Made by a program: the position numbers and the translations under genes
Notes under the pieces: generated by a model
The model's database searches: none
Told to the model about the DNA's origin: nothing
What the model saw: the letters and a program-made list of their open reading frames with translations, nothing else
Shown: piece by piece, positions 1-64,000 of the stretch
Numbering within the stretch: the first letter of the stretch is position 1
How the letters are laid out: every line of letters starts with the position of its first letter
Virus record (IMG/VR): IMGVR_UViG_3300046092_000062
Coordinates: 187,866 to 251,865 of that record
Origin: a virus
Reading direction: 5' to 3' (one strand)
DNA: 64,000 nt

Positions 1-134
1 CTATTCCACTTACGGTAAAAGTTGGTGACCGAGTGATGTACAATCCTTCTGCTACTATTACTGTAACAGTCAAGGGCGAAACTTTGCTAGTAATCAAGGA
101 AGAAGAAATCTTCGCTATTTTGGACAACGAGTAA
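1..134 (+). CDS. groES: GroES-type cochaperonin, C-terminal part
   Basis: The window opens inside this gene. The last 43 codons (read from base 3) contain VGDRVMYNPS, a variable strand and KEEEIFAILDNE, matching the end of bacterial GroES (VGDxVxF...EExxILAI). GroES caps the GroEL folding chamber in the cytoplasm. The mobile loop that binds GroEL is upstream of the window and cannot be judged. A second, more diverged cochaperonin of gp31 type lies at 35453. The stop is followed 14 bases later by the next gene, with AAGGA between them, so the two are probably cotranscribed. Confidence 0.8.
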   Translation, partial: IPLTVKVGDRVMYNPSATITVTVKGETLLVIKEEEIFAILDNE

Positions 135-148
135 ATTAAGGAACTCAA

Positions 149-1078
149 ATGGGATGCTGGAATCAAACCTGTGGACTGTCGCAGCTACACATTCGCGCCA
201 ATCAAGACGTGGTTGTGTTTGCGCTAGTTAAGAACAACGGTGTAGACAGTCTTTGTTACACTACCCCATTTTACGCACCAGTAATGATGCCGTTCTATGC
301 CAAGTACAATGACTACGGCGGTGCAGAAGACTGCACAGGACTTGGGGTCAACTTGGTTATGAATGCAATCAAGGAAGACCTGGTTGAGCTGCCATTGGGT
401 GCAAATCAATACCACGACATTGCAGTCAAACGCGAAGGTTTTGATACCGATGTGTTCTTTGAAGCGGTACATGAAAGTCGCTTGTTTATCAAAGGCAATT
501 ACAATCGCCAGCGCCAGCATGTGGGATTTGTAATGATCCACAAGGATGTTTTTGATCACGTGATTGAGAACCGTGTCGTTGAACGCTACGTAGGCGCCAA
601 CAATGGTACTACCGGTTGGGACAATGCCTACATTCACATCACCTTTGCTGATGTAGCTAACGATATTGAGGCATGTGTAGAGCACCTGTTTACATCGGGC
701 AAGAAAGATCTATTCCGCTTTGATCCATTGCGTGGCCTACGTACTATTAACGAAGGCAAAGAAAAAGCCCAAGTAAATACTGCGGCACAGTGGCTAGCAC
801 ATGACGAGTATCGTTACAGCAGTTTGGTTCGTCCTAGTCTTATGGTTTGCGACTATGTTGAAGCCGACGATCGAGAAGGCCTTAAAGGGATGTTAACTGA
901 GTATCTCAAAGCCATGTGGATCGACGGATTTATGATGGAGACACGTAAGTTCTGGAGCCCGCAATCGGGGGCCGGTAGCCAACAACAAGACCCTGAAGGT
1001 TACTTGCTGCTAATTGATGCAATGAAGAAAGTGCTAGACGCCGAGAAACGTAAACACGAAGAAGACTATTGTGACTGA
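149..1078 (+). CDS. Conserved phage protein of the MGCWN-TCGLS type
   Basis: A 309-residue soluble protein of unknown function. It begins MGCWNQTCGLSQLHI, with two cysteines close to the N-terminus; I recall similar starts in other large-phage hypothetical proteins. The C-terminal part is helical and charged. The start is supported by AAGGAACTCAA directly upstream. There is no signal peptide or membrane segment. It overlaps the next gene by 8 bases, so the two are translationally coupled. Confidence 0.75.
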   Translation: MGCWNQTCGLSQLHIRANQDVVVFALVKNNGVDSLCYTTPFYAPVMMPFYAKYNDYGGAEDCTGLGVNLVMNAIKEDLVELPLGANQYHDIAVKREGFDTDVFFEAVHESRLFIKGNYNRQRQHVGFVMIHKDVFDHVIENRVVERYVGANNGTTGWDNAYIHITFADVANDIEACVEHLFTSGKKDLFRFDPLRGLRTINEGKEKAQVNTAAQWLAHDEYRYSSLVRPSLMVCDYVEADDREGLKGMLTEYLKAMWIDGFMMETRKFWSPQSGAGSQQQDPEGYLLLIDAMKKVLDAEKRKHEEDYCD

Positions 1079-1364
1079 TTACCTATTGCGCAACGCCCTT
1101 AATTCAGATGACGTAGCGTTTCTTAACGAAACTGATATGGACTTTGAACTGGTTAACACACATGGTCTCAAACCCGAGTCCAGTATGTTTGACAGTGGGT
1201 GGCGCGATATGGCAACCGAACAACGTATTGTTCATCATCTCGATCGTGTGGTGTTTAGAAATGTTACCCCAGCGCAGTACACATATCTACAACTTCGCTA
1301 TCGAGATCGCCTAAATGAATTGACAGACGGCCTAAAAGGCATATATAATATTACAACGACATAA
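1071..1364 (+). CDS. Hypothetical protein, 97 residues
   Basis: Unrecognised soluble protein with a GTG start that overlaps the end of the previous gene. It is acidic at the N-terminus and arginine-rich in the second half (LQLRYRDRLNEL). The C-terminal motif F-RNVTPAQYTYLQLRYR loosely recalls the array family (aromatic, acidic or polar residues, then LRY), but the protein continues past it, so membership is doubtful. Confidence 0.6.
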   Translation: MTDYLLRNALNSDDVAFLNETDMDFELVNTHGLKPESSMFDSGWRDMATEQRIVHHLDRVVFRNVTPAQYTYLQLRYRDRLNELTDGLKGIYNITTT

Positions 1365-1378
1365 CAAAGGAGAAACTC

Positions 1379-1954
1379 ATGTCACAAGCCTAGATCAACT
1401 ACCAATGTAAGGAATTAGTGTTCCACTTCAATAAGGGACATCTTACAGATCCAACCATCCCCATGTGGGTTATCAAAACACACGGAGTCACCTTTTACGT
1501 GAACCACGTGACAGCAGAAATACCTTGGAGCACCAAGGAAACACCAAACAATCCCAGTACCAAAGGCAGCATCAAGTTTAAACGATGTAAGTTGACCATT
1601 GACTCCGATAACTGTGCAACGTTATCCAAGTTGGGTTTACTAGACCGTAACTTGCCGACGCCACACCTGCCTTATGATCGCATTATTGTGCCTATGTACT
1701 GCGATTTAACTAATGCTATCATCGACCGTGAGTTTAAGCATGGTATGATCAAGCATGTAGATGGAGCATGTGGCAGTGAGTACATCATTACTGAAATTAC
1801 AAATAGAGATGATATGCTAATGTTGGCACTCAAGTATCCTAATCAGTATCGTGTGCTAAATGCAAATGAAGCATACTACAAGGATTATGATAACAAGCAC
1901 ATTCATATTGAGATGCGTGGTAATGAAGGATTTAACGATGAAGAAGACGATTGA
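1379..1954 (+). CDS. Conserved phage protein with an in-frame amber codon at codon 5
   Basis: The ATG at 1379 has the strong ribosome-binding site AAAGGAGAAACTC, but the fifth codon (1391-1393) is TAG. The frame then stays open to 1954 and encodes INYQCKELVFHFNKGHL, a valine-rich beta region and a charged tail. The continuous frame implies the ancestral protein began at 1379. Translation could restart at GTG 1418, which has AAGGA just before it and gives 178 residues. Function is unknown. TAG is an ordinary stop elsewhere here (for example at 15964, 18443 and 46876), so general reassignment is unlikely. Confidence 0.65.
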
Positions 1955-2114
1955 CTTAAAAGTTCCATATAAAGATATACACGAGGTTAGGCAGGCCCTT
2001 AAAGAGTCTAAAATAAAGCACTGGCCGTTTAAACGAGCATGGCCGGGGTATATAGTTACAATCGAAGATGGGCCTATGAGCACGTTTTTTGCGTTAAAGT
2101 TTACTAATACTTGA
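1938..2114 (+). CDS. LRW-tail family protein, isolated first member
   Basis: A 58-residue basic protein that ends VTIEDGPMSTFFALKFTNT, a variant of the family tail (acidic residue, aromatic, F-A-L-K-F). The ATG at 1938 overlaps the previous gene by 17 bases; GTG and ATG codons further upstream in frame are also possible. Its stop codon lies inside the 5' half of a terminator hairpin (2105-2128). With no coupled gene after it, its tail codons TTA AAG TTT do not form a ribosome-binding site. Confidence 0.65.
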   Translation: MKKTIDLKVPYKDIHEVRQALKESKIKHWPFKRAWPGYIVTIEDGPMSTFFALKFTNT

Positions 2115-2128
2115 GTATTACTTTTTTT
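2105..2128 (+). terminator. Rho-independent terminator directly before a promoter
   Basis: TAATACT and AGTATTA form a seven-base-pair stem around a very short loop, followed by C and seven T. It overlaps the stop codon of the gene at 1938, and the -35 box of the next promoter starts three bases after the T-run. A close relative of this terminator-promoter unit lies at 7137-7193. Confidence 0.75.
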
Positions 2129-2130
2129 GG

Positions 2131-2159
2131 TTGACCCATAATGAGCGTTCATGTATAAT
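2131..2159 (+). promoter_or_regulatory. Sigma70-type promoter
   Basis: TTGACC (2131-2136), 17-base spacer beginning CATAATG, TATAAT (2154-2159). The spacer start is shared with the promoters at 7498, 26161 and 42497. It drives the SWIM protein and array 1. Confidence 0.85.
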
Positions 2160-2187
2160 ACATATATCGCAAACAAAAGGGTCAACC

Positions 2188-2544
2188 ATGAAATTCTTTC
2201 AAGAAACTACTGACTACAAAGACAAGATTTCAAACGGCATCTACTTGCTGTCAGATGACAAGACACGTATGTTTGCCTATGTTGCACCAGGCAACAACAC
2301 TGCAAAAGAATTCAAGCGCCCGATTCGCATCGACACTCGTGGCCGCAGCTTCAAGCCTGTTACTAATACCTTCAACTATGTGATCCCTGCAGAAGTTGCC
2401 CCAGAAGTCCCGCAGTGGATTGTTAAAGGCAGCAAAGGCGATGAGTACATTGTGCGCAAAGACGGCTTGATGTATTCATGTACATGCAGCGGATTTAAAT
2501 TTCGCGGTAGCTGCAAGCACGTCACGGAGATCAAAGGCGCATGA
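2188..2544 (+). CDS. SWIM zinc-finger protein
   Basis: 118 residues. The last third has the SWIM pattern C-x-C...C-x-H (YSCTCSGFKFRGSCKHVTEI), a zinc-binding module that contacts DNA or proteins. The rest has no recognisable domain. The ATG at 2188 is chosen because it lies 28 bases after the -10 box; the longer frame to 2131 would begin inside the promoter. Its stop overlaps the next ATG (ATGA), making it the first gene of the operon that continues into array 1. Confidence 0.8.
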   Translation: MKFFQETTDYKDKISNGIYLLSDDKTRMFAYVAPGNNTAKEFKRPIRIDTRGRSFKPVTNTFNYVIPAEVAPEVPQWIVKGSKGDEYIVRKDGLMYSCTCSGFKFRGSCKHVTEIKGA

Positions 2545-2750
2545 TTAAACGTCAGTATCATTACTATGGTGGCCGCAACGGCGATGCCTACTTCTGCAAC
2601 TTTGTTGATGCAGCGGGCGGGCAAGAACACATTCGTACTGAACTAGCTAAGTGGAAAGCAACAGTTGCTAAAAGCAAAGCCAAATACACCTACAATGTCA
2701 AGTTCCACGACGAGCAGTTATACATGTTTTTTAGGATCAAGTTTTCATGA
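2541..2750 (+). CDS. LRW-tail family protein, array 1 gene 1
   Basis: 69 residues. Basic middle (WKATVAKSKAKY), then the family tail VKFHDEQLYMFFRIKFS, in which LRW is replaced by I-K-F. The weaker tail codons leave AGGA 12 bases before the next start instead of the usual GAGGTG. ATGA overlaps join it to both neighbours. Function unknown. Confidence 0.7.
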   Translation: MIKRQYHYYGGRNGDAYFCNFVDAAGGQEHIRTELAKWKATVAKSKAKYTYNVKFHDEQLYMFFRIKFS

Positions 2751-2998
2751 CAGAAGCGTGGATATTCGTTAATGGACAGAAGGTTCAGATTCCTCAGCAT
2801 CCTTACCAAGCCAGGGAGTTTAGATGGCATTTGGGCGCAGAGTATAATTCTGCATTGGAGTGGGAAAATCCCGAGTTTGACAACATAAAAACTTGGTGCG
2901 AGCAAACTTGTGTTCCGCATACTTACAGAATGTTTTTGAGAAGTGTTTGGTTCTTTCGTGAGTCCGATGCCTTATTGTGCAAGTTGAGGTGGGTATGA
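2747..2998 (+). CDS. LRW-tail family protein, array 1 gene 2
   Basis: 83 residues with WCEQTC in the middle, the family's W-C-E core, and the tail SVWFFRESDALLCKLRWV. The final codons TTG AGG TGG GTA TGA contain GAGGTGG and overlap the next ATG. Function unknown. Confidence 0.75.
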   Translation: MTEAWIFVNGQKVQIPQHPYQAREFRWHLGAEYNSALEWENPEFDNIKTWCEQTCVPHTYRMFLRSVWFFRESDALLCKLRWV

Positions 2999-3225
2999 AC
3001 TGGCAGTTTTGGCGTAAGCAATATCGAGTGGCTGTGACAGAAAATGATTACAATGCTAAGATTGTAAAGCACATGGGCACTACTGGAAAACTCCATATGC
3101 AGTTTTTCGACTTTGTTAAGCAAGAGTTCAATGCTGATCGTGAGTGGAGTTGGAAGACCAGAGAGAATTTCCTAGTGTTTGATAATGAACATGACTACGC
3201 TATGTTTCTGTTAAGGATGCTGTGA
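2995..3225 (+). CDS. LRW-tail family protein, array 1 gene 3
   Basis: 76 residues; tail FLVFDNEHDYAMFLLRML, with Trp replaced by Met. TTA AGG remains, giving an AAGG ribosome-binding site. The ATG at 2995 is chosen over the frame start at 2977 because it overlaps the upstream stop in the array-wide way. Confidence 0.75.
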   Translation: MNWQFWRKQYRVAVTENDYNAKIVKHMGTTGKLHMQFFDFVKQEFNADREWSWKTRENFLVFDNEHDYAMFLLRML

Positions 3226-3476
3226 TGTTGATCGAACTCGACGATGAATATCGTATGATTGGGTACTACATCGCCGTACTAGAAGATCCAATTGACAGCG
3301 GGCACGATTTGTGGTATCACGAATCATTCAAAGACACCGATGAATGGTGTGAGCAAACCTTTGGGGCGCAGGACATGTGGGGAGAAAATCCTGCTACAGG
3401 GTGGAAGCGTATGCGTAACAGATACTTCTTTACTACAGATGCTGCCCGCGGGTTATTTGTATTGAGGTTTACATGA
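3222..3476 (+). CDS. LRW-tail family protein, array 1 gene 4
   Basis: 84 residues. Start is GTG 3222 in a GTGA overlap, or ATG 3225. Middle motif EWCEQTFGAQDMW, a clear W-C-E-x-x-F-G core; tail YFFTTDAARGLFVLRFT. The end TTG AGG TTT ACA TGA keeps GAGG for the next gene. Confidence 0.75.
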   Translation: MMLIELDDEYRMIGYYIAVLEDPIDSGHDLWYHESFKDTDEWCEQTFGAQDMWGENPATGWKRMRNRYFFTTDAARGLFVLRFT

Positions 3477-3694
3477 TTGAAGTAGATATCGATAAAGAAG
3501 GCGGATATGGTCGTCACCACTGGTGGGAAAACTTTCGCGACTATGCTGAGGAACAGGGGTATAATTTCGATAATGCTGAGAATATCACCAAAGCACTTGC
3601 AGAATGGAACGCTATTGATAAGGACCCAGATTCCACCAAGTTCTACTTTGAAAACGAGCAGGACCACTTGCTGTTTATGTTGAGGTTTACATGA
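3473..3694 (+). CDS. LRW-tail family protein, array 1 gene 5
   Basis: 73 residues, acidic; tail FYFENEQDHLLFMLRFT. It has no W-C-E core. The last five codons are identical in DNA to those of the gene before it (TTGAGGTTTACATGA), consistent with recent tandem duplication of the 3' end. Confidence 0.75.
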   Translation: MIEVDIDKEGGYGRHHWWENFRDYAEEQGYNFDNAENITKALAEWNAIDKDPDSTKFYFENEQDHLLFMLRFT

Positions 3695-3975
3695 AAGTAA
3701 AAGACACACTGCAAATTGATTTGATCTACGGCACACTCCGTCAACGCCTGCGGGAGTTTGTAGCAGAGACTCCTTGCTTGTATACAAATGACGGAGACGC
3801 TGTTAACCTTGTGTGTCATTATTTCCCCTGTTGGCAGTACAATGGTGCTGCACCGTTTGAAGAAGTTATGCTGTGGTGTGAAGAACATTTCGGCCGTGAT
3901 TGGATTTGGAGATTTGAAACAATTTTCTTCAAGCACGAACGTGATCGTGCAGTATTCTTATTGAGGTGGTCATGA
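3691..3975 (+). CDS. LRW-tail family protein, array 1 gene 6
   Basis: 94 residues. Core LWCEEHFGRDWIW at about residue 61, tail FFKHERDRAVFLLRWS. This is one of the best matches to the family consensus. It ends TTGAGGTGGTCATGA, the canonical junction. Confidence 0.8.
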   Translation: MKVKDTLQIDLIYGTLRQRLREFVAETPCLYTNDGDAVNLVCHYFPCWQYNGAAPFEEVMLWCEEHFGRDWIWRFETIFFKHERDRAVFLLRWS

Positions 3976-4193
3976 CAACTCTTTACATCTCCGGGGATTA
4001 CGACCAAAGCCCACTGGCATACAAAAACTTCTATCGAGCAGTGATAGAACCCAGGTTAATGGAAGTACACCGTGAATCAATTAGCGGAAGTGATCTCCTT
4101 AAAGAGTACAATGCACATTGGGATAATACATCTAAGAGCATTGTGTTTGACACTGAACACGATTTGACAATGTTTATGTTGAGGTGGGCATGA
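3972..4193 (+). CDS. LRW-tail family protein, array 1 gene 7
   Basis: 73 residues; tail IVFDTEHDLTMFMLRWA. No W-C-E core; the N-terminal 50 residues are unlike its neighbours, showing how variable the front part is. Canonical GAGGTGG junction. Start at 3972 by ATGA overlap. Confidence 0.75.
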   Translation: MTTLYISGDYDQSPLAYKNFYRAVIEPRLMEVHRESISGSDLLKEYNAHWDNTSKSIVFDTEHDLTMFMLRWA

Positions 4194-4441
4194 TTGTAAA
4201 AGAGTATTACCAAAACATTAACTGTAGCAAACCCAGGGACTACTTTGAGCGTTGGTATGCAGACGTGTGGGCACGACGAATCGGCACAAAGATCGCACAG
4301 CCCGGAGTGTTAGCTCGTGTACTCGAAGAAGAAATTGCTCAAGTTGGTGCTTATCTCGAGGACAAAGATCGCGGGTACAAATTTGTAGCAACATTCAAAG
4401 ACGAGCACGACTATACCATGTTTGTATTGAGGTGGTCATGA
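4190..4441 (+). CDS. LRW-tail family protein, array 1 gene 8
   Basis: 83 residues with a basic, alanine-rich middle (WARRIGTKIAQPGVLARVLEEE) and tail FVATFKDEHDYTMFVLRWS. Canonical junction TTGAGGTGGTCATGA. Start at 4190 by ATGA overlap. Confidence 0.75.
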   Translation: MIVKEYYQNINCSKPRDYFERWYADVWARRIGTKIAQPGVLARVLEEEIAQVGAYLEDKDRGYKFVATFKDEHDYTMFVLRWS

Positions 4442-4665
4442 AACTACGTGCCGACATTCGTCCATACTTTCAGAAGATTGCTGATTACTATTGGGACAAC
4501 ATTGGTCGTGACTTCTACAACGAAGGGCATCACATAACCATTTGGGACTGGCTCAAGCGTGATTACTCTGTGGTTAAGATTGGGCAAATTGGCAGCAAGA
4601 CTGAGTTATGGGTTACATTTCCAGATGAGCAGCACATGACTATGTTTATGTTGAGGTGGACATGA
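4438..4665 (+). CDS. LRW-tail family protein, array 1 gene 9
   Basis: 75 residues. IWDWLKRDYS stands where other members have the W-C-E core; tail VTFPDEQHMTMFMLRWT. The open frame extends upstream inside the previous gene, but ATG 4438 is the coupled start. Junction TTGAGGTGGACATGA. Confidence 0.75.
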   Translation: MKLRADIRPYFQKIADYYWDNIGRDFYNEGHHITIWDWLKRDYSVVKIGQIGSKTELWVTFPDEQHMTMFMLRWT

Positions 4666-4862
4666 AACAAGAGCTAACTATGCGCATGGATTGCGAATAC
4701 ACTTACATTCCATTTGCCAATAGCCGCACCAGCATCGATTGGATAGAAGCACTACTTTGGTGCGAAGAGTTCGAAGGCATTGGACACTTTAGCATGGGAG
4801 GACATGGCATTTACTTCGAAAAGGAAAAAGATGCTATAATGTTTACATTAATCAACTCATGA
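4662..4862 (+). CDS. LRW-tail family protein with decayed tail, array 1 gene 10
   Basis: 66 residues. Core LLWCEEFEGIGHF; the tail YFEKEKDAIMFTLINS keeps the charged and aromatic part but has lost Arg-Trp. The codons TTA ATC AAC TCA TGA no longer form a ribosome-binding site for the next gene, although the ATGA overlap remains. Coupled reinitiation may suffice. Confidence 0.7.
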   Translation: MKQELTMRMDCEYTYIPFANSRTSIDWIEALLWCEEFEGIGHFSMGGHGIYFEKEKDAIMFTLINS

Positions 4863-5140
4863 AAAAGCAATATACAAGAGACTCCCTTATGAAAAAGGCA
4901 CGTATTGAATCCGACCAGCTAAACACTATCTTCCAGAAGTGGGCGGCAAACAATGGGTATAAGACCTCAGGACATTGGATTGATCACCTTGATCGACTTA
5001 ACCTGCGTTACGGCCCTGGCCAAGCGTTTGATCATTATGTTTGGTCATGCGGTGGCCGCATTTACACAGAATACAGCAAGCGTTATGCAGACTTCTTTGA
5101 AGACGAAGATTTGATAATGTTTACATTAAGGCACCTATGA
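4859..5140 (+). CDS. LRW-tail family protein, array 1 gene 11
   Basis: 93 residues, basic N-terminal half; tail ADFFEDEDLIMFTLRHL, with His replacing Trp. TTA AGG leaves AAGG seven bases before the next ATG. No W-C-E core. Function unknown. Confidence 0.75.
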   Translation: MKKQYTRDSLMKKARIESDQLNTIFQKWAANNGYKTSGHWIDHLDRLNLRYGPGQAFDHYVWSCGGRIYTEYSKRYADFFEDEDLIMFTLRHL

Positions 5141-5322
5141 TAACAACTTTACGAGCATGGTCCAGAGTTAGTGTAAGAGACATTCAACCAGCAGTAGCAT
5201 GGTGCAGTGAGAATCTTACCCACAATGATTGGGTGTGCAGTTCGATCCCAAACGACAACGAATTTAGCTTTCGATTCCGTAACGAAAAGATTGCTACAGA
5301 GTTTGCACTGAGATTTGCATGA
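5137..5322 (+). CDS. LRW-tail family protein, array 1 gene 12
   Basis: 61 residues, one of the shortest. Core VAWCSENLTHNDW, tail FSFRFRNEKIATEFALRFA. It is nearly the minimal family unit: core, spacer and tail only. Junction CTGAGATTTGCATGA is a weak ribosome-binding site. Confidence 0.75.
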   Translation: MITTLRAWSRVSVRDIQPAVAWCSENLTHNDWVCSSIPNDNEFSFRFRNEKIATEFALRFA

Positions 5323-5564
5323 TACGATTAGATCTTGTTAAAGACTATGCACCTATTCCGATATGGAACAAATTTGTTGGACACCTGCAAGAACAAGTGG
5401 GACCACAGGCAGTAACTGACGCTTATGTTAATACCGCACTAGCTGAGTACTGTGCAGTGTATTATATGGAAGAGGTGGGTAACATATATGAAAGTTCTGT
5501 GCTACACTGGATTGAGTTTGAAGATGAAGAATTGTACTCTTGGTTTATGTTGAGGTGGGCATGA
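5319..5564 (+). CDS. LRW-tail family protein, array 1 gene 13
   Basis: 81 residues; tail IEFEDEELYSWFMLRWA with an unusually acidic segment. No W-C-E core. Junction TTGAGGTGGGCATGA. Confidence 0.75.
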   Translation: MIRLDLVKDYAPIPIWNKFVGHLQEQVGPQAVTDAYVNTALAEYCAVYYMEEVGNIYESSVLHWIEFEDEELYSWFMLRWA

Positions 5565-5818
5565 TTAGCATATTGTTATCAGACAAGGGCAGTACTCCCG
5601 AACAAGCATGGTGGTGGAAGTTTTTACACGGCACGGATAAACGTAGCGGTCCGTCAACTACAGAAGACCGCATTGAAGCTATCAACTTGGAATTGCTAAA
5701 TTGGTCAGCGCAGCTATGGCGACACGAGCAAACGGCTACGCGCCACAATGCCCGAAGCGCATACATTGATTTCTACGACGAACAAGCGTACACTTGGTTT
5801 GTGCCGAGGTGGTCATGA
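5561..5818 (+). CDS. LRW-tail family protein with Pro-Arg-Trp end, array 1 gene 14
   Basis: 85 residues; tail IDFYDEQAYTWFVPRWS. The family Leu has become Pro (codon CCG), yet the following bases still read GAGGTGGTCATGA, so the ribosome-binding site for the next gene is intact while the protein motif is altered. This is a useful natural test of which level is under selection. Start at ATG 5561 by overlap. Confidence 0.75.
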   Translation: MISILLSDKGSTPEQAWWWKFLHGTDKRSGPSTTEDRIEAINLELLNWSAQLWRHEQTATRHNARSAYIDFYDEQAYTWFVPRWS

Positions 5819-6009
5819 TTGAAATTAAAATCAGCAAGAAACTTCGTAATGTATACGGGGAAAGTGGTACTCAGGTTGCTTGGAAATGGTGCTTAGATAA
5901 CTTTGGCCCACCGGAACCAAACGGTAAGCGTTGGGCATGGGACACTATGCGCACATTTTGGTTTCATAAAGAAGAAGATGCTACACTGTTTGCACTGAGG
6001 TGGTTATGA
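5815..6009 (+). CDS. LRW-tail family protein, array 1 gene 15
   Basis: 64 residues. Core WKWCLDNFGPPEP at about residue 24, then W-x-W and the tail FWFHKEEDATLFALRWL. One of the cleanest examples of the compact form W-C-x-x-x-F-G-P ... F-x-F-x-x-E-x-D. Junction CTGAGGTGGTTATGA. Confidence 0.8.
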   Translation: MIEIKISKKLRNVYGESGTQVAWKWCLDNFGPPEPNGKRWAWDTMRTFWFHKEEDATLFALRWL

Positions 6010-6233
6010 CAACAATTTCAATGAGCCATAATGTTCTAACAAATGCAGGGTGGATCCGCATACCGCTTGACGCTGAAAAAGTTATGCAAGCTCGACGACA
6101 TGAAAGTTATTTTGAATTTTTTGAAACTGCACACATTCGCAACCGGTATGCAATCTTTAGTGTGCCCAATGGATACGATTTCTTTTTTCGAAATAAAAAA
6201 GATGCTACAGAGTTTGTGTTGAGGTGGGCATGA
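6006..6233 (+). CDS. LRW-tail family protein, array 1 gene 16
   Basis: 75 residues, no W-C-E core; tail FFFRNKKDATEFVLRWA. Start at ATG 6006 by ATGA overlap rather than 6000. Junction TTGAGGTGGGCATGA. Confidence 0.75.
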   Translation: MTTISMSHNVLTNAGWIRIPLDAEKVMQARRHESYFEFFETAHIRNRYAIFSVPNGYDFFFRNKKDATEFVLRWA

Positions 6234-6520
6234 CTAAAGAAGAATGGACGAAATGGAATCGCAAGATACAACTAAACAGCATCTACGGTTTAAATCTCTG
6301 TAAAGAAATAGTGGCACCAAGGGATCAAGCACTAACAGCGATACAAAACGCATGGGCTCAATGGCACTGTGATATCAAACACAACGTAACAGACTTTGGG
6401 TTTAAAGACTGGTGCAAGCGTGAGCATGGGTTTGAATACCAACAGAATAGTGACCGGAGTGTTGTCACTACTGTACTTGACGAGCAAAAGTATGCTTGGT
6501 TCTTACTAAAGTGGGCATGA
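6230..6520 (+). CDS. LRW-tail family protein, array 1 gene 17
   Basis: 96 residues. Core FKDWCKREHGFEY, tail TVLDEQKYAWFLLKWA. It ends CTA AAG TGG GCA TGA. The ATG overlapping this stop (6517) opens only a 14-codon frame, so the usual coupled start is broken and the next family gene begins seven bases later in another frame. Confidence 0.75.
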   Translation: MTKEEWTKWNRKIQLNSIYGLNLCKEIVAPRDQALTAIQNAWAQWHCDIKHNVTDFGFKDWCKREHGFEYQQNSDRSVVTTVLDEQKYAWFLLKWA

Positions 6521-6523
6521 AAG

Positions 6524-6733
6524 ATGCAAGTAGAGAAAATGTTCCATCACACTGTGCCTAGCTCTAATGTGTGCATACAAGCCAGTAAATGGTTGCTGGA
6601 AGAGCGTGGATACAAGTTCGTCATTGAAGCCGAAACAGAAGGACGCGGCAACAGTTCTAGATACACTGGCAGATACACATTCAAGTTCTTGTGTGAGCAA
6701 GAGTATATGTGGTTTCTAATGAGGTGGGCATGA
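6524..6733 (+). CDS. LRW-tail family protein, array 1 gene 18, paralogue of 21762
   Basis: 69 residues. From HTVPSSNV onward it matches the array 2 protein at 21762 almost residue for residue (ASKWLLEERGYKF, RYTGRYTFKFLCEQEYMWF). The front is shorter, probably because of an indel next to the junction ATG at 6517, which is now out of frame. Start taken as ATG 6524; ATG 6539 is possible. Tail LCEQEYMWFLMRWA. Confidence 0.7.
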   Translation: MQVEKMFHHTVPSSNVCIQASKWLLEERGYKFVIEAETEGRGNSSRYTGRYTFKFLCEQEYMWFLMRWA

Positions 6734-6734
6734 C

Positions 6735-6914
6735 ATGTTAACATACCGTATGATTGACTGGGTCAACATTCAACAACGCATGATTGAAGGCGGACTCAGT
6801 GATATTCCCAATGGGCGATTTCATGACAGCTACCGTAAGGACGATTACTTGTACTTTATGGTTGAGTTCGACACACCCGAGGATGAAATGATGTTTTTAT
6901 TGAGGTGGGCATGA
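6735..6914 (+). CDS. LRW-tail family protein, array 1 gene 19
   Basis: 59 residues (MLTYRMIDWVNIQQR...), tail VEFDTPEDEMMFLLRWA. The junction ATG at 6730 would give only Met-Thr-Cys before a stop; the real start is ATG 6735, eight bases after GAGGTG. Two adjacent genes in this array thus have a displaced start. It ends TTGAGGTGGGCATGA. Confidence 0.7.
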   Translation: MLTYRMIDWVNIQQRMIEGGLSDIPNGRFHDSYRKDDYLYFMVEFDTPEDEMMFLLRWA

Positions 6915-7135
6915 ACTCAAAACAAAGACGACGTGATCGCAGAGCATGGAAACACGACATTGTGTTTACACACGAACAAGTTTATGAACGTGGTTACAAC
7001 GACATGTGGGACTGGTGTGTTACTGTTTTTAATAACAGGGGCAACAAGTGGAGAGAGCCGTATGGTCCTCCGGGCGTTAGATGGCAGTTTACCAAGCCAG
7101 AATACGCTGTGATGTTTGCACTACGCTGGCAATAA
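6911..7135 (+). CDS. LRW-tail family protein, last gene of array 1
   Basis: 74 residues, very basic N-terminus (SKQRRRDRRAWK), core MWDWCVTVFNNRG, tail WQFTKPEYAVMFALRWQ. With no coupled gene after it, Leu-Arg-Trp is written CTA CGC TGG instead of TTG AGG TGG, so the protein motif is kept without a ribosome-binding site. A terminator follows at once. Confidence 0.75.
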   Translation: MNSKQRRRDRRAWKHDIVFTHEQVYERGYNDMWDWCVTVFNNRGNKWREPYGPPGVRWQFTKPEYAVMFALRWQ

Positions 7136-7136
7136 A

Positions 7137-7162
7137 GTAGTACTTGAGTATTACATTTTTTT
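7137..7162 (+). terminator. Rho-independent terminator closing array 1
   Basis: GTAGTACT pairs with AGTATTAC (one G-T pair), followed by seven T. The sequence is nearly the same as the terminator at 2105 and again runs directly into a promoter. Confidence 0.75.
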
Positions 7163-7164
7163 GG

Positions 7165-7193
7165 TTGACCCAAAATGGTTTTGGTTGTATAAT
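7165..7193 (+). promoter_or_regulatory. Sigma70-type promoter
   Basis: TTGACC (7165-7170), spacer CAAAATGGTTTTGGTTG (17 bases), TATAAT (7188-7193), followed by ATACACATAG as in the promoters at 7498 and 42497. It drives the gene at 7226. Confidence 0.85.
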
Positions 7194-7225
7194 ATACACA
7201 TAGCAAAGCAAAACAGGACTCAAAG

Positions 7226-7492
7226 ATGACACGCAAAATGAATCAACCAAAGACTATTTTGAAGAACATCATGGAAGATGCTTCTTGGCCCAGCGAGGCC
7301 CGTGCAAAAGCAGCTTGGACTGATGAGAAAATTGCTGCTGATTTGGCAGATTTTGCTGAGCAGATGTGGCACAATCAGTACATTGAAGTTGATGTTAGCA
7401 AGGTAACTGGTGACGCTTTCCGTGCAGCAGCCGCAAAGCGCGAAGAATACCTTAAAGATTTGTGGGCCGGTTGCCCAGAAGAAAACATGTAA
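7226..7492 (+). CDS. Hypothetical protein, 88 residues
   Basis: Unrecognised, soluble, mostly helical, with an alanine-rich stretch (FRAAAAKREEYLKDLW). It forms its own short transcription unit, with a promoter at 7165 and another starting six bases after its stop. Expression from a separate early promoter suggests a role early in infection; nothing else can be inferred. Confidence 0.7.
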   Translation: MTRKMNQPKTILKNIMEDASWPSEARAKAAWTDEKIAADLADFAEQMWHNQYIEVDVSKVTGDAFRAAAAKREEYLKDLWAGCPEENM

Positions 7493-7497
7493 AACGG

Positions 7498-7526
7498 TTG
7501 CACCATAATGATTTTGGTGCTATAAT
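7498..7526 (+). promoter_or_regulatory. Sigma70-type promoter for DNA ligase
   Basis: TTGCAC (7498-7503), spacer CATAATGATTTTGGTGC, TATAAT (7521-7526). The spacer is identical to that of the promoter at 42497. Confidence 0.85.
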
Positions 7527-7556
7527 ATACACATAGAACGAAACAAAGGAACACAA

Positions 7557-8873
7557 ATGAACAAGCCATGGGACGTAATCGCAGAACTCGAAAGTGACAA
7601 CAGCCGCCTGTTTAAGGAAGCAGTTATTGCCCGTGAGAGCAAAGCCGGTAACACAGAAGTGTTTCGGGGTTTTCGTGCTGCATACGATGCAATGGTGACA
7701 TTCGGTGTTAAGAAAGTTGATGTCAAAACTGGCGACGGCCCTGGCATCAGCTCGGGCGCATTTTGGGACATTGCCCGCAAACTTGCAGACCGTGAACTCA
7801 CAGGTGGTGCTGCTCAAACTGCTATCAACTTCTTGCGTATGCAAGCAACAGAAGAAGAATGGAACAACTGGTATCGTCGCATCTTGATCAAGGACATGCG
7901 TTGCGGTGCTAGCGACAGTATTGTTAACAAGGTTGCTGATCCCAAATACCATGTGCCAGTTTTTGAATGCCAACTTGCGCACGATGGTGCCAAGCACGAA
8001 GGCAAGATCAAAGGTCACAAGACTATCGAAGTCAAGCTGGATGGTATGCGTGTGCTTACCATTGTTTACCCAACAGGTCAAGTTGATCAATACAGCCGCA
8101 ATGGTAAAGAGCTGGTTAACTTTGAAGTTGTTAAGCAACAGATTGCCAAGCACGCCAAGTTCTTTAAAGAGCCAATGGTACTCGACGGTGAGATCATGAG
8201 CGCCAGCTTCCAAGACTTGATGAAGCAGGCCAAGCGCAAGACCAACGTCGACGCAGATGATGCAGTGCTTAACTTGTTTGACATTATCCCACTCGACGAG
8301 TTCCAAGCAGGTGTGGGTTCACGTACCCAAGCAGAACGCAGCGTGGATCTTTTGGCTTGGTTTACACCTTGCGAAGATCACATGCCCAACGTCACTGTGG
8401 TGGGTCAAGAAGATGTGGATCTCGATACCCCAGAAGGCTACGCACGGTTCAAAGAGATCAATGCACAAGCCATTGCAGCAGGTTACGAAGGCATTATGCT
8501 TAAAGAACCCAATGCAGTTTACGAGTGCAAGCGCACAGTGAGCTGGCTCAAAATCAAGCCCTTCATTGAAGTGTCACTGACTGCGGTTGCCATTGAAGAA
8601 GGTACTGGCAAGAACGTGGGCAAAATGGGTGCAGTGTTGTTTGAAGGCACAGACGACGGCAAGTTCATCCGCGTAAGCGTTGGTGGCGGCTGGAGCGATA
8701 AGGATCGTGCAGACATTTGGGCTGCTCGCAATACACCAGAATCTGTTGTAGGCGATGTAGGCGAAGTTCGTGCAGATGCTGCTACGCTGAATCAAGACAG
8801 CACAGATGTTTGGAGCTTGCGATTCCCACGTTTTAAAACATGGCGCGGCTTTGCTAAAGGTGAGAAGCTGTGA
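7557..8873 (+). CDS. ATP-dependent DNA ligase
   Basis: 438 residues, slightly shorter than T4 gp30. It seals nicks in duplex DNA during replication and repair through a ligase-AMP intermediate. Motif I is EVKLDGMR, with the adenylated lysine at residue 160. VLDGEIM (motif III), EGIMLK (motif IV) and WLKIKP (motif V) follow in order, then an OB-like C-terminal region (TGKNVGKMGAVLFE). The N-terminal 150 residues resemble the DNA-binding domain of T4-type ligases. Ribosome-binding site AAAGGA; start 31 bases after the -10 box. The stop overlaps the next gene (GTGA). Confidence 0.95.
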   Translation: MNKPWDVIAELESDNSRLFKEAVIARESKAGNTEVFRGFRAAYDAMVTFGVKKVDVKTGDGPGISSGAFWDIARKLADRELTGGAAQTAINFLRMQATEEEWNNWYRRILIKDMRCGASDSIVNKVADPKYHVPVFECQLAHDGAKHEGKIKGHKTIEVKLDGMRVLTIVYPTGQVDQYSRNGKELVNFEVVKQQIAKHAKFFKEPMVLDGEIMSASFQDLMKQAKRKTNVDADDAVLNLFDIIPLDEFQAGVGSRTQAERSVDLLAWFTPCEDHMPNVTVVGQEDVDLDTPEGYARFKEINAQAIAAGYEGIMLKEPNAVYECKRTVSWLKIKPFIEVSLTAVAIEEGTGKNVGKMGAVLFEGTDDGKFIRVSVGGGWSDKDRADIWAARNTPESVVGDVGEVRADAATLNQDSTDVWSLRFPRFKTWRGFAKGEKL

Positions 8874-9046
8874 TACCTTATACTGATTACGAACGATTAG
8901 CCTTACTCGAAGAACTTGAGCGAGGTGAGAAAATCATTCTTCCCATTAGCGAAAACCACGCTTATGAAATGATATACGTGGCTGCAAAATACATCCAAGA
9001 TCGCAAAAACGAAACTTGGTCAGCATTGACTAAGGAATACAAATGA
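8870..9046 (+). CDS. Hypothetical protein, 58 residues
   Basis: Small acidic helical protein (YERLALLEELERGEKIILPI) starting with GTG in a GTGA overlap with the ligase stop. It is the first of a string of overlapping small genes reaching 11217. Not recognised. Confidence 0.65.
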   Translation: MIPYTDYERLALLEELERGEKIILPISENHAYEMIYVAAKYIQDRKNETWSALTKEYK

Positions 9047-9147
9047 TTCAAACTCTTGCTGATTGGTTGTTTGCTGATGCGTGGCAACAATGCGCTGCTC
9101 GTTACGAGTATGCTGCAAAAACTTTTAAGGTTACCAATGACGCCTGA
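9043..9147 (+). CDS. Hypothetical peptide, 34 residues
   Basis: Starts MIQTLADWLFADAW and overlaps both neighbours (ATGA at its start, 11 bases at its end). An amphipathic helix is the only visible property. The tight overlaps support it; its length makes the call uncertain. Confidence 0.5.
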   Translation: MIQTLADWLFADAWQQCAARYEYAAKTFKVTNDA

Positions 9148-9379
9148 AATTTTTCACCGCAATCGTTTAGTGATGGCACAGTACAAACTCAATGACAATG
9201 TGGTTGTTAAACAGGGCACTGATGCCCAACTTGGAACCATTGTTGATTATGATGCGTGGAATGCTGACAGCAAAGTGTACTTGGTTATCAAAATGCACAC
9301 CGTGGGCAGACTGCGAAGAGAAGACGCAGTTACACACTGGACCATTGACCCCGACCTAACTTATGTGAAGCACGTATGA
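9137..9379 (+). CDS. Small beta-rich protein, possible SH3-like fold
   Basis: 80 residues with alternating hydrophobic strands (YKLNDNVVVKQGTDAQLGTI, KVYLVIKM, GRLRREDAV), the layout of a KOW/SH3-like barrel. ATG 9137 is chosen because it overlaps the preceding short gene; the longer frame to 9056 would run through it. Function unknown. Confidence 0.65.
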   Translation: MTPEIFHRNRLVMAQYKLNDNVVVKQGTDAQLGTIVDYDAWNADSKVYLVIKMHTVGRLRREDAVTHWTIDPDLTYVKHV

Positions 9380-9636
9380 GCAAGCGTATAAATGAACTTG
9401 CTATCCGAGCCGGGGGAATCTGGCAGGGTGGCTATGTTGACAACCGTGCCGGCGATGGCATATGGACTGAACAAAAGTTTGTCCACGGTGGCGACATGAA
9501 TGTAGAACAATTCGCCCGGTTGTTAGTCAATGAATGTATGGAGCAGGTTTGGTACACTCGTGAAGATGGTATCAATGGCAATGTTTCTGAAGTTATCAAG
9601 GACAGGATTAAACAACATTTCGGAGTTGAAGAATGA
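9376..9636 (+). CDS. FGVE-tail family protein
   Basis: 86 residues. Family pattern: RINELAIRA at the front, QFARLLVNECMEQV in the middle, IKQHFGVEE at the end. Four relatives lie at 9896, 36555, 41609 and 45173. The last codons (TTC GGA GTT GAA GAA TGA) contain GGAG, a ribosome-binding site for the next gene, whose ATG overlaps the stop. Function unknown; I recall the family as common in large phages. Confidence 0.75.
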   Translation: MSKRINELAIRAGGIWQGGYVDNRAGDGIWTEQKFVHGGDMNVEQFARLLVNECMEQVWYTREDGINGNVSEVIKDRIKQHFGVEE

Positions 9637-9899
9637 GCAAAGGTAGCGAACTTTTTGATGCAGTGACAAAACTAGACCATCCTTTGGCTCGTAAATTGAA
9701 AGAACTACACGCAGAGGCTTTTGCGTTGCCAACCACCGATGACGCTGAAAAGTTTTTAACAGAGTGGAAAAAGAACAATCCTGAAGAAGCACGAGCCATG
9801 CACGAGTTTATATTTGGGGATTTAATGGATGAACGAGAAAGTCGCCGTGAAGTTAAATCAGAGTTAGGTTACAGTCGCATTGGGAGGAACAATGTATGA
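9633..9899 (+). CDS. Hypothetical protein, 88 residues
   Basis: Charged, helical, soluble (HPLARKLKELHAEAFALP; EEARAMHEFIFGDLMDERES). It lies between two FGVE-tail genes with four-base overlaps on both sides and starts from the GGAG in the upstream tail. Not recognised. Confidence 0.65.
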   Translation: MSKGSELFDAVTKLDHPLARKLKELHAEAFALPTTDDAEKFLTEWKKNNPEEARAMHEFIFGDLMDERESRREVKSELGYSRIGRNNV

Positions 9900-10114
9900 A
9901 CGAACGAATCCAAGAACTTGCACTTAAATGTACACCGGCATATCAGCAACCAAATTTTGATGCTGAAAAGTTCGCCGAGTTGATTGTTTTGGAATGCCTT
10001 GCTATTGCTAAAAACAGAGAAGATGAACTGGAAAGTGCTGGCCTTCTCAGCGAATCAAATGCAGTAGGCAATGTGTCATATCGAATTTCACGACAATTTG
10101 GAGTTAAACGATGA
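9896..10114 (+). CDS. FGVE-tail family protein
   Basis: 72 residues: MNERIQELALKC, KFAELIVLECLAIA, RISRQFGVKR. It is a close relative of the proteins at 45173 and 36555. The tail TTT GGA GTT AAA CGA TGA again supplies GGAG for the next gene. Confidence 0.75.
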   Translation: MNERIQELALKCTPAYQQPNFDAEKFAELIVLECLAIAKNREDELESAGLLSESNAVGNVSYRISRQFGVKR

Positions 10115-10434
10115 CAACACGTAGAAAGATTACCGACATGGTAGATGATGTCTCCACCTGGGAGTTTGAAGGCACTCTAGCAACAGTGTTGGAACGTGTG
10201 CAAGCGTTGATCCAAAAACACGGTCCAGATGCACGGCTTGATTATAACCGAAACTTCTATTACGATTACGATAACGACCCAACACCTCGCTTTGAGTTGT
10301 ATGTCGAGCGAGAAGAAAATGATGAAGAATTTAACAAGCGTCTAGCCGAACAAGCTGAGTATGACCGCCAACGTGAAGCAGCCGAGAAAGCCGAGTTTGA
10401 ACGTTTGAGTAAAAAGTTTGGAGATGTAAAATGA
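10111..10434 (+). CDS. Conserved hypothetical protein with C-terminal coiled coil
   Basis: 107 residues. A mixed N-terminal domain (GTLATVLERVQALIQKHGPD) with an acidic, tyrosine-rich strand pair is followed by a charged helix from residue 72 (EEFNKRLAEQAEYDRQREAA), probably a coiled coil. Soluble; function unknown. Confidence 0.65.
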   Translation: MTTRRKITDMVDDVSTWEFEGTLATVLERVQALIQKHGPDARLDYNRNFYYDYDNDPTPRFELYVEREENDEEFNKRLAEQAEYDRQREAAEKAEFERLSKKFGDVK

Positions 10435-10562
10435 AAACCTTTCTAGCAGTAATCGGTGGGTTTGTATTGTGCTTGGCAATACTGGGATCACTTAATGTAG
10501 GCAACTTTGTGTTAATGTATAGCCCAGACAAAATTTCTTGCGTTAAAGGAGATAAAGAATGA
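10431..10562 (+). CDS. Small membrane or secreted protein, 43 residues
   Basis: MKTFLAVIGGFVLCLAILGS is a typical single transmembrane or signal segment, followed by a short polar end with one Cys. Overlaps of four bases with both neighbours. It is one of many tiny membrane proteins in this genome; the role is unknown. Confidence 0.6.
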   Translation: MKTFLAVIGGFVLCLAILGSLNVGNFVLMYSPDKISCVKGDKE

Positions 10563-10867
10563 AAATGTATATTTGTATTAAGGATGACTTGCCTACTGGT
10601 ATGGCAATGAACTCCGCAGCACATGCTGGCCTTATGTGCCACTTGCAGTTCAGCGACGACGGTGATTACTTAGACTGGCTCAGTAATAGCTTCAAGAAAG
10701 TAACCTGTGCAGTAACAGCCGCAGAGTTTGCTATGCTGAAAACTGTAGAAGATCATTTGGTAGTAACCGAAAGCCGTCTCAACGGGCAGGAAGTTGCTAT
10801 TGTACTCAAACCGCGCCAACCAAACGAGTGGCCAGAGTTTGTTAACATGCTGAAGCTGTGGAAATGA
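10559..10867 (+). CDS. Peptidyl-tRNA hydrolase 2-like protein
   Basis: 102 residues. The opening MYICIKDDLPTGMAMNSAAHA resembles the Pth2 core (K-x-V-x-R-x-D-L ... G-x-x-A-A-Q-x-x-H-A), followed by WLSNSFKKVTCAV and a final strand. Pth2 releases tRNA from stalled peptidyl-tRNA. The second half is shorter and less conserved than in cellular enzymes, so activity is uncertain. The preceding AAAGGAGATAAAGA is a strong ribosome-binding site. Confidence 0.6.
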   Translation: MKMYICIKDDLPTGMAMNSAAHAGLMCHLQFSDDGDYLDWLSNSFKKVTCAVTAAEFAMLKTVEDHLVVTESRLNGQEVAIVLKPRQPNEWPEFVNMLKLWK

Positions 10868-11217
10868 TACGAGAAATCGGACATGCCCTCCGCATCCTAA
10901 AAGAGTTTATCTTTTGGGCGTTATCTAAAATTGGTATGTACTTTGTGGGTCGTCACATAGAATATGCCAAGTCGTTGATAAAAGAACCGGGGTTTACCAC
11001 TTTTATGACCGCTGCGATTTTAGCAATTGGGTGCATACCTGTTGCATTAGGCTCGCTAGTCTACACTGGCGAAACTGCATCATCAGTGCTCGCTGTAAAG
11101 ATTTGGTTCTGGACCGTGCTTTCATACTACATGTTTACATTGGTAACCATTGCTTTCAAAGCGTTTCTTTTAGAACGTGAAGAGCTCATGAATCGGTTAA
11201 GAGACACAAACATTTAA
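10864..11217 (+). CDS. Membrane protein, 117 residues
   Basis: At least two transmembrane segments: FTTFMTAAILAIGCIPVALG (about residues 44-63) and WTVLSYYMFTLVTIAFKAF (about 82-100), plus an amphipathic N-terminal helix. Inner-membrane location likely. ATG 10864 overlaps the previous stop. Function unknown. Confidence 0.7.
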   Translation: MIREIGHALRILKEFIFWALSKIGMYFVGRHIEYAKSLIKEPGFTTFMTAAILAIGCIPVALGSLVYTGETASSVLAVKIWFWTVLSYYMFTLVTIAFKAFLLEREELMNRLRDTNI

Positions 11218-11246
11218 TAGACAACAATTCAACAAACGTATATAAT
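11218..11246 (+). promoter_or_regulatory. Sigma70-type promoter
   Basis: TAGACA (11218-11223), 17-base spacer, TATAAT (11241-11246). The -35 box departs from TTGACC and the spacer lacks CATAATG, so it may be weaker. Confidence 0.65.
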
Positions 11247-11267
11247 ACACTTTTAAAGGAAAACATT

Positions 11268-11435
11268 ATGACATGCAGAGGTTACGATCCTAAAGCTGTG
11301 AAACTCTCCAGCTTGGTTAAGATGGCATCGTCTACTATTGTAGACAAGCAAGTTCGTGGAGCATTTCTCCGCAGCTTCACAAAGATTGCTGAAGCTGACG
11401 CTCGCCAAAAGGGCGGACGTAAGGACTCCAAGTGA
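11268..11435 (+). CDS. Small basic protein, 55 residues
   Basis: Starts MTCRGYDPKAVKLSSLVK and ends in lysine and arginine (DARQKGGRKDSK). Its basic character would suit nucleic-acid binding, but no motif is visible. Promoter 22 bases upstream, AAAGGA ribosome-binding site, and a GTGA overlap with the next gene. Confidence 0.65.
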   Translation: MTCRGYDPKAVKLSSLVKMASSTIVDKQVRGAFLRSFTKIAEADARQKGGRKDSK

Positions 11436-11734
11436 GTCTAGAGTACACTTTCGGCCCATTGGGTGACGATGAATTTGCGCTGGGCACCCGTTACAAAGAG
11501 ATTCAAAAGCTCTTGTGGGAACACCAATGCGAAGTCACTTTCACTAAAGTAGATGGAAGTGTGCGAACAATGCCCTGCACCCTAAAGGCAGAGGCATTGC
11601 CTGCTCGTGATGCTGCAACGCTACACGAGACACGATTGCTGAACCACAAGACTCTTAGTGCTTGGTGTTTAGACAAGAGCGAATGGCGCAGTTTTAGAAC
11701 TGCTAACGTTACTCACATTAAGGTGATCACATGA
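11432..11734 (+). CDS. SH3-fold phage protein, DUF2693-like
   Basis: 100 residues, GTG start. The pattern CEVTFTKVDGSVRTMPCTL, then LSAWCLDKSEWRSFRTANV, matches the small phage family described as an SH3 beta-barrel (DUF2693): a strand with V-T-F-T-K-x-D-G-x-x-R-x-M and a later W-x-x-D-K-x-x-W-R-S-F-R. The family is widespread in T4-like phages; its molecular role is not established. Confidence 0.75.
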   Translation: MSLEYTFGPLGDDEFALGTRYKEIQKLLWEHQCEVTFTKVDGSVRTMPCTLKAEALPARDAATLHETRLLNHKTLSAWCLDKSEWRSFRTANVTHIKVIT

Positions 11735-11958
11735 AAGACGCACTAGTGGGCTTTGTATATGTAACCGCATTTATTCTGGTCTCATGGGGATGCGGTACTT
11801 TAATTGGGTTAGCCATTGGCTCTGCTGCAAAGGAATACTCAGACCCCCGTACTGCACCAATTTGGTACTGTATCGAAGGCAAGCTATACGAAAAGATTGG
11901 TGATACCTACGCTAGTATAGTTCCTGCCCGTACCTGTTTGCCGGTGAGCAAAGACTAA
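11731..11958 (+). CDS. Membrane protein, 75 residues
   Basis: One long hydrophobic segment at the N-terminus (VGFVYVTAFILVSWGCGTLI, about residues 6-25), then a polar domain with YCIEGKLYEKIGD and a late Cys. Probably membrane-anchored with a small outside domain. Function unknown. Confidence 0.65.
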   Translation: MKDALVGFVYVTAFILVSWGCGTLIGLAIGSAAKEYSDPRTAPIWYCIEGKLYEKIGDTYASIVPARTCLPVSKD

Positions 11959-11959
11959 C

Positions 11960-12169
11960 ATGACCACTAGCAAGATTGACCCAAGCGAGCTAACTCCTGA
12001 ATGGGAACAAACAGGAGAGAACTCGTGGGTGGTCACTTTAGCTGAAGACGGTGACGACATTGTTATGCCTATTCCCGACGAACTATTAGCTGCACAAGGG
12101 TGGGCCATTGGCGATACTCTTGTATGGGATATTCGAGATGATGGCACTATCTTTCTAACTAAGCAATGA
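11960..12169 (+). CDS. AbrB/MazE-like DNA-binding protein
   Basis: 69 residues. The C-terminal half, MPIPDELLAAQGWAIGDTL then WDIRDDGTIFLTK, matches the swapped-hairpin AbrB fold of MazE-type antitoxins and transition regulators (I-x-L-P-x-E-L-L-x-x-x-G-W-x-x-G-D-x-L). No toxin gene is evident next to it, so a transcription-regulator or solitary antitoxin role is more likely than a full toxin-antitoxin pair. Confidence 0.75.
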   Translation: MTTSKIDPSELTPEWEQTGENSWVVTLAEDGDDIVMPIPDELLAAQGWAIGDTLVWDIRDDGTIFLTKQ

Positions 12170-12729
12170 CTATTAGCAAAAGCCCCGAGCGTAATACATT
12201 TCAAACGCAGAGTTACCGAGAAAAATTGTTGGTTGATCCAACGGATGAAGAGGCCCTGCAAATGATTGAACATTACGAAGAATGGAACCACAAAGCTGAC
12301 CTGAGGACTCAAGACCCCGAATGGCAAAAGGACAACATGGAGTACGATCTTCGTACAACAGATTGGATCTTGGAAAAAGTGCGCAGCGATGATGTGTACG
12401 CACAGAATCTCTATGCTGCCATGTGTAACAATGACTTCCAGAAGCTAGACACTTGGCCTATCCTAACCGGTAAGACCTGGGGCTGTTCTTGGCGTTATGC
12501 TGGTGGTATTGTTGCCGATATGCAGGAAAAAGGCGACTATATTGATTGGTATTGCAGCGGTATTCGCAATGGCGATGCAACACCCGAAGACCTAGCCGCT
12601 ACTACAGAAGAGCAGTTGGCTTATCTCAAGCAATCGCAGGCCTATGTGCCCGAAAGTTTCGTTACTGATGAGATCCGAGAAGACCTACACCGCCTGGGTT
12701 GGGCAGCATTGGACAACAAGGACGAGTAA
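12166..12729 (+). CDS. Conserved phage protein, 187 residues
   Basis: Soluble acidic protein. WGCSWRYAGGIVADMQEKGD followed by YIDWYCSGI is distinctive; I recall this pattern from hypothetical proteins of T4-like phages. No catalytic motif is evident. ATGA overlap with the preceding gene; it ends the operon before the promoter at 12744. Confidence 0.7.
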   Translation: MTISKSPERNTFQTQSYREKLLVDPTDEEALQMIEHYEEWNHKADLRTQDPEWQKDNMEYDLRTTDWILEKVRSDDVYAQNLYAAMCNNDFQKLDTWPILTGKTWGCSWRYAGGIVADMQEKGDYIDWYCSGIRNGDATPEDLAATTEEQLAYLKQSQAYVPESFVTDEIREDLHRLGWAALDNKDE

Positions 12730-12743
12730 TATTACCATAAGAC

Positions 12744-12773
12744 TTGTTCTTATAGATAGCACTTTGCTATACT
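12744..12773 (+). promoter_or_regulatory. Possible promoter with hairpin leader
   Basis: TTGTTC, 18-base spacer, TATACT (12768-12773). The leader holds GTTGTG and CACAAC around a five-base loop (about 12780-12796) before the AAAGGAAA ribosome-binding site. Weaker match than the other promoters. Confidence 0.5.
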
Positions 12774-12819
12774 ACAATCAGTTGTGCAAGACACAACAAA
12801 TATTAAAGGAAATTACATT

Positions 12820-13107
12820 ATGACAACTATCAACTTAAAGCGTTTCGATTTAACTACTAAGCAAGGCAAATTGTTCAAAGCATTGGTCTTGGACAAGGAA
12901 GTTTTGAGCGAGGCACAAATTGCCAAGCGTTTCAGCATTGCTAACCCAACTGCTACCATCAGTGCAATCCGCCAACGTGGTTATGCCATTTACGGCAAGA
13001 GCCGCAAAGCAGGCAATGGCGTTCAAGTTACTGAATACCGTTACGGCGAAGCTAGCCGCAAAATGGTTGCTATCGCTTACAAAGCAATGGCACAAGGTTT
13101 GGTCTAA
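12820..13107 (+). CDS. Helix-turn-helix protein
   Basis: 95 residues. SEAQIAKRFSIANPTATISA then IRQRGYAIYGKS fits a winged helix-turn-helix: a first helix, a recognition helix, and a wing with K-x-R-K. The basic charge supports DNA binding, perhaps as a regulator of early genes. ATG 12820 is chosen for its AAAGGAAATTACATT ribosome-binding site. It stands as a single gene between a promoter and a terminator. Confidence 0.7.
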   Translation: MTTINLKRFDLTTKQGKLFKALVLDKEVLSEAQIAKRFSIANPTATISAIRQRGYAIYGKSRKAGNGVQVTEYRYGEASRKMVAIAYKAMAQGLV

Positions 13108-13122
13108 TTCTAGACTGCTCCA

Positions 13123-13147
13123 AAAAGGCTCACAAGGGCCTTTTCTC
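13123..13147 (+). terminator. Rho-independent terminator
   Basis: AAAAGGC pairs with GCCTTTT across an eight-base loop, ending in TTTTCTC. The next promoter begins at 13148, another terminator-promoter pair. Confidence 0.75.
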
Positions 13148-13181
13148 TTGACAAGATATTGGAATAGTGCTACAATAGCAC
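13148..13181 (+). promoter_or_regulatory. Sigma70-type promoter overlapped by a palindrome
   Basis: TTGACA (13148-13153), 17-base spacer, TACAAT (13171-13176). The palindrome GTGCTA-CAA-TAGCAC (13167-13181) covers the -10 box and could be an operator or a leader hairpin. Confidence 0.75.
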
Positions 13182-13199
13182 ATTACTAAAGGAACTATC

Positions 13200-14042
13200 A
13201 TGCGTGTTAGCGTAATGAGTGATTTACACTTGGATTTTGCAGACTTGACCTTGCCCGGAGGCGATGTTCTTATTCTCAGCGGTGACGTTTGCGAAGCCAA
13301 GCGTTTCAAGAAAGCAGATTACAACCCAGCAATGGTATTGCTAGAGCACGAGCGCAAAGACCAGCGCCCCGATCGTTGCAGCCGCTTCTTAGAGGAAGAG
13401 TGCGCCAAGTACCGCGAAGTCATTTACGTAATGGGTAACCATGAGCACTACGGTTACCAGTTCCACAAGACATACGATCACATCAAGAGCCAGTTGCCGT
13501 CTAACGTGCATCTGCTAGAGAAAGAATCGTACGAAATTGATGGTGTAATATTCTTGGGCGGGACATTGTGGACTGATATGAACAATCATGATCAGCTTAC
13601 ACTATACCACATGAAGAGCATGATGAACGACTACCGTCAAGTAACTATGCTAAATGAGGCCAATGGTGCTTACCACAAGTTGCAGCCCGAGAAGACTGTG
13701 ACTGAGCACATTAAGACCAAACAATACTTTACTCAGCAGTTGAGCGAGAACCGTATGAGTGGCCGTAACAAGCCAGTGGTGGTGTGTACCCATCACAGCC
13801 CTAGCAAGTTAAGCACTCATCCGCGTTACGCAGACGATGTTATCATGAACGGTGCTTACAGCAGCGATCTCAGTGAGTTTATCTTAGACAATCCTGAGAT
13901 CAAAGTTTGGACACACGGGCATACACATCATCAGTTTGACTACATGGTCGGTGACACTCGTGTTATTTGCAATCCACGTGGTTACAAAAACTATGAGCAA
14001 CAAGCAGAAGAATTTGACCCAACATTTGGGTTCGATATTTAA
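13200..14042 (+). CDS. Calcineurin-like metallophosphoesterase
   Basis: 280 residues. All metal-binding motifs are present in order: SDLHLDF (residues 7-13), LSGDVCE, GNHEHYG, THHSPS and WTHGHTHHQFD. The two-metal centre hydrolyses phosphate esters; family members act on nucleic acids, cyclic nucleotides or proteins. The substrate cannot be told. A role in nucleotide or RNA metabolism, or in removing defence signals, is possible but unproven. It has its own promoter at 13148 and ends just before the barrel protein gene. Confidence 0.9.
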   Translation: MRVSVMSDLHLDFADLTLPGGDVLILSGDVCEAKRFKKADYNPAMVLLEHERKDQRPDRCSRFLEEECAKYREVIYVMGNHEHYGYQFHKTYDHIKSQLPSNVHLLEKESYEIDGVIFLGGTLWTDMNNHDQLTLYHMKSMMNDYRQVTMLNEANGAYHKLQPEKTVTEHIKTKQYFTQQLSENRMSGRNKPVVVCTHHSPSKLSTHPRYADDVIMNGAYSSDLSEFILDNPEIKVWTHGHTHHQFDYMVGDTRVICNPRGYKNYEQQAEEFDPTFGFDI

Positions 14043-14080
14043 CTCCTAGAGAGTTATCTTATTACATAAAGGAAATTAAA

Positions 14081-14635
14081 ATGAAAAAAATCTTAGCAAT
14101 TTTAGCATTGGCTGTTATTTCTGCCACTGCAATGGCAGGCGATTCAGCAACAGTTGAATATCAAAATTTAAATAACATTGGGTCAGCTGATCAAAAGAAT
14201 ATCGGGCTGTCTGTTAAGCACGAGTTTTCACAATCAGTTGCAGGTGATATTGGCATTTCTAACACCGTCACTGAAGGCACAAGTGCATTGTCTACTCGCA
14301 CAGAACTCGGTGCAACGTACTCGGCTCCGATCGGATTTAATCTGAAAGGCTATGTGCGCGGCGCAATGGGCCAGAAGTTTACTAACACAGGAGACTACAC
14401 TTACTACGCAGTTGAGCCGGGTGTTTCTACATCATTTGGTGCTGTGACTGTTAAAGCTGGTTACCGTTACCGCTCGGCCATTGACCCAACTACTAATAAC
14501 GACCAAACCCATACAGCACGAATTGGTGTTGCATACGCATTGACCAAGAACGACACTGTTGGTTTACGCTTTGATCGTGTGCGCGGTGATTCTGTACAAA
14601 ACGTTACAGCCGTTAACTACACACGCGGGTTCTAA
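14081..14635 (+). CDS. Outer-membrane beta-barrel protein
   Basis: 184 residues. The signal peptide MKKILAILALAVISATAMA is cleaved before GDS. The rest is a series of amphipathic strands (VEYQNLNN, GLSVKHEF, LKGYVRGAMGQ, VTVKAGYRYR, VGLRFDRVRG), and the chain ends YTRGF, with the terminal Phe that marks substrates of the BAM machinery. About eight strands fit the length. A phage-coded surface protein could block adsorption of other phages; this is inference. Strong AAAGGAAA ribosome-binding site; a terminator follows. Confidence 0.8.
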   Translation: MKKILAILALAVISATAMAGDSATVEYQNLNNIGSADQKNIGLSVKHEFSQSVAGDIGISNTVTEGTSALSTRTELGATYSAPIGFNLKGYVRGAMGQKFTNTGDYTYYAVEPGVSTSFGAVTVKAGYRYRSAIDPTTNNDQTHTARIGVAYALTKNDTVGLRFDRVRGDSVQNVTAVNYTRGF

Positions 14636-14663
14636 TCAAACCTGTTGACTTTAGTTAACACAG

Positions 14664-14690
14664 AGCCTATACTGCGGTATAGGCTTTTTT
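14664..14690 (+). terminator. Rho-independent terminator
   Basis: AGCCTATAC and GTATAGGCT form a perfect nine-base-pair stem with a TGCG loop, then six T. The strongest classic terminator in the window. Confidence 0.9.
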
Positions 14691-14702
14691 ACGAGGTAAA
14701 TT

Positions 14703-15083
14703 TTGGCATACATTTTAAATAATCACAAGCATACCGGCAACTTATTTGTTGGCACAGCAACTACAGCAGCTAATCCATATTCGGTTAGTGGGGCAAATGG
14801 ATATACCAATACTACATGGACCACTGCCGCCAACCCAATGACTGTTACACAACAAGCAACTATCCAGCTAAATGGCGAAAAGGCAGACATTGTTATAAAC
14901 GGCAAGAGTCTCAAGGATACGTTGGAGGCATTGGAATCGAGGTTGGCCATGTTGAAACCTGATGTCTCACTCGAAACCGAATGGGCAGAACTAAAACGGT
15001 TAGGCGATGAATACCGTAAATTGGAACTAGAGATTAAGGAAAAGATGAAAACTTGGGACACCCTTAAGAACACCTCACTTTGA
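14703..15083 (+). CDS. Conserved phage protein, possibly structural
   Basis: 126 residues, TTG start with GAGG seven bases upstream. The N-terminal half is glycine-, threonine- and asparagine-rich (NNHKHTGNLFVGTATTAANP); the C-terminal half reads IQLNGEKADIVINGKSLKDT followed by a long charged helix ending IKEKMKTWDTLKNTSL. I recall this C-terminal half from many T4-like marine phages, function unknown. Its stop codon lies within the promoter at 15080. Confidence 0.7.
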   Translation: MAYILNNHKHTGNLFVGTATTAANPYSVSGANGYTNTTWTTAANPMTVTQQATIQLNGEKADIVINGKSLKDTLEALESRLAMLKPDVSLETEWAELKRLGDEYRKLELEIKEKMKTWDTLKNTSL

Positions 15084-15108
15084 CACATAAAGGCATTTAG
15101 TGTATAAT
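15080..15108 (+). promoter_or_regulatory. Sigma70-type promoter of array 2, leaderless
   Basis: TTGACA (15080-15085), spacer CATAAAGGCATTTAGTG, TATAAT (15103-15108). The ATG of the first array gene is at 15115, about where transcription should begin, so the mRNA would have no leader. Confidence 0.8.
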
Positions 15109-15114
15109 AGTACT

Positions 15115-15297
15115 ATGAACTCTATCACAATCAATGGTGCCGATAAGGCACTCGAAGCAGGCGGCTGGTGCAGAAAACAATTTGGTATTAAGGGATGGAC
15201 AATAGACTTGAACAGTATGTTGGGCAACAATCCCACGTATAGGTTTGATTTCTCTAGTCCCGCTGATGCTACACTATTTGCATTAAAATGGCGGTAA
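15115..15297 (+). CDS. LRW-tail family protein, array 2 gene 1
   Basis: 60 residues. Core GGWCRKQFGIKGW at about residue 16, tail YRFDFSSPADATLFALKWR. ATG 15115 lies seven bases after the -10 box, so it is probably read from a leaderless transcript; the longer frame to 15100 would start inside the -10 box. The next start lies within its last codons (AAATGGCGG). Confidence 0.75.
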   Translation: MNSITINGADKALEAGGWCRKQFGIKGWTIDLNSMLGNNPTYRFDFSSPADATLFALKWR

Positions 15298-15545
15298 CTT
15301 TAGTCGTTCATGAATTTACACTAGGTGACGTAGATGATCCCGAAATCTACGCAGCCGTGCCCTTGTATGAATGGCAATTGAGTGATGCCGGTAAATGGGT
15401 TATGGAAAATGCTATTGAAACTCCCCAGTGGGGCAGAATCAATGATCATCTCACGTACTCACTTCGTTACAGAGTAACTGCAAAGCTCAAAGATGAGGAT
15501 GCAACCTTTTTCAAGTTAAAGTATGATCACACTAACCGACGCTGA
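15288..15545 (+). CDS. LRW-tail family protein, array 2 gene 2
   Basis: 85 residues; tail AKLKDEDATFFKLKYDHTNRR. The family tail ends at LKY, where the next gene starts (ATG inside TATGATCAC); seven further residues run on in the old frame. This looks like a lost stop codon at the junction. Confidence 0.7.
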   Translation: MAVTLVVHEFTLGDVDDPEIYAAVPLYEWQLSDAGKWVMENAIETPQWGRINDHLTYSLRYRVTAKLKDEDATFFKLKYDHTNRR

Positions 15546-15750
15546 GTGGCGTAATATTAGAAATCAAATCAGAATTGAATACGCCGACAAGCCCAGTGTT
15601 TGGCTATTGCGCTCTGTAATGAAGCGTGAGTTAGGATTTACTGACCGCCATCATCAAGTATACAGAGAACAAACAGGTTACATCACTACTGTCTACTTGG
15701 ACTTCTTTAATGATGCAGCAGAAACAATGTTTAGATTGAAGTACTTATAA
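15523..15750 (+). CDS. LRW-tail family protein, array 2 gene 3
   Basis: 75 residues, basic and helical in front (IRNQIRIEY, RSVMKRELGF), tail LDFFNDAAETMFRLKYL. Overlaps the previous gene by 23 bases. Function unknown. Confidence 0.7.
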   Translation: MITLTDAEWRNIRNQIRIEYADKPSVWLLRSVMKRELGFTDRHHQVYREQTGYITTVYLDFFNDAAETMFRLKYL

Positions 15751-15966
15751 TTGGAATTCATTGCACGTATACTGCCCAAGTTAATTGCTGGTGTCCTAAG
15801 CATTATGGATGCCAGTCGCTTGCGGGATAAAGTATACCAGCAACAACACGAGCATGAGTTGATGTGGACTGCACTAGATGATATCGCACGTATGCACCCA
15901 GATCATCCGTCAGGAAAAATGGCAAAGAAAACACTAGATGAAGTTACTACACGCTACGGTAGGTAG
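15751..15966 (+). CDS. Hypothetical protein inserted in array 2
   Basis: 71 residues, TTG start directly after the previous stop. An amphipathic helix (FIARILPKLIAGVLSIMDA) precedes a charged helical part with HEHELMW. No LRW tail, so it is an unrelated gene inside the array. The start is uncertain. Confidence 0.5.
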   Translation: MEFIARILPKLIAGVLSIMDASRLRDKVYQQQHEHELMWTALDDIARMHPDHPSGKMAKKTLDEVTTRYGR

Positions 15967-16354
15967 GTTTCAGGCATGGCGCCATGCACGTTACCTCAAA
16001 AAGAAGGGCTGGACCCAGCGCCAGTTTGACCTCATCAACGATCCTGATTTTTGCGCACGTGGCAGCAGTATTCGTAAAGATGTCTATCGCGGCTATCCCT
16101 ACTTAATCTCGTTTGACGACACAGTACCAATGGAACGGCGATATGGTCAAGGATGGATCACCGTAGTTGATAATATGACAGCGTGGTGCGAAGCGAATGT
16201 TACAGGCAAATGGAGAGAAGATATCCTTGCAGTCGACAAGAGTTGGGACGACGAATGGACGCAAGGGTGCATGGGCCTAAGCCACAACATTCTATTCTTT
16301 GCATTTAACAATGAGCAAGATGCAGTAATGTTTAGTCTATACTGGAGTGTGTAA
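15938..16354 (+). CDS. LRW-tail family protein with long N-terminal extension
   Basis: 138 residues. A basic front part (GRFQAWRHARYLKKKGW) and a middle domain of about 50 residues precede the core MTAWCEANVTGKW and the tail FFAFNNEQDAVMFSLYWSV. It shows the family module as the C-terminal domain of a larger protein. The next ATG overlaps its stop (TAATG). Confidence 0.75.
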   Translation: MKLLHATVGRFQAWRHARYLKKKGWTQRQFDLINDPDFCARGSSIRKDVYRGYPYLISFDDTVPMERRYGQGWITVVDNMTAWCEANVTGKWREDILAVDKSWDDEWTQGCMGLSHNILFFAFNNEQDAVMFSLYWSV

Positions 16355-16572
16355 TGAACATCGAATTCAAACATCGCCCGGACCGATACTACGAGTGGGA
16401 AATGTACTACAGTCCACAGGGCCCCGAAATGGGCGAAGTATACGGTTGGTGCTGGGAAACATTCGGTCACCCAGGACTAGCATTAGGTAATGGAACTTGG
16501 GATAACCACGGCGGATGGATTAAGTTTCGCAGAGAAGAAGATATGACTATGTTTATGTTGAGGTGGAGCTAA
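16354..16572 (+). CDS. LRW-tail family protein, array 2
   Basis: 72 residues. Core YGWCWETFGHPGL, tail IKFRREEDMTMFMLRWS. The end TTGAGGTGGAGCTAATG keeps GAGGTGG but uses AGC TAA, moving the next start to a TAATG overlap. Confidence 0.75.
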   Translation: MNIEFKHRPDRYYEWEMYYSPQGPEMGEVYGWCWETFGHPGLALGNGTWDNHGGWIKFRREEDMTMFMLRWS

Positions 16573-16838
16573 TGGAATTATTTTATGGTGGCGGCGGACG
16601 CAGTAACCCGGACTTTATACACAAGGTGCGGGTTAGCAAAAAACGTGCAGGTGATGTTAGTCCACTGATGAAGTGGTGCGACGATTACCCAACTGGTGAT
16701 AAGGGCTACTTTAAACGCTACTACATCGATTGGCGTGGTGACACAAAGAGCTGGGATAGTGACTATGTTACATTCCAATTTGAATGGGAACAAGCTGCTA
16801 TCATGTTTGCTCTAAGTTTTGCGGACAGCGTATGCTAA
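16572..16838 (+). CDS. LRW-tail family protein, array 2
   Basis: 88 residues, glycine-rich start (YGGGGRSNP), core LMKWCDDYPTGDKGY, tail VTFQFEWEQAAIMFALSF followed by six extra residues. ATG 16572 is chosen over GTG 16563 by the array overlap rule. Confidence 0.7.
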   Translation: MELFYGGGGRSNPDFIHKVRVSKKRAGDVSPLMKWCDDYPTGDKGYFKRYYIDWRGDTKSWDSDYVTFQFEWEQAAIMFALSFADSVC

Positions 16839-17116
16839 CAACAGTAAGAATTTGGGTACTAGATCACAATGTTATCCCCGACCAATCCGATGTAGACTAC
16901 TGCAAGAACAACGGCATACAACTAGACGCCCAGCAAGGTGAGCATCAGCGTATCGAAACTGGCAGCGGGCAGGTCTATCACTACCGCACCTCACCCGGGG
17001 TCATAAAGCTAACCACATTTGACGAGAAAAGCGAATGTATGTTACAATTACGCTACGCAGGTAGAATCCATCTAATGCAACAAATTTACACCGAGTCTGT
17101 AACACATTCGTATTAA
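16832..17116 (+). CDS. Diverged LRW-tail protein, array 2
   Basis: 94 residues. The tail-like segment LTTFDEKSECMLQLRYAG is followed by 18 residues with no family counterpart, as if the gene had read through an old stop. The ATG overlaps the previous stop region by seven bases. Confidence 0.6.
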   Translation: MLTTVRIWVLDHNVIPDQSDVDYCKNNGIQLDAQQGEHQRIETGSGQVYHYRTSPGVIKLTTFDEKSECMLQLRYAGRIHLMQQIYTESVTHSY

Positions 17117-17445
17117 TGAAAGTTCGTCTTAAAAATGGCCGCATTGGAGAGCATCGCCTTAAGTGGGACAACAACCCAATGGGCATTGCGCCATTGCTAA
17201 TAGGATCGGAGACTGTGGAATTGGATATCACTGAACGAATTTACAACGGGCCCGACTGCTACCCGTGGCGCAAGACGTTTGCACTTTGGCCAGTTAAAAC
17301 AATAGGTGGTAGCCGCATTTGGTTACGCACTGTTTACAAACAACGATTCTGGGCAGTGTGGGGCAAAGGCTTTCACATGGAGCCCTGGGTTGAATATGCA
17401 ACACTATTTGAGATTTTAAAACATGAACCTAAATCATCTATCTGA
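17116..17445 (+). CDS. Hypothetical protein, array 2, doubtful family member
   Basis: 109 residues rich in tryptophan (PWRKTFALW, RFWAVWGKGFHMEPW). The segment EYATLFEIL near the end recalls the tail but lacks the acidic part and Arg-Trp. TAATG overlap with the previous gene and a 23-base overlap with the next. Function unknown. Confidence 0.6.
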   Translation: MKVRLKNGRIGEHRLKWDNNPMGIAPLLIGSETVELDITERIYNGPDCYPWRKTFALWPVKTIGGSRIWLRTVYKQRFWAVWGKGFHMEPWVEYATLFEILKHEPKSSI

Positions 17446-17899
17446 CGTAGAGCTGCTACGCTACTTGGATTTGACTAGCACTGATCCATTGGTTATTCGT
17501 TTGATCAACATGCTGTCTGCACCTAACGGTGGGCTTGTTGGTGATTTAGTGGAAGCAGGCATGGATCCTAACACATGGGTCTTTACAGACGATCACCAAG
17601 ACTACTACCCCGGAGATTACATCACCCACTTGCAAAAGATGGTTGCCTACGCAGAAGATGACCGTGCGGTAGCCGAAATGGATTTAGCGGATGCTCGTGA
17701 AGAACTTGATAAGTTAAGTCGACGCACCGTTACAGAACTTCTAGTAGATGCGCAGCGGGCAATTGACTCTGCAAAATCCAATCACCTTTACGCAGTTAGA
17801 GAAGCTGAAAAAGCTCACGAAGTAATTGACAAGGTACAAGCAGAGAATAGACATCTCAAAGAGCAATTGGGCATGTGGAATATTTTAGGGACAGAGTAA
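17423..17899 (+). CDS. Coiled-coil protein inserted in array 2
   Basis: 158 residues. A short N-terminal domain (LSDVELLRYLDL...LVIRLINML) is followed by a long acidic coiled coil from about residue 72 to 150 (heptads through EMDLADAREELDKLSR and EAEKAHEVIDKVQAEN). No LRW tail. It probably oligomerises; function unknown. Confidence 0.7.
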   Translation: MNLNHLSDVELLRYLDLTSTDPLVIRLINMLSAPNGGLVGDLVEAGMDPNTWVFTDDHQDYYPGDYITHLQKMVAYAEDDRAVAEMDLADAREELDKLSRRTVTELLVDAQRAIDSAKSNHLYAVREAEKAHEVIDKVQAENRHLKEQLGMWNILGTE

Positions 17900-17900
17900 C

Positions 17901-18167
17901 ATGGACAACGTTATTCACAGCAACAAATATTTCCGATTAACTAAATGGCGCCATCGCAAAAGCGACAAGGTGCATTATCGCGTTGAGATGACATACAGTT
18001 GGTTGAATCTGGACCAAGAAGCAGGGGAGAAAAGTTTTCCTGAGCAAGTTCGCGATGTAATCGACCCAACTCGTTGTCGTGCTGGGCAAGCTGGCAACCA
18101 CTGGAAATACCGTAACTTAGAAGAAGCTACAAAAGCCTATACATTTTTAGTAATGAAATTCTCATGA
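17901..18167 (+). CDS. Diverged LRW-tail protein, array 2
   Basis: 88 residues, basic (KWRHRKSDKVHYRVEM), tail YRNLEEATKAYTFLVMKFS. The acidic-aromatic part survives and LRW has become M-K-F. Ends TTC TCA TGA with an ATGA overlap. Confidence 0.65.
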   Translation: MDNVIHSNKYFRLTKWRHRKSDKVHYRVEMTYSWLNLDQEAGEKSFPEQVRDVIDPTRCRAGQAGNHWKYRNLEEATKAYTFLVMKFS

Positions 18168-18445
18168 GTTATAAACTTAAACTAGCACACAAGCATCACG
18201 ATCAATTAGATCAAATTGAAGCATGGCTCAACGCTAACGTTGGCCCTGGTAGCAAACGACATGCAAACAACACCTGGCTCGGTGCCGAAGATTGGTACTG
18301 CTATGAAGAAGCACTAGTTCCGGGCAGCGAGGAAGAGGAAGAAGAGTATTACGACAACGATGACAATCTTGAAGATATTTCAGATTTGATCTTTGTATTC
18401 CGCCGCGAAAGCGATCTGTTAATGTTTAGTTTGAAATGGGCATAG
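18164..18445 (+). CDS. LRW-tail family protein, array 2
   Basis: 93 residues with a strongly acidic middle (EEEEEEYYDNDD-type stretch at about 57-67). Front part IEAWLNANVGPGSK, tail FVFRRESDLLMFSLKWA. The stop is TAG, one base before the next ATG. Confidence 0.7.
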   Translation: MSYKLKLAHKHHDQLDQIEAWLNANVGPGSKRHANNTWLGAEDWYCYEEALVPGSEEEEEEYYDNDDNLEDISDLIFVFRRESDLLMFSLKWA

Positions 18446-18446
18446 C

Positions 18447-18803
18447 ATGTCTAGTCCTTTTAAACTCACAGATCTCCCCAACAACACTTGGTCAGTAACA
18501 TGGACCGAGAATAACTTTGCACATAATGCTAAACAGCGAGACAAGTTAGTAGATATTCTGTTTAGCGAAATTGGATGCCGCGACGTTGGCCTAGGCATTA
18601 AACTAAACAATGGCGAACTAGAAACACTGTGGATTGGTGAAAAAGAGTATTTTCAACGGTCCGACATAGCCCACGGATGGGAAGACATGTATGTTGTTCG
18701 TGGTGTTGTGTTCATTCACGAACACGAAGCTAGGGAGTTTCATCAATTGATGGAAAGTCGATTGGCTTGGTACTACTTAAAGCAAGGTGCAGCAGTTGCT
18801 TGA
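18447..18803 (+). CDS. Diverged LRW-tail protein, array 2
   Basis: 118 residues. VVFIHEHEAREFHQLME resembles the tail's E-x-D-A-x-x-F element, but the chain continues for 15 residues (SRLAWYYLKQGAAVA) instead of ending in LRW. Function unknown. Confidence 0.6.
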   Translation: MSSPFKLTDLPNNTWSVTWTENNFAHNAKQRDKLVDILFSEIGCRDVGLGIKLNNGELETLWIGEKEYFQRSDIAHGWEDMYVVRGVVFIHEHEAREFHQLMESRLAWYYLKQGAAVA

Positions 18804-19014
18804 AATTCCATACCCAACCCTAATGAATGGCAGTCGCACGTTCTCTATGGAAACTCTACAAAAGTGGCTTGACGCACACTTTCCTCAAGAACGTTCCTGC
18901 ATTGTCCGTGTTGCTATTGTTAACAAAGGGCCTGGGAGGTACGGCGACGAACGATGGGCGATTCGTTTTTATCGGGATGAAGATGCAACACTGTTTGGAT
19001 TGTTATGGCAGTAA
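18787..19014 (+). CDS. LRW-tail family protein, array 2
   Basis: 75 residues, GTG start within the previous gene. LQKWLDAHFPQERS in the core position, tail IRFYRDEDATLFGLLWQ. The final TTATGGCAGTAA contains the next gene's ATG. Confidence 0.65.
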   Translation: MQQLLEIPYPTLMNGSRTFSMETLQKWLDAHFPQERSCIVRVAIVNKGPGRYGDERWAIRFYRDEDATLFGLLWQ

Positions 19015-19262
19015 CCTATAAAACTAATCCGGGATTCCCAGGTGTTAATTTTCCCGTGTTGCACCGTGTTGTCTATGCACACACCATCGATGGTGTCCCA
19101 GCACAATGGCAAATCAGCTACAAGGATTATATAGTCAATGAATGGCTTAAAGCAAACACACGCCATCCTTACTACCACAGTCCCGGGTATCTTCGTGAAA
19201 AGTTCATTGAGTTTGAATGTGATGAAGAAGCAGTGCTATTCGCACTAAAGTGGGCAAAGTAA
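19005..19262 (+). CDS. LRW-tail family protein, array 2
   Basis: 85 residues; tail IEFECDEEAVLFALKWAK. VNEWLKANTRHPYY stands in the core position. It starts inside the last codons of the previous gene and ends with a TAATG overlap. Confidence 0.7.
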   Translation: MAVTYKTNPGFPGVNFPVLHRVVYAHTIDGVPAQWQISYKDYIVNEWLKANTRHPYYHSPGYLREKFIEFECDEEAVLFALKWAK

Positions 19263-19492
19263 TGTACAGCAAGACTCACCGATTTTTTAAATTCAAACAC
19301 GTTCCCAAGGACTTTATATGGGGCAGTGAGGAAATTGACCTGTGCCGCCTGCACATTGGTGACAACCGTATCACGATGCCGCTTGTGGACCGCGAATGGT
19401 TTAGTTCGCCCGATGGTGTATGGATTCGACATGATTGTCTGGATAACGAAATCATAACTTGGTTTGCACTGAAAGCAAGCAATGAAGTTTGA
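19262..19492 (+). CDS. Diverged LRW-tail protein, array 2
   Basis: 76 residues, basic N-terminus (KTHRFFKFKHVPK), end RHDCLDNEIITWFALKASNEV. The family tail is recognisable to ALK; Trp is lost and the frame runs five residues past it. AATGAAG supplies the next start. Confidence 0.6.
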   Translation: MYSKTHRFFKFKHVPKDFIWGSEEIDLCRLHIGDNRITMPLVDREWFSSPDGVWIRHDCLDNEIITWFALKASNEV

Positions 19493-19742
19493 ACTGCTAG
19501 AAGGGCGCATACACGGAGCCCGTTACTACACAGTTAGACCAGACTTTAATTGGTGGCTTTCGGGCAGCTTAAACAATACAAATGCCACCTGGCGTGATAT
19601 GTTAGAATGGTGTGTAGAAGTATTCGGTCCTAGCGCAGAAATGGGTGTGTGGGAACCCGGTGCTCGTTGGTATGCTAACAATGCAAAGTTTTGGTTTCGT
19701 AATGCAGAAGATAGGACAGCGTTTTTGCTGAGATGGTCATGA
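19482..19742 (+). CDS. LRW-tail family protein, array 2
   Basis: 86 residues. Core MLEWCVEVFGPSAEMGVW, tail FWFRNAEDRTAFLLRWS, close to the proteins at 5815, 21538 and 22698. Ends CTGAGATGGTCATGA. Confidence 0.75.
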   Translation: MKFELLEGRIHGARYYTVRPDFNWWLSGSLNNTNATWRDMLEWCVEVFGPSAEMGVWEPGARWYANNAKFWFRNAEDRTAFLLRWS

Positions 19743-19972
19743 AACCAGACCTAGTCCAATTTTACTGCGAACGAGATCCCTATTACGCTAAATCACGTGA
19801 GTACTACATGATGAACGTAAATCATTACGAAACTCCTTATTACCTTTGGATGATACAGGAATATCGCACTGTGCTGTTAAACAAACAGGGTAGCTGGAGC
19901 GACAGGGCTGAACAGCATTGGGGCTTTATTAATGAATCGGATAGAACAATTTTTATGTTGAGATGGTCATGA
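19739..19972 (+). CDS. LRW-tail family protein, array 2
   Basis: 77 residues, tyrosine-rich (RDPYYAKSREYYMMNVNHYE), tail WGFINESDRTIFMLRWS. No W-C-E core. ATGA overlaps on both sides. Confidence 0.7.
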   Translation: MKPDLVQFYCERDPYYAKSREYYMMNVNHYETPYYLWMIQEYRTVLLNKQGSWSDRAEQHWGFINESDRTIFMLRWS

Positions 19973-20199
19973 CAACTACTGTTGAATTTGGTAAAGATCG
20001 TTATCACTTACAGGGTGAAATGGAAGAATGGTGCGAGCACAATATTGGGTCTAATCCTCGTTATAGCAACCACGTTTGGTCCAAGCCAGTTGAGTGGGAA
20101 GGGTTAGGCACATGGTGCATGGCTAGTGCGTTTGGCACAACATTTTTCTACTTTAAACATCGCAAAGATGCAACCTTCTTTGCATTGAAATGGAAATAA
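19969..20199 (+). CDS. LRW-tail family protein, array 2
   Basis: 76 residues. Core MEEWCEHNIGSNPRY, tail FFYFKHRKDATFFALKWK. Ends TTGAAATGGAAATAA one base before the next ATG, so there is no overlap and no GAGG. Confidence 0.7.
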   Translation: MTTTVEFGKDRYHLQGEMEEWCEHNIGSNPRYSNHVWSKPVEWEGLGTWCMASAFGTTFFYFKHRKDATFFALKWK

Positions 20200-20200
20200 T

Positions 20201-20563
20201 ATGGATGATCGGAATCTTTGGCACCTGCTATGTGATTGGGTAAAATTTGGTAAGTTTATAGAATGGAAAGAATGGTTTTACTGGACCATTGTGCCTGGCA
20301 CTAGCATTGGGGTCATTTGGCCAAATGGCCCAATTTCTCTGGGTTGTGATCCTGATGGCGAAGAGGTAATCGTCGACTCCGCTGATCCAAACGATCACTA
20401 TCGCCCATGGTTAGAAGAGCATGTCGGGCGTCAGGGCATTGATTGGGAATGGAGAATGGGAACTTTTGGATTTTGGACAGATGAAATAGATACTCTAGAC
20501 ATTAAGTTTCGAGTGGGAAAGACAAAGTATGCTACAATAGCAGCATTGATGTGGGGCCAATGA
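20201..20563 (+). CDS. Diverged LRW-tail protein, array 2
   Basis: 120 residues, tryptophan-rich (WHLLCDWVKFGKFIEWKEWF), acidic. Ends KFRVGKTKYATIAALMWGQ: spacing and A-L-M-W fit the tail, the charged part does not. Function unknown. Confidence 0.6.
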   Translation: MDDRNLWHLLCDWVKFGKFIEWKEWFYWTIVPGTSIGVIWPNGPISLGCDPDGEEVIVDSADPNDHYRPWLEEHVGRQGIDWEWRMGTFGFWTDEIDTLDIKFRVGKTKYATIAALMWGQ

Positions 20564-20763
20564 GAACCAAAACTACAAGAGAACTATATCCGTACCATGT
20601 GCGCTTTAAGCGTACAGGAGATTGGTATGGCAATGATGGTACTTGGTATCAAATTAGCACATGGCTTCGAGAACACTTTGGGCAGAATTGGGAATATCTT
20701 GACAGTATGTTTATGTTCTCTAAGGAAGAACACAAAATGCTTTTTATAATGAGATGGCTATGA
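20560..20763 (+). CDS. LRW-tail family protein, array 2
   Basis: 67 residues. ISTWLREHFGQNWEYL in the core position, tail FMFSKEEHKMLFIMRWL. Start at ATG 20560 by ATGA overlap. Ends ATGAGATGGCTATGA. Confidence 0.7.
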   Translation: MRTKTTRELYPYHVRFKRTGDWYGNDGTWYQISTWLREHFGQNWEYLDSMFMFSKEEHKMLFIMRWL

Positions 20764-21179
20764 CAAAACGCAACACCGTAGTAATGGATATCGAAACCAC
20801 AACAGCAGTAATGCCGCGTGGGTCTTCTTCTGTTTTTCAGGGCATCACAGGTGGAATACATCCTGGAGAAATGATGATTTATGCCGGGGGCAGACAAACT
20901 GGCAAGTCCACACTGTCTTACCATATATTAAAGAGCAGATACTACGAAATGGGCATCAAGGAACAAATCCAGACGTTGGATACGTTTACACTAGATGGTG
21001 CTACATGGTACACTGTACACTGTCGTCCTTCGACTATTAGTGGGTGGGTGCAAGAGCAAGACTCCGATATGTGGTGCCGACACTACAACACAGGCGCACT
21101 GCGAGTTGAATACCCCACGTTTAACAACTACAACATACACGAAGAACTGTATTCAATGTTATTGTTGAAATGGTCATGA
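20760..21179 (+). CDS. P-loop fragment fused to an LRW-type tail
   Basis: 139 residues. The front carries ITGGIHPGEMMIYAGGRQTG followed by KSTLSYHILK (about residues 29-58), a RecA/DnaB-type strand, Walker A loop (GGRQTGKST) and helix. No Walker B or later motifs follow, so it can hardly be a complete ATPase. From about residue 70 it is array-like, ending NNYNIHEELYSMLLLKWS. It looks like an array gene that captured the start of a phage helicase or recombinase gene. Confidence 0.7.
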   Translation: MTKRNTVVMDIETTTAVMPRGSSSVFQGITGGIHPGEMMIYAGGRQTGKSTLSYHILKSRYYEMGIKEQIQTLDTFTLDGATWYTVHCRPSTISGWVQEQDSDMWCRHYNTGALRVEYPTFNNYNIHEELYSMLLLKWS

Positions 21180-21541
21180 AAATCTTAAAACAAACTGTAG
21201 CAGCTAAGACTTGCACCCTCAAAGCCAATTGGACTATTGATCGCTCAGCAGACAATAGCTTTACGATCGGTGATGATACGTGGCAAGAGGTTGGGGCAGC
21301 ACTACGAAAAGAGATTGATGAAGAAATTGTTAACAATATTAGAAGGCATGAGCTTATGTTAAAAGGATGGGTCAAGGCCCCGTTTACTAGCGACAAGTTT
21401 GCTACACCAGGCAACCACCAGATAGCAGAAGTTACTGCATGGATTCACATGAACACCACGGCGCAATATCAAATCTTCGGCCGAGAGTTCTGGTTCTCAA
21501 GCAAGGAAGACTTAACACTGTTTGTACTGAGGTGGGCATGA
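21176..21541 (+). CDS. LRW-tail family protein, array 2
   Basis: 121 residues. A helical front (VGAALRKEIDEEIVNNIRRH) precedes VTAWIHMNTTAQYQ and the tail FWFSSKEDLTLFVLRWA. Ends CTGAGGTGGGCATGA, one of few perfect GAGGTGG junctions in array 2. Confidence 0.75.
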   Translation: MKILKQTVAAKTCTLKANWTIDRSADNSFTIGDDTWQEVGAALRKEIDEEIVNNIRRHELMLKGWVKAPFTSDKFATPGNHQIAEVTAWIHMNTTAQYQIFGREFWFSSKEDLTLFVLRWA

Positions 21542-21765
21542 GCTATACACTGTACCCCGACGAAGACATTCTAAAGAAGCAACGATATATCGTTAAGTAC
21601 AGAGGGAGCCTGTATGGGCACCGCGACGAGATGCTTGCCTGGTGTGTAGAACAGTTTGGTCCACATTCACATGCCTACAAAAATCCACGATGGAGTGAAA
21701 ACTGGGACCGATTCTGCTTTAAGAATGAAAGCGACATGATGCTGTTTATGTTGAGATGGTCATGA
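21538..21765 (+). CDS. LRW-tail family protein, array 2
   Basis: 75 residues. Core MLAWCVEQFGPHSHAY, then W-x-x-x-W and the tail FCFKNESDMMLFMLRWS: the typical compact form. The open frame reaches back to 21439, but ATG 21538 is the coupled start. Confidence 0.75.
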   Translation: MSYTLYPDEDILKKQRYIVKYRGSLYGHRDEMLAWCVEQFGPHSHAYKNPRWSENWDRFCFKNESDMMLFMLRWS

Positions 21766-22028
21766 CAGATACAGATAAATTAGAGTGGTCAGATATTTGC
21801 CGCCATGAGCATAAGTGCAAGGGTGATGAATTGTTATATCACACTGTGCCTAGCTATAGTGTATATGTCAGGGCATCTAAATGGTTGCGGGAAGAGCGTG
21901 GGTACAAGTTTATCAGCGTAGAGGGTGAAACGGAAGAACATAGTGCTGGTTGGCGTTACACGGGTAGGTATACTTTTAAGTTCTTGTGCGAGCAAGAGTA
22001 TATGTGGTTTAAGTTGAGGTGGTCGTGA
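21762..22028 (+). CDS. LRW-tail family protein, paralogue of 6524
   Basis: 88 residues. HTVPSYSVYVRASKWLREER then GYKF and RYTGRYTFKFLCEQEYMWF match the array 1 protein at 6524, and the DNA is also similar (CACACTGTGCCTAGCT in both). It has an intact N-terminus about 26 residues longer. Tail FKLRWS. It is the clearest link between arrays 1 and 2. Confidence 0.75.
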   Translation: MTDTDKLEWSDICRHEHKCKGDELLYHTVPSYSVYVRASKWLREERGYKFISVEGETEEHSAGWRYTGRYTFKFLCEQEYMWFKLRWS

Positions 22029-22315
22029 TGAGTAGACCAGGTTTTAATTCACAAGAGTGGTTTCGGGCCAAGCATGACCCAAAACATGATATGGTACATG
22101 GCGATAGACTGTATTACGTTGAGCCAGGTTGCGAATACGGGTTCAAAGAAGATGACGGATATGTGTGGAATCGCATAAGCTGTAGCTATTGGTTCGGGGA
22201 CTGGATTGAAGAAAATGGCGGTGAGGGACGTTGGCGAGCATACGGCGGCAGGCATCGTGCTATCTACATTGTGCGCGAAGACCTACTAGCGTTTATTAAG
22301 TTAAAGTGGCTATGA
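22025..22315 (+). CDS. LRW-tail family protein, array 2
   Basis: 96 residues. Start GTG 22025 (GTGA overlap) or ATG 22028. CSYWFGDWIEENGGEGRW replaces the core; end YIVREDLLAFIKLKWL. Ends TTAAAGTGGCTATGA. Confidence 0.7.
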   Translation: MMSRPGFNSQEWFRAKHDPKHDMVHGDRLYYVEPGCEYGFKEDDGYVWNRISCSYWFGDWIEENGGEGRWRAYGGRHRAIYIVREDLLAFIKLKWL

Positions 22316-22512
22316 AATACTGGAACAAAGACAAACGTGTTCGGCAAAACCATTGGTATACAATTACTTCGCCTACATGGTGGTCGTATGCTGATACTAA
22401 ACTAGAGTTGCAGAGATTTGACAGTCCGGGTAAGTTTTATCTATATTACGGCAGTAGAACAATTTGGTTTGAGCGTGAACAAGACGCAGTATTTTTTAGA
22501 TTGAAGATGTGA
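22312..22512 (+). CDS. LRW-tail family protein, array 2
   Basis: 66 residues, basic front (KDKRVRQNHW), tail IWFEREQDAVFFRLKM. The last residue (Trp) has been lost to a TGA stop. One base separates it from the next ATG. Confidence 0.7.
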   Translation: MKYWNKDKRVRQNHWYTITSPTWWSYADTKLELQRFDSPGKFYLYYGSRTIWFEREQDAVFFRLKM

Positions 22513-22513
22513 T

Positions 22514-22705
22514 ATGAAGCAATATGGCCTAGCGATTGAACGTTGGGGGCATCCACGTAAGGCAACTATATGGCATTGGCTTAAACAAAACTTTGGCCCC
22601 GAGGGTGATCGTTGGGGCACACAGTATGACTACGGACTGGACAATCTCTGGATGAATGAAGATGTTTACATCATGTATAAATTAAAATGGGAACAACATG
22701 ACTGA
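22514..22705 (+). CDS. LRW-tail family protein, array 2
   Basis: 63 residues. IWHWLKQNFGPEGDRW in the core position (W-x-x-x-x-F-G-P), end LWMNEDVYIMYKLKWEQHD, running four residues past LKW and overlapping the next start by eight bases. Confidence 0.7.
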   Translation: MKQYGLAIERWGHPRKATIWHWLKQNFGPEGDRWGTQYDYGLDNLWMNEDVYIMYKLKWEQHD

Positions 22706-23096
22706 TAAGAATACCTCAGATCAAATGAAAATCTTGATCCCAATGATCCGTAAGGTCATGCCCACAATGATCGCAACTGACATCATTGGTGTGCAGACAA
22801 TGGATATGGGAATCGAACTTGAAACCGGGGAGACTTACGTGGATGAAGCCGCTAGTCATGCAACCGAAAACAACATCGTGGAATGGTATTGGGCACGATT
22901 GCCCCTGTCTGCAGGAGCATTCTGGAACATCAAAGGAACCCAGGCGCATTACAAACAAGTTGATGCATGGTGTGAAGAAACATTCGGACCACGCTGCTCC
23001 AACGAGCATCCTGAATTTATATGGGATAAAATTAACTACCGTTATTGCTTTAAACATTCCGAAGATAGGACAGCATTCGTGCTGAAGTGGGGCTAA
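22698..23096 (+). CDS. LRW-tail family protein with N-terminal extension, array 2
   Basis: 132 residues. The first 60 or so form a hydrophobic, methionine-rich region (MKILIPMIRKVMPTMIATDI) unlike other members. Then core VDAWCEETFGPRCSNEHPEF and tail YCFKHSEDRTAFVLKWG. Ends GGCTAATATT, where the next gene seems to begin with ATT. Confidence 0.75.
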   Translation: MTDKNTSDQMKILIPMIRKVMPTMIATDIIGVQTMDMGIELETGETYVDEAASHATENNIVEWYWARLPLSAGAFWNIKGTQAHYKQVDAWCEETFGPRCSNEHPEFIWDKINYRYCFKHSEDRTAFVLKWG

Positions 23097-23097
23097 T

Positions 23098-23310
23098 ATT
23101 TCACGCTACGTACTGCCAACACAGTCCGAGCAAATGGACGCATGGTTCAATGGCGGGCACTTAATTGTGCTAACAGACATTATGTATTGGAGCGCTCACT
23201 ACCAAGACTTAGCAGACTGGTGTAAAGGAAACGATTCCCAAGTGCAAGGAATGACAGTGGTAGTACCCAATGAAAAAGTATTAACTTTATTCTGCCTACG
23301 CTGGTCGTAA
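23098..23310 (+). CDS. LRW-tail family protein, last gene of array 2, possible ATT start
   Basis: The frame encodes SRYVLPTQSEQMDAWFNGGH, the core LADWCKGNDSQV and the tail VVVPNEKVLTLFCLRWS. No ATG or GTG lies near the junction; ATT 23098 stands exactly where array starts fall, after GAAGTGGGG. The alternative ATG 23134 gives 58 residues. As in the last gene of array 1, the final LRW is written CTA CGC TGG. Confidence 0.6.
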   Translation: MSRYVLPTQSEQMDAWFNGGHLIVLTDIMYWSAHYQDLADWCKGNDSQVQGMTVVVPNEKVLTLFCLRWS

Positions 23311-23320
23311 TAAGTACAGT

Positions 23321-24529
23321 ATGATCCACCCATTCTCCGACAAAAATAAGTTCGGATACTACACAATCGGTCAGTATACCACTTACTCAAAGCTAGAAGC
23401 ATTTGAGATTTCTTCAAAGACTCAACAACCTATTAGTAGATATTTCAATGATGAAGTCTACACCGCTGCTAATCCGTTAAACGAGCCTCCGTTATCACTG
23501 TGGGAATACTACACCCAACGAGCTCAACAGATTCGCAACAGTTATGATTATGTAGTTGTTATGTACAGCGGCGGAGCAGATAGCAAAACTGTGCTTGACT
23601 CATTTGTTAAAAACAACATTCATGTAGATGAGATTGCTCAGTTTACACATGCAGAGGGTTCGGGCAAAAACGCATTCATGGATAGAGAAGTTTGGAAAGT
23701 GGCAGCGCCAACTACTCAAGCAATCGTTGACAACAACCCACTCACTAAGCATAGACTCATTGATGTATCTAAGCATTACTACTCGCAGTTTGATGACGCA
23801 AACTTTAAATTTGACTTTATCTACCAAGTAAACAATTTCCTGCACCCACTTGCTAGTATCCGATGCAGATTAAGAGAATATGTCGACGATTGGAAACATA
23901 TCATCGATTCTGGAAAAAGATTATGTTTAGTGTGGGGAGGTGAAAAGCCATTGGTATTTTACAGCGGTATACACAAAAAGCACGTTTTTATGTTTTCTGA
24001 CTGTATTGATAATATGGTACCACCGTCTGTTCAGCAAGAGAATAACCCCGGATGGTTTGATGAGTTGTTTTACTGGACTCCGGACATGCCCGAGATTGCA
24101 ATTAAACAGGCGCACGTTGTAAAAAACTGTTTTAGGGATCCTACTAATTCTCTTGGTTACTTAGAAAGGACCAAGGCACCGTCAGCATCAGCATTTGAAC
24201 AAATTGTAAATGAAGATGCCAATCGACGCAGTGGTTCGACTGTTATCAATGGCGTTAGGTGGTTTTTGAAACGCGAAGCGTTGCATCAATTGATATACCC
24301 TACATGGAATCCGTACACGTTTTCAGACGGAAAACCCCCGTCTATTATTACACATCCACGTGACCAATGGTTCTGGAACGACACTAGTGCATTAAATACT
24401 GCACGGACTAACTATATGCAGGGCATTGTAAAGTTTAAACAAATGGTTCCAGTTTCTGCACTAAAAGACCCAACTAATTTTGAAACTGGTTTGAAATTTA
24501 TTAATACTAAAATGTACCCTGTAGAATAA
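23321..24529 (+). CDS. PP-loop ATP pyrophosphatase-family protein
   Basis: 402 residues. VVVMYSGGADSKTVLDSF (about residues 78-95) is the PP-loop signature S-G-G-x-D-S of the adenine nucleotide alpha-hydrolase family (PAPS reductase, tRNA thiolation and QueC-type enzymes), which adenylates its substrate. The remaining 300 residues do not match a known subfamily by eye; WGGEKPLVFYSG and a tryptophan-rich end (HPRDQWFWND) are distinctive. Possible roles are tRNA or DNA base modification. No cysteine motif typical of PAPS reductase was seen. Confidence 0.75.
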   Translation: MIHPFSDKNKFGYYTIGQYTTYSKLEAFEISSKTQQPISRYFNDEVYTAANPLNEPPLSLWEYYTQRAQQIRNSYDYVVVMYSGGADSKTVLDSFVKNNIHVDEIAQFTHAEGSGKNAFMDREVWKVAAPTTQAIVDNNPLTKHRLIDVSKHYYSQFDDANFKFDFIYQVNNFLHPLASIRCRLREYVDDWKHIIDSGKRLCLVWGGEKPLVFYSGIHKKHVFMFSDCIDNMVPPSVQQENNPGWFDELFYWTPDMPEIAIKQAHVVKNCFRDPTNSLGYLERTKAPSASAFEQIVNEDANRRSGSTVINGVRWFLKREALHQLIYPTWNPYTFSDGKPPSIITHPRDQWFWNDTSALNTARTNYMQGIVKFKQMVPVSALKDPTNFETGLKFINTKMYPVE

Positions 24530-24532
24530 TAG

Positions 24533-24561
24533 TTGCGCTAAATGGCATCATATGCTATAAT
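24533..24561 (+). promoter_or_regulatory. Sigma70-type promoter of array 3, leaderless
   Basis: TTGCGC (24533-24538), 17-base spacer beginning TAAATGG, TATAAT (24556-24561). The ATG at 24567 is only five bases beyond the -10 box. Confidence 0.75.
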
Positions 24562-24566
24562 ACAGT

Positions 24567-24782
24567 ATGGAAAAGAAAATCAAATGGCTACACGAAGGTA
24601 CACTACTTCGTGCCACTGTGCCCGTTGCACCACGTGGATTTGAAAGATCCCTTCGCGAAGAAGACATGGATCCAATCCAAGAATGGTGTGACGAAGTTGG
24701 GTACGGACGCCGCATGAGCTTTGACACGTTTAAATTTAAAACACAGGCAGAGATAACTGCATTTCTACTAAAATGGTCTTAA
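24567..24782 (+). CDS. LRW-tail family protein, array 3 gene 1
   Basis: 71 residues. Core IQEWCDEVGYGRRMSF, tail FKFKTQAEITAFLLKWS. The start codon lies at the expected transcription start, as in the first gene of array 2. Its last codons contain the next ATG (AAATGGTCTTAA). Confidence 0.75.
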   Translation: MEKKIKWLHEGTLLRATVPVAPRGFERSLREEDMDPIQEWCDEVGYGRRMSFDTFKFKTQAEITAFLLKWS

Positions 24783-25045
24783 TCGACAATGACATCAGCA
24801 GCATGTACCCAGGCAGCGTTGAAAACCCAAGAAGCAGAGTATTTTGGGCACAAATTGATGAGGAACATCGCATGAGAGTACTAAACAAGAAGTATTGGCC
24901 GTATCATGTTAAAGCCGAGACAACCGATAAACAAGAGCGCTGGTGCTATGAGAATCTCAAAAGTAGCGAATGGCGTAATGTTGGCAGTTACTTTGCATTC
25001 AAGCGAGAGCAAGATGCAATGATGTTTACACTAAAGTGGTCCTAA
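24773..25045 (+). CDS. LRW-tail family protein, array 3 gene 2
   Basis: 90 residues. Core QERWCYENLKSSEW, tail FAFKREQDAMMFTLKWS. Starts within the final codons of gene 1, ends with a TAATG overlap. Confidence 0.75.
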   Translation: MVLIDNDISSMYPGSVENPRSRVFWAQIDEEHRMRVLNKKYWPYHVKAETTDKQERWCYENLKSSEWRNVGSYFAFKREQDAMMFTLKWS

Positions 25046-25335
25046 TGGATTTTGAATTTGTCGATAAATGCAGAGCCAAACTAAAACCTCTTGGGGTTAA
25101 AGTTAGCATTGACATCATTGATGATTGCTACTATGCAACATTTGATGGGACCAAGTCCTTAATGAAAACTAAGTGGGTTGAACTGTTTGGTATTTCATTT
25201 GGGCAGATTGCAATGCGTACACTAATGGAATTCCACTCTGCCTTAGATGTAAAAGAGCCTGCTGATAACATAGCAGTTTTTAAAATTGGCACCCTTTTTG
25301 ATATACTGAGCAAGCAACATGAGCAGACACTATAG
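25045..25335 (+). CDS. Hypothetical protein following array 3
   Basis: 96 residues. IAVFKIGTLFDILSKQ near the end faintly recalls the tail, but there is no acidic segment and no LRW. Hydrophobic beta-strand pattern in front (GVKVSIDIIDDCYYATF). ATG 25045 overlaps the previous stop; the frame also contains ATG 25036. Overlaps the next gene by 17 bases. Confidence 0.6.
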   Translation: MDFEFVDKCRAKLKPLGVKVSIDIIDDCYYATFDGTKSLMKTKWVELFGISFGQIAMRTLMEFHSALDVKEPADNIAVFKIGTLFDILSKQHEQTL

Positions 25336-26164
25336 TAGCAGCGCACCAGTTAGCTGGTTGCGTAACAAACTTAACATTGACAAGCCCTATGCCTTGCCGT
25401 GGGGAGGATTTGAGAAGTGGGAAGCCGAATTGAAAGCACAACGACCTATAGCATATTTCTTTACTGAAGTACTTCCTGACTGGATTGAGTACCCTGCCAA
25501 GTGGACCATCGATCCCATCAATGACGTTCGTTATTACTTTCGAAATCGTTGGATTACAAAAACCCATTACATAAAGACTAGACTGCAACCCGGCAAGTGG
25601 TACGAGTATGAAACTAGAATTTTGCACGGACTTTTTAGTGAACTTGTGGACTTTGTTGAAATCGATAAGGCCAGTCATGCAGTTGCATGGGGCTCCAAAG
25701 AAGATCGAGCAAAATACAGTATCCCGTGGTGGAAGAAATTTCGCTTGGCTTATTGGGGAGAGTGGCGTTGCCCCCAAGCAGGACTCGATCACTTGCGTTG
25801 GGAAATCGATCTCGATAACCCCGATAAGGATGTAAGCGAGCGTTGCGATAGTCAAGCGCAGGCTGCACGTGAGACTATGATCTTATACACCTGGTGGAAA
25901 GAAATCCGCAGTGTGCGAACCGATAATGCTGCATACGAAATATCTGGGTGGGACGATTTTAACGTGCGTATGGATGCCGAGCACGGGGACAACTGGTTAT
26001 GGGGATCTTTGGGCAATGGTAGACGCGGTAAACTCACTGTTACTGAACAACAAGAGTACGATGCTATCCGTGCCACCATCGATCAACTTGAACAAGATTG
26101 GGAGCGAGAAGACGAAGAGATGATGATCCGCTTAATCAAGTTGCGTAAAAGTCTTTGGACTTGA
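25319..26164 (+). CDS. Conserved large-phage protein, 281 residues
   Basis: Soluble, tryptophan-rich. The block KTHYIKTRLQPGKWYEYETR and the next LHGLFSELVDFVEI are distinctive; I recall them from hypothetical proteins of several large phages. N-terminal half basic-aromatic, C-terminal end a charged helix (EQDWEREDEEMMIRLIKLRK). No catalytic motif identified. The stop codon overlaps the -35 box of the promoter at 26161. Confidence 0.75.
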   Translation: MSRHYSSSAPVSWLRNKLNIDKPYALPWGGFEKWEAELKAQRPIAYFFTEVLPDWIEYPAKWTIDPINDVRYYFRNRWITKTHYIKTRLQPGKWYEYETRILHGLFSELVDFVEIDKASHAVAWGSKEDRAKYSIPWWKKFRLAYWGEWRCPQAGLDHLRWEIDLDNPDKDVSERCDSQAQAARETMILYTWWKEIRSVRTDNAAYEISGWDDFNVRMDAEHGDNWLWGSLGNGRRGKLTVTEQQEYDAIRATIDQLEQDWEREDEEMMIRLIKLRKSLWT

Positions 26165-26189
26165 CCCATAATGATTTACCTAGTATAAT
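26161..26189 (+). promoter_or_regulatory. Sigma70-type promoter
   Basis: TTGACC (26161-26166), spacer CATAATGATTTACCTAG, TATAAT (26184-26189). Drives the membrane protein at 26208 and probably genes through IF-1. Confidence 0.85.
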
Positions 26190-26207
26190 TGCTACACTGG
26201 AGTTAAC

Positions 26208-26609
26208 ATGACATTGGATTTGATCGTTGAATTTGTGGTTTTCTTTTTGCAATTTATGTTTTGGATGCTGGTGTTTAGCCTTTGCATCCGTGCAGTGACC
26301 GGAGGGTCTGCTTCAATTGAGGAAGAAAAAGAAGAGCTTAAAGACAAACTTACCAAACTCATACACGTTGTTAAGCCCGAAAAGCACGGCGACATGATTT
26401 ATTGGTTTGACTACGACACAGATGCTTTCTTGGGACAAGGACATACCGATGAGGAAATAATTGCACAGATCAAAGCAAGGTTTCCGTCGCATATTTTTAT
26501 CATCAACGAAGGTCAAAGCAGCATCAGCGCACCCGACTGGAAGGCTGCACCACTAGCTGCACTACTTGAGTCAAAATCTGTTAACAATATTGTTGGACGT
26601 ATCAAATGA
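26208..26609 (+). CDS. Membrane-anchored protein, 133 residues
   Basis: One long N-terminal transmembrane helix (LIVEFVVFFLQFMFWMLVFS, residues 4-23), an acidic coiled-coil linker (EEEKEELKDKLTKLIH), then a cytoplasmic-like alpha-beta domain (GDMIYWFDYDTDAFLGQG). Probably anchored in the inner membrane. Function unknown. ATGA overlap with the next gene. Confidence 0.7.
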   Translation: MTLDLIVEFVVFFLQFMFWMLVFSLCIRAVTGGSASIEEEKEELKDKLTKLIHVVKPEKHGDMIYWFDYDTDAFLGQGHTDEEIIAQIKARFPSHIFIINEGQSSISAPDWKAAPLAALLESKSVNNIVGRIK

Positions 26610-27001
26610 GTATGCACCTACACCACCCTAGCCTTAGCATGACTGGCAAAAAGCGGGGCAAGATGAAATTTAAAAGCGCAGAAGCCAAACGCGAGTTTGA
26701 GCAACTGGATAAAGAGTGGAAAGATCTGCTCAAACGTCAAGGTGCGGAGCTTGAAGAAAAGCGCCGCCAACGTGCGCTCAAAGCTGAGCCGCTTGCATAC
26801 AAACTAAGTGCTCCTGCTGGGCGGGATACAGGACCACGTATCCCAAGTTTGAACTCAGGTGCTGGTGTGGCCACTATGGCTCCTGCAAAAGTCTACACAG
26901 GCACAAAAGTAAAAGGTATTGCTACTATGCACAAGAGCAACGCCGTTCCAGTGTTTAGTGATGAAGAGGCTGTTGAAATCAGTCGTATGCGCCGTGGTTA
27001 A
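26606..27001 (+). CDS. Conserved phage protein MSMHLHHPSLS
   Basis: 131 residues. Distinctive start (MSMHLHHPSLSMTGKKRGK), basic helical middle (KEWKDLLKRQGAELEEKRRQ) and a flexible C-terminal half with proline, glycine and threonine. I recall the start from T4-like marine phage proteins of unknown role. Possibly nucleic-acid-binding because of its charge. Confidence 0.65.
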   Translation: MSMHLHHPSLSMTGKKRGKMKFKSAEAKREFEQLDKEWKDLLKRQGAELEEKRRQRALKAEPLAYKLSAPAGRDTGPRIPSLNSGAGVATMAPAKVYTGTKVKGIATMHKSNAVPVFSDEEAVEISRMRRG

Positions 27002-27269
27002 TTATCAATACTACTGCGAAGTTAACTGGGACCGTCCTAGCCGCCCCAGGGGTGTTTATACGTTTGAGTCGCCTGATCACAAATATGCCACTAGATTATA
27101 TTATGACGCAGTTCAATGCAGTGATGTAATATGGCGCCAAGGCCCTAAGGGCGGGGTCAAAATAGTTAAGGATCGCCGGGCAGTTTACCCGGTGGGCTAT
27201 ATTACTAGCAGCGAAAAACATATGAAAAAGTTCATGTTTATTAAACTAACTGCCAAACCTTTGGCATAA
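26994..27269 (+). CDS. Diverged LRW-like protein outside the arrays
   Basis: 91 residues from GTG 26994; the frame reaches further upstream inside the previous gene, so the start is uncertain. Aromatic front (VNYQYYCEVNWDRPSRPRGV), end SEKHMKKFMFIKLTAKPLA, where F-M-F-I-K-L resembles the family tail. Function unknown. Confidence 0.55.
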   Translation: MVNYQYYCEVNWDRPSRPRGVYTFESPDHKYATRLYYDAVQCSDVIWRQGPKGGVKIVKDRRAVYPVGYITSSEKHMKKFMFIKLTAKPLA

Positions 27270-27310
27270 GTAAACAGCGTACATAACGAAAGGATAACGC
27301 AGAAAACACC

Positions 27311-27532
27311 ATGGCAAAATCAGACGACATTATTCGCATGGCTGGCAAAGTAGAAGAAGTTCTACCCAACGCTATGTTTAGAATTGTGCTTGAAAACAAG
27401 CATACCATTACCGCAACTATTGGCGGTAGACTACGCAAAAACAATATTCGCATCTTGCTCGGCGATAGCGTAGAAATTGAAATGAGCCCATACGATATGG
27501 ATCGCGGGCGTGTAGTGTATCGCAATAAATAA
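27311..27532 (+). CDS. infA: Translation initiation factor IF-1
   Basis: 73 residues, the normal bacterial length. It aligns along its whole length with bacterial IF-1: [20 protein letters not shown], then [37 protein letters not shown] and [15 protein letters not shown]-1 is an OB-fold protein that binds the 30S A site during initiation. The preceding AAAGGATAACGC is a good ribosome-binding site. A phage copy could bias initiation toward phage mRNAs, including the possible leaderless ones; this is speculation. Confidence 0.95.
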
Positions 27533-27535
27533 GTG

Positions 27536-28075
27536 ATGCACTCCATACGTAACACCCTAACACTATTAGAATCCCCAACCGAATTAGCGCAGATTAAACT
27601 GCCATACAGCCGCACTGCACTCTCACCAGTTATGAGTAGTGCAACAGTTGATAGTCATTACGGAAAACTATACAAGGGCTACGTAGATCGCTATAACAAA
27701 GGCGAAGGCGACAAAACCTTCAACGAAGCAGGTGCTTACTTACACGGCATATTCTTTGGTCAATTTAGAGCACCACGTTCTACTGCACCCAAAGGACACA
27801 TATTAGATCTAATCAATCGCCACCACACATCATTTGTGGATTTTAAAAAGAATTTCAAAGAAGAAGCGTTAAAGATGCAAGGCTCTGGTTGGATTTATCT
27901 AAGCAAGAGCGGGGCAATTAAGACCATTGGTAATCACGCTAAACGCACAGATATAGCATTGCTAGTTGATATGTGGGAACATGCTTACACAAACGACTAC
28001 AGCACAAACAAAGCAAAGTATCTGGACAGCATCTGGCGCATAATGGACTGGGACGCAATTAACAGACGTTTGTGA
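27536..28075 (+). CDS. Fe/Mn superoxide dismutase
   Basis: 179 residues, close to the family's 190-200. All four metal ligands can be placed: His in DSHYGKLYKGYV, His in YLHGIFFG, and Asp and His in LLVDMWEHAYTNDY. QGSGWIYLS matches the family's QGSGW block. The usual second-sphere His-His after the first ligand is replaced (K-L-Y), so redox tuning may differ. It disproportionates superoxide. It lies four bases after IF-1 and just before the late tail-fibre genes, so it could be either a metabolic enzyme or a virion protein. Confidence 0.9.
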   Translation: MHSIRNTLTLLESPTELAQIKLPYSRTALSPVMSSATVDSHYGKLYKGYVDRYNKGEGDKTFNEAGAYLHGIFFGQFRAPRSTAPKGHILDLINRHHTSFVDFKKNFKEEALKMQGSGWIYLSKSGAIKTIGNHAKRTDIALLVDMWEHAYTNDYSTNKAKYLDSIWRIMDWDAINRRL

Positions 28076-28080
28076 CATAT

Positions 28081-28117
28081 AGCCCGATATTGGGCTTGTA
28101 CATGTTTTGGTAAATAC
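28081..28117 (+). promoter_or_regulatory. Hairpin followed by a T4-late-like promoter
   Basis: AGCCC-GATATT-GGGCT (28081-28096) may end early transcription, though its T-run is poor. GTAAATAC (28110-28117) is the late box, 24 bases before the tail-fibre ATG. Confidence 0.65.
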
Positions 28118-28140
28118 TCATATAGTATGGATACCACAAC

Positions 28141-30429
28141 ATGAGTTCAGACGTAAGATTCGTAAACACAGGCGCCGTTGCAAACGACGGAACAGGCGAT
28201 GCAATTCGCACAGCATTTACTACTGTAAATAGTAACTTCAGCAACATCGATGCCAGAATTAGCACCGGTAATTTCGGCGTTGTTTACAGCGGCACTTACA
28301 TTCAAGCCAACTTGTTGTTAACAAGTCTCGGCCCAACACTAACCGACTCATTAGAAGTCTACAGTACTGCAAATATTGCAGGTAATGTGCAGATCGCTAA
28401 CCTAACAGTTAATAACGCATTTGTTGCAAGTAGAATTACTTCCACTGGTAACACTTATGTACAAGATAGTTTGAATGTTACTAACGACATACAAGTTACT
28501 AGAAACGTGGTAATTGGCGGTAACTTAACGGTGCTTGGTAACTCTGTAACCGTTAGTTCCGCAGACTTGGCAGTGCAGGACAGCCTAATTAACTTACACA
28601 CCGTTGGCCTTGATCCGTTAACATTCGACGACGGCAAGGACATTGGCTTAAAATTCCATTATTACAAAACATCTGACAAACATGCTGCTCTTGTGTGGGC
28701 CAATGATAGCCAAGCATTAGAGTTCTACGCTGACGGAATTGAATCAGTTGGTAACACATTTAGCGGAACTTACGGTAACGTAAAGGTAGGCAGCTTATTT
28801 GTTACTAACACCACAGCAACTACCGACACAACCACCGGCGCTATTGTTACTCGAGGTGGTATTGCGGCTGCTGGTAACATCGCTGCAACCAATTTCTTAG
28901 GTAACGTATACGGTACCCAAGCCAACGTAGCCAACTTATCTGTATCGGGCTCAGTTCTTGGCAGTTTATATTTTAGCGGAGCCGATACCATTTATATTAA
29001 CGGTTCCGCAGTTGCTACATCAGCTGCATCGTTTACAGGTGGTACTGTACCTGGATACACTTTATTCAATGCAGTAGTAGAAGCTCGTGGTAACATTTTC
29101 GCTAACAGCCAAGTTGCTAGCACTAGCACAACAACTGGTGCGTTAGTTGTTAATGGCGGAGCAGGTATTAGTGGTACAGTATACGCAGGTAGCGTTAATG
29201 CTCCAATCGGAACTGGTACTGCCAACTCAGGCGCATTTACTACTATCACGTCCACTGGCATTATAAACGCAAGCGGTAACATTGTTGCCGGTGCAACAAC
29301 TCACAGCGTTGGTATTACTACTGGTGCTCTTGTTGTTAAGGGCGGTGTAGGTATTGCTGGTAACTTGTATGTAGGCGGTAGTATTAACAACACGCCAATT
29401 GGCGTATACGGATCAAGTATTGGTAACTTTATCAGCATTGGTGACCAAGGTCCTGGATACGGTATCTTTACTCGTTTACAAATCAACAACACCACAGCAA
29501 GTGCAAACTTAACCACTGGTGCCGTAATTGTAGCAGGTGGTGTTGGTGTAAGCGGTAACGTATATGCAAACGGCATGTATGCCAACAACATCGGCTTCGC
29601 TAACGGTGCGCCGTTTGTGTCAACTGCTATTGCCAACACCGCAGATATTACTGCTAACATCCCAAGTGGACCTAGCGTAGGTGTTAGTTTAACTACTACT
29701 GGCGTAACTGCCGGTACTTACGGTAATGTAACCTATTACCCAATCGTCACAGTCGACAGTAAAGGTCGCGCAACTTCAGTGGCATCTCAAGTTATTAACT
29801 TGCCGCTAACTGGCACGAGTGGCACTGGTGCAGCTAACGGTTCGTTAACCTTTGCCGGATCAAGTGGTGTTACTGCAACCGTAAGTGGCGGTACTGTAAC
29901 CATTGCTACTCCACAAGATGTTCGCACTAGCGCAGCACCAACTTTTGCTGGTATTAACGTAAGCGCAGCGATTGTTCCAACTGGTAACGCCACTGTTAAC
30001 TTAGGTAGCCCAACTGCATGGTTTAATAATATCTACGGTGTATCAAGTCAAGCAAAATACGCTGACTTGGCAGAAAAGTACACAAGCGATAGCGATTATA
30101 CCCCAGGTACTGTGTTAGTATTTGGTGGCGCACAAGAAGTTACAATCGCCGCAGAGTTTGCAGATACTAGAGTCGCTGGTGCAGTTACAACTGATCCAGC
30201 TTACTTGATGAATGCCGAACTAGATGGTGTTGCTATTGCATTGCGTGGACGTATTCCAGTTAATGTAATTGGCAAGGTTGCTAAAGGTGATTTGCTTGTC
30301 ACAAGTACAACACCAGGATGTGCGGTAAGTGTTGGGAACGACAAGACCTACGGTCCTGCGGTATTTGCCAAGGCACTTAACAATAAAGAAAACGATGGCA
30401 TTGGCCAAATTGAAGCGGTAATACTATAA
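28141..30429 (+). CDS. Tail fibre protein
   Basis: 762 residues, asparagine-, threonine- and glycine-rich, no cysteine-rich or enzymatic region. The N-terminus contains DGTGDAIRTAFTTVNSNFSN, a likely attachment motif also seen in the protein at 32864. The shaft holds repeats of the form TTGA-x-V-V-x-GG-x-G-I-x-G-x-x-Y (for example TTGALVVNGGAGISGTVYAG, TTGALVVKGGVGIAGNLYVG, TTGAVIVAGGVGVSGNVYAN). The last 120 residues (from ADLAEKYTSDSDYTPGTVLV) form a compact domain that may trimerise or act in maturation. Late promoter directly upstream. Confidence 0.85.
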   Translation: MSSDVRFVNTGAVANDGTGDAIRTAFTTVNSNFSNIDARISTGNFGVVYSGTYIQANLLLTSLGPTLTDSLEVYSTANIAGNVQIANLTVNNAFVASRITSTGNTYVQDSLNVTNDIQVTRNVVIGGNLTVLGNSVTVSSADLAVQDSLINLHTVGLDPLTFDDGKDIGLKFHYYKTSDKHAALVWANDSQALEFYADGIESVGNTFSGTYGNVKVGSLFVTNTTATTDTTTGAIVTRGGIAAAGNIAATNFLGNVYGTQANVANLSVSGSVLGSLYFSGADTIYINGSAVATSAASFTGGTVPGYTLFNAVVEARGNIFANSQVASTSTTTGALVVNGGAGISGTVYAGSVNAPIGTGTANSGAFTTITSTGIINASGNIVAGATTHSVGITTGALVVKGGVGIAGNLYVGGSINNTPIGVYGSSIGNFISIGDQGPGYGIFTRLQINNTTASANLTTGAVIVAGGVGVSGNVYANGMYANNIGFANGAPFVSTAIANTADITANIPSGPSVGVSLTTTGVTAGTYGNVTYYPIVTVDSKGRATSVASQVINLPLTGTSGTGAANGSLTFAGSSGVTATVSGGTVTIATPQDVRTSAAPTFAGINVSAAIVPTGNATVNLGSPTAWFNNIYGVSSQAKYADLAEKYTSDSDYTPGTVLVFGGAQEVTIAAEFADTRVAGAVTTDPAYLMNAELDGVAIALRGRIPVNVIGKVAKGDLLVTSTTPGCAVSVGNDKTYGPAVFAKALNNKENDGIGQIEAVIL

Positions 30430-32864
30430 TGATTGTTTGGAACACACCAGCTGGTCGACTAGGTACTCTTAAAGAACTCGATTTCAACGAGATCGTATTA
30501 AGTGCAACTGATCTCAATACTGGACCATTGACATATATACACCTGTCGGGATCTATGCCCCCAGGTATGTATGTCACGTCCGACGGTGTAGTTAAAGGTG
30601 TGCCGAATATCACCGGCACAGTTAGCGGAAATTCCGCAACGTATGTGTTCTCTATTAGAGCTGCAAACGCCAGCGGAAACATAGCTGATAGAACTTTTAG
30701 TTTGGTAATTACAAACCAAAGTGTATTAACAATTGAACCTCGCAGCCTAAGCCTTGGCGCATTTGACGACGGCAAACTTATTTCATACCAGTTCCATGCA
30801 ATAACAGACAATCCGGGGGCAAACCTAACGTGGACTGTTATCAGTGGGTCATTACCAATTGACATTAGAACTGGACAACCAATCACGTTAAGTCAAACTG
30901 GCTTACTTGAAGGGCACATTGCAAGACTAATTGATACCACTAGTGGAACCGCAGGATACGGCGTAGAAGCCGACGATTCATTCCCGTTTGACTTTAGTGC
31001 AGGCAGCAAAGACAAGGTTTACAGCTTCGAAATTCAAGTAACCGACGGGTACTCATACGACACTGTGCCTGTTACGATTGCTATTGTAAGTAAAGGAAAC
31101 TTTACTGCTGATAACGACATCACTATCATCAATAACACATCATTGCTCGTTGACGCAGATAATAAGTATGTTCCAGTTATCGTGACTGATCCATCAAACA
31201 TCCCTGTGCTCGAAGAGGGAAGTAAATTTAGTTTTAAATTTGATGCAATTGACCCCGAAGACGATGTAGTCTATTGGTCTGCTAATGCAGGATTACCAAA
31301 CGGATTAACTATCAGTAGTGTAACTGGATGGGTGTCTGGCACAATTCCGATCCAAACTGAAGAGCAAAAGACCTACACATTCAATGTAACTGCATACAAA
31401 CGAGACAAACCCACGTATGTTAGCGTTCCTGTGCAAGTTAACATCACCACTGTTAGAGATTCCAGCAACTATATTACTTGGGCAAGCCCAAGTACGCTAG
31501 GTAGCATCATCAACGGTACTGCAAGCGAGTTTAAAATTTCTGCAATTAGCAACCTAGGTAAAGAAATTAAGTATACTAAGTTGGATCTACCAAGTGATCG
31601 CTTACCTCAAGGTCTAAAGATGTTAGACACTGGTGAGATTATTGGTCGTGCTACGTTTCAATACTTTAGCATCGATGGTCATAGCAGCAAAATATCCGTC
31701 GAAGATGCCAGTTCTATTGTAGTCGGGATGACTGTTGAAGGCCCAGGTGTTGCTAGCGGGTGTACAGTGACTCAACTAATTGATGCGCATACTGTGGAAA
31801 TTCAGCCTGCAATTTACGTCACTGAGGGTACGCAAATCACTTTTGCAGATTTACTACACAGTGTTGAAGTAATTACTCGAACAACCAGCTTGAGTAGTAC
31901 TACTTCAATTGACGACAATAAAACCACATTCGACAGTACATTTAAATTTACTGTAAATGCCGTAACTGCTGACCAAACTGCGTCTGCGACTAAAGAGTTT
32001 ACTATCGCAGTTAATAACTACAATCGCGCTCCATACGAAAACGTATACCTAAAGGCATTGCCAAGCATTGACCAGCGCCGTACATTTGACAGCATCATCA
32101 GCAACACAGACATTTTCCCAGATGAGTTGATTTATCGCCCATTGGATCCATGGTTTGGTAAGGCCAAAGACATTAAACTGCTTTTTGTGCCCGGGCTAAC
32201 TGCAAGTGACCTAAGCACGTTTGCTAATGCTATCCAAAATAACCACTACAATAAGAAGATCAACTTCGGTAAGATTAAAACGGCCCGTGCTGTTGATGAA
32301 AAATTCAACACCAAATATGAAGTTGTTTACCTTGAAGTCGAAGATACTAATGCAGGTGCTGCACTGAGTCAAGAGCCGGCTATCAGTCATTATTACAACA
32401 ATATCTACCACACACTCTACCCAAACAGTTTTAGAAATATGACTTATAGATTAGCCAATGGTGTTGGGTATAGTAATAGAGGCGCACTACCAGACTGGAT
32501 GACTAGTCCACAAGAAGATGGTAAGGTATTGGGATTAACTAGGGCAGTTGTTTTAGCATATACTGTGCCGGGCGCATCAAAGTTAATTGCATATCGTCTA
32601 AACAACAACCAAATCACATTTAATAACATCCAATTTATTGCCGATCGTTATCAAATTGACGCTGGCATGATTGACAATTACAACACAGCCACTAACGCAT
32701 TTATACCAAGTGCAGAAACCACGTTCGATTTTAGCGGATTTAGCGCAATACGCACTATTTTCGATAGCAACGATACTAGATTCTATAGCAATAGAGACAA
32801 TTACGCCGAACCAGAATCTGGCGATAAATATATTATGTTCACACAACACGGAGTTTTTAAATAA
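30429..32864 (+). CDS. Tail structural protein with Ig-like putative domains
   Basis: 811 residues. At least four repeats of the He_PIG/cadherin-like type, recognisable by their L-P-x-G-L-x-x-x-x-x-T-G-x-x-x-G-x-P signature: MPPGMYVTSDGVVKGVP, LPIDIRTGQPITLSQTGLLEG split over two lines, LPNGLTISSVTGWVSGTIP and LPQGLKMLDTGEIIGRATF. Such domains decorate phage tails and bind host surface sugars or partner proteins. The C-terminal 280 residues are different and may attach to the baseplate. TAATG overlap with the fibre gene shows joint translation. Confidence 0.8.
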   Translation: MIVWNTPAGRLGTLKELDFNEIVLSATDLNTGPLTYIHLSGSMPPGMYVTSDGVVKGVPNITGTVSGNSATYVFSIRAANASGNIADRTFSLVITNQSVLTIEPRSLSLGAFDDGKLISYQFHAITDNPGANLTWTVISGSLPIDIRTGQPITLSQTGLLEGHIARLIDTTSGTAGYGVEADDSFPFDFSAGSKDKVYSFEIQVTDGYSYDTVPVTIAIVSKGNFTADNDITIINNTSLLVDADNKYVPVIVTDPSNIPVLEEGSKFSFKFDAIDPEDDVVYWSANAGLPNGLTISSVTGWVSGTIPIQTEEQKTYTFNVTAYKRDKPTYVSVPVQVNITTVRDSSNYITWASPSTLGSIINGTASEFKISAISNLGKEIKYTKLDLPSDRLPQGLKMLDTGEIIGRATFQYFSIDGHSSKISVEDASSIVVGMTVEGPGVASGCTVTQLIDAHTVEIQPAIYVTEGTQITFADLLHSVEVITRTTSLSSTTSIDDNKTTFDSTFKFTVNAVTADQTASATKEFTIAVNNYNRAPYENVYLKALPSIDQRRTFDSIISNTDIFPDELIYRPLDPWFGKAKDIKLLFVPGLTASDLSTFANAIQNNHYNKKINFGKIKTARAVDEKFNTKYEVVYLEVEDTNAGAALSQEPAISHYYNNIYHTLYPNSFRNMTYRLANGVGYSNRGALPDWMTSPQEDGKVLGLTRAVVLAYTVPGASKLIAYRLNNNQITFNNIQFIADRYQIDAGMIDNYNTATNAFIPSAETTFDFSGFSAIRTIFDSNDTRFYSNRDNYAEPESGDKYIMFTQHGVFK

Positions 32865-33805
32865 TGACAAGCCAAGTTAATCCATTCAACATTGACGGTA
32901 CGTACCCTGTAGCCGGTCAAGACAACGACAGTCAAGGTTTCCGCGATAATTTTACCAATACTCGCAATAACTTTGCTTTCGTTAAAAGCGAATTAGAAGA
33001 TCTGCAATCTAAAGTATTGCTTAAATCTGCACTAAACAACACAACACTAGACAACGATCTGAGCGCCAGTGGTACCACATTGAACCATGCTCAGTTAACT
33101 GCATTTAGCGAAACATTTTATAACAATGGTTCGTTGCTAGGCAGTCAAACCATTGACTACAACCAAGGTAACTACCAACGTATTACTACTGGTGGTAGCT
33201 TAACAGTTGGTTTTAACAACTGGCCAGCAACCGGCGTTATGGGACGTTTGATCCTTTGGGTTAGCGTTACTAGCACTGCATATACACTAACTTTGCCAGC
33301 ACAAGTTACCCTAGGTTTCCCAACTGAAATCGCAGGAGACGTTGCTAACGTTATTACATTTGATGCAACTGGCGATTATTTGTACGAGTTTATTAGTAGC
33401 GACAACGGTGCTAACTTCTTTGTTGTTGATATGACCCGCGATGCAAGCAAAGTACACGGTAACTTAACAGTTACTGGCAACTTAATCACTAACAGTGGTC
33501 GCATCGAATCCGGATACCAATACAGTGCTGCCACTAACGGCTTCCAACTTACTGCAAGCCCAGCAGTGTCTCGTGTGATCTTAAATCCCGCTGGTACATT
33601 ATCTAATGGTAATGTTACACTACCATCTGGTAACGTCGACGCTAGAACCATTAGCATTAGTTCAACCGAAACTATTACAGCATTCGCAGTTAACGGCAAT
33701 ACCGGAACCAGCGTTAAACCTAGTGGCAACATTACTTTGACTGCTGGTACTCAAGTTAGTTACTTCTTCCATGCAAGCCAGTCTACTTGGTATAAGATTT
33801 CTTAA
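32864..33805 (+). CDS. Fibre-associated structural protein
   Basis: 313 residues. Begins with NPFNIDGTYPVAGQDNDSQG then FRDNFTNTRNNFAFVKSELE, similar in layout to the N-terminus of the protein at 28141, so both may attach to the same tail component. The rest is beta-rich (GGSLTVGFNNWPATG, HGNLTVTGNLITNSGRIESG) and ends in a small strand-rich domain. Third gene of the fibre operon, TAATG coupled. Confidence 0.75.
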   Translation: MTSQVNPFNIDGTYPVAGQDNDSQGFRDNFTNTRNNFAFVKSELEDLQSKVLLKSALNNTTLDNDLSASGTTLNHAQLTAFSETFYNNGSLLGSQTIDYNQGNYQRITTGGSLTVGFNNWPATGVMGRLILWVSVTSTAYTLTLPAQVTLGFPTEIAGDVANVITFDATGDYLYEFISSDNGANFFVVDMTRDASKVHGNLTVTGNLITNSGRIESGYQYSAATNGFQLTASPAVSRVILNPAGTLSNGNVTLPSGNVDARTISISSTETITAFAVNGNTGTSVKPSGNITLTAGTQVSYFFHASQSTWYKIS

Positions 33806-33813
33806 TTAAATAC
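33806..33813 (+). promoter_or_regulatory. T4-late-like box after the fibre genes
   Basis: TTAAATAC lies just after the stop codon at 33803-33805. A transcript from here would include the whole hairpin at 33825-33865, in contrast to one from the sigma70-type promoter at 33822. Confidence 0.5.
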
Positions 33814-33821
33814 CAAACCAT

Positions 33822-33870
33822 TTGACTCCTAGATTGGGTTAGTTTATACTAGCTTAACTAGGAGTTTTTC
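33822..33870 (+). promoter_or_regulatory. Promoter inside a terminator-like hairpin that covers the MazG ribosome-binding site
   Basis: TTGACT (33822-33827), 17-base spacer, TATACT (33845-33850). ACTCCTAG (33825-33832) pairs perfectly with CTAGGAGT (33858-33865), followed by TTTTC. The 3' arm contains AGGAG, the ribosome-binding site for ATG 33871. Read-through RNA from upstream should terminate or hide the site; RNA started at the internal promoter (about 33857) lacks the 5' arm. Confidence 0.7.
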
Positions 33871-34284
33871 ATGACCAATCATATCGATCTAAACAAATAC
33901 ACACAATTCGTAAATGCTGTGACCAGCAAAGAGTCTAACAACTACGACCATTTGCAACAACGTGTTAGCGAATTGCGCGACACCACAAACGTAAACATCA
34001 GCTTGCTAATGACAGCATGTTTTGGACTTGCAGCCGAAAGCGGTGAGTTTATCGAAATCCCAAAGAAGATCCTGTTCCAAGGTAAGCCACTTACCGAAGA
34101 AAACATCTTTCACATGAAGCGCGAACTTGGTGACGTTATGTGGTATTGGGTCAACGCTTGTCGCGCTTTGAACCTAGATCCTAACGACGTCATTCAAGAA
34201 AACGTAAATAAGTTAGAGAGCCGTTACCCCGGTGGTAGCTTTGATGCTCATTACAGTGAAAATCGAAAAGACGGCGACCTTTAA
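33871..34284 (+). CDS. MazG-like nucleotide pyrophosphohydrolase
   Basis: 137 residues. The MazG motif is present: AAESGEFIEIPKKIL (E-x-x-E near residues 53-56) and KRELGDVMWYWVNACRALNL (E-x-x-D). These acids bind Mg for hydrolysis of NTPs to NMP and pyrophosphate. In phages such enzymes are thought to adjust nucleotide pools or alarmone levels; the substrate here is unknown. Expression is probably controlled by the hairpin-promoter device just upstream. Confidence 0.85.
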   Translation: MTNHIDLNKYTQFVNAVTSKESNNYDHLQQRVSELRDTTNVNISLLMTACFGLAAESGEFIEIPKKILFQGKPLTEENIFHMKRELGDVMWYWVNACRALNLDPNDVIQENVNKLESRYPGGSFDAHYSENRKDGDL

Positions 34285-34293
34285 GGAAGCAAT

Positions 34294-34539
34294 ATGCACC
34301 CATTAGCACCAGACTTATCAAATTTAAGTCAAGATGAACTTTTTCAAAAGTACACTGACTTACAAAAGAGATACAACCAAGCGTGGCGTTCTGGCCCACA
34401 AAGCATTATGCCACAAATCCAAATGATGATGGACCATTACCAAAATGAAATTAGCGAACGCAGTCGTAAGCAAATGGAAGAAATGGAAAAACGTCTCGAG
34501 GGTGGCAAAGGCTACAAAGGTATCATTGATATTTCATGA
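34294..34539 (+). CDS. Small helical protein next to the polymerase fragment
   Basis: 81 residues. Helical, glutamine- and methionine-rich (LFQKYTDLQKRYNQAWRSGP; MMMDHYQNEISERSRKQMEE), ending in a glycine-lysine linker. Preceded by AAGGAAGCAAT. It overlaps the next gene by four bases. I recall similar short proteins in T4-like marine phages; function unknown. Confidence 0.65.
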   Translation: MHPLAPDLSNLSQDELFQKYTDLQKRYNQAWRSGPQSIMPQIQMMMDHYQNEISERSRKQMEEMEKRLEGGKGYKGIIDIS

Positions 34540-35051
34540 ACTACGATCAATTTGGCAGAGCGTACACAACATCAAACGAGTTAGCAGAATTGTTGTATTC
34601 TAATCCAGGATTAGACATCAGCAAGTTCTTTGTAACCGACACTGATCAATACAACAAATGTGTTGAGAAGGTGTTTTATGCTGACATGCCAATGTTGACC
34701 TCGTACACTCCGCTGGATATGAATCCCGAAGAGTTTGATCAAATGATGCAAAGCCACTGGCACATGCCAGAGGAATACCAAACGTTAGACATAGCCCAAT
34801 GGCTATTAGACCAATGTAAGTCTCAAGAAGAGCTACAACGAGTAGGCGAAGAGTTACTGTTATACCAAGACAGGGACTTATTCAACCTACTCCGATATCT
34901 AAAATACATGGTCGATACGTTTCGAAAAAATAATATAGTTTGGGGACTAGGTCGAGGTAGTAGTGTGGCTAGCTATGTGTTATACTTGTTAGGAGTACAC
35001 AAAGTTAACAGTATCTATTATGATTTAGATATCTCTGAATTTTTAAGATAA
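34536..35051 (+). CDS. C-family DNA polymerase (DnaE-type) fragment protein
   Basis: 171 residues. The C-terminal 50, IVWGLGRGSSVASYVLYLLG then HKVNSIYYDLDISEFLR, match the palm region of bacterial DNA polymerase III alpha (G-x-G-R-G-S-x-x-x-S-x-V-x-Y-x-L-G ... D-x-x-x-Y-D-L-x-x-x-R-F-L). The protein stops just before the catalytic aspartates would appear, so it cannot polymerise. The N-terminal 120 residues are helical and could match the segment preceding the palm. It may mimic or bind a piece of the host replisome; the true role is unknown. Confidence 0.7.
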   Translation: MNYDQFGRAYTTSNELAELLYSNPGLDISKFFVTDTDQYNKCVEKVFYADMPMLTSYTPLDMNPEEFDQMMQSHWHMPEEYQTLDIAQWLLDQCKSQEELQRVGEELLLYQDRDLFNLLRYLKYMVDTFRKNNIVWGLGRGSSVASYVLYLLGVHKVNSIYYDLDISEFLR

Positions 35052-35060
35052 GGAAAACAA

Positions 35061-35450
35061 ATGAAAAAAGTCTATACAACTGCCCAAGGCAAACAAATCT
35101 CCATTGACAATGTACGTCTATCTAACGAGGACGTTATTGCAGTAGGTAACATGAAAGTGAATGCCCGCGGAGATCAGTTAGGCCCCGGTGGCGTTCCAGA
35201 AGGTTCGCGCCAACAGGCGGTAAATCAATATTACAATTTACACACACCTGTAGTAGGGGCCCCGGTGGCAATGGCACCAGGCAGTGGCGTAATTGAAAAC
35301 AAGCCCGTAGTTACACCTACTCCACCAGCACCAGTGCAATCAGCTGATCCTCTTATCGACGAGCAAGATGCAGCGCCAATTGAAGCACCAAAGCTCCGTG
35401 GCAGTTTAGCTGACTCTGTTGCTAAGAAAACAGGACCATCACGGATCTAA
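35061..35450 (+). CDS. Conserved phage protein, proline-rich C-terminus
   Basis: 129 residues. N-terminal block GKQISIDNVRLSNEDVIAVG followed by NMKVNARGDQLGPGGVP is one I recall from many T4-like phages. The second half is low-complexity proline-alanine (VVTPTPPAPVQ) ending in a basic patch. AAGGAAAACAA ribosome-binding site. Lies directly before the cochaperonin gene; function unknown. Confidence 0.7.
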   Translation: MKKVYTTAQGKQISIDNVRLSNEDVIAVGNMKVNARGDQLGPGGVPEGSRQQAVNQYYNLHTPVVGAPVAMAPGSGVIENKPVVTPTPPAPVQSADPLIDEQDAAPIEAPKLRGSLADSVAKKTGPSRI

Positions 35451-35452
35451 TT

Positions 35453-35881
35453 ATGGCAAGAGAAGAAAAGTTATTTGAACGTACTGGCAAATTAGCTGCT
35501 ACTAACCAAGTGCCCGGCATCCGTGCTATCCATGATCACGTTATTGTAACTGATATGGATTTTGCAGGACGTAGATTGTCGAGCGGTATTTGGATGCTCA
35601 ATGATGACGGCAAAAGCGAAGGTATTCGACCTCGCTGGGGCAAAGTCTATAAAGTAGGCCCGGACCAAGTTGATGTTAAAGTCGGACAATGGGTTTACGT
35701 CGAACACGGACGTTGGACACGTGGTCTTGAAATTGATATTGACGGTAACGAGTTTACAGTTCGTCGTGTTGATCCCAAGTGCATTATCTTTGTACAAGAC
35801 GAAGAACCCACTGCCGATGATACTATTTCAACTGCGGTGTCAGGCGAGAAGAAAACTAGAGAAAACTGGGCAGAGCAATAA
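35453..35881 (+). CDS. gp31/GroES-like cochaperonin
   Basis: 142 residues. IRAIHDHVIVTDMDF, RPRWGKVYKVGPDQVDVKVG and QWVYVEHGRWTRGLEIDIDG reproduce the GroES barrel strands (R-x-x-x-D-x-V-x-V ... G-K-V-x-x-V-G-x ... V-x-x-G-x-x-V). The insert GRRLSSGIWMLNDDGKSEGI is the probable mobile loop that contacts GroEL. In T4, gp31 replaces GroES so that GroEL can fold the capsid protein. A second GroES-like gene ends at 134, so the phage has two cochaperonins. Confidence 0.85.
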   Translation: MAREEKLFERTGKLAATNQVPGIRAIHDHVIVTDMDFAGRRLSSGIWMLNDDGKSEGIRPRWGKVYKVGPDQVDVKVGQWVYVEHGRWTRGLEIDIDGNEFTVRRVDPKCIIFVQDEEPTADDTISTAVSGEKKTRENWAEQ

Positions 35882-35883
35882 TC

Positions 35884-36060
35884 ATGAATCAAATTGAAAT
35901 TCAACCAAAAGACCCCAGTAAAGGTCATTTTTATGTTAGCCTCATTAAGAGCGTACTACGCATTGGTGCAGGGGTATCGTTAATTATGGTGGGCTTCCCC
36001 GAAGCAGGGACATTGTTCATCGTCGCTGAATGTTTAGGAATTTTAGAGGAGTTAGTATAA
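35884..36060 (+). CDS. Small membrane protein, 58 residues
   Basis: MNQIEIQPKDPSKGHFYVSL, then a transmembrane helix (SVLRIGAGVSLIMVGFPEAG onward to LFIVAECLGIL). One inner-membrane span or hairpin likely. The 3' end contains GAGGAG, a ribosome-binding site for the next gene, whose ATG overlaps its stop (TAATG). Confidence 0.65.
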   Translation: MNQIEIQPKDPSKGHFYVSLIKSVLRIGAGVSLIMVGFPEAGTLFIVAECLGILEELV

Positions 36061-36272
36061 TGGATATGGATGTAGCAGCAGTATTTTTAGCATCAAGCGT
36101 TTTAATCGGTATGGGCGCGATTGCCATTGGCATTACCATCATTGTGATGAACAACTTGTTTGCAAAATATTGGAAGCCAGTGCAGTGGAGCATTATTCCC
36201 GAAGCACTGCGTATGCCACCAACACGATTTGCTGAGCCACACGAGGTTCACGAACAGAAGGACCCAAAATGA
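36060..36272 (+). CDS. Membrane protein, 70 residues
   Basis: A transmembrane helix at residues 5-31 (AAVFLASSVLIGMGAIAIGI and onward), then a polar tail PTRFAEPHEVHEQKDPK. ATG 36060 is chosen by the TAATG overlap and the GAGGAG before it. Function unknown. Confidence 0.65.
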   Translation: MDMDVAAVFLASSVLIGMGAIAIGITIIVMNNLFAKYWKPVQWSIIPEALRMPPTRFAEPHEVHEQKDPK

Positions 36273-36562
36273 GCGACGGTGGTAAGGGCAGTAACCCTCG
36301 CCCGTTTAGCGTAAGTCAGCAAGAGTTCGGTGCAAGTCATGAGCAGGCGTTTGGCGAAAAGAAGCGTTGGTATTTTGACAAAACATGCGGCTGTTATCGC
36401 TGCATGGGATTAAAATATGACGATCGCGGAATGCCACTTACAATGAGCACGTTTATTATGTGTCCAGACTGTGGTAACAAACGTTGCCCTAAGTCAACGG
36501 ATCACACATTGGCCTGTACTAATAGCAACGAGCCGGGACAAGCAGGATCAAGATATGAATGA
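36269..36562 (+). CDS. Zinc-ribbon-like protein
   Basis: 97 residues. Two cysteine clusters, CGCYRC (about residue 41) and CPDCGNKRC (about 66), with a later H-T-L-A-C, could bind one or two zinc ions. WYFDKTCGCYRCMGLKYDDR is distinctive. No enzyme motif. ATGA overlap upstream; overlaps the next gene by eight bases. Confidence 0.65.
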   Translation: MSDGGKGSNPRPFSVSQQEFGASHEQAFGEKKRWYFDKTCGCYRCMGLKYDDRGMPLTMSTFIMCPDCGNKRCPKSTDHTLACTNSNEPGQAGSRYE

Positions 36563-36734
36563 ACAAATTAAAGCATTAGCAGTCCGTGCCAAGATTCAAA
36601 TGTGTAGTCACGAACGCCTACAAGAGTTTGCTGAATTGGTTATCGATGAGTGCAAAGCAGCACTAGAGAAAACAGACCCAACAACATCACAACGCGGCAT
36701 TGAAGCCATTAACAGAGAGCTAGGAATCAAATGA
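36555..36734 (+). CDS. FGVE-tail family protein, short variant
   Basis: 59 residues: MNEQIKALAVRA, LQEFAELVIDECKAAL, INRELGIK. The tail has become L-G-I-K and its codons CTA GGA ATC AAA TGA give AGGA for the clamp-loader gene that follows. ATG 36555 is chosen because homologues begin MNE(R/Q)I. Confidence 0.7.
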   Translation: MNEQIKALAVRAKIQMCSHERLQEFAELVIDECKAALEKTDPTTSQRGIEAINRELGIK

Positions 36735-37648
36735 AAGAGCTATGGACTGAAAAGTATCGACCAAAGACTGTAGGCGACTATGTGTTTACTGATGCAAGTC
36801 AACGTAAACAAATTGAGTCTTGGATTCGCGATAAGACTATCCCGCATCTGCTACTAAGCGGCAGTCCGGGCACAGGCAAAACAACTCTTGCTAAAGTTCT
36901 TATCAATGAACTGGGCATTGAAGACTACGATGTACTACAGATCAACGCAAGTCGTGACAACGGCGTGGACTTTATTAAAAGCAAGGTCGAAGGCTTTGTG
37001 CAAACAATGCCATTTGGTCGCTTTAAAGTTGTGCTAATGGACGAAGCTGATTACTTGTCGCATAACGCACAGGCTATCATGCGCGGACTGTTAGAAACAT
37101 ACGCAAGCCAAGCACGTTTTATCTTTACATGTAACAAGCCACACAAGATCATGGATGCACTGCATTCACGTTGCCAAGGCTTTCACATTGACAAAACAGA
37201 TGAAACAGAGTTCACTGCCCGTGTTGCAACTATTCTTGTAACCGAAGGCGTCGAGTTTGACCTTGACACACTAGACAGCTATTGCAAAGCCACTTATCCA
37301 GACTTGCGTAAGTGCTTGAACTTGCTGCAAGCTAACAGTACCGAAGGTACTCTAGACAAGCCCGGAGAAAATGATCGTGGCGTTAGAGACTGGAAACTGG
37401 ATGCAGTTGAACTAATGAAGAGCGGTCGTATTCGCGAAGCTCGTCAAGCAATTATCAACAATGGCGACAACCACGAAGAGATCTTCCGTTGGATGTACGA
37501 CAACTTGAACATTTGGTCTAAGACCGAATCTGGACAAGACGAGGCAATCATTGTCATTCGCAAGGGACTTGTAAACCACAGCATGGTTGCAGATCCCGAA
37601 ATCAACCTATCGGCTACACTAGTCGAATTAACACAAATTACATCATGA
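36731..37648 (+). CDS. Sliding-clamp loader ATPase subunit (gp44-like)
   Basis: 305 residues; T4 gp44 has 319. WTEKYRPKTVGDYVF, Walker A GSPGTGKT (44-51), Walker B VVLMDEADYL, sensor and the SRC motif (HSRCQGF) that contacts the neighbouring subunit are all present. It loads the sliding clamp on primed DNA with ATP. The clamp and the small subunit gp62 were not recognised in the window. It starts within the tail of an FGVE-family gene. Confidence 0.93.
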   Translation: MKELWTEKYRPKTVGDYVFTDASQRKQIESWIRDKTIPHLLLSGSPGTGKTTLAKVLINELGIEDYDVLQINASRDNGVDFIKSKVEGFVQTMPFGRFKVVLMDEADYLSHNAQAIMRGLLETYASQARFIFTCNKPHKIMDALHSRCQGFHIDKTDETEFTARVATILVTEGVEFDLDTLDSYCKATYPDLRKCLNLLQANSTEGTLDKPGENDRGVRDWKLDAVELMKSGRIREARQAIINNGDNHEEIFRWMYDNLNIWSKTESGQDEAIIVIRKGLVNHSMVADPEINLSATLVELTQITS

Positions 37649-38046
37649 GCAATAAAGACATCTATCTAGTAGCATATTATGGCATGAAGCCAAAGCCAGG
37701 AGTCCGCACCAACGTTAAAGGTTGGATGGATAATAAAGACAACATTCGCTACGACGAAAAAGTTGAAATCACACGCGGTTTAAAGAACAGCGCACACACT
37801 GCAAAGATTGTGCTTAATTTCTCTAACAAGACTGTTACACGTAACGGCTTTAACGAAAATCGTGACTTCAAAGAACTGTTTAAGTATTTCTTTGCAGGAT
37901 ATCATCAGTACATGACTACAGTTATGAAACAGTTGGATCCAGAGTTCATGGACATTATTGTCTCAGAGCTAGAAGCCGAAATGGAAGCAGCAGACGCGGC
38001 AGCAGCGGCCGAGATTGAAAATGCCCAAGCAGTTCCAGCTGAGTGA
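37645..38046 (+). CDS. Hypothetical protein after the clamp loader
   Basis: 133 residues. VAYYGMKPKPGVRTNVKGWM, then beta strands and FKYFFAGYHQYMTTVMKQLD, ending in an alanine-glutamate tail. Position after gp44 would suit gp62, but length and sequence do not resemble it, so I leave it unnamed. ATGA overlap; overlaps the cupin gene by 26 bases. Confidence 0.65.
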   Translation: MSNKDIYLVAYYGMKPKPGVRTNVKGWMDNKDNIRYDEKVEITRGLKNSAHTAKIVLNFSNKTVTRNGFNENRDFKELFKYFFAGYHQYMTTVMKQLDPEFMDIIVSELEAEMEAADAAAAAEIENAQAVPAE

Positions 38047-38347
38047 TGCAGGCGATAGGGGTTGGTTTGTAGGGCAATTTGATAAGGCTGTTTTTAAAAC
38101 AGATATCTTAGAAGCTGCCTTCCAAACTAACTACCAGGGCGAGACTAGTGTGGCACATTACCACAAAATCGCCACGGAAATCAATCTAATTACGGCAGGC
38201 AAGGTTCAAATTAACGGGGAAATCTACACCGCAGGCATGGGAATTATATTCTATCCCAACGAAGTGTGTCAGTGCAGCTACTTAGAAGATACCACTACTA
38301 TGGTCATCAAGGTTCCGGGACCACTTAACGATAAATATCCTATATGA
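38021..38347 (+). CDS. Cupin-fold protein
   Basis: 108 residues. TSVAHYHKIATEINLITAGK, VQINGEIYTAGMGIIFYPNE and the final TTTMVIKVP follow the cupin pattern (H-x-H-x-x-x-x-E ... G ... G-x-x-x-x-x-P-x). His-Tyr-His and Glu could bind a metal. The small single-domain form might be a sugar or nucleotide-sugar binding protein; the reaction is unknown. ATG 38021 preferred to TTG 38015. Confidence 0.75.
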   Translation: MPKQFQLSDAGDRGWFVGQFDKAVFKTDILEAAFQTNYQGETSVAHYHKIATEINLITAGKVQINGEIYTAGMGIIFYPNEVCQCSYLEDTTTMVIKVPGPLNDKYPI

Positions 38348-38589
38348 ACCCAGCAATGCTTAGACTAATGAAGGCAAAGAAGAAGCGTCCAGTGGACCCT
38401 AATGCTCCGCCTCGTCCCAACTTATTGAGCCACGAAAAAGTCCTTAAAGACACCAAGTTAACTATGGACCAAATGGCTGCTAAAATTAATCGATTAGAAC
38501 AACGACTAGAAGCTACTGAATCTAAATTACGCTACCAAACACAATATCTATCTCAATTACACGCTAGCCTTGCTAGCAAGAAAAAGTAA
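38344..38589 (+). CDS. Small basic coiled-coil protein
   Basis: 81 residues. N-terminal basic, proline-rich part (KAKKKRPVDPNAPPRP), then a heptad helix LTMDQMAAKINRLEQRLEAT ending HASLASKKK. Likely a dimer or trimer; DNA contact is possible from charge. Last gene before the gene-free stretch. Confidence 0.65.
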   Translation: MNPAMLRLMKAKKKRPVDPNAPPRPNLLSHEKVLKDTKLTMDQMAAKINRLEQRLEATESKLRYQTQYLSQLHASLASKKK

Positions 38590-39087
38590 CATTATCGTAA
38601 CATAAGGTTGGCAGGCCGGTTAAAATTCTGCTGGGTAAGCATCTGATGTGTGTGCCGATGCCCAATTCTGTCATTACGGACGGACTTCAATTCTCTACCC
38701 TTGTGATGCAAGGATGCCTTAAAACGATGCCCCTCTGCGGTAATAACGTTTGAATTGTCGGATACAGGTTGAGTGTAGCGTGAGCTAACTTAGATCCATT
38801 ACGTCCATTGCACATTGACACCGAGGTGCATTAAAAATCGTAGTAGGTAGGGTAAGGTACAGAGCCCAGAGACGTGGAATCCAAAACACCTATTGTCGTT
38901 TAAACGAGAGCAACTCGGATGAAATCCTTTTGACATCCATTTATTGGGTGTCATTCTCACTCCACAATCTGGATGAATATCTCATACATCACTTCTTACT
39001 ACTTCAAACAAATGCGTTAAGCGATAGCTTATAAGCAGATGTACGCAGTACATCTTTCATGTAATACAAAGTATTACATAATTTTGG
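38590..39087 (+). ncRNA. Gene-free stretch with several hairpins, candidate structured RNA
   Basis: About 550 bases up to the next start codon without a convincing reading frame on either strand. Stable elements: TAGC-GTGA-GCTA (38776-38787, a GNRA-type loop), TGACATCC/GGGTGTCA (38931-38953), GATGTAC-GCA-GTACATC (38038+1000, that is 39038-39054) and ATGTAATAC-AAA-GTATTACAT (39059-39079). GATGCC occurs three times (38657, 38713, 38726). I found no tRNA, tmRNA, RNase P or clear group I intron core. It could be a phage small RNA, a long 3' leader, or the relic of a lost gene. Confidence 0.35.
39059..39085 (+). terminator. Terminator-like hairpin before a promoter
   Basis: ATGTAATAC and GTATTACAT form a perfect nine-pair stem with an AAA loop, followed by AATTTT. 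The -35 box of the next promoter starts at 39088. Confidence 0.7.
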
Positions 39088-39116
39088 TTGACCCATAAAG
39101 ATTTCCTTGTTATAAT
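39088..39116 (+). promoter_or_regulatory. Sigma70-type promoter
   Basis: TTGACC (39088-39093), spacer CATAAAGATTTCCTTGT, TATAAT (39111-39116). Confidence 0.85.
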
Positions 39117-39145
39117 AAACGCATAGCAAATAATTAAGGGTTACC

Positions 39146-39319
39146 ATGAACAAATCTGATGCTGTGAGAATCTTGTTTAAACTTGCTAAACTCAAACAGG
39201 TTTGTCGTTATACCAGCATGAATATAGTGCATGTTGGGGAAGTCTGGGTTGAAGCATGGTCTAGCCCTGCAGATCTAAACACTATGCAATTAAACAATTG
39301 GACTTACCAAGTTCTCTAA
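39146..39319 (+). CDS. Small hypothetical protein, 57 residues
   Basis: Begins MNKSDAVRILFKLAKLKQVC, then a beta-like part (VHVGEVWVEAW) and ends WTYQVL. It stands alone between two promoters, with AAGGG upstream. Not recognised; separate early expression suggests a host-takeover role, without direct evidence. Confidence 0.65.
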   Translation: MNKSDAVRILFKLAKLKQVCRYTSMNIVHVGEVWVEAWSSPADLNTMQLNNWTYQVL

Positions 39320-39326
39320 CCGAAAT

Positions 39327-39355
39327 TTGACCTTAAATGGTTTTGGTGCTATAAT
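39327..39355 (+). promoter_or_regulatory. Sigma70-type promoter
   Basis: TTGACC (39327-39332), spacer TTAAATGGTTTTGGTGC, TATAAT (39350-39355). The spacer shares TTTTGGTGC with those at 7498 and 42497. Confidence 0.85.
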
Positions 39356-39386
39356 ACTAGCATAGTAAGCAAAACAGGAGTTTGAT

Positions 39387-39773
39387 ATGGCCCGCGAAAC
39401 AGCAGCACAGCGTAATGCACGATTTGATGCAGAACGTGAAGCACAACGCCAACAAGAAATGGCAGCTTATCCTTCTCGTTTAATGTCGGCTCTTGAGCGT
39501 GTGAATAATCAATACGATTGGCAACTCACTGTTGTGGATGCCGTGTTCCTTGTGACTAATCCTCACAGTCGCGCCTATCACAATAAAGAATATCGTATGA
39601 GCTATGCCTACGATACAGTTTCTCAAGAGTCCTTAGAGGATCTTGAATACATGCTAACAGATTTGGAAGAAGCTCAAGCAGAAGCCAAGCGCCAATCGGC
39701 AGTCAAAGCAGAAGCTCAACGCAAAGTGCGCGAGTTGCTGAATGACGAAGAACGTGCATTGTTGGGGCTCTAA
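39387..39773 (+). CDS. Conserved helical phage protein, 128 residues
   Basis: A charged N-terminal helix (TAAQRNARFDAEREAQRQQE), a small central domain (YDWQLTVVDAVFLVTNPH) and a charged C-terminal helix (LEEAQAEAKRQSAVKAEAQR). Soluble. First gene of a long early operon reaching 42500. AACAGGAG ribosome-binding site. Function unknown. Confidence 0.7.
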   Translation: MARETAAQRNARFDAEREAQRQQEMAAYPSRLMSALERVNNQYDWQLTVVDAVFLVTNPHSRAYHNKEYRMSYAYDTVSQESLEDLEYMLTDLEEAQAEAKRQSAVKAEAQRKVRELLNDEERALLGL

Positions 39774-39777
39774 TAAC

Positions 39778-40416
39778 ATGGCAATCAACGTACTAGACAC
39801 TCTTGCGCTGGCAGTAGCAGCATATCGCATCAATGGCAATCAGGTTGTCAATGCTACTACACTTGCGCAACCAGTTACCAATGCCGCTATGGTCAAAAGC
39901 CATATGCTGCATTGTACTAGCATTGAAGTGCTTAACGAAGATCGCGTTCGCGCACAAGAGATTAAAGATGCTATTGTGCAGCAGGTTTTGTTGGCTCGCC
40001 TGACAGGTAAGGAATTAGGCAATTTTGTTGAGCGTGTGGGTTTGATTGTAGAGAAAGAATCTACAGGCCGCGGCGATGTTGGCATCATTGTTTGGATTCC
40101 CAAAATCTATGCAGACCTTCAAGCTGAGCAGAACCAAGCGCATGAGCTGACTATTAACGGGTACAGCAGCAAGTATATTGGCCGCATTGGTGACAAAGTT
40201 GAGCTGGAGTTCACTACAGTAATCAAGCGTTGGAATAAGACTTATCTCTGCTATCGCTACACAGGACACGACAACAACGGCAATCTAGTGGGATTTTTCT
40301 GTAAGCATGAATATCCCCCAACCGTTAAATTGCGGGCCAAAGTCAAGGCACAAGAAGAAAGCAAGTTTAGTGGTGGTAAGATCACGTATCTAAACTACAC
40401 AAAGGAAATAAAATGA
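39778..40416 (+). CDS. Hypothetical protein, 212 residues
   Basis: ATG 39778 is chosen (the longer frame overlaps the preceding gene). An alanine-rich helical front, then a beta-rich second half (DVGIIVWIPKIYADL, YIGRIGDKVELEFTTVIKRW) with YLCYRYTGHDNNGNLVGFFC, possibly an OB-like fold. Could bind nucleic acid; not recognised. Confidence 0.65.
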   Translation: MAINVLDTLALAVAAYRINGNQVVNATTLAQPVTNAAMVKSHMLHCTSIEVLNEDRVRAQEIKDAIVQQVLLARLTGKELGNFVERVGLIVEKESTGRGDVGIIVWIPKIYADLQAEQNQAHELTINGYSSKYIGRIGDKVELEFTTVIKRWNKTYLCYRYTGHDNNGNLVGFFCKHEYPPTVKLRAKVKAQEESKFSGGKITYLNYTKEIK

Positions 40417-40631
40417 TGGCCGTATTTGGTTGGATTTGTTTAGTGGTGTTTATGCTGTCAGCAACCGCGTCATGGTTTATTATGTGGATTTGCCACAGTG
40501 GACCTTGGACAATTGGTGGCGCAGAAAATTCGTGGGCTAGCCGTATTTCGATTAACGTTGCTGGTATTGCAGTTGCAGGACTGTGGTACTTGGTCTTTAC
40601 TGAAGCTCCTTTTACATTGGCATTAAAATGA
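40413..40631 (+). CDS. Membrane protein, 72 residues
   Basis: Two hydrophobic segments: residues 1-26 (VFGWICLVVFMLSATASWFI) and about 46-68 (ISINVAGIAVAGLWYLVFTE). Inner-membrane hairpin with a short outside loop. Function unknown. Overlaps both neighbours by four bases. Confidence 0.65.
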   Translation: MMAVFGWICLVVFMLSATASWFIMWICHSGPWTIGGAENSWASRISINVAGIAVAGLWYLVFTEAPFTLALK

Positions 40632-40849
40632 TTCACTTTGATTTTATTGTGGAAGATGTTGACGCTGAAAATCTCATGTGGGCTATCCGTGAATCAGCAT
40701 TGCGTAATGATGAAGCCATTATGGACTACGAGGCTCGAACAGACTTAACACAAGAACAGAAAGATTCGTATATTGACTGGCTCAAAGCCAATAAAGCATA
40801 TATGCTGGGCTTGATTGAAAAAATGACCAACACACGGGTGGAAGAATGA
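40628..40849 (+). CDS. Small conserved phage protein, 73 residues
   Basis: Acidic helical protein: MIHFDFIVEDVDAENLMWAI, then SYIDWLKANKAYMLGLIEKM. I recall the opening and the Y-I-D-W-L-K-x-x-K-x-Y element from small T4-like phage proteins. Function unknown. Confidence 0.7.
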   Translation: MIHFDFIVEDVDAENLMWAIRESALRNDEAIMDYEARTDLTQEQKDSYIDWLKANKAYMLGLIEKMTNTRVEE

Positions 40850-41253
40850 TTCCAGAAGAACACAAAACAGCACTTATTACCAATGGCTTGCATTTTATGA
40901 GGGCCATTACGGAAGCCTACGGCGCAGACAAAGGACTAGAATTGTGGGAACAGGTTACAAGTGTGCTAGATCCCGATGTTAAAGGACAAATATTCTTTGC
41001 AATGATCACTGGTCAATACAATGATCGTATCCTGTTAAAAGGCCTTACACACTATGCGACTAACAATGCAGTGGCCTGCATCAAAGAGATTCGCACGTGG
41101 ACGGGCTTGGGTCTTAAAGACAGCAAAGACATTTACGACCGCTTGCGTAATCGCACGTATGAAAGCAGTCCTAGCCAAGAGTTCATTAAGGTCGGGCCAG
41201 AGCAGTACAGTCAAGCAGTTGCGGGTCTTCGTAACGCAGGATTTACAATATGA
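40846..41253 (+). CDS. Protein with ribosomal bL12 C-terminal-domain-like region
   Basis: 135 residues. Residues about 72-135 read NAVACIKEIRTWTGLGLKDS, KDIYDRLR, FIKVGPEQYSQAVAGLRNAG, matching the bL12 C-terminal domain (V-I-K-x-V-R-x-x-T-G-L-G-L-K-E-A-K-D ... A-x-x-x-x-x-x-L-x-x-A-G). That domain recruits GTPase factors to the ribosome. The N-terminal 70 residues are helical and unrelated to the bL12 stalk-binding part. It may sequester or redirect translation factors. Confidence 0.75.
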   Translation: MIPEEHKTALITNGLHFMRAITEAYGADKGLELWEQVTSVLDPDVKGQIFFAMITGQYNDRILLKGLTHYATNNAVACIKEIRTWTGLGLKDSKDIYDRLRNRTYESSPSQEFIKVGPEQYSQAVAGLRNAGFTI

Positions 41254-41612
41254 CACACAACAGAGATAAAACTTGGCGCACAGCAGATGGTCGTAGCATA
41301 CCAGTTAAAGACATGACGTTGGGCCACTTGGTCAATGTGGTTAACTGGATCCTAGACAATCCACGCAGCTACCCACCTAGCGCACTTACATTAATGGTGT
41401 CAGAAGCCAGTTTTCGACAAACTGTATTGTTTGCAGAAGGTTCTGCATACCCGCAGTTAGTTGGCAACCGCTGGAAGATTGTTGATCCAGTTACTGGTGT
41501 AACTAAGATTGAAAAGCCGCCAGAAGACTATATTGAAGCAGTTAAAGACAATCCAGCATACACAGCAATGTTCAAACGAACTCAAGAGAAACGTAAAAAG
41601 GAACGACAATGA
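41250..41612 (+). CDS. Hypothetical protein, 120 residues
   Basis: KTWRTADGRSIPVKDMTLGH and LVNVVNWILDN recur in phage hypothetical proteins I have seen; the middle is beta-like, the end strongly basic (FKRTQEKRKKERQ). Soluble. ATGA overlap upstream; AAAAGGAACG near its end serves the next gene. Confidence 0.65.
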   Translation: MTHNRDKTWRTADGRSIPVKDMTLGHLVNVVNWILDNPRSYPPSALTLMVSEASFRQTVLFAEGSAYPQLVGNRWKIVDPVTGVTKIEKPPEDYIEAVKDNPAYTAMFKRTQEKRKKERQ

Positions 41613-41851
41613 CTGACCGTATCCAAGTACTATACATGCAGGCCATTGAATATGCAGATAGTGTAGTACCTGCTGAACGCCGATACAATGACATTTATTA
41701 TGCGATTGCCTCTGGTAAACATGCTAAGTTAATTGTTGACGATTGTCTGGACCAGTTAGAAAAAATTAACGGTGGTTCTACTGATGAATGGGACAAAGCA
41801 GTTCGTAGTGGCATTACTACAATCAAAGAACATTTTGGAGTTGAATCATGA
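41609..41851 (+). CDS. FGVE-tail family protein
   Basis: 80 residues: DRIQVLYMQAIEYA, KHAKLIVDDCLDQLEKI, ITTIKEHFGVES. Spacing of the three blocks matches the other members. Tail codons TTT GGA GTT GAA TCA TGA provide GGAG for the small gene that follows. Confidence 0.75.
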   Translation: MTDRIQVLYMQAIEYADSVVPAERRYNDIYYAIASGKHAKLIVDDCLDQLEKINGGSTDEWDKAVRSGITTIKEHFGVES

Positions 41852-42012
41852 CAAAAGATAACATGTGGTGTATTGTGTTGGGGTTCTTTATTTTCTCAAT
41901 CCTTAACACCATGCCGTTTGCTGATGCTGAAAAGTATCGCCGGGCGAAACAAGAGTGTGAGAAATCTCTTCCCCGTGATCAACAATGTAAAATCATCGGA
42001 GTCCCAGAATGA
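41848..42012 (+). CDS. Small membrane or exported protein, 54 residues
   Basis: MTKDNMWCIVLGFFIFSILN is a signal or transmembrane helix; the rest is charged with Cys at two places (RRAKQECEKSLPRDQQCKII), which may form a disulphide outside the cytoplasm. Starts from the GGAG in the preceding FGVE tail. Confidence 0.6.
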   Translation: MTKDNMWCIVLGFFIFSILNTMPFADAEKYRRAKQECEKSLPRDQQCKIIGVPE

Positions 42013-42326
42013 ACTACGAGCACATTCTTTGGTGTAACGAAGATAACCACGACAAAGTGTGGGGCATGATTCGAATTGCAGAGGTGGACATAGTCTACAG
42101 TGGCAGCAGAGTTAATACTTACAAGTACGTGACTTTCTGGGGCCGACGTGGTAAGAAACTCCAAACGAAGATTGCCGATGCTTTCTTTATGGACGCAGAA
42201 CATCAACGTGATAAAAAGCTCAAGAGGGGCTACAAGATCGTTTCCAAATCAGAACTGGATGCAGTGTATCCGGAGTTTGAAGAAGACTTAGAGAAAACAG
42301 CCGTTTGGGCTATGTTAGGAGCATAA
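42009..42326 (+). CDS. WGR-domain-like protein
   Basis: 105 residues. NTYKYVTFWGRRGKKLQTK (about residues 37-55) carries the W-G-R signature with a following basic patch, as in WGR domains of PARPs and some bacterial regulators, where it contacts DNA ends. The rest contains a helical basic end (KKLKRGYKIVSKSELDAVYP). It may bind nucleic acid; function unproven. Confidence 0.6.
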   Translation: MNYEHILWCNEDNHDKVWGMIRIAEVDIVYSGSRVNTYKYVTFWGRRGKKLQTKIADAFFMDAEHQRDKKLKRGYKIVSKSELDAVYPEFEEDLEKTAVWAMLGA

Positions 42327-42500
42327 ATGTTAGCTATACAAATCATCGTTACTTTTGGCGTCATCTTTGTTGCAGGTATGCACTATGCAATGTGGGACAA
42401 TTTTCAGGAGCGCAAAAGTGTATACTTTTGTTTAGGTTTAACTGTAATTGGGTTTTGGAACTTGATCAGCCTTGTTGGCTATGTTGCAAAGCACAGTTGA
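42327..42500 (+). CDS. Small membrane protein, 57 residues
   Basis: Two transmembrane segments: MLAIQIIVTFGVIFVAGMHY and VYFCLGLTVIGFWNLISLVG. Inner-membrane hairpin. Its stop codon lies inside the -35 box of the promoter at 42497. TAGGAGCATAA precedes its start. Confidence 0.65.
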   Translation: MLAIQIIVTFGVIFVAGMHYAMWDNFQERKSVYFCLGLTVIGFWNLISLVGYVAKHS

Positions 42501-42525
42501 CCCATAATGATTTTGGTGCTATAAT
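42497..42525 (+). promoter_or_regulatory. Sigma70-type promoter
   Basis: TTGACC (42497-42502), spacer CATAATGATTTTGGTGC, TATAAT (42520-42525), then ATACACATAG. Spacer and downstream bases match the promoter at 7498. Confidence 0.9.
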
Positions 42526-42555
42526 ATACACATAGCAGCAAAGTAAGGAAGCATA

Positions 42556-43293
42556 ATGAGTCAAGTTCTTGTTTGGAAAAGTGATGCAGATGGCAAGTTG
42601 TTTGAAGACAAGGCCAAGTACACCACTCACCTACGTAAACTTGGTGCTGCACGAGCACAGGTGCGCCGCTTAGAAAAACGTGCTGCCGAACGCGAAGTGT
42701 TCCTGGACACAATGGGACAGGTTGGATCCTTTGATGAGCTGCAACAGTTTATCGTTGATCATTGGAGCTTCTTCCGTGACAACATGATCCAGCATAATAG
42801 CTGGCGCAAACGTAACCAATATCCCAAGAAGGCTGATCAGCTAATTGGATTAACGCTGTCTGGCTTGCACTTTGTCCGGGATCTAAGCAATAGCCACTCT
42901 TGCCCACGCAAAGGTGTTACTAACTTTGATCGTCGTGGTGATCACAATAAAGGCAAGCCCACTGGTTATTCAGGCTGGCGCGGTCGTATCACTTACAGCG
43001 TAACAAGTTCAAGTAGCTTTGGTAGTGACTACTTCAATGGCACTCCTATCTGTACTGGATCGGGCGGTGGCGGAGACGAACGCCTTAGCTACGATTTGAG
43101 CTTGTGGGCAGCAGACTTTCCAGTAATGTGGGAAGAACAGGCCAAACAGCTCTGGATTCAGAAGGAAAATCAAGACCGTGCATTTGCTTGGCGTCAACTT
43201 GGTGGGGCACCCGCTGGTTTGGTTGAAGTCACTGAAGTACCAGCAGACTGGGTGTTGCCTGATCCTTTAGCAGCAACATCGTACTATGCTTGA
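42556..43293 (+). CDS. Conserved phage protein, 245 residues
   Basis: Helical N-terminus (KLGAARAQVRRLEKRAAERE), a central part with FIVDHWSFFRDNMIQHNSWR and a glycine-rich C-terminal half (CTGSGGGGDERLSYDLSLWA). SNSHSCPRKGVTNFDRRGDH carries Cys and His but no clear zinc motif. First gene of the operon from 42497. Soluble; function unknown. Confidence 0.7.
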   Translation: MSQVLVWKSDADGKLFEDKAKYTTHLRKLGAARAQVRRLEKRAAEREVFLDTMGQVGSFDELQQFIVDHWSFFRDNMIQHNSWRKRNQYPKKADQLIGLTLSGLHFVRDLSNSHSCPRKGVTNFDRRGDHNKGKPTGYSGWRGRITYSVTSSSSFGSDYFNGTPICTGSGGGGDERLSYDLSLWAADFPVMWEEQAKQLWIQKENQDRAFAWRQLGGAPAGLVEVTEVPADWVLPDPLAATSYYA

Positions 43294-43510
43294 TGTTGGC
43301 TTAAAGCACTTTTTCATGCACTTACCATGTGGCGGTATAGCAGAATTTGATCACAGCTCGGGTTGTGCTCATCGCTGCACCGAGTGCCTAGCGGTAGTGG
43401 GAAGTGTGGGCATGCCACGTGAATGCAAAGAGCAGATGGATATGTACGAGTCTTGGCAACAGCTCGGAGGCAAAGGTTGGAACTACATCTTAGGGCAAGC
43501 ATATGAATGA
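43286..43510 (+). CDS. Cys-rich hypothetical protein, 74 residues
   Basis: HLPCGGIAEFDHSSGCAHRC then TECLAVVG contains four Cys and several His that could bind one zinc. Overlaps both neighbours by eight bases. Function unknown. Confidence 0.6.
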   Translation: MLDVGLKHFFMHLPCGGIAEFDHSSGCAHRCTECLAVVGSVGMPRECKEQMDMYESWQQLGGKGWNYILGQAYE

Positions 43511-43706
43511 AGCAGAGAACACTATGCGAGCATTAAAGGACGAACCTTTGCTGGCTACCAGCTTCTTGTGCCGATTAGGCTGGCACAACTGGACCAAGTA
43601 CGGTGAACCAAAAGCCCGCAAAGAAGGTGTATGGACTATTGACTACCAAGCCAGACATTACGGTAACTGTAATGTACTGAACATAAAGCAATTACGGAGG
43701 TACTAA
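43503..43706 (+). CDS. Small phage protein with CRLGWHNW motif
   Basis: 67 residues. LCRLGWHNWTKYGEP is a motif I recall from short T4-like phage proteins, usually followed by a C-x-x-C pair; here only one later Cys (YGNCNVL) is present, followed by KQLRRY. Function unknown. TTACGGAGG at its end is a strong ribosome-binding site for the next gene. Confidence 0.65.
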   Translation: MNEAENTMRALKDEPLLATSFLCRLGWHNWTKYGEPKARKEGVWTIDYQARHYGNCNVLNIKQLRRY

Positions 43707-43864
43707 TGACTAACCGTATCAAGAATGAAAAATTGCGCCTAGTAGTTGAAATCATTTGTGCTATACCATTCATTCCCTTCTTTCTATTTTTGATCGTGTG
43801 GTTAAACTGGTTAGGCCCATGGTATGAACGAGTAACTGGTAAAGAAATGTGGAATCCAAAATGA
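43706..43864 (+). CDS. Small membrane protein, 52 residues
   Basis: MTNRIKNEKLRLVVEIICAI, then PFIPFFLFLIVWLNWLG: a positive N-terminus and one transmembrane helix (about residues 13-37). Start overlaps the previous stop (TAATG) after GGAGG. Confidence 0.65.
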   Translation: MTNRIKNEKLRLVVEIICAIPFIPFFLFLIVWLNWLGPWYERVTGKEMWNPK

Positions 43865-44022
43865 AAACATATCAAGTATATTATCTGGTTAGTGTAGAGG
43901 GCATTGAGGCCGGACCTTTCCCTACAGTGGATGCAGCCGTGCATGGCAAGAGCAAGTTCATTCCACCATTTCAAAGTTTGCTCTCTATAGTTAAGAGCAC
44001 AATTCAAGCGGAGCCATTATGA
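43861..44022 (+). CDS. Small hypothetical protein, 53 residues
   Basis: MKTYQVYYLVSVEGIEAGPF then a helical end (SLLSIVKSTIQAEPL). ATGA overlaps on both sides support it. Not recognised. Confidence 0.6.
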   Translation: MKTYQVYYLVSVEGIEAGPFPTVDAAVHGKSKFIPPFQSLLSIVKSTIQAEPL

Positions 44023-44261
44023 ATCCCATTACTGATGTCATTGGTCAAGAGATCAAAGCAGATGACTTTGTGGTCTTCTACAGCAATATCTACAAAGTCA
44101 AATCTGTAGGCACTACCAAGTATGAAAACGGTAGCGGCATGGTACGGATGAAGATCGTGGATAATCCCGATGCAAAGACCGTGCATAAACACAGCAAGGA
44201 CATTGCTAAACTGGATCAACAACAAGTGCTGGTGTGGATGTTAAAGAAGGGTTACAAGTGA
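44019..44261 (+). CDS. Small beta-rich protein, possible KOW/SH3-like fold
   Basis: 80 residues: DVIGQEIKADDFVVFYSNIY, KVKSVGTTKYENGSGMVRMK and a final helix. Strand order resembles the KOW-like proteins at 46389 and 46642 (D-x-V ... V-x-K-V ... V). Function unknown. Confidence 0.65.
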   Translation: MNPITDVIGQEIKADDFVVFYSNIYKVKSVGTTKYENGSGMVRMKIVDNPDAKTVHKHSKDIAKLDQQQVLVWMLKKGYK

Positions 44262-44524
44262 AACTCTGTTACGAAGGTTGGGCAATGAAGGACGGTAATA
44301 GCAGCGGGCGTTGTTGCTGCAACTGCGAATATCAATTTGAAGTTATGCGACATCCGTGGAACATTATGAGTGGTGGTCGCATGAAAGGTCCTGTTTCGCA
44401 AAACGCAGGGTGGGGTTGCTATGCAATGGGCGCAGAAATTGGTGAGAAGAAGGTTACCTTCATGGAAGACGAACATAGTGTGTGCGAAATGCACACCTGG
44501 AAAACAATTAAGGAAAACAAATGA
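44258..44524 (+). CDS. Cys-rich protein, possible zinc binder
   Basis: 88 residues, GTG start in a GTGA overlap. GRCCCNCEYQFEVMRHPWN plus later W-G-C and V-C-E-M-H can supply a zinc site. Soluble. Function unknown. Confidence 0.65.
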   Translation: MKLCYEGWAMKDGNSSGRCCCNCEYQFEVMRHPWNIMSGGRMKGPVSQNAGWGCYAMGAEIGEKKVTFMEDEHSVCEMHTWKTIKENK

Positions 44525-45015
44525 ACATTTATTTAGATATGGACGATGTGGTTTGCGATTGGAAAGTCCACGCACAAAACATTCTTGGCATGACATGGGA
44601 CGACACCATTGGTGAACGTATTCCGCAAAAGGACTGGGATCGTCTTAAAGATGACGAACGCTTTTACTTGAACTTGCCCTTGAAGCCAGGCGCACATGAC
44701 TTGGTTGCATACTGTCAAGCACTTACACAAGAGACTGGCGGAACACTGCGATTCTTGTCAGCTCTGCCACATGACTACAGTGTGCCCTTTGCTGCACAGG
44801 ATAAAGTATGGTGGGCAGACAAGCACTTTCCCGGCATCCCTGTGTTCCTGGGCCCTTTTAGCCATGACAAGTATCGTTATGTTAAAAACCCAACTGACAT
44901 CTTAATTGATGATCGTCACAGTAATTGCAGCGAGTGGATTGCAGCAGGCGGCATTGCCCATGTGTATACAACTTGGGAAAAGTGCGAAGCTTGGTTCAAG
45001 GAGTTGCAAGCATGA
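44521..45015 (+). CDS. 5'-deoxyribonucleotidase-like HAD protein
   Basis: 164 residues. IYLDMDDVVCDW (residues 3-14) is HAD motif I with nucleophile Asp6 and acid Asp8; motif II lies near LRFLSALP; NPTDILIDDRHSNCSEW is motif IV with the metal-binding acids. The layout matches 5'(3')-deoxyribonucleotidases (NT5C type), which dephosphorylate dNMPs. It could adjust nucleotide pools together with MazG. Confidence 0.85.
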   Translation: MNIYLDMDDVVCDWKVHAQNILGMTWDDTIGERIPQKDWDRLKDDERFYLNLPLKPGAHDLVAYCQALTQETGGTLRFLSALPHDYSVPFAAQDKVWWADKHFPGIPVFLGPFSHDKYRYVKNPTDILIDDRHSNCSEWIAAGGIAHVYTTWEKCEAWFKELQA

Positions 45016-45173
45016 AAGATATCGAGATTGAACAGTACTGTGATGGATGGACAGTAAACGTAGATGGCAAACGGTTCAGTTGGTCCCATAATGACGAAGA
45101 TATGGGCACAGAAGGTATCAAAAAACTATTGGAACATCTTGGCCATAAAGTCACAGTCGAGGAGTGTTATTAA
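45012..45173 (+). CDS. Small hypothetical protein, 53 residues
   Basis: MKDIEIEQYCDGWTVNVDGK and GIKKLLEHLGHKVTVEECY: a short beta hairpin followed by a helix. The longer frame upstream overlaps the nucleotidase; ATG 45012 fits the ATGA overlap. GGAG before the stop serves the next gene. Confidence 0.65.
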   Translation: MKDIEIEQYCDGWTVNVDGKRFSWSHNDEDMGTEGIKKLLEHLGHKVTVEECY

Positions 45174-45400
45174 TGAACGAACGAATCAAACAACTTGCTG
45201 AACAGGCTTTACAACTTGTAGCAGATGAACACACCAATGGTGACGAATCTAGACTCAATACAGATTCATATCATGTAAAAGATTTGATTCAGGAAAAGTT
45301 CGCTGAGTTGATTGTTCGGGAATGTGCTAGTCATTTGAATTGGGTCGGTGATGATGCTGCTGGTATTGAGTTGTTAGAACATTTCGGAGTTGAAGAATGA
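45173..45400 (+). CDS. FGVE-tail family protein
   Basis: 75 residues: MNERIKQLAEQA, QEKFAELIVRECASHL, LLEHFGVEE. Closest in sequence to the protein at 9896. Tail codons TTC GGA GTT GAA GAA TGA are identical to those at 9622-9636, again giving GGAG for the overlapping next gene. Confidence 0.75.
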   Translation: MNERIKQLAEQALQLVADEHTNGDESRLNTDSYHVKDLIQEKFAELIVRECASHLNWVGDDAAGIELLEHFGVEE

Positions 45401-45690
45401 TTAGTTTTAGTTTTAATTTGCGTAACCCGTTTAGTGATCGTTGGGACAATATCTACAATCGCAGCGCCGTAGTTGACCGGTTGCACAAGGCTGTGGAGTT
45501 TGAAGTCTATCGTGACACAACGATTATCAGCTTTGCATTCCGTTGGAACATTAGACAAGACCATGCTGGCATGAACTTGGAACTTGGCTTGTTGGGTTAC
45601 ACTGTATCAGCACAGTATTACGACACACGCCACTGGAATGACGAAGCAGGTCGTTTCAACATCTACGACAGTGCAGGTAACGCATCATGA
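45397..45690 (+). CDS. Conserved phage protein, 97 residues
   Basis: Beta-rich: ISFSFNLRNPFSDRWDNIYN, FEVYRDTTIISFAFRWNIRQ, DHAGMNLELGLLGYTVSAQY. I recall the F-x-x-x-N-P-F-x-x-R-W and D-H-A-G motifs from short proteins of large phages. Function unknown. Confidence 0.7.
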   Translation: MISFSFNLRNPFSDRWDNIYNRSAVVDRLHKAVEFEVYRDTTIISFAFRWNIRQDHAGMNLELGLLGYTVSAQYYDTRHWNDEAGRFNIYDSAGNAS

Positions 45691-45893
45691 GTGAAATCAT
45701 TGGCTACGATCGAGTGGGCAAAGACCAGTACCAACCCATACATCAGCCACAACAAGGTTACATCTACACCGCTGCGATGATCGCATGTTGCAAGTGTAAC
45801 CAACTAATTAGTGGCATGGGCGGACCACGTCCTAAAGCTCTTTGCGTCAAGTGTGCAACAGAAGCTGGAATTCCCAATGAAGTACATAACTAA
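45687..45893 (+). CDS. Zinc-ribbon protein, 68 residues
   Basis: Two C-x-x-C knuckles, ACCKCNQL and CVKCATEA, about 22 residues apart, form a likely zinc ribbon. The N-terminal part is polar (QYQPIHQPQQGYIYTAA). Such ribbons often contact nucleic acid or RNA polymerase. Confidence 0.7.
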   Translation: MSEIIGYDRVGKDQYQPIHQPQQGYIYTAAMIACCKCNQLISGMGGPRPKALCVKCATEAGIPNEVHN

Positions 45894-45990
45894 CAGATAC
45901 CAAAATATCCGTTTACCTTTTGCGGAAGATATGTTACAATGGCTGCAAGAGACATATCCGTTTTCTAATTATCACGTGGTGGAGCAATGA
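45877..45990 (+). CDS. Hypothetical peptide, 37 residues
   Basis: MKYITNRYQNIRLPFAEDML then QWLQETYPFSNYHVVEQ. It overlaps the zinc-ribbon gene by 17 bases and the next gene by four. Its end does not carry an LRW tail. Short, so uncertain. Confidence 0.45.
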   Translation: MKYITNRYQNIRLPFAEDMLQWLQETYPFSNYHVVEQ

Positions 45991-46097
45991 TGGTACCAGT
46001 AAGTTACATGGTAGGTTGGATGTTGTGGACTGCAATATGTTTTTGGTTAGTTGGGTATTTCACTGGCAAAGCAGATGCCAAAAGGAAACGTAGATGA
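45987..46097 (+). CDS. Small membrane peptide, 36 residues
   Basis: One transmembrane helix (VSYMVGWMLWTAICFWLVGY) followed by a positive tail (KADAKRKRR), so the N-terminus is probably outside. ATGA overlaps on both sides. Function unknown. Confidence 0.55.
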   Translation: MMVPVSYMVGWMLWTAICFWLVGYFTGKADAKRKRR

Positions 46098-46387
46098 GTG
46101 AACAAACATTTTTTAAAATCCGTCATAAAAAGACAGGACGTTACAGCAAGGGCGGCGTCTATGTTAACGCAGATGGCAACAACAGCTATTGGGTCGAAAA
46201 AGGCGGCAAGACTTGGGACACCTTAGGTAAACTTCGCGCACACATTACTAGTCATATTGGCAAGTACAGTGGCGCCACAGACATGAGCGAGTGGCAAGTA
46301 ATTGAATATCGTTGCGTTCCTACTGATTACAAGATGGTACACGAAATCGTCAAGCCAGAAAAACTTATCGAGATGTTGAAAGCATAA
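46094..46387 (+). CDS. Conserved phage protein, 97 residues
   Basis: FFKIRHKKTGRYSKGGVYVN and KTWDTLGKLRAHITSHIGKY: a motif pair (F-x-I-R-x-x-x-T-G-x-Y-x-x-G ... G-K-x-W-x-x-x-G-x-L-x-x-H) that I recall from short phage proteins. Basic and soluble, possibly RNA- or ribosome-binding; no proof. Confidence 0.7.
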   Translation: MSEQTFFKIRHKKTGRYSKGGVYVNADGNNSYWVEKGGKTWDTLGKLRAHITSHIGKYSGATDMSEWQVIEYRCVPTDYKMVHEIVKPEKLIEMLKA

Positions 46388-46388
46388 C

Positions 46389-46649
46389 ATGGCAACTAAA
46401 GAAATTCCAGTACACAAAGATAAACTAGGGCGTGACATTACACTCGGTGACTGTGTTGCAGTAGCGCATCACAACGGCATGGAAGTTGCTAAGGTTGTTA
46501 AAATCAACCCCAAGATGGTTAAGGTTGAAATCCTTAACGTGGAAAAGCGCACATGGTACAGCGGCGAACACAACAAGTACGGCGTACAGATGGTAGTGAT
46601 TGATAGCCAAGAAGTTACTATGTACCTGCTAAGAGGCAACAATGGCTAA
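46389..46649 (+). CDS. KOW/SH3-like small protein
   Basis: 86 residues: DKLGRDITLGDCVAVAHHNG, MEVAKVVKINPKMVKVEILN. G-D-x-V ... V-A-K-V-V-K-I ... M-V-K-V resembles a KOW-type barrel. AACATGG start one base after the previous stop. Function unknown. Confidence 0.65.
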   Translation: MATKEIPVHKDKLGRDITLGDCVAVAHHNGMEVAKVVKINPKMVKVEILNVEKRTWYSGEHNKYGVQMVVIDSQEVTMYLLRGNNG

Positions 46650-46878
46650 TTACGCAGAATACTTTGCAGCACGTGACGCAGACCTGCTTAAGCCCAAATA
46701 CAATTACGGCGATAGAGTGTTTGGTCACTGGAACAAGATCCCATTCATTGCAATGGTAGTCCGAGAAGAAAACAAGCAGGTTCTAGTACATACAGATTTG
46801 CCAATTAGATTCGAAGAAGCTAATCACAGTATCCTGCGTTTGTCGCGCACTCATGTCACACTGTTAAAGGAGATGTAG
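46642..46878 (+). CDS. KOW/SH3-like small protein
   Basis: 78 residues: KYNYGDRVFGHWNKIPFIAM then VVREENKQVLVHTDLPI, ending RLSRTHVTLLKEM. Similar strand pattern to the preceding protein, so possibly a distant paralogue. Its last codons include AAAGGAGATG, a ribosome-binding site for the next gene. Confidence 0.65.
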   Translation: MANYAEYFAARDADLLKPKYNYGDRVFGHWNKIPFIAMVVREENKQVLVHTDLPIRFEEANHSILRLSRTHVTLLKEM

Positions 46879-46879
46879 C

Positions 46880-47029
46880 ATGAATTTTAGATCATGGTGC
46901 CAGGAAAAATGGTATGAGCATCAAGCAGAGCTAGAAAGCTACGGGCAAGCATTGCCATATACTGCACAGGAATATTTTGCCAAGTACAAATACTGGTTTA
47001 AACGTGAATATCAACATCAAGTAAAATGA
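46880..47029 (+). CDS. Small conserved phage protein MNFRSWC
   Basis: 49 residues: MNFRSWCQEKWYEHQAELES then YFAKYKYWFKREYQHQVK. I recall the pattern W-x-x-H ... Y-T-x-x-E-Y-F-x-K-Y-K-x-W-x-K-R-E-Y from short proteins of large phages. Helical, basic C-terminus; function unknown. ATGA overlap with the next gene. Confidence 0.7.
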   Translation: MNFRSWCQEKWYEHQAELESYGQALPYTAQEYFAKYKYWFKREYQHQVK

Positions 47030-47508
47030 CTAAGAAAATCTATTACGAAAAAGTCGGGAGCAGGTACAAGCCAGTACATGAGTACGATAGCGATCTAATG
47101 GATGCTTTTCCAAAAGGGGTACATCTTGTTATTTGCCACCCTGGCGGGGTTAGTCGTAGATACAATATCGATCCCAACTATGCTGCAATGATTGCAGCAG
47201 GACGATTAGCTGAAGATGCAATTAGCAGTGCTATTGTTGCTGCTACAGACCTGCGTATGCAAAAACAAACCCAAAGCAAGACACCGCTAACTCCTAGTCA
47301 GAAGGCAGCATGGGATAATCTAGTTGCTGAGTTTGGGGATAGTGCAAAGACATTGGAATGGCCTAGTGCCCGTGAAGCCTGTGAAGATGCAGTTAAAATC
47401 ATGACCCGGGAAGCAGAGAACCTAATGCAGCATGAAAGTGTGCGTCAGGCATACGAGCACTTTCAAATGGTATGCAACCTAACGAAAGAACACAATGGCA
47501 ACAGTTGA
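47026..47508 (+). CDS. Conserved phage protein, 160 residues
   Basis: MTKKIYYEKVGSRYKPVHEY then DAFPKGVHLVICHPGGVSRR, with helices AAMIAAGRLAEDAISSAIV and a long C-terminal helical region. Conserved in large phages as I recall it; function unknown. Overlaps the last gene of the operon by 14 bases. Confidence 0.7.
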   Translation: MTKKIYYEKVGSRYKPVHEYDSDLMDAFPKGVHLVICHPGGVSRRYNIDPNYAAMIAAGRLAEDAISSAIVAATDLRMQKQTQSKTPLTPSQKAAWDNLVAEFGDSAKTLEWPSAREACEDAVKIMTREAENLMQHESVRQAYEHFQMVCNLTKEHNGNS

Positions 47509-47716
47509 AACTTATGTAGAAGTTGACGTGGACTTAACTGACTTTGATACATACGATCTAATTGAAGAATTAGAAAAGCGTGGCAAAGGCTTTGAAGTTG
47601 ACAGCAATACACCATCAGAGTTAGTTACAAAGATTTACGAACTACGCCGTACTGGGCGAGATTATCAACGCGAGCTAGATGAGTTGATTTACGTGGCAAT
47701 TGGTCGCATAGCTTAA
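47495..47716 (+). CDS. Small acidic phage protein, 73 residues
   Basis: VETYVEVDVDLTDFDTYDLI is a strand-helix with many Asp, then EELEKRG and RRTGRDYQRELDELIYVAIG. I recall the V-x-V-D-V-x-L-x-D-F-x-x-x-D-L motif from other large phages. Last plus-strand gene before the minus-strand pair. Confidence 0.7.
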   Translation: MATVETYVEVDVDLTDFDTYDLIEELEKRGKGFEVDSNTPSELVTKIYELRRTGRDYQRELDELIYVAIGRIA

Positions 47717-47720
47717 AAGA

Positions 47721-47760
47721 ATATGCGCCAACACTAGTTGGATGTAGTGTTAGCGCATAT
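47721..47760 (-). terminator. Long hairpin between convergent operons
   Basis: ATATGCGC-C-AACACTA pairs with TAGTGTT-A-GCGCATAT around an eight-base loop, 15 pairs with one mismatch. On the minus strand it is followed by TTCTTTT, so it best serves the PhoH operon; plus-strand RNA would also fold but lacks a T-run. Confidence 0.75.
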
Positions 47761-47789
47761 AAGCGGATAAGGTTAGTAAGTAACTATAC

Positions 47790-48581
47790 TCATACCTCCT
47801 TATAGATCTTCAATATCTCGAGAACAGCAGGATGTCGCATAATATCCTTGCCTGTGAATTCCACTCCGCTGACGTATTTGCAATTACGGTAATCATCAAC
47901 TAGACGTTTAAAGTCTAGTAAGCCGTTATCTGCTTCTTTACGGTCTGCTTGGCGTGTGTCACCTGTAACTACAATTTTGGAACCTTCACCGAGGCGTGTT
48001 AGCAGCATCTTCATCTGCGATGGTGTGGCGTTTTGCATTTCGTCTGCAATAATCCAACTATTTTTAAAGGTACGTCCTCTCATATATGCTAGTGGAGAGA
48101 TCTCAATTTGTTTTTCTTCTAGCATTTTTGTGACTTCAATTGGTCTATAGTATTCTTCGATGTAATCTAAAATAGGTCTAGTCCATGGTGCCATTTTTGC
48201 ATTAAGGTCGCCTGGTAGGAACCCGTGCTGCTCATCATCAACTCCGACGGCTGGTCGAGTGATAACGATCTTGGAACATTCGCCAGCTCTAAATGCTTTT
48301 AGTGCCGCTAATACGGCTAGCATTGTTTTACCAGTACCTGCTGGGCCAGTGGCGAATAGAATAATTCTTTGGGGATCTGTTAATAGATCAATGTAGTCTT
48401 CTTGTGCTAAAGACTTTGGGGAAAGGTTAATTGGTCTTTGTTTTTGGGGACGATATGTATCGATGTTAATGGTGTTATCGTTGCGATTGTTTGATTGGGT
48501 GATTGCTGGTTGAGCATTTGATGCTCGGCCTTTACGCTGTTTAGACAAATGTGCCTCCTTGGGGTGCGTGAATTTTTCCAT
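47790..48581 (-). CDS. phoH: PhoH-like ATPase
   Basis: 263 residues from ATG 48581. Walker A GPAGTGKT (79-86), Walker B WIIADEMQNA, and the sensor region VVTGDTRQ match PhoH, a P-loop ATPase related to helicases, very common in phages. The first 55 residues are basic and disordered. The frame extends to 48644, but ATG 48581 lies after a late-type box and is preferred. Cellular role in phage infection is not established. Confidence 0.9.
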   Translation of the reverse strand: MEKFTHPKEAHLSKQRKGRASNAQPAITQSNNRNDNTINIDTYRPQKQRPINLSPKSLAQEDYIDLLTDPQRIILFATGPAGTGKTMLAVLAALKAFRAGECSKIVITRPAVGVDDEQHGFLPGDLNAKMAPWTRPILDYIEEYYRPIEVTKMLEEKQIEISPLAYMRGRTFKNSWIIADEMQNATPSQMKMLLTRLGEGSKIVVTGDTRQADRKEADNGLLDFKRLVDDYRNCKYVSGVEFTGKDIMRHPAVLEILKIYKEV

Positions 48582-48625
48582 TTTACTGTGGATCAGTAAA
48601 ACAGTCTGTCCACGCAAATATTTAC
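48582..48625 (-). promoter_or_regulatory. Late-like box and hairpin before PhoH
   Basis: On the minus strand CGTAAATAT (about 48626-48618) fits the late box. TTTACTG...CAGTAAA (48582-48600) can pair just before the ATG and may limit translation. Confidence 0.5.
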
Positions 48626-48682
48626 GGAGGTTGCCCCAGACCAATTAACAGGGTTTATAACTTTTGGTGACCGGCATAAGTA

Positions 48683-49222
48683 TTAAGCTGTGCGCGATAC
48701 TTTCCACTCTGCATATAAGCGATTCTGCGTATCCCATCTACATTCTACTAAGCGGCAATTAAACAAGTCTGCTAACCGCACATGCTCCTCAACACTCCAT
48801 GGATAGAAATCTATGTCGTTACATTCTGTGTTACCATGATCTTTGCGCCCAGGATTGCAACGCCAATAAATCCTAGCTTCGCTTTTAAGCAACCCAAGCA
48901 CTATAGCAATTTGATCTTCGATGTTTTTCCTATCGCCAAAGTTAATTGACCCCAAACAAAACGCAACATCAAACGGTGCAGGGGTGTGGTACTCTTCTAG
49001 TGTGCATTTAACATCAGCTTGGTCAAATGCTGGATCAATACCCACTAGATCGGGGATGTGTCCTTTAAACGGATTCATTCCGCAGCCCACATCAAGTACA
49101 CGCTCACCTGGCTTAATTTTGTCCACTAAGGCCCACCCAGTGTAAGTATATTGATCAAGAGTGCGATCGCGCTTTGCCCATACGTTGGCAAAATAGTCAT
49201 TAAGGTAAGGTTGATTAATCAT
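48683..49222 (-). CDS. Class I SAM-dependent methyltransferase
   Basis: 179 residues. ERVLDVGCGMNPFKGHIPDL holds motif I (V-L-D-V-G-C-G), then VGIDPAFDQADV gives the acidic loop and PFDVAFCLGSINFGD the motif IV region. No DNA-methylase D/N-P-P-Y motif, so the substrate is probably a small molecule, sugar or lipid rather than DNA. It shares an upstream palindromic late box with the divergent sulfotransferase gene. Confidence 0.8.
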   Translation of the reverse strand: MINQPYLNDYFANVWAKRDRTLDQYTYTGWALVDKIKPGERVLDVGCGMNPFKGHIPDLVGIDPAFDQADVKCTLEEYHTPAPFDVAFCLGSINFGDRKNIEDQIAIVLGLLKSEARIYWRCNPGRKDHGNTECNDIDFYPWSVEEHVRLADLFNCRLVECRWDTQNRLYAEWKVSRTA

Positions 49223-49241
49223 ATAAAATTGTCTACAATGT

Positions 49242-49253
49242 GTATTTAAATAC
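49242..49253. promoter_or_regulatory. Palindromic late-like box, divergent
   Basis: GTATTTAAATAC reads as TTAAATAC on both strands. It can serve the methyltransferase (minus) and the sulfotransferase (plus). The plus-strand ATG at 49255 lies so close that its transcript would be nearly leaderless. Confidence 0.6.
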
Positions 49254-49254
49254 T

Positions 49255-49830
49255 ATGCTACCAAATCGAATATTTTTTACCGGAGTGCCCGGAAGCCGCT
49301 GGAGCGGCATTGCACAATTACTAGAAACACTGCCAGAATTCAATACACAGGATCGTAATAGAGATCGGGTATTCACACATGCAAAATATGGAGGGCATTG
49401 TGGCGCATACTTCGGGCCCGGTATGGAACTCGAAGATCGATTAGATGCTGACTACATTGACAGCGCATGGGCAAAAGAGGGTGGTACTAAGATTGTAAAG
49501 AGCCACAATTGGGCATACAAGCTGCATGACGTAAAAGCGGCATTTCCCGATGATTGGATCATGCTAGTCTACCGCCCCGATATGTCTAGTTATACTTGGT
49601 GGCACGAAGCAGGCGGATTTGATATTGAGTACCCTGACTACAGTTGGTACCGGGACAGTCCAACTATGTTACACGAGATTGGCATTCAAAATAAAAAGAT
49701 ACTGGAGTTTGCACACCAGCATGATGCAACCTGGAACTACTTTAATGATGCGTGGATCAAAAATAATTTTGGTCACGAAGTACAATTAACTAAACAATGG
49801 AGCGACATACTAGTCACAATTATCAAATGA
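49255..49830 (+). CDS. Sulfotransferase-like protein
   Basis: 191 residues. RIFFTGVPGSRWSGIAQLLE has the position and shape of the 5'-phosphosulfate loop of PAPS sulfotransferases; GGTKIVKSHNWAY and WIMLVYRPDMSSYTWW resemble the K-S-H and the 3'-phosphate-binding segment. It may sulfate a surface sugar or lipid. ATG 49255 is preferred to GTG 49240, which would run through the late box. ATGA overlap with TctC. Confidence 0.7.
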   Translation: MLPNRIFFTGVPGSRWSGIAQLLETLPEFNTQDRNRDRVFTHAKYGGHCGAYFGPGMELEDRLDADYIDSAWAKEGGTKIVKSHNWAYKLHDVKAAFPDDWIMLVYRPDMSSYTWWHEAGGFDIEYPDYSWYRDSPTMLHEIGIQNKKILEFAHQHDATWNYFNDAWIKNNFGHEVQLTKQWSDILVTIIK

Positions 49831-50789
49831 AAAAATTACTAATTACCCTTTTATTAATTCCCATCTTAGCATTTGCATGGGAACCCACTAAGCCAATTAC
49901 GGTTATCATTGGCAACCAGCCTGGCTCGGGAAACGAAGTTGGATTCCGTGCAATCAGCGCCGTAGTTAACAAGACCAATCCCGCAGTGTTTGTCATTGAA
50001 CTTAAACCGGGTGCAGACAGTGTTGTAGCTATGAACGCTTTGTATAACGCCAAGCCCGATGGGCACACGATTGCTATCCCTAGCTACATGAGCACCTATG
50101 TAACCAATGACATTTGGCAAAAAGATATTAAACAATTTCAATACAACAGTTTCACTACTGCATTTGGGATGGGCAAAAGCCCATTAGCTATTGTTGCTAA
50201 TCCCAAGAGCAAGATTAATACGCCTGCGGAACTTGCCAAGTTAGTTAAGGAAACTGATAAACCAATTACGTTTGCTATCGGTGGCGGAGCGCATAGAATG
50301 GCTTACGAGTTCTTTATGATGAAAGCCAATGGTAACAAAGAACAAGTTAAATTTACACAATTCCCTGGACCGTTGCAGGCAGTTACAGCAGTTGCCGGTG
50401 ATGGGGGCATGGAGTTTGGCATTATGCCCATTGCGATCGCTTTGCCATTGGTCCAAAGCGGGCATGTTAAAGTTATTGGCATCACTGGCGAAAAGCGCCT
50501 TGCTAACTTACCAGCGGCAGAGCCTATTCGAGTGGGAGGCAGTTACATTAACGTATTTGCAGCGTGGGCGCTCGCATTGCCCCCAAATACTCCTAAAGAG
50601 ATTGTGGACTGGTATTCTAAGAATTTTATACCTGCATTGCGTAGCCCGGAAATCAAGCAGTATTATGATGCTAACTTGATCTTTATTGACGACCGAGAAC
50701 TAACCCCTGCAGGTTTTAACAGAAACATTGAACATCTACGCAGCGTATTCATCCCGCTGAGCCAACAAGTCAACCTCTTAGCCAATTGA
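49827..50789 (+). CDS. TctC/Bug-family periplasmic solute-binding protein
   Basis: 320 residues, the family's normal size. Signal peptide MKKLLITLLLIPILAFA before WEPTKPI, then the family's first strand and glycine loop (ITVIIGNQPGSGNEVGFRAI), AKPDGHTIAIPS, and the typical SKINTPAELAKLVKE and IGGGAHRMAYEFFM segments. These proteins bind small carboxylates for tripartite transporters. No transporter membrane genes are nearby, so it would work with host components or as a scavenger. ATG 49827 is chosen; it overlaps the sulfotransferase stop. Confidence 0.88.
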   Translation: MKKLLITLLLIPILAFAWEPTKPITVIIGNQPGSGNEVGFRAISAVVNKTNPAVFVIELKPGADSVVAMNALYNAKPDGHTIAIPSYMSTYVTNDIWQKDIKQFQYNSFTTAFGMGKSPLAIVANPKSKINTPAELAKLVKETDKPITFAIGGGAHRMAYEFFMMKANGNKEQVKFTQFPGPLQAVTAVAGDGGMEFGIMPIAIALPLVQSGHVKVIGITGEKRLANLPAAEPIRVGGSYINVFAAWALALPPNTPKEIVDWYSKNFIPALRSPEIKQYYDANLIFIDDRELTPAGFNRNIEHLRSVFIPLSQQVNLLAN

Positions 50790-50790
50790 C

Positions 50791-50798
50791 ATAAATAC
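50791..50798 (+). promoter_or_regulatory. T4-late-like promoter
   Basis: ATAAATAC directly after the TctC stop, 20 bases before the ATG at 50818. Confidence 0.7.
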
Positions 50799-50817
50799 AC
50801 TAAAGCGGAATAAAACA

Positions 50818-51390
50818 ATGGCTCAGAGCATTAAAGATGTAATTAACAATACAAAAACACTGTCAATGACAGACAGTGCATTGGCTACCCTTATGGACTT
50901 TGAACGTGTAATCGACGAGTTAGACTTGTATGCGTTTAAAAACTGGAAGAACGGGGAGCTAGTAGAAGGCCCAATTTACGAAAAGTACTTTGTTACTTGC
51001 ACGTTTATGTGGCCACACAAATTTATGCCTGATCCACGTGCAGCAGAGCGCCTAGCAGAATACAACTGCGAAGTCTATTACAAGCGAGACACTCTGGAAT
51101 ATCCGATTAAAGTTAAAAACCCCAACGACTTTAAGCCTGGTACAAAGATGCCCAAGAAAGGCGAGAGCCCGGTTTGGTTAGTTAAGATTGTGATGCCTAA
51201 GACGCTTATGCAAGAAATCCATCAAGGTAGTTTGGAACTCGAGTCTGGTAGTATTGATATGGAAGACATTGAGCAAGCATACGAAACTGGTCAAGACGAT
51301 AAGATGTACAAGACCGGCAACGCAGAACAAGTAAATCCACAACAAGGAATGGGCAATGAACAACCAGCACCAGCAGCACCAGCAGCTTAA
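50818..51390 (+). CDS. Conserved T4-like phage protein, probably virion-related
   Basis: 190 residues. MAQSIKDVINNTKTLSMTDS, ALATLMDFERVIDELDLYAF and CTFMWPHKFMPDPRAAERLA resemble a conserved protein of T4-like marine phages as I recall it. The C-terminal tail is low-complexity (NEQPAPAAPAA). Late promoter directly upstream. Possibly structural; function unknown. Its end overlaps the next gene by 35 bases. Confidence 0.7.
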   Translation: MAQSIKDVINNTKTLSMTDSALATLMDFERVIDELDLYAFKNWKNGELVEGPIYEKYFVTCTFMWPHKFMPDPRAAERLAEYNCEVYYKRDTLEYPIKVKNPNDFKPGTKMPKKGESPVWLVKIVMPKTLMQEIHQGSLELESGSIDMEDIEQAYETGQDDKMYKTGNAEQVNPQQGMGNEQPAPAAPAA

Positions 51391-51922
51391 AGAGGGTCTA
51401 GAGTACGGCGATTTAAAGCGCCTTATTCACCCCGAGTTGCACATTGACGAATACAAGAGCAAGCTAGGGCGCGACGAAGATGTTGCAGTACTAAGTTTTA
51501 AACTTGCCACAAAAGAACCAGCAGAAGACCTAGTTAGCTTTTGCGAAAAAGGCTACGAGTGGGTAATTGACGCTGATGTTAGTAGCGGCGAATTAGATGA
51601 CGGCGCATACTTGGTATTTGTTGAATTAGAACGTGACTACGATCTTCCTAAGCATGTACACAAACTGTTACAAGACATGATGAACTTGACAGAGCAGAGC
51701 ATTGAAGATTGGCGTGTGCGTTACCGTTCAGACGAAACTGATCACGAAGCAACTGTTAACAGCATTGCCGACTTAGTTCCGTTATCTGCTAAATCATACA
51801 ATGAGCGTTACGGCAAAGAAGACATTGATAAAATGAAGGCCGCAGCAGGAGTTGAAGTAACTACTAAAGCTCCTAAGAACGATTTCACTGAATCTCTAAG
51901 AATCGCAGCAGGAATCCGCTAA
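51356..51922 (+). CDS. Late hypothetical protein, 188 residues
   Basis: Glutamine-rich start (NNQHQQHQQL), then EYGDLKRLIHPELHIDEYKS, a mixed domain and an end LRIAAGIR that is typical of virion protein tails I recall in T4-like phages. Overlapping start with the preceding late gene. Function unknown. Confidence 0.65.
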   Translation: MNNQHQQHQQLKEGLEYGDLKRLIHPELHIDEYKSKLGRDEDVAVLSFKLATKEPAEDLVSFCEKGYEWVIDADVSSGELDDGAYLVFVELERDYDLPKHVHKLLQDMMNLTEQSIEDWRVRYRSDETDHEATVNSIADLVPLSAKSYNERYGKEDIDKMKAAAGVEVTTKAPKNDFTESLRIAAGIR

Positions 51923-51931
51923 CCTATTTTG

Positions 51932-51973
51932 GCTCCTACTAGCTAAATACTGTAGCTATTTAGGAGCTTTTCA
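51932..51973 (+). promoter_or_regulatory. Late promoter inside a hairpin that covers the endolysin ribosome-binding site
   Basis: GCTCCTA (51932-51938) pairs with TAGGAGC (51961-51967) and TAGCT (51940-51944) with AGCTA (51954-51958); TTTTC follows. The late box CTAAATAC (51943-51950) lies in the loop, so late RNA starts near 51956 and lacks the outer 5' arm, freeing AGGAG before ATG 51974. This is the arrangement known for T4 lysozyme gene e. Confidence 0.75.
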
Positions 51974-52600
51974 ATGAGTTTAAACCTGTCGCTCGACCAA
52001 TTAAAACAAATCATTCCCGGTAACAAACACGTAGAGCATTGGCACGAAGCCTTGTGCGAAATCCTTCCGGACTACGATATTGACACACCCCAACGCCTTG
52101 CGGCATTCCTTGCACAATGCGCCCACGAAAGCGGCGGCTTCACTGCTATTAAAGAAAACTTAAACTATCGTCCTGCTACACTAGTGACATTGTTTAAGAA
52201 GTACTTTGACCTTGAAACTGCTACTCGCTATTGCGCCATGCCAGATAAGCAAGCTGCGATTGCTAACAGAATTTACGCTAACCGTATGGGCAATGGCCCT
52301 GAAGAATCAGGCGACGGCTATCGCTATTGCGGTCGTGGCTTGATCCAGTTAACTGGTAAAGACAACTATACCCGTTATGCACAAAGTCTTGAAATTGATG
52401 TAGAAGAAGCTAGCGAGCATTTAACTACATTCGAAGGTTGTGTACAAAGTGCAGCTTGGTTCTGGGAAGCTAATAACTTAAACCAGTGGGCTGACAAGGG
52501 CGATATCCTAACACTAACCAAGCGCATCAACGGTGGTACTATTGGTTTAGAAGATCGCATTAAGCATTACCAACACGCATTGCACGTACTAGGCGCTTAA
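51974..52600 (+). CDS. GH19-type endolysin
   Basis: 208 residues. CAHESGGFTAIKENLNYRP contains the catalytic Glu of glycoside hydrolase family 19 (H-E-S), and ESGDGYRYCGRGLIQLTG then KDNYTRYA the substrate-binding region with the second acid. It cleaves the glycan backbone of peptidoglycan for lysis. No signal peptide, so it needs a holin (candidate at 54851). Translation is probably limited to late transcripts by the hairpin upstream. Confidence 0.92.
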   Translation: MSLNLSLDQLKQIIPGNKHVEHWHEALCEILPDYDIDTPQRLAAFLAQCAHESGGFTAIKENLNYRPATLVTLFKKYFDLETATRYCAMPDKQAAIANRIYANRMGNGPEESGDGYRYCGRGLIQLTGKDNYTRYAQSLEIDVEEASEHLTTFEGCVQSAAWFWEANNLNQWADKGDILTLTKRINGGTIGLEDRIKHYQHALHVLGA

Positions 52601-52601
52601 C

Positions 52602-53063
52602 ATGTGGTTGCTACATTTCCTTCCTGACAGCTTTCTGCAATTTGTAGTTCACGCTATCTTAATTGCGGGTATCATTGGTACGTTCCTGAGTTTCTTTGTT
52701 GTTAACAGGATTCTTATGGCTCTGCCAATGTTGTCTAGTTATGTTAATGTGGCACAGCTTGTTAGTGCAATTACTTTGGCAGCAGGTGTTTACTTTGAAG
52801 GTGGGTATGCAGCGGAAACGCAATGGCGTGCCCGCGTTGCTGAAATGGAAGTTAAAGTGGCAGCAGCAGAAGCTGAAGCTAAAACTGCCAATGATAAACT
52901 AGCAAAGAAGAGTAAAGAAAAGGTTCGAGTGATTCGTGAGAAGGCTGTAGTGGTTAAACAATACATCACTCGTGAAGTTACCAAATATGATGCTACCTGC
53001 AAGATCCCAGAACCAGTAGTTAAGGCGCACAATGCAGCAGCGAAAAACGAGACAATTAAATGA
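52602..53063 (+). CDS. Inner-membrane spanin-like protein (Rz-like)
   Basis: 153 residues. Hydrophobic N-terminal segments (FVVHAILIAGIIGTFLSFFV; LVSAITLAAGVYFEGG) are followed by a long coiled coil (RVAEMEVKVAAAEAEAKTAN through KKSKEKVRVIREK) and an end with ATCKIPEPVVKAHNAA, typical of inner spanin subunits. Together with the lipoprotein at 53953 it would fuse the membranes at lysis. Position next to the endolysin supports this. Two rather than one hydrophobic segment is unusual. Confidence 0.7.
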   Translation: MWLLHFLPDSFLQFVVHAILIAGIIGTFLSFFVVNRILMALPMLSSYVNVAQLVSAITLAAGVYFEGGYAAETQWRARVAEMEVKVAAAEAEAKTANDKLAKKSKEKVRVIREKAVVVKQYITREVTKYDATCKIPEPVVKAHNAAAKNETIK

Positions 53064-53953
53064 AAATAACTGAAATTATATTAGAAAACTTTGCAGATGG
53101 TCGACACCCCGAAGATAAGGGCGACAGCAAACGTCATGGCATCCCAAAACATGCAACCCTTGCACAGTTAGATAGTATGACTCATGCAGGTGGCCGTAAA
53201 GGTCAATTAGCACACTGGCAAGCTAATATGCGTCGTGGTCGAGCTAAAAATGAAGCCGAAGGCGATGCCGAAGGATTGCCTCATTTAACTAAAGAATTGC
53301 TAACACACATTGTTCAGCAAATTGGTACCGAAGGTGCCCACGCTATTATCAAAAGCCTAGAGTGGGGCGATGGTGCAGCAGATGAATTGCTGGATCTAAT
53401 CAAACATGATTTGGAACAAGACATCGGAATTGAAGAGAGTGTTAAGCAGAGATTGGATAAAAGCTGTTGGGCTGGGTATCACAAAGCTGGTACCAAAATT
53501 AAAGGCGGAGTTAGAGTTAACAACTGCGTAGCCAATGAATGTGAATGCGACGATGAAGAGCAAAATCTAAACGAACAGTTTGACTTAATCGAGTCATGGG
53601 TCGAAAGTTTAGCTGAAGCACACGGGGTCGACAGTGAACTGATATGGGAAGACTTTGAATCAGTTGATGACGAAGAGTTGCTTGCTGAAACCGCTGCATG
53701 GAGAACTAGCAAGGGTAAGAATAAAAACGGCGGACTAAACGCCAAAGGTGTTGCTAGCTATCGTCGCGAGAATCCGGGTAGCAAACTGCAAACTGCGGTT
53801 ACTACTAAGCCTAGCAAACTTAAAAAAGGTTCTAAAGCAGCCAAGCGCCGCAAGAGCTTCTGCGCCAGAATGTCGGGCGTTAAAGGCCCAATGAAAAAGC
53901 CGAATGGTAAGCCAACTCGTAAAGCACTAGCTTTGCGTAAATGGAATTGCTAA
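53060..53953 (+). CDS. Conserved late protein with possible capsid-targeting N-terminus
   Basis: 297 residues. Start MKITEIILENFADG resembles T4 internal-protein targeting peptides (MKTYQEFIAEA). Next GDSKRHGIPKHATLAQLDSM and GGRKGQLAHWQANMRRGRAK, then SCWAGYHKAGTKIKGGVRVN with the C-x-C cluster NECECDDEE. The C-terminus is very basic (KKGSKAAKRRKSFCARMSGV), fitting DNA contact inside a capsid. I recall both blocks from T4-like marine phages. Function unknown. Confidence 0.7.
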   Translation: MKITEIILENFADGRHPEDKGDSKRHGIPKHATLAQLDSMTHAGGRKGQLAHWQANMRRGRAKNEAEGDAEGLPHLTKELLTHIVQQIGTEGAHAIIKSLEWGDGAADELLDLIKHDLEQDIGIEESVKQRLDKSCWAGYHKAGTKIKGGVRVNNCVANECECDDEEQNLNEQFDLIESWVESLAEAHGVDSELIWEDFESVDDEELLAETAAWRTSKGKNKNGGLNAKGVASYRRENPGSKLQTAVTTKPSKLKKGSKAAKRRKSFCARMSGVKGPMKKPNGKPTRKALALRKWNC

Positions 53954-54222
53954 TGAAATACACGTTAATCGCGTTTGCACTATTATTATCAGGATGTAGC
54001 ACAACTGCACCGGTTGTAGCTAAGTTCCCCGACGAACCAGGCAAAGCCGCTATGGAATCATGTCCACAGCTGACGACAGTAGAGAACGGGGTGAAGTTGA
54101 GTGAGTTGACTGCGACGGTAACGCAGAATTACAGCACCTACTACGAGTGTGCAGTAAAGGTTGATACCTGGCAGGAATGGTATCGTGTACAAAAACAAAT
54201 ATTTGAGGGAGTATCTAAATGA
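53953..54222 (+). CDS. Outer-membrane spanin-like lipoprotein (Rz1-like)
   Basis: 89 residues. MKYTLIAFALLLSGCSTTAP has a lipobox (L-L-S-G-C), so Cys is lipidated. Two more Cys follow (MESCPQL, YYECAVK). Size, lipobox and location near the endolysin and the Rz-like gene fit an outer spanin. ATG 53953 overlaps the preceding stop (TAATG). Confidence 0.7.
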   Translation: MKYTLIAFALLLSGCSTTAPVVAKFPDEPGKAAMESCPQLTTVENGVKLSELTATVTQNYSTYYECAVKVDTWQEWYRVQKQIFEGVSK

Positions 54223-54275
54223 GCGACCGTAAAGAAGAATGTCCACACTGTGGCCATAAGCATCCAAAGAACTAA
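54219..54275 (+). CDS. Possible 18-residue Cys-His micropeptide
   Basis: MSDRKEECPHCGHKHPKN, starting in an ATGA overlap. The C-x-x-C-x-x-x-H spacing could bind a metal, perhaps as half of a dimeric site. GAGGGAG lies upstream in a good position. Very short, so it may not be a real gene. Confidence 0.35.
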   Translation: MSDRKEECPHCGHKHPKN

Positions 54276-54295
54276 AACTATAAAGGAGATCGAAG

Positions 54296-54841
54296 ATGGC
54301 AGAAGAAATCAAGGAAGTAAAACCCCTTTCACGTTCAGAGCGTGAAGCACAAATTAAAGACAAAGCAGGTCTAGTAATCGTTATCATGGCATTGTTCATG
54401 GCAGTTACCACATACTTTGCTAACCAGCACTCAGGTGCAGCATTGAAGAACATGTTAAAGGCAACTGATACATACGCTTTCTTCCAGTCTAAGAGCATCA
54501 AGCAAACTATTGCTGAAGGTCAACGTGATGACTATATTGCTCGTGGTGACAAGGCCAAAGCCGGATCATTGCAGGCAAAGATTGATCGTTACGAAAGTGA
54601 TCCAGTTAAAGGCGAAGGCAAGAAGGAATTGCTAGCAAAAGCACAAGCATACGAAGCTGCCCGCGATGAAGCAAGTAAGCACAGCCCATGGTTGACGTTT
54701 GCTAGCATGGCGTTCCAGTTGGCTATCGTATTGTTGAGTGCAAGTATCTTGTCAGTTAACAATAAGATGTATAAGTTTAGTGAAGTGGTTGCTGTCATTG
54801 GCATTGTTTTACTAAGTCAAGGCATTTGGCTTTGGTTCTAA
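54296..54841 (+). CDS. DUF4337-like membrane protein
   Basis: 181 residues. One transmembrane helix near residue 27-43 (LVIVIMALFMAVTTYFA), then AALKNMLKATDTYAFFQSKS, IKQTIAEGQ, which matches the DUF4337 signature (N-A-x-x-x-S-D-x-W-A-F-Y-Q-A-K-S-I-K-Q). A charged helix and two C-terminal membrane helices follow. Role unknown; it lies within the lysis-gene cluster. Confidence 0.75.
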   Translation: MAEEIKEVKPLSRSEREAQIKDKAGLVIVIMALFMAVTTYFANQHSGAALKNMLKATDTYAFFQSKSIKQTIAEGQRDDYIARGDKAKAGSLQAKIDRYESDPVKGEGKKELLAKAQAYEAARDEASKHSPWLTFASMAFQLAIVLLSASILSVNNKMYKFSEVVAVIGIVLLSQGIWLWF

Positions 54842-54850
54842 GGAGTAAAC

Positions 54851-55372
54851 ATGTTTAAGAAATCAACTAAACCAGAAGTAGAAGTAGTCGAAGCAGAAGT
54901 GTTAGGCAAAGGCGAATGGATGCAGAAATACTGGCGTCCTTGTGCAGCGTTTATGTACATGATTTGCTGTTTAGCAGACTTTGCTATCTTCCCAATCATG
55001 TTTACCGTTGTGCAGTTTTGGGAAATGCAAGCAGCAAATGATGCGTTCCGTCAATGGGTACCGATTACATTACAGGGCGGTGGCTTGTTCCACGTGAGTA
55101 TGTGTGCGGTATTAGGCGTAAGTGCATATGGTCGTACCCAAGAGAAGTTAGCAGGACAGTCATCTGTGCCAGACGCAGCAGGATTGCCTAGCCCAACATT
55201 ATCTACAGCGACACCAGCAGTGGCACCAACTACAACTCCTGCGCCAGCAGCGACTCCAGTTGCAACTCCTGCACCAGCAGCGTTTACCCCAACCTTTGCT
55301 GCACCAACTGTGGTAGCAACAACAGCAAGTGGCAAGAAGATTGTCCCAGAAGCTGAACAACCATTACTATAA
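54851..55372 (+). CDS. Holin-like membrane protein
   Basis: 173 residues. YWRPCAAFMYMICCLADFAI, FPIMFTVVQFW and VPITLQGGGLFHVSMCAVLG resemble three-TM phage holins (PF11351 type: W-R-P ... L-x-x-G-G-L-x-H-x-x-x-x-x-L-G-V-S). The C-terminal 55 residues are a low-complexity Ala-Pro-Thr linker ending in QPLL. It would make the membrane lesion that lets the endolysin out. Confidence 0.7.
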   Translation: MFKKSTKPEVEVVEAEVLGKGEWMQKYWRPCAAFMYMICCLADFAIFPIMFTVVQFWEMQAANDAFRQWVPITLQGGGLFHVSMCAVLGVSAYGRTQEKLAGQSSVPDAAGLPSPTLSTATPAVAPTTTPAPAATPVATPAPAAFTPTFAAPTVVATTASGKKIVPEAEQPLL

Positions 55373-55381
55373 GGAAATAAT

Positions 55382-55579
55382 ATGAAAGATTTATTAGCAA
55401 TCGTAATCGCAGTGTGTGCATTGACTGCACATGCTGGCGGCGAAAAGAAAGAAGTCTGTACTGACGTAAAAGACAAAGCAGGCAAAGTGGTTAAGAACAA
55501 AGATGGTAGCACAAAGCAATCTTGTAAGACTATCAAGGTCCACAAGAAAGTTGAAGGCGAAAAAGTACCAACTAAGTAA
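55382..55579 (+). CDS. Small exported protein, 65 residues
   Basis: Signal peptide MKDLLAIVIAVCALTAHA before GGEKKEV. The mature part is lysine-rich with two Cys (VCTDVKD, QSCKTIK) likely to form a disulphide in the periplasm. AAGGAAATAAT upstream. Last gene before the hairpin-promoter device. Confidence 0.7.
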   Translation: MKDLLAIVIAVCALTAHAGGEKKEVCTDVKDKAGKVVKNKDGSTKQSCKTIKVHKKVEGEKVPTK

Positions 55580-55582
55580 CAC

Positions 55583-55630
55583 TTGACACCAAATGAAAAG
55601 TCCTGTATAATATACATACAGGACTTTTTT
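55583..55630 (+). promoter_or_regulatory. Sigma70-type promoter inside a terminator hairpin
   Basis: TTGACA (55583-55588), 17-base spacer, TATAAT (55606-55611). AAAAGTCCTGTA (55596-55607) pairs with TACAGGACTTTT (55617-55628), 12 perfect pairs with a nine-base loop, then more T. AGGA of the ribosome-binding site is in the 3' arm. RNA from the internal promoter (start about 55618) lacks the 5' arm; read-through RNA from upstream forms the full terminator. Confidence 0.8.
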
Positions 55631-55846
55631 ATGAACCCAATTTATGAACTATTAACTAAACATCAGTATGATGTATGGGATGTTCCTACACAGTTTCAAA
55701 TTAGGAATGAAATTCTAGCTTTGGGAATCCCAGGTCTAGTAGATGTACAGTTTAACCTTAAAAGGTCAGAAGCTAAGGTAACGCCGGTGTTTGCGACCGA
55801 ACAAGACTATACTTGGTATCAATTAAAATATGTCAACTCACTATGA
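55631..55846 (+). CDS. LRW-tail family protein outside the arrays
   Basis: 71 residues from ATG 55631. End VTPVFATEQDYTWYQLKYVN then SL matches the family tail (E-Q-D-Y-T-W-Y-x-L-K-Y), like the proteins at 5561 and 6524. It is about 30 kb from the nearest array and overlaps the dnaJ start by 17 bases, so it is coupled to it. Function unknown. Confidence 0.65.
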   Translation: MNPIYELLTKHQYDVWDVPTQFQIRNEILALGIPGLVDVQFNLKRSEAKVTPVFATEQDYTWYQLKYVNSL

Positions 55847-56675
55847 AACGCTTGGCTTAACAGAGTCAGCAACACAAGACGATATCAAAAAAGCATATCG
55901 CAGTCTTGCTAGCAAGAACCATCCCGACAAAGGTGGAGACACAGCTAAGTTCCAGGAAATCCAAGCAGCATACGCAGCAATTGAAACTCCCGAAAAGCGT
56001 GAGCAATACGATGCTGAACGCCGTAACCCATTTGGCAATAGACAGCACGGCTTTAATACCAGCAATATGGATATTAATGACCTAATGCGTAACTTTGGGT
56101 TTGCATTTAATGGTGCCGGATTCCAACAGCGCCAGCAACGTAATCGAGACATTCGGGTTACAGTACAAATAAACTTAGCAGAAACACTAGAAGTTCAAAA
56201 GCGCACATTAAATATTAACACAAATCGGGCAACTGCGGACCAAGTGGTTGATATCGAAATTCCACGTGGCGTGTATTCGGACAGCAGCATTAAGTATCCG
56301 GGCCTCGGCGACAACCTTTTTACCACATTGCCCCGTGGTGATTTGTACGTTAATATTGTTGTTATGCCGCACCCGCGATTCCAAATTAATGGAATTGATT
56401 TGTTCACATCCATTGACATTGATTGCCTTGATGCTATAATTGGATGTAGCAAAGAGTTTACCACTTTAGACAACCGAACTTTTAGTCTCACAGTGCCGCA
56501 AGGTACGCAGCCCGGGACTAAATTTAAAATTGGAGGACAAGGTCTTTATGCGCTAAATCAATCTAACAGGGGTAATTTGTATTTGATTGCAAATATCACT
56601 GTTCCAACAAATTTAACAGAAACTCAGGTAGAAGCCATTCGTCAACTAACTAAAAATCAAGATGCTACAAACTAA
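55830..56675 (+). CDS. DnaJ/CbpA-type J-domain protein
   Basis: 281 residues. J domain 1-70 with HPD at 31-33 (ASKNHPDKGGD), a linker with QRQQRNRD, and two C-terminal substrate domains (RVTVQINLAETLEVQKRTLN; RGDLYVNIVVMPHPRFQING). There is no zinc-finger region, so it is CbpA-like rather than full DnaJ. It would recruit host DnaK. It overlaps the ClpA gene that follows by 14 bases. Confidence 0.92.
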   Translation: MSTHYETLGLTESATQDDIKKAYRSLASKNHPDKGGDTAKFQEIQAAYAAIETPEKREQYDAERRNPFGNRQHGFNTSNMDINDLMRNFGFAFNGAGFQQRQQRNRDIRVTVQINLAETLEVQKRTLNINTNRATADQVVDIEIPRGVYSDSSIKYPGLGDNLFTTLPRGDLYVNIVVMPHPRFQINGIDLFTSIDIDCLDAIIGCSKEFTTLDNRTFSLTVPQGTQPGTKFKIGGQGLYALNQSNRGNLYLIANITVPTNLTETQVEAIRQLTKNQDATN

Positions 56676-58953
56676 TCCAGAAATTGACCACATCGTTGCA
56701 GAAGCAACAAACCTTGCAAAAGAACACAAACACGAGTACGTGGTTGCGGAACACATGTTGCTTTGCCTTGTTAAGTACAAGCCATTTAATGAATTGATTT
56801 ACGGCTACGGTATCGACACTGATGGCTTGATCAAAGATCTTGAGACATACATTGCAGGACTAACCGACTTGGTTAACCCCAATGTCACTGAGCCAAAGAA
56901 GACTCATGCACTGGAACGTGTGTTTAATCGAGCATTCACGCAGGTGTTGTTCTCTGCACGTACACACGTTCAAGTCATTGACTTGTTCCTAAGCCTGCAT
57001 TCTGAGAACAGCACCTATGCACACTACTTCATGGTCAAGTATGGCATGGACCGTGCAAAACTTGTTGATTACTACAACAAGCACTACACAGAAGAAGCAC
57101 ATCGCAAAGAAGCTGGAAAAGAGAAAGCCGACGAGTTCATTGAACAGTACTGTGCTAACCTGAACAAGCAGGCAATTGAAGGAACAATCGATCCAGTAAT
57201 CGGACGCGAGTACGAGTTGGACGAAATTGCAGAAGTTCTAGCCAAGCGTAACAAGAGCAACGTGTTGCTGATTGGTGATCCAGGTGTAGGTAAGACTGCT
57301 ATTGCAGAAGGTCTTGCACTCAACATTGTCAACGGCACTGTGCCCGAGTACTTGAAAGATCACACTGTCTACAACTTGGACATTGGTAGCTTGCTTGCTG
57401 GATCTAAGTACCGCGGTGAGTTTGAAGAAAAGTTCCAGGACGTTATCAAAGGGCTCAAAGCAAAAGGCAAGGCAATCTTGTTTATTGACGAAGCGCACCA
57501 AATGCGCGGAGCAGGTTCTGGTAGCAACAGCAGCGTTGACTTTGGCAACATGATTAAGCCTGCATTGACTAAAGGCCAAATCAAAGTGTTGGCAAGTACA
57601 ACATGGGAAGAATACAGCCAGAGCTTTGAGAAGGATCGTGCATTGATGCGCCGTTTCCAACGTATTACCGTCGATGAGCCAACTCCAGCAGTTGCTAAGG
57701 ACATTCTCAAAGGTCTCAAAGAGAAGTTTGAATTATTCCATGGTGGTGTTATTACAGATGAAGCCATTGACGCAGCAGTTGATCTCAGCGTTCGTTACCA
57801 AACTGACAAGAAGCTGCCCGACAAAGCAATTGACTTGATTGACAGCACATGTGCTCGTCTTAAGATTAAGACTGTGGACTTTGTTGTTACACGTAGCCAT
57901 ATAGTGGATGCAATCAGCAAGTTTACTAAGATCCCAGTTGAACAAATTGGCAATACCAACAACGGTGGTGCAATCACTAACCTCGAAAGCAATATTAAAG
58001 TTAAACTGTACGGGCAAGATTCAGCAGTTGATTCTGTGCTGGAAAAGATCTATGTGGCGCGAGCTGGATTGAAGAGCTTGAACAAACCCGTTGGTAACTT
58101 CTTGTTCCTTGGCCCAACTGGTACAGGTAAGACTGAACTGGCTAAGTTGCTTGCAGAGAACTTAGGCATGAAACTGTTGCGTTACGATATGAGCGAGTAT
58201 CAAGAAAAGCACAGCGTAGCTAAATTGATTGGTGCGCCTCCTGGCTACGTCGGCTACGACGATGGCAACTTGGGCGGCGGCATGTTGATTAGTGACGTTG
58301 AGAAAAGCCCTAACAGTATCATCTTAATGGATGAAATTGAAAAGGCTCACCCCGACGTGTCTAACATCTTGTTGAGCTTAATGGATGAAGGTATGGTTAC
58401 TAGCAGCAACGGCAAGAAAGCTGACTGCCGTAACTGTATTGTGATCCTTACAAGTAACTTGGGTGCAGCAGCAAACGAGCGTAACAACATTGGTTTTGGT
58501 CGCAGTATGCAAAAGACTGACGAAGACGACAAAGCAGTTAAGGACTTCTTTAAGCCAGAGTTCCGTAATCGCTTAGACGGCATTGTTAAGTTCAACAAGC
58601 TGGACCAATTGAGTATGCGCAAGATTGTCAGCAAGTTTGTTAACGAAATTAACGTGTTGCTTGCAGAACGTCAGATCAAAGTGCGCTTGAGCGAGTCAGC
58701 AATTGACGAAATCATTGCCACAGGCTTTGATGCTAAGATGGGTGCTCGACCTGTTCAACGTAAGATTAACGACTTGATTAAAGTACCATTGAGTAAGAAA
58801 ATCTTGTTTGATAACATCGGTCCTAACACTATCATGGTAGTGGACTATGTTAACAAAGAGTTCACCTTTGAAGCACAATCAGCGTTTGATATCGCACCAC
58901 AACCTACCGTAAACGAAGATGGATTCATTGTTCTGGACCAACCTAAATCCTAA
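56662..58953 (+). CDS. clpA: ClpA-type AAA+ unfoldase
   Basis: 763 residues, matching cellular ClpA (about 758). N-domain 1-140; D1 with Walker A GDPGVGKT (205-212), pore loop KYRG (249-252), Walker B ILFIDEAH; D2 with GPTGTGKT (484-491), pore loop GYVG (528-531), Walker B ILMDEIEK. ERNNIGFGRS (606-615) lies where ClpA carries its ClpP-binding IGL/IGF loop. No ClpP gene is in the window, so it may work with host ClpP or alone as an unfoldase. There is no ClpB-like middle domain. Confidence 0.93.
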   Translation: MLQTNPEIDHIVAEATNLAKEHKHEYVVAEHMLLCLVKYKPFNELIYGYGIDTDGLIKDLETYIAGLTDLVNPNVTEPKKTHALERVFNRAFTQVLFSARTHVQVIDLFLSLHSENSTYAHYFMVKYGMDRAKLVDYYNKHYTEEAHRKEAGKEKADEFIEQYCANLNKQAIEGTIDPVIGREYELDEIAEVLAKRNKSNVLLIGDPGVGKTAIAEGLALNIVNGTVPEYLKDHTVYNLDIGSLLAGSKYRGEFEEKFQDVIKGLKAKGKAILFIDEAHQMRGAGSGSNSSVDFGNMIKPALTKGQIKVLASTTWEEYSQSFEKDRALMRRFQRITVDEPTPAVAKDILKGLKEKFELFHGGVITDEAIDAAVDLSVRYQTDKKLPDKAIDLIDSTCARLKIKTVDFVVTRSHIVDAISKFTKIPVEQIGNTNNGGAITNLESNIKVKLYGQDSAVDSVLEKIYVARAGLKSLNKPVGNFLFLGPTGTGKTELAKLLAENLGMKLLRYDMSEYQEKHSVAKLIGAPPGYVGYDDGNLGGGMLISDVEKSPNSIILMDEIEKAHPDVSNILLSLMDEGMVTSSNGKKADCRNCIVILTSNLGAAANERNNIGFGRSMQKTDEDDKAVKDFFKPEFRNRLDGIVKFNKLDQLSMRKIVSKFVNEINVLLAERQIKVRLSESAIDEIIATGFDAKMGARPVQRKINDLIKVPLSKKILFDNIGPNTIMVVDYVNKEFTFEAQSAFDIAPQPTVNEDGFIVLDQPKS

Positions 58954-59674
58954 GATCGTTTGCGAAGATACACGTAAGCAGTTCTATGGCCAGTTTTGTT
59001 ATAAGCTGGTCATAGAGGCTCACGGTAGTAGGTCTATCACCGAAACGAGGCCCGATGATTGCATTGCAAATCATTTAGCTGATAGACGATCTAAGCAAAA
59101 GCATATTAACTACGGCGGCAGTTGGGCGACACAATCCACTTGGGCACAGCGGCAAGCAGATGAACTAAAAAAATCGGACCCGGTATTCCTTGAAGAATTG
59201 CGAAGTATCAAAAATGGGTATGGTAATCGGATCCGAATGCGCATTGAAGAGCCCTGGTTACAGATTTATACCAGAGACGAACAGACTCTCAAAGACATTG
59301 CCGCAAGACTAAATCACGATCAAACTATTGCTAGCAGACTATTAAGTGTTAGTACACCGGCTAGCCCAGAACAGCAGACATTGCTAGAAGCGGGTCATAT
59401 TATTGCAGCACCTAATTCCAAGCAAGAATACAAATACAAGATAGTGCTCAGAGACGGTTCCTACAGCATGGAAACCAAGCAGTCAATTGTTAATTATTTA
59501 AAAACAATGGGCAATGAAGTTAAAGTTTCCGCAGCTAATATGAACATGTTATCAGGCCCATTGAAATACATATGGGGATGTTTTGTTTATACCAACGACC
59601 CATCTATTACAACAATGATCGGTTTAATTGCTCCGGGAATGGTTGGAAAAATTCACGAGATCGTGAAACTGTGA
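58919..59674 (+). CDS. Conserved phage protein, 251 residues
   Basis: Starts MDSLFWTNLNPKIVCEDTRK, then QFYGQFCYKLVIEAHGSRSI, a motif I recall from hypothetical proteins in T4-like phages. Basic, helical middle; strand-rich end (LKYIWGCFVYTNDPSITTMI). No catalytic motif. Overlaps clpA by 35 bases, so it is coupled to it. Confidence 0.65.
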   Translation: MDSLFWTNLNPKIVCEDTRKQFYGQFCYKLVIEAHGSRSITETRPDDCIANHLADRRSKQKHINYGGSWATQSTWAQRQADELKKSDPVFLEELRSIKNGYGNRIRMRIEEPWLQIYTRDEQTLKDIAARLNHDQTIASRLLSVSTPASPEQQTLLEAGHIIAAPNSKQEYKYKIVLRDGSYSMETKQSIVNYLKTMGNEVKVSAANMNMLSGPLKYIWGCFVYTNDPSITTMIGLIAPGMVGKIHEIVKL

Positions 59675-59675
59675 A

Positions 59676-59683
59676 ATAAATAC
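59676..59683 (+). promoter_or_regulatory. T4-late-like promoter
   Basis: ATAAATAC two bases after the stop of the previous gene, 25 bases before the ATG at 59708. Confidence 0.7.
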
Positions 59684-59707
59684 TACTATAATATCAAGGA
59701 GCCTAAG

Positions 59708-59875
59708 ATGGCAAAAATTCAAGAACAAGTAATCGTAATCAGACTTAGCAAACTAGTTAAGGATTCTGATGATCACTTTCCAGATCTAGCAACTGAAGAA
59801 GTTGTTGCTAGCCTAGAACAAGTAACACAAGAATTGGTTGCAGCCGGCGTAGTCGTCGAAGTTGCGGCTGGATAA
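59708..59875 (+). CDS. Small conserved phage protein, 55 residues
   Basis: MAKIQEQVIVIRLSKLVKDS, then LATEEVVASLEQVTQELVAA and a final valine-rich strand (GVVVEVAAG). Strand-helix-strand layout. I recall it as a conserved short protein of T4-like phages. AAGGAGCCTAAG is a strong ribosome-binding site. Function unknown. Confidence 0.7.
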   Translation: MAKIQEQVIVIRLSKLVKDSDDHFPDLATEEVVASLEQVTQELVAAGVVVEVAAG

Positions 59876-59894
59876 CTCACACAAGAAAGTAAAC

Positions 59895-60785
59895 ATGGTT
59901 AAAAAAGTAACTACACCTGCCTCCGGGCAATCTACCTCTGACGCTATTGCCGCAATCAAAGCAGCAGCAGAAGCAGCACAACAAACAGCAGCACCTGCTC
60001 CAAAGCCACAAGGTACACCGTTTGATTTCTCTAAGTGCCATTTGCACATTGGTATTCCTTGCTATGGCGGCATGATGAGCGAGCCAACTGTTACCAGTTT
60101 GTTGCGTTTTATTTTGCTTGCACAACAAGTGGGACTAAACTGGAGCTTGGATACAATGGTCAATGAATCATTGGTTACTCGTGCTCGTAACAACTTAATG
60201 GCTAAGATGATGACCAACGAGCAAGCTACCCACTTTTTCTTCATTGACGCAGACATTAGGTTCGAACCAGATGCTCCTTTAAAAATGATGGCATGTGATA
60301 AGGACGTTATTGGCGGCTTGTACCCTAAGAAAGCACTCCCAGTTAACTACGTTATTAACTTGAACCCACAAACAAAGGTGCAAGGCGATATCTTTACAGT
60401 AGACACCATGGGCACGGGATTTTTGATGTTTAAACGTGATGTTTACGCTAAGTTAATCGCGGCGCACCCGGAAACCAAGTATGTTGACGATGTGGGCCTA
60501 GGTAAACAATACGAGCCAATGATGTACAGCATCTTCGATTGTGAGATTGACGAACGCGGTCATTACTTGAGCGAAGACTGGTTGTTCTGCCGCAGATGGC
60601 AAAAGCTAGGTGGCGAGATTTGGGCACACGGTAAAGTATTGTTGAACCACATTGGTCACTACGAGTTCCAAGGCGACTTGAGCAAGATGCCACAGTTTGG
60701 CGCACCAGTTGCACAAGCAGAAGGCCAACAGTTACCGCAGGCATTAACTGATGCTATGAATATGGCTGTTAAAAAGGACGCATAA
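59895..60785 (+). CDS. Family 2-like glycosyltransferase
   Basis: 296 residues from ATG 59895. After an Ala-rich linker the core reads HLHIGIPCYGGMMSEPTVTS, VNESLVTRARNNLMAKMM, HFFFIDADIRF (D-x-D metal site at about residue 120) and VIGGLYPKK, the pattern of GT-A fold enzymes. The C-terminal EDWLFCRRWQKLGGEIWAHG fits the catalytic E-D-W region. It probably transfers a sugar to phage DNA, a virion protein or a host surface; the acceptor is unknown. Confidence 0.85.
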   Translation: MVKKVTTPASGQSTSDAIAAIKAAAEAAQQTAAPAPKPQGTPFDFSKCHLHIGIPCYGGMMSEPTVTSLLRFILLAQQVGLNWSLDTMVNESLVTRARNNLMAKMMTNEQATHFFFIDADIRFEPDAPLKMMACDKDVIGGLYPKKALPVNYVINLNPQTKVQGDIFTVDTMGTGFLMFKRDVYAKLIAAHPETKYVDDVGLGKQYEPMMYSIFDCEIDERGHYLSEDWLFCRRWQKLGGEIWAHGKVLLNHIGHYEFQGDLSKMPQFGAPVAQAEGQQLPQALTDAMNMAVKKDA

Positions 60786-61255
60786 TGCAAGAAATTGAAA
60801 AGATCAAGTTTCGAGTTGGTATCAGTGGTACCTACTGGGACAAGAAACCCCAGTTTAGCATTGCAATCTCTGGCAAAGAATATACAGCAGGTTATATCAC
60901 TTCTCCGTCAGGGGAAACAGAATACCATGAATTTCTAGTAGACCTAGTTGACGGAGATCATCGGCTGGAAATTTCGCTGTTGAACAAAGATAGTTCAGAC
61001 ACCGTTAAAGACAATGACGGCGAGAACTTTACTATCGTTAAGGATATGCTGCTCAACATCGATCATATCGAAATTGATGACATTGACATTGGGCATTTGC
61101 GTCATCTCAAGAGCCATTATGTGCCTGTGAAAAAACAGGTATACAACGGTGCCATTGTTGATCGCATCGAGCAGTGCGTAAACATGGGATGGACTGGTAC
61201 ATACATCCTTGAATTTAGCAGTCCTTTCTACCTTTGGCTATTGGAAAACCTATAA
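60785..61255 (+). CDS. Beta-sandwich protein, possible carbohydrate-binding module
   Basis: 156 residues. IKFRVGISGTYWDKKPQFSI, EFLVDLVDGDHRLEISLLNK and DIDIGHLRHLKSHYV resemble a small jelly-roll binding module with the pattern W-x-x-x-P ... L-x-x-G-x-H-x-L-x-I-x-L. A shorter relative is at 62579. TAATG coupling to the glycosyltransferase suggests a shared sugar-related job; unproven. Confidence 0.6.
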   Translation: MQEIEKIKFRVGISGTYWDKKPQFSIAISGKEYTAGYITSPSGETEYHEFLVDLVDGDHRLEISLLNKDSSDTVKDNDGENFTIVKDMLLNIDHIEIDDIDIGHLRHLKSHYVPVKKQVYNGAIVDRIEQCVNMGWTGTYILEFSSPFYLWLLENL

Positions 61256-61266
61256 GCCATTTTAGA

Positions 61267-61274
61267 CTAAATAC
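61267..61274 (+). promoter_or_regulatory. T4-late-like promoter
   Basis: CTAAATAC, 19 bases before the ATG at 61293. Confidence 0.7.
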
Positions 61275-61292
61275 AGCAATAACGGAATTTTT

Positions 61293-62582
61293 ATGTTTAT
61301 TGCTGAAATGTTTACCGAAGCGGCACAACCGCAAGTAGTTGTAATTTATCCAGGGCGTTTCCAGCCCTTCCATCTAGGACATCGCGACGTATTTGAAAGC
61401 CTACAAGCCAAATACGGTCGCGACAGCGTCTACATTGCAACCAGCAACAAGACAGAGCTGCCTAAAAGTCCCTTTAACTTCACAGACAAGACCATCTTAA
61501 TGCACGCCGCAGGTGTGCCTAACGATCGCATCTTAGAAGTTAAAAGCCCTTACATCCTCCCCCCACAATTTGACCCTGCATCTACTGTGTTTGTAGTTGC
61601 AGTTGGCGCCCCCGACGCAGATCGTCTAAAGCCTGGTACATACAAGAAAGATGGCCAGCCTAGTTACTACCAAAAGTTTGAAGATCTAAGCAAGTGCCAA
61701 ACTGCCGACAAGCATGGCTACGTTATTATTGCAGCAGAACGCAAGAAAGTCATCACAATCAATGGTCAGCAGTACGATGCTAGTCACGGCACTGAAAATC
61801 GCGCATTGTGGAACAGTATCCGTAGCGACGCTAAAGCACGTGGCGAATACCTATTGCAAATGTACGGACGCAATGACCCAGAAGTGGGCCGCATCTTAGA
61901 CAAAATCCCAATGAATGAGGACTCTATCAGTCCACATGCTACAGACAGCGCAAGTGCTATTCCTGGCATTAGTGAGCATATTGTCAAACACGGTAGCCAA
62001 TACCGTTTGCTTAGTAAGCACGGTAACAAAAATCTAGGTACTTTCCCAACTAAAGCTGCCGCACAAAAGCACGAACGTGAAGTGCAGTACTTTAAACATG
62101 CAGACGAAGGTATGGAAGAAGCATACGACCACAATGCCCCATTTAATGCAGCAGACTTCAATCGTCACATGGAACAACTAAGAGCACGTGAAGAACTACG
62201 CAAGACTGATCCAATGAAAGCATTGGTTGGTGACTTGATTGACAAAGAACACGAGAAAGAACGCCTAGCTAAACGCAAACCAGCAGATGATAGCTCATTG
62301 GATATCAACGATCCACGTCATCCTGGCTGGGGTGCATTGCATAACCCATTGGGCGAAGACGCAGCAGGTGTAGGCGTTGTTAGCAACAGCAAAGATCCAC
62401 GTTACGTAATGGCTACTATGGGCGATCAAAATGACGTTGATGCCAGCACATTGCCTAAAATGATGAAAGCGTATGGTCTAACCCGCAAGTTACCTAAGCA
62501 CAAGGTCAAAGAAGCAGAGCAGTTATTAAATCGTTTAACACAGTTACAAGAGCAGTTAGCAACACTAAAGGCTAGAAAATGA
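61293..62582 (+). CDS. Nucleotidylyltransferase fused to a virion-type region
   Basis: 429 residues. Residues about 14-160 are a cytidylyltransferase-like Rossmann fold: VVIYPGRFQPFHLGH carries the H-x-G-H signature (27-30). From about residue 225 a second region (GSQYRLLSKHGNKNLGTFPT then KAAAQKHEREVQYFKH) resembles a segment I recall from T4-like virion proteins, followed by charged helices. The first residues MFIAEMFTEAA look like a T4 capsid-targeting peptide. It may act on NAD or sugar-nucleotide precursors, possibly after injection. Confidence 0.75.
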   Translation: MFIAEMFTEAAQPQVVVIYPGRFQPFHLGHRDVFESLQAKYGRDSVYIATSNKTELPKSPFNFTDKTILMHAAGVPNDRILEVKSPYILPPQFDPASTVFVVAVGAPDADRLKPGTYKKDGQPSYYQKFEDLSKCQTADKHGYVIIAAERKKVITINGQQYDASHGTENRALWNSIRSDAKARGEYLLQMYGRNDPEVGRILDKIPMNEDSISPHATDSASAIPGISEHIVKHGSQYRLLSKHGNKNLGTFPTKAAAQKHEREVQYFKHADEGMEEAYDHNAPFNAADFNRHMEQLRAREELRKTDPMKALVGDLIDKEHEKERLAKRKPADDSSLDINDPRHPGWGALHNPLGEDAAGVGVVSNSKDPRYVMATMGDQNDVDASTLPKMMKAYGLTRKLPKHKVKEAEQLLNRLTQLQEQLATLKARK

Positions 62583-62848
62583 ACCACACTTGCATTGACG
62601 TAGACGTTTGGTGCAAGTGGGACACAACTCCGCCAGCATACAGAGTCTACGTTGATGATCAACTGCTAACGGAGCGCACGTTTATTTGGGAAACCAGTAG
62701 ACACTATATCCGTGAGCACATTGAAGTTTATTTAGACAATGGTTGGCACGAATTACGCATTGAAAAATGTAGCGACACTAACGCACAATTTATCACTAAC
62801 AACGTTGCAGTAAACGGACAAGGTGCAGGCCTCAAGTTTATTGTGTAA
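62579..62848 (+). CDS. Small beta-sandwich protein, relative of 60785
   Basis: 89 residues: CIDVDVWCKWDTTPPAYRVY, HIEVYLDNGWHELRIEKCSD, and the end VNGQGAGLKFIV. Shares W-x-x-x-P-x-x-x-V/I ... L-x-x-G-x-H-x-L-x-I with the protein at 60785. ATGA overlap with the nucleotidylyltransferase gene. Possible ligand-binding module. Confidence 0.6.
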   Translation: MNHTCIDVDVWCKWDTTPPAYRVYVDDQLLTERTFIWETSRHYIREHIEVYLDNGWHELRIEKCSDTNAQFITNNVAVNGQGAGLKFIV

Positions 62849-62856
62849 CTAAATAT
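62849..62856 (+). promoter_or_regulatory. T4-late-like promoter
   Basis: CTAAATAT, overlapping the end of the previous gene's stop region, 19 bases before the ATG at 62875. Confidence 0.6.
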
Positions 62857-62874
62857 AATATACAGGAAATTCGC

Positions 62875-63954
62875 ATGAAGACAACAGATTTTATCACAGA
62901 ACACAACGCATTTATTGCTCAAGACGCAAGCGAAATGCACACAGACCACGAAGTACAAATGGCCCGTGCTGACTGCTACCACGCAGCAGACTACGCTATC
63001 AAGCTACACAAGATTCTAGCGCAAGCTAACGATAATGGCAACATTGAGGGCTGGGTAAGCGAAAAGATTACTCTAGCCAATGATTATTTGCGTACTGTAT
63101 ACGAATACCTAAGCTACGAAGACCAAGAAGTTGACCTACATGCAATGCCTACATTTGCATTAGAATCAGCAGAGGCTCAATTGCAAGCTGCATTGGAAGA
63201 AGGTTACTCAATGGCTGATGTACAGCGTGACGCAGAAGCTAATGCACGTAAGTCAGTGGACAGAATGACTGCTCCACAAGAGAAGACTCCGTTTATGGCG
63301 CAAGTGGGCAAGAAGATTGTTGGCGGCGTAGCTGGTGCAGTTAAAGGCGCATATAAAGGCTTCACTGGACAAGTAAACGAAATTAACCCTCACAACTACG
63401 ATAGCGACGAAGATTACTACAATGCACTAAATGCTCCAGCGAAGCCTAAATACCGCAGTACTTCGAGTCCCGGCGTAAACCCAGACGACGAAGCATACTT
63501 CCGTGAAATCTTCCGTAAGAATCGCGAAGCCGCTGCTAGAGCACAACAAGAAAAAGATCAAGGCGTAACCGAAGGCGTTGCAGAAACCATGACAATGGAT
63601 GATGCCATGAAAGTGTTGCGCCACTACGGAGCAGGTCACTTTAAAACAACCAGCAATGAATTGCATTTTTATAAAAACGGCCAACCGTTTAGCGTTGACT
63701 TAACATTGGGTGCCGATAGTATAAGAACTGTAAGTTTGAGTCAATTGAATCAAGCCGCTCGTCAACTAAAAGGACAGGGGTTAGCCGAAGACAAGCAAAC
63801 AGTTAGTGAAATGACTGCTGGTGGCACAGGTGCTGGCGGTTTTGCAACAGGTGCAGCAGGTGGTACAGGTAAGCCAGGAACCGGTGTTCCTAAGCGTGTA
63901 AAGAATGTTGCAAAACGTTTAACTCCTAAGATTGGTACAGGAATCTACAAATGA
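62875..63954 (+). CDS. Late protein with capsid-targeting-like N-terminus
   Basis: 359 residues. MKTTDFITEHNAFIAQDA resembles the T4 internal-protein leader MKTYQEFIAEA. Helical region to about 130, a glycine-alanine stretch (VGKKIVGGVAGAVKGAYKGF), a disordered linker, then a small domain (MTMDDAMKVLRHYGAGHFKT) that faintly recalls a HicA-type fold, and a basic glycine-rich tail. Probably a virion protein; function unknown. Confidence 0.65.
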   Translation: MKTTDFITEHNAFIAQDASEMHTDHEVQMARADCYHAADYAIKLHKILAQANDNGNIEGWVSEKITLANDYLRTVYEYLSYEDQEVDLHAMPTFALESAEAQLQAALEEGYSMADVQRDAEANARKSVDRMTAPQEKTPFMAQVGKKIVGGVAGAVKGAYKGFTGQVNEINPHNYDSDEDYYNALNAPAKPKYRSTSSPGVNPDDEAYFREIFRKNREAAARAQQEKDQGVTEGVAETMTMDDAMKVLRHYGAGHFKTTSNELHFYKNGQPFSVDLTLGADSIRTVSLSQLNQAARQLKGQGLAEDKQTVSEMTAGGTGAGGFATGAAGGTGKPGTGVPKRVKNVAKRLTPKIGTGIYK

Positions 63955-64000
63955 GCGATATGCGTAAACTACTAGAGTCAATGAATAAGTTCGCCGGAGA
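63951..64000 (+). CDS. Late gene, first 16 codons only
   Basis: MSDMRKLLESMNKFAG, cut by the window end. The M-R-K-L-L-E-S start resembles virion-protein leaders seen in T4-like phages. ATGA overlap with the preceding gene supports the start. Nothing more can be said. Confidence 0.6.
   Translation, partial: MSDMRKLLESMNKFAG

Follow-up and report, generated by a model that had tools for sequence, protein, structure and literature searches.

Tandem arrays of small genes with a common C-terminal domain and a repeated cassette junction in a T4-like virus

The 64,000-nt window, by which we mean the whole stretch of DNA that was analysed, comes from a 320,767 bp virus record which encodes gp23, a gp41-like helicase and NrdA, and thus qualifies as a T4-like phage. 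On its + strand lie three arrays of small genes (2541–7135, 15115–23310 and 24567–25045) whose products share a C-terminus with an FxLRW tail, and which we refer to as LRW members. With a 22-residue tail profile we found 34 ORFs at i-E <1e-4, and 33 of these lie within 1.9–25.1 kb of the window; the best shuffled ORF reached an i-E of 0.65. A second-round profile (at least 10 bits) kept 37 ORFs in the window, every one on the + strand, with no reversed and one shuffled false positive among 17,543 ORFs. Counting weaker and degenerate members, the window holds 50, of 58–139 aa, and two more are found elsewhere in the genome. The proposal of a first-pass annotation that some fifty tandem small paralogues have a common C-terminus is therefore borne out, with 37 by the strict profile and about 50 with the weaker members, although parts of its layout required correction. 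Its third array, placed at 24.6–25.3 kb, holds for 24567–25045 but not for a third gene, 25036–25335, which is a non-member, as are four ORFs inside the otherwise confirmed array 2 (15751–15966, 17116–17445, 17423–17899 and 18447–18803). Among its stray members, 1938–2114 (+, ending ALKFTNT) was upheld by the tail profile (iE 9e-5), 55631–55846 (+, YQLKYVNSL) is weak (iE 0.8), and the one at 26994, which ends FMFIKLTAKPLA, was dropped. An Rfam search of 1–30 kb gave no match.

Array 1 is preceded by a candidate sigma70-like promoter, TTGACC-17-TATAAT (2131–2159, +), predicted from an 11/12 consensus match, and the first gene of its operon (2188–2544, +) is a non-LRW gene for a SWIM-like zinc finger, with a match to PF04434 (E 0.015) below the Pfam cut-off. 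The tail profile called the first member at 2541–2750 and further members, all +, at 2995–3225, 3473–3694, 3691–3975, 3972–4193, 4190–4441, 5137–5322, 5319–5564, 5815–6009 (of the WCxxxFG type) and 6735–6914. The member at 4662–4862 (+), with the tail FTLINS, was found with both profiles, and that at 4859–5140 (+, FTLRHL) with the second-round profile.

A promoter-like site with a 12/12 consensus match, TTGACA-17-TATAAT (15080–15108, +), stands before array 2. Promoter-like sites over the whole region are not above shuffles; judging from the two consensus matches, the arrays would be read early from sigma70-type promoters. All members of array 2 and array 3 are on the + strand. The tail profile called the first member of array 2 at 15115–15297 and others at 15523–15750, 15938–16354 (a conserved long subfamily), 16354–16572, 18164–18445, 19005–19262, 19739–19972, 19969–20199 and 20560–20763, as well as both members of array 3 (24567–24782 and 24773–25045). 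It matched weakly to 15288–15545, which is extended at its C-terminus, and to a probable degenerate member at 19262–19492 (WFALKASNEV). The second-round profile added 16572–16838, with a degenerate tail, and 18823–19014. By reading of the sequence we recognised three further probable degenerate members: 16832–17116, which has a C-terminal extension (CMLQLRYAG...) and was missed by the profile, 17901–18167 (FLVMKFS), and 20201–20563, which is conserved in other viruses. The member at 22514–22705 has an extended tail.

Profile–profile comparison connected all 26 subfamilies of members over ~50 columns, with 164 of the 325 pairs exceeding 90% probability, typically over ~49 columns, and reversed controls yielding none. 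AlphaFold2 models of two subfamilies have the same beta-alpha-beta-beta-alpha core, in which the FxLRW tail forms the last helix; the member at 19482–19742, from the largest subfamily, was modelled with pLDDT 84. The shared part is thus a real alpha/beta domain of ~50 residues and not a five-letter tail. The first-pass annotation had allowed that only a short tail might be shared among unrelated folds, and this is contradicted by the profile homology and by the common core of the two models; its reading of one family with a common fold stands, while its suggestion of variable binders stays a hypothesis. A tail common by chance or through Shine-Dalgarno sequence alone was ruled out by the profile–profile comparison and the shuffled and reversed controls. 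The shared domain had no family match in Pfam, PHROGs, NCBIfam or PADLOC, the credible matches being to gp23 and P-loop leaders, and PADLOC gave nothing noteworthy. A structural search of the PDB with the core returned no significant match (best E 1.1), and in a viral library significant E values were obtained solely to uncharacterised proteins of uncultured phages. After these searches we ruled out a known family or fold for the domain.

We found that the tail codons TTG AGG TGG NCA TGA (LRW-x-stop) also hold the next gene's Shine-Dalgarno sequence and ATGA start. The tail is at once the end of the domain and the ribosome-binding sequence and start of the next gene, and through this overlap the translation of neighbouring cassettes would be coupled. 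Since a sample gathered by DNA pattern is biased to AGG, codon claims are based on the virus's own genome and a protein-based sample. Among 20 coupled genes of the window, 15 have AGG and 5 have AGA as the tail Arg codon, while AGG makes up 5.6% of the virus's Arg codons; in the sample gathered by protein similarity, 74% of tail Arg codons are AGG against a background of 7.3%, and the −4 overlap is the commonest junction. LRW itself is present in 72% of the coupled genes, but in 33% of the 15 uncoupled ones. The last genes of array 1 (6911–7135, +, with no Shine-Dalgarno) and array 2 (23134–23310, called with the tail profile) retain LRW as CTA CGC TGG. Uncoupled members could be expected to revert to other Arg codons; both window cases have done so, but 4/5 of those in the second sample retain AGG, and the reversion is not general.

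Comparison with the relative G010, whose flanks are 88–95% identical, showed single genes missing, added or replaced at the repeated junction. It lacks 2747–2998, 3225–3476, 5561–5818 (cleanly missing from the relative L094/G010), 6524–6733 and 22312–22512 (also called with the tail profile), and has a different member in place of 6006–6233 (as in L094). The gene at 6524–6733 is a paralogue of 21762–22028, and in L094, where it is missing, the crossover lies inside GTGGGCATGA. G010 has four additional members; a paralogue of 4438–4665 (called with the tail profile) stands before its 3972 orthologue, and three members follow its counterpart of 21762–22028. It has no orthologue of 6911–7135 and no close one of 21538–21765, a WCxxxFG-type member called with the tail profile; the member at 22025–22315 (IKLKWL) was identified from sequence and this comparison. 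Whole genes have therefore been gained, lost or replaced at the repeated junction, and the exchange may proceed by recombination via the shared junction sequence. Over 40 orthologue pairs the pooled omega is 0.14, so the members are under purifying selection, which rules out rapid positive selection on them. Leaders, the N-terminal parts, evolve faster than cores (omega 0.3–1.0 versus 0.08–0.6 in four genes), with leader omega <1 in most cases. The first-pass statement that front parts differ freely is true between paralogues but not between orthologues, whose fronts are mostly kept across viruses. Variation is mainly by whole-gene swapping and capture of N-terminal modules.

Several leaders resemble pieces of core phage proteins, a feature which, like the dual-coding Shine-Dalgarno sequence and the cassette junction, the first-pass annotation had missed. 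Residues 11–37 of 22698–23096 correspond to a gp23 fragment (the GVQPM region at T4 residue 113), matching PF07068 at E 3.2e-6, over the gathering score. Residues 1–56 of 21176–21541 correspond to residues 159–218 of the virus's own major capsid protein (43% identity), a match below the Pfam cut-off but with E 4e-7 to its own gp23. Residues 30–60 of 20760–21179 resemble the Walker A segment of a replicative helicase (GGRQTGKS), and 6230–6520 (+) has a leader matching the RNR active-site motif (NLCKEI). The motifs NLCxE, RQxGKS and VQPM are far above shuffles in members. Among the RNR-like leaders, whose matches span 8–10 residues, NLCxE occurs in 7 members versus 0.013 shuffled, and NxTxGIEP in 2 versus 0. 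Of 120 scanned members 12 matched gp23, and no other Pfam family was matched by more than one member. About half of the 24 array-bearing records contain gp23 fragments; these invariably come from the same three segments, which turn up in many viruses and are joined to at least six different cores. A single core subfamily may carry gp23, helicase plus RNR, RNR plus gp23 or other leaders. Leaders are exchanged between cores, several being fragments of gp23 and replicative helicase and, probably, of RNR. Most members have no recognisable fragment, and the predominance of conserved motifs among the recognised leaders may partly reflect ascertainment, as fragments of variable proteins would escape notice. 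In the AlphaFold2 model the gp23 leader is disordered (pLDDT ~50) on a core of ~90. The gp23 fragments score nearly equally against own-group and GAP32-type gp23, which would fit an origin in the virus's own gp23 or in that of a foreign phage alike.

Loci in other viruses were gathered by DNA pattern and by tighter protein alignment, giving more than 120 uncultured viral loci with members, many in arrays. Among sequenced phages, window 1–25 kb had no DNA relatives, and tblastn of four members gave no or weak matches. The earlier impression that such arrays are absent elsewhere thus holds for sequenced isolates but not for uncultured viruses. In 257 Gb of bacterial genomes there were 12 pattern matches, 11 of them single, which we take as chance; L197 alone had five. 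We found no description of such arrays in the literature.

We tentatively favour, while thinking it somewhat likelier to be wrong than right, a repertoire for conflict with the host. The folded domain would be a common scaffold or recruiter, the N-terminal part would decide the partner, and most members would bind host proteins, expressed early from coupled cassettes. Captured leaders would act as competitive mimics, occupying host factors or immune sensors that recognise gp23, helicase or RNR. This mimic step is the least certain part of the proposal. Gp23 triggers immune sensing by Lit through Gol (PMC3014915), CmdTAC senses gp23, with no escape mutants found (PMC11618068), and a capsid protein triggers CapRel (PMC9712102); we count capsid proteins being known immune triggers in favour of mimicry. 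RNR or helicase pieces are not known as sensor ligands in the literature that we consulted. A gp23 mimic could also trigger CmdTAC or Lit instead of blocking them, and the faster evolution of leaders is explained equally well by relaxed constraint and by an arms race. A further reading, which we consider unlikely, is a protein-level epitope library, in which T4-like viruses would repeatedly take up short, strongly conserved gp23, helicase or RNR segments, at times two or three in a row, before a scaffold domain, and exchange the units as coupled cassettes that block host immune sensors or rival phages.

It is quite possible, if on balance doubtful, that the leaders are evolutionary debris, left where recombination at gene starts now and then fused to a member, in frame, a piece of a gene that is abundant or lies close by (gp23, nrdA, gene 41), and that the folded domain alone works, in ordinary host-takeover proteins. 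The faster change of leaders than cores, the disorder modelled for the gp23 leader and the directly seen swapping at junctions are consistent with this, as are array neighbourhoods elsewhere that include T4-type replication genes (by reading, nrdB-like and uvsW-like). However, random capture should sample many genes, whereas the same three gp23 segments sit on at least six cores and gp23 is the sole Pfam family matched more than once; leader omega below 1 in most cases also argues against debris. Leaders might instead poison the capsid, helicase or reductase of a co-infecting T4-like phage, as dominant negatives in superinfection exclusion. We regard this as improbable: the sources are oligomeric core proteins of T4-like phages, and the fragments are about equally close to own-group and GAP32-type gp23, but fragments so highly conserved would hit the virus's own proteins too, and the loops of Walker A and the RNR active site are buried instead of lying at interfaces.

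That LRW is conserved purely as nucleic acid, with TTG AGG TGG as the next ribosome-binding site, is very improbable, and for the domain largely refuted. The strong AGG preference in coupled genes and the drop of LRW in the 15 uncoupled ones would fit, but homology spanning ~50 residues, strong purifying selection, the CTA CGC TGG codons ending arrays 1 and 2 and the AGG kept in 4/5 uncoupled genes of the second sample would not; the effect remains a partial cause of R over K in the tail. We give the least credence of all to the idea that leaders direct members to the phage head in the manner of T4 internal proteins, with capsid segments as tags. This would suit the gp23-derived segments but leaves the RNR and helicase leaders unexplained, and the promoters look early.

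The arrays have partial parallels in known systems. The zinc-ribbon expansion of Bacillus phage G (~35 copies; PMC7824862) is likewise a one-family expansion of small proteins in a giant phage; it differs in fold and is described there as lineage-specific, in a passage that mentions neither cassette junctions nor captured fragments. Lit, CmdTAC, CapRel and Thoeris are host sensors, whereas here the capsid segment belongs to a small phage protein. Gol is described as lying in the first quarter of gp23, where conservation is highest (PMC3014915), and may overlap the reused N-terminal segment, which contains GVQPM (T4 residue 113). Integron gene cassettes are likewise single-gene units swapped at a repeated junction, but the junction here, of ~15 bp, is coding sequence and ribosome-binding site. 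The −4 stop/start overlap is shared with ATGA-overlap coupling in general (PMC6728339), except that here the Shine-Dalgarno lies within the upstream gene and the coupling sequence also encodes a conserved protein motif, which recurs in gene after gene. Sinorhizobium phage Phosso, the Pseudomonas PA5oct group and Agrobacterium Atu_ph07 have single WCxxxFG...FxL proteins with the same C-terminal pattern, although these are isolated or in small divergent clusters and of weak similarity. Sequenced phages almost entirely lack the domain, which is nevertheless present in more than 100 uncultured viral loci. The novelty is the cassette architecture, and the function is one that we infer: in this modular organisation, one DNA stretch is the domain end, the next ribosome-binding sequence and the joint for gene exchange. 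That the same conserved gp23, helicase and reductase segments were captured repeatedly suggests that their recognition is a selective force, and the captured segments name peptides for testing against host defences.

The virus record is 320,767 bp long (the window being its positions 187866-251865) and is T4-like, since it encodes a full-length gp23 (2574-3773), NrdA and a gp41-like helicase. A profile made from the last 22 residues of window members found 34 ORFs at i-E <1e-4 (best shuffled ORF, 0.65), all 34 on the + strand and all except one within 1.9-25.1 kb. A second-round profile kept 37 window ORFs; over 17,543 ORFs, false positives numbered 0 in the reversed control and 1 in the shuffled one. 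Including weak or degenerate members, we counted 50 genes of 58-139 aa in the window, in agreement with the about fifty small genes with an LRW tail reported in the first-pass annotation. The gene at 26994, which it had listed as a stray member, and the third gene of array 3 (25036-25335) proved to lie outside the family.

Members from many viruses were grouped into subfamilies, and profile-profile comparison of 26 of these gave >90% probability for 164 of 325 pairs (0 pairs >50% with reversed partners). A typical pair aligned over ~49 columns, well past the last residues, and by this comparison the shared part is one domain rather than a mere tail. AlphaFold2 modelled 19482-19742 with 24 relatives (pLDDT 84, pTM 0.74) as beta-beta-alpha-beta-beta-alpha, the first helix being the WCxxxFG stretch and the last DRTAFLLRW. 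The model of a second subfamily (L083) has the same beta-alpha-beta-beta-alpha core (pLDDT about 90). The fold had no match in the PDB (best E 1.1), its significant matches in a viral structure library were all uncharacterised proteins from uncultured phages, and no family in Pfam, PHROG, NCBIfam or PADLOC describes the domain.

In coupled genes the tail is usually encoded TTG AGG TGG NCA TGA (Leu-Arg-Trp-x-stop), placing GAGGTGG a few bases upstream of the next gene's overlapping ATG; the window has 19 such junctions at ≤2 mismatches (0.5 expected). The tail arginine is AGG in 15 and AGA in 5 of 20 coupled window genes, compared with virus-wide shares of 5.6% and 18.9%. Both uncoupled window arginines are CGC, with LRW nonetheless kept. 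A second sample, gathered by similarity of protein sequence, comprised 460 members at 80 loci, every one on the matched strand. Its junctions overlapped by 4 bases in 179 cases and by 1 base in 46, and AGG made up 74% of tail arginines against a 7.3% background. Reversion to other arginine codons is not general, because AGG was used in 4 of 5 uncoupled arginines there. Coupling through ATGA overlaps is established in other systems (PMC6728339), and we infer translation coupling between array genes from their sequence.

Around the arrays, identity between the window and the related virus G010 is 88-95%. Its arrays lack 2747, 3225, 5561, 6524 and 22312 as single genes; 21538 has no close orthologue and 6911 no orthologue there, 6006 is replaced, and extra members lie ahead of the 3972 orthologue (one) and behind that of 21762 (three). 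Where 6524 is absent the breakpoint can be seen, 6230 running from its end (AAAGTGGGCATGA) straight into the 6735 leader, inside GTGGGCATGA; the repeated junction therefore probably serves as a recombination site. The sole close paralogue pair between arrays, 6524-6733 and 21762-22028 (62-64% identity), is an apparent duplication.

Consensus-like sigma70 promoters precede array 2 (15115-23310; 12/12) and array 1 (2541-7135; 11/12) and suggest early expression. The box TTTTTTGGTTGACC(17)TATAAT is common to around 2120-2160 and 7155-7220, and short stretches of the relative's promoter regions align to the window at more than one site (7134-7220, 7162-7218, 7496-7545), suggesting a repeated early-promoter element. 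Heading the array 1 operon, 2188-2544 is SWIM zinc finger-like (CTCSGFKFRGSCKH; PF04434 E 0.015, below cut-off). Array 2 contains non-members at 15751-15966, 17116-17445, 17423-17899 and 18447-18803; those at 17116 and 17423 belong to clusters that recur close to arrays in 14 and 8 viruses.

The junction DNA pattern matched at least 119 stretches in uncultured viral contigs. Of the 122 loci searched, the window's own genome excluded, 120 carried members, at up to 18 in 9 kb. Bacterial and archaeal genomes (257 Gb) gave 12 matching stretches, 11 of them single. A 6.4 kb contig binned with a Bacteroidetes genome (L197), probably viral and possibly a host hint, has five matches. In sequenced phages, matches to members were absent or weak; Sinorhizobium phage Phosso has a small group of divergent DAMxFKL proteins (5307-7525) and, near tRNA-His, a short gene annotated histidyl-tRNA synthetase (4096-4686, 196 aa).

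Several leaders, the parts preceding the shared core, resemble the virus's own proteins. Comparison within the genome identified the front of 21176-21541 as a gp23 fragment (residues 159-218; 43% identity, E 4e-7) and that of 22698-23096 as another (67-91; 56%), the latter also over the Pfam Gp23 cut-off. The front of 20760-21179 has a Walker A segment nearest to replicative helicase or UvsX, and 6230-6520 carries NLCKEI, which we take to be the RNR active-site motif (SNLCTEINLP in the virus's own NrdA). Besides the main gp23 gene, the genome has a second ORF, outside the window at 305715-306242 (- strand), that encodes YAPYIP, a T4-type capsid protein motif (MTGKGMYYAPYIP). Among 120 diverse members of other viruses, Pfam found Gp23 in 12 and each other family in one. 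In 24 array-bearing records Gp23 occurred as full genes in 7 and as short pieces over cut-off in at least 11, with further pieces below it; each piece maps to one of three parts of the model (about 2-59, 124-223 or 312-329). The leader motifs occur in the members far above shuffled expectation: NLCxE in 7 members (0.013 expected), RQxGKS in 3 (0.007), VQPM in 9 (0.11) and NxTxGIEP in 2 (0).

Leaders and cores are differently combined. On the core subfamily KYKFSRAKWY...PDAWSRW the leader differs among viruses (gp23, gp23+gp23, RNR-like+helicase+RNR-like, helicase+RNR-like, RNR-like+gp23, or unrelated), and gp23 leaders are found on at least 6 different cores. Leaders transfer between cores, because those of loci L026 and L133 are 84% identical (dS 0.53) while the cores are 49% identical with saturated dS. 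Several gp23 leaders are closer to gp23 itself than to other leaders, suggesting several captures.

Leaders may be debris, with only the shared domain functional; this is the main rival to the mimic reading that we tentatively favour. The gp23 leader of L083 is modelled as disordered (pLDDT about 50), and in four fragment-bearing genes leader dN/dS was 0.41, 0.32, 0.39 and 1.04 against 0.08, 0.09, 0.12 and 0.59 for the remainder, the fourth having few substitutions; this faster evolution may reflect either relaxed constraint or an arms race. Pooled dN/dS was 0.14 (40 orthologue pairs, window versus G010), and these results speak against the genes being junk as well as against rapid positive selection acting on them as a whole. 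In the favoured reading, captured leaders would act as competitive mimics. Sensing of capsid proteins is proven for several bacterial immune systems: Lit responds to the gp23 Gol peptide (PMC3014915), CmdTAC to gp23, for which escape mutants were not found (PMC11618068), and CapRel (PMC9712102) and Thoeris (PMC11312562) also respond to capsid protein. However, a capsid mimic might switch such sensors on, and capsid mimicry leaves the RNR-like and helicase pieces unaccounted for. The arrays as a whole would supply small proteins that can be exchanged one for another and that interact with host targets to the phage's benefit, the mimic role of captured leaders being the least certain part of this reading.
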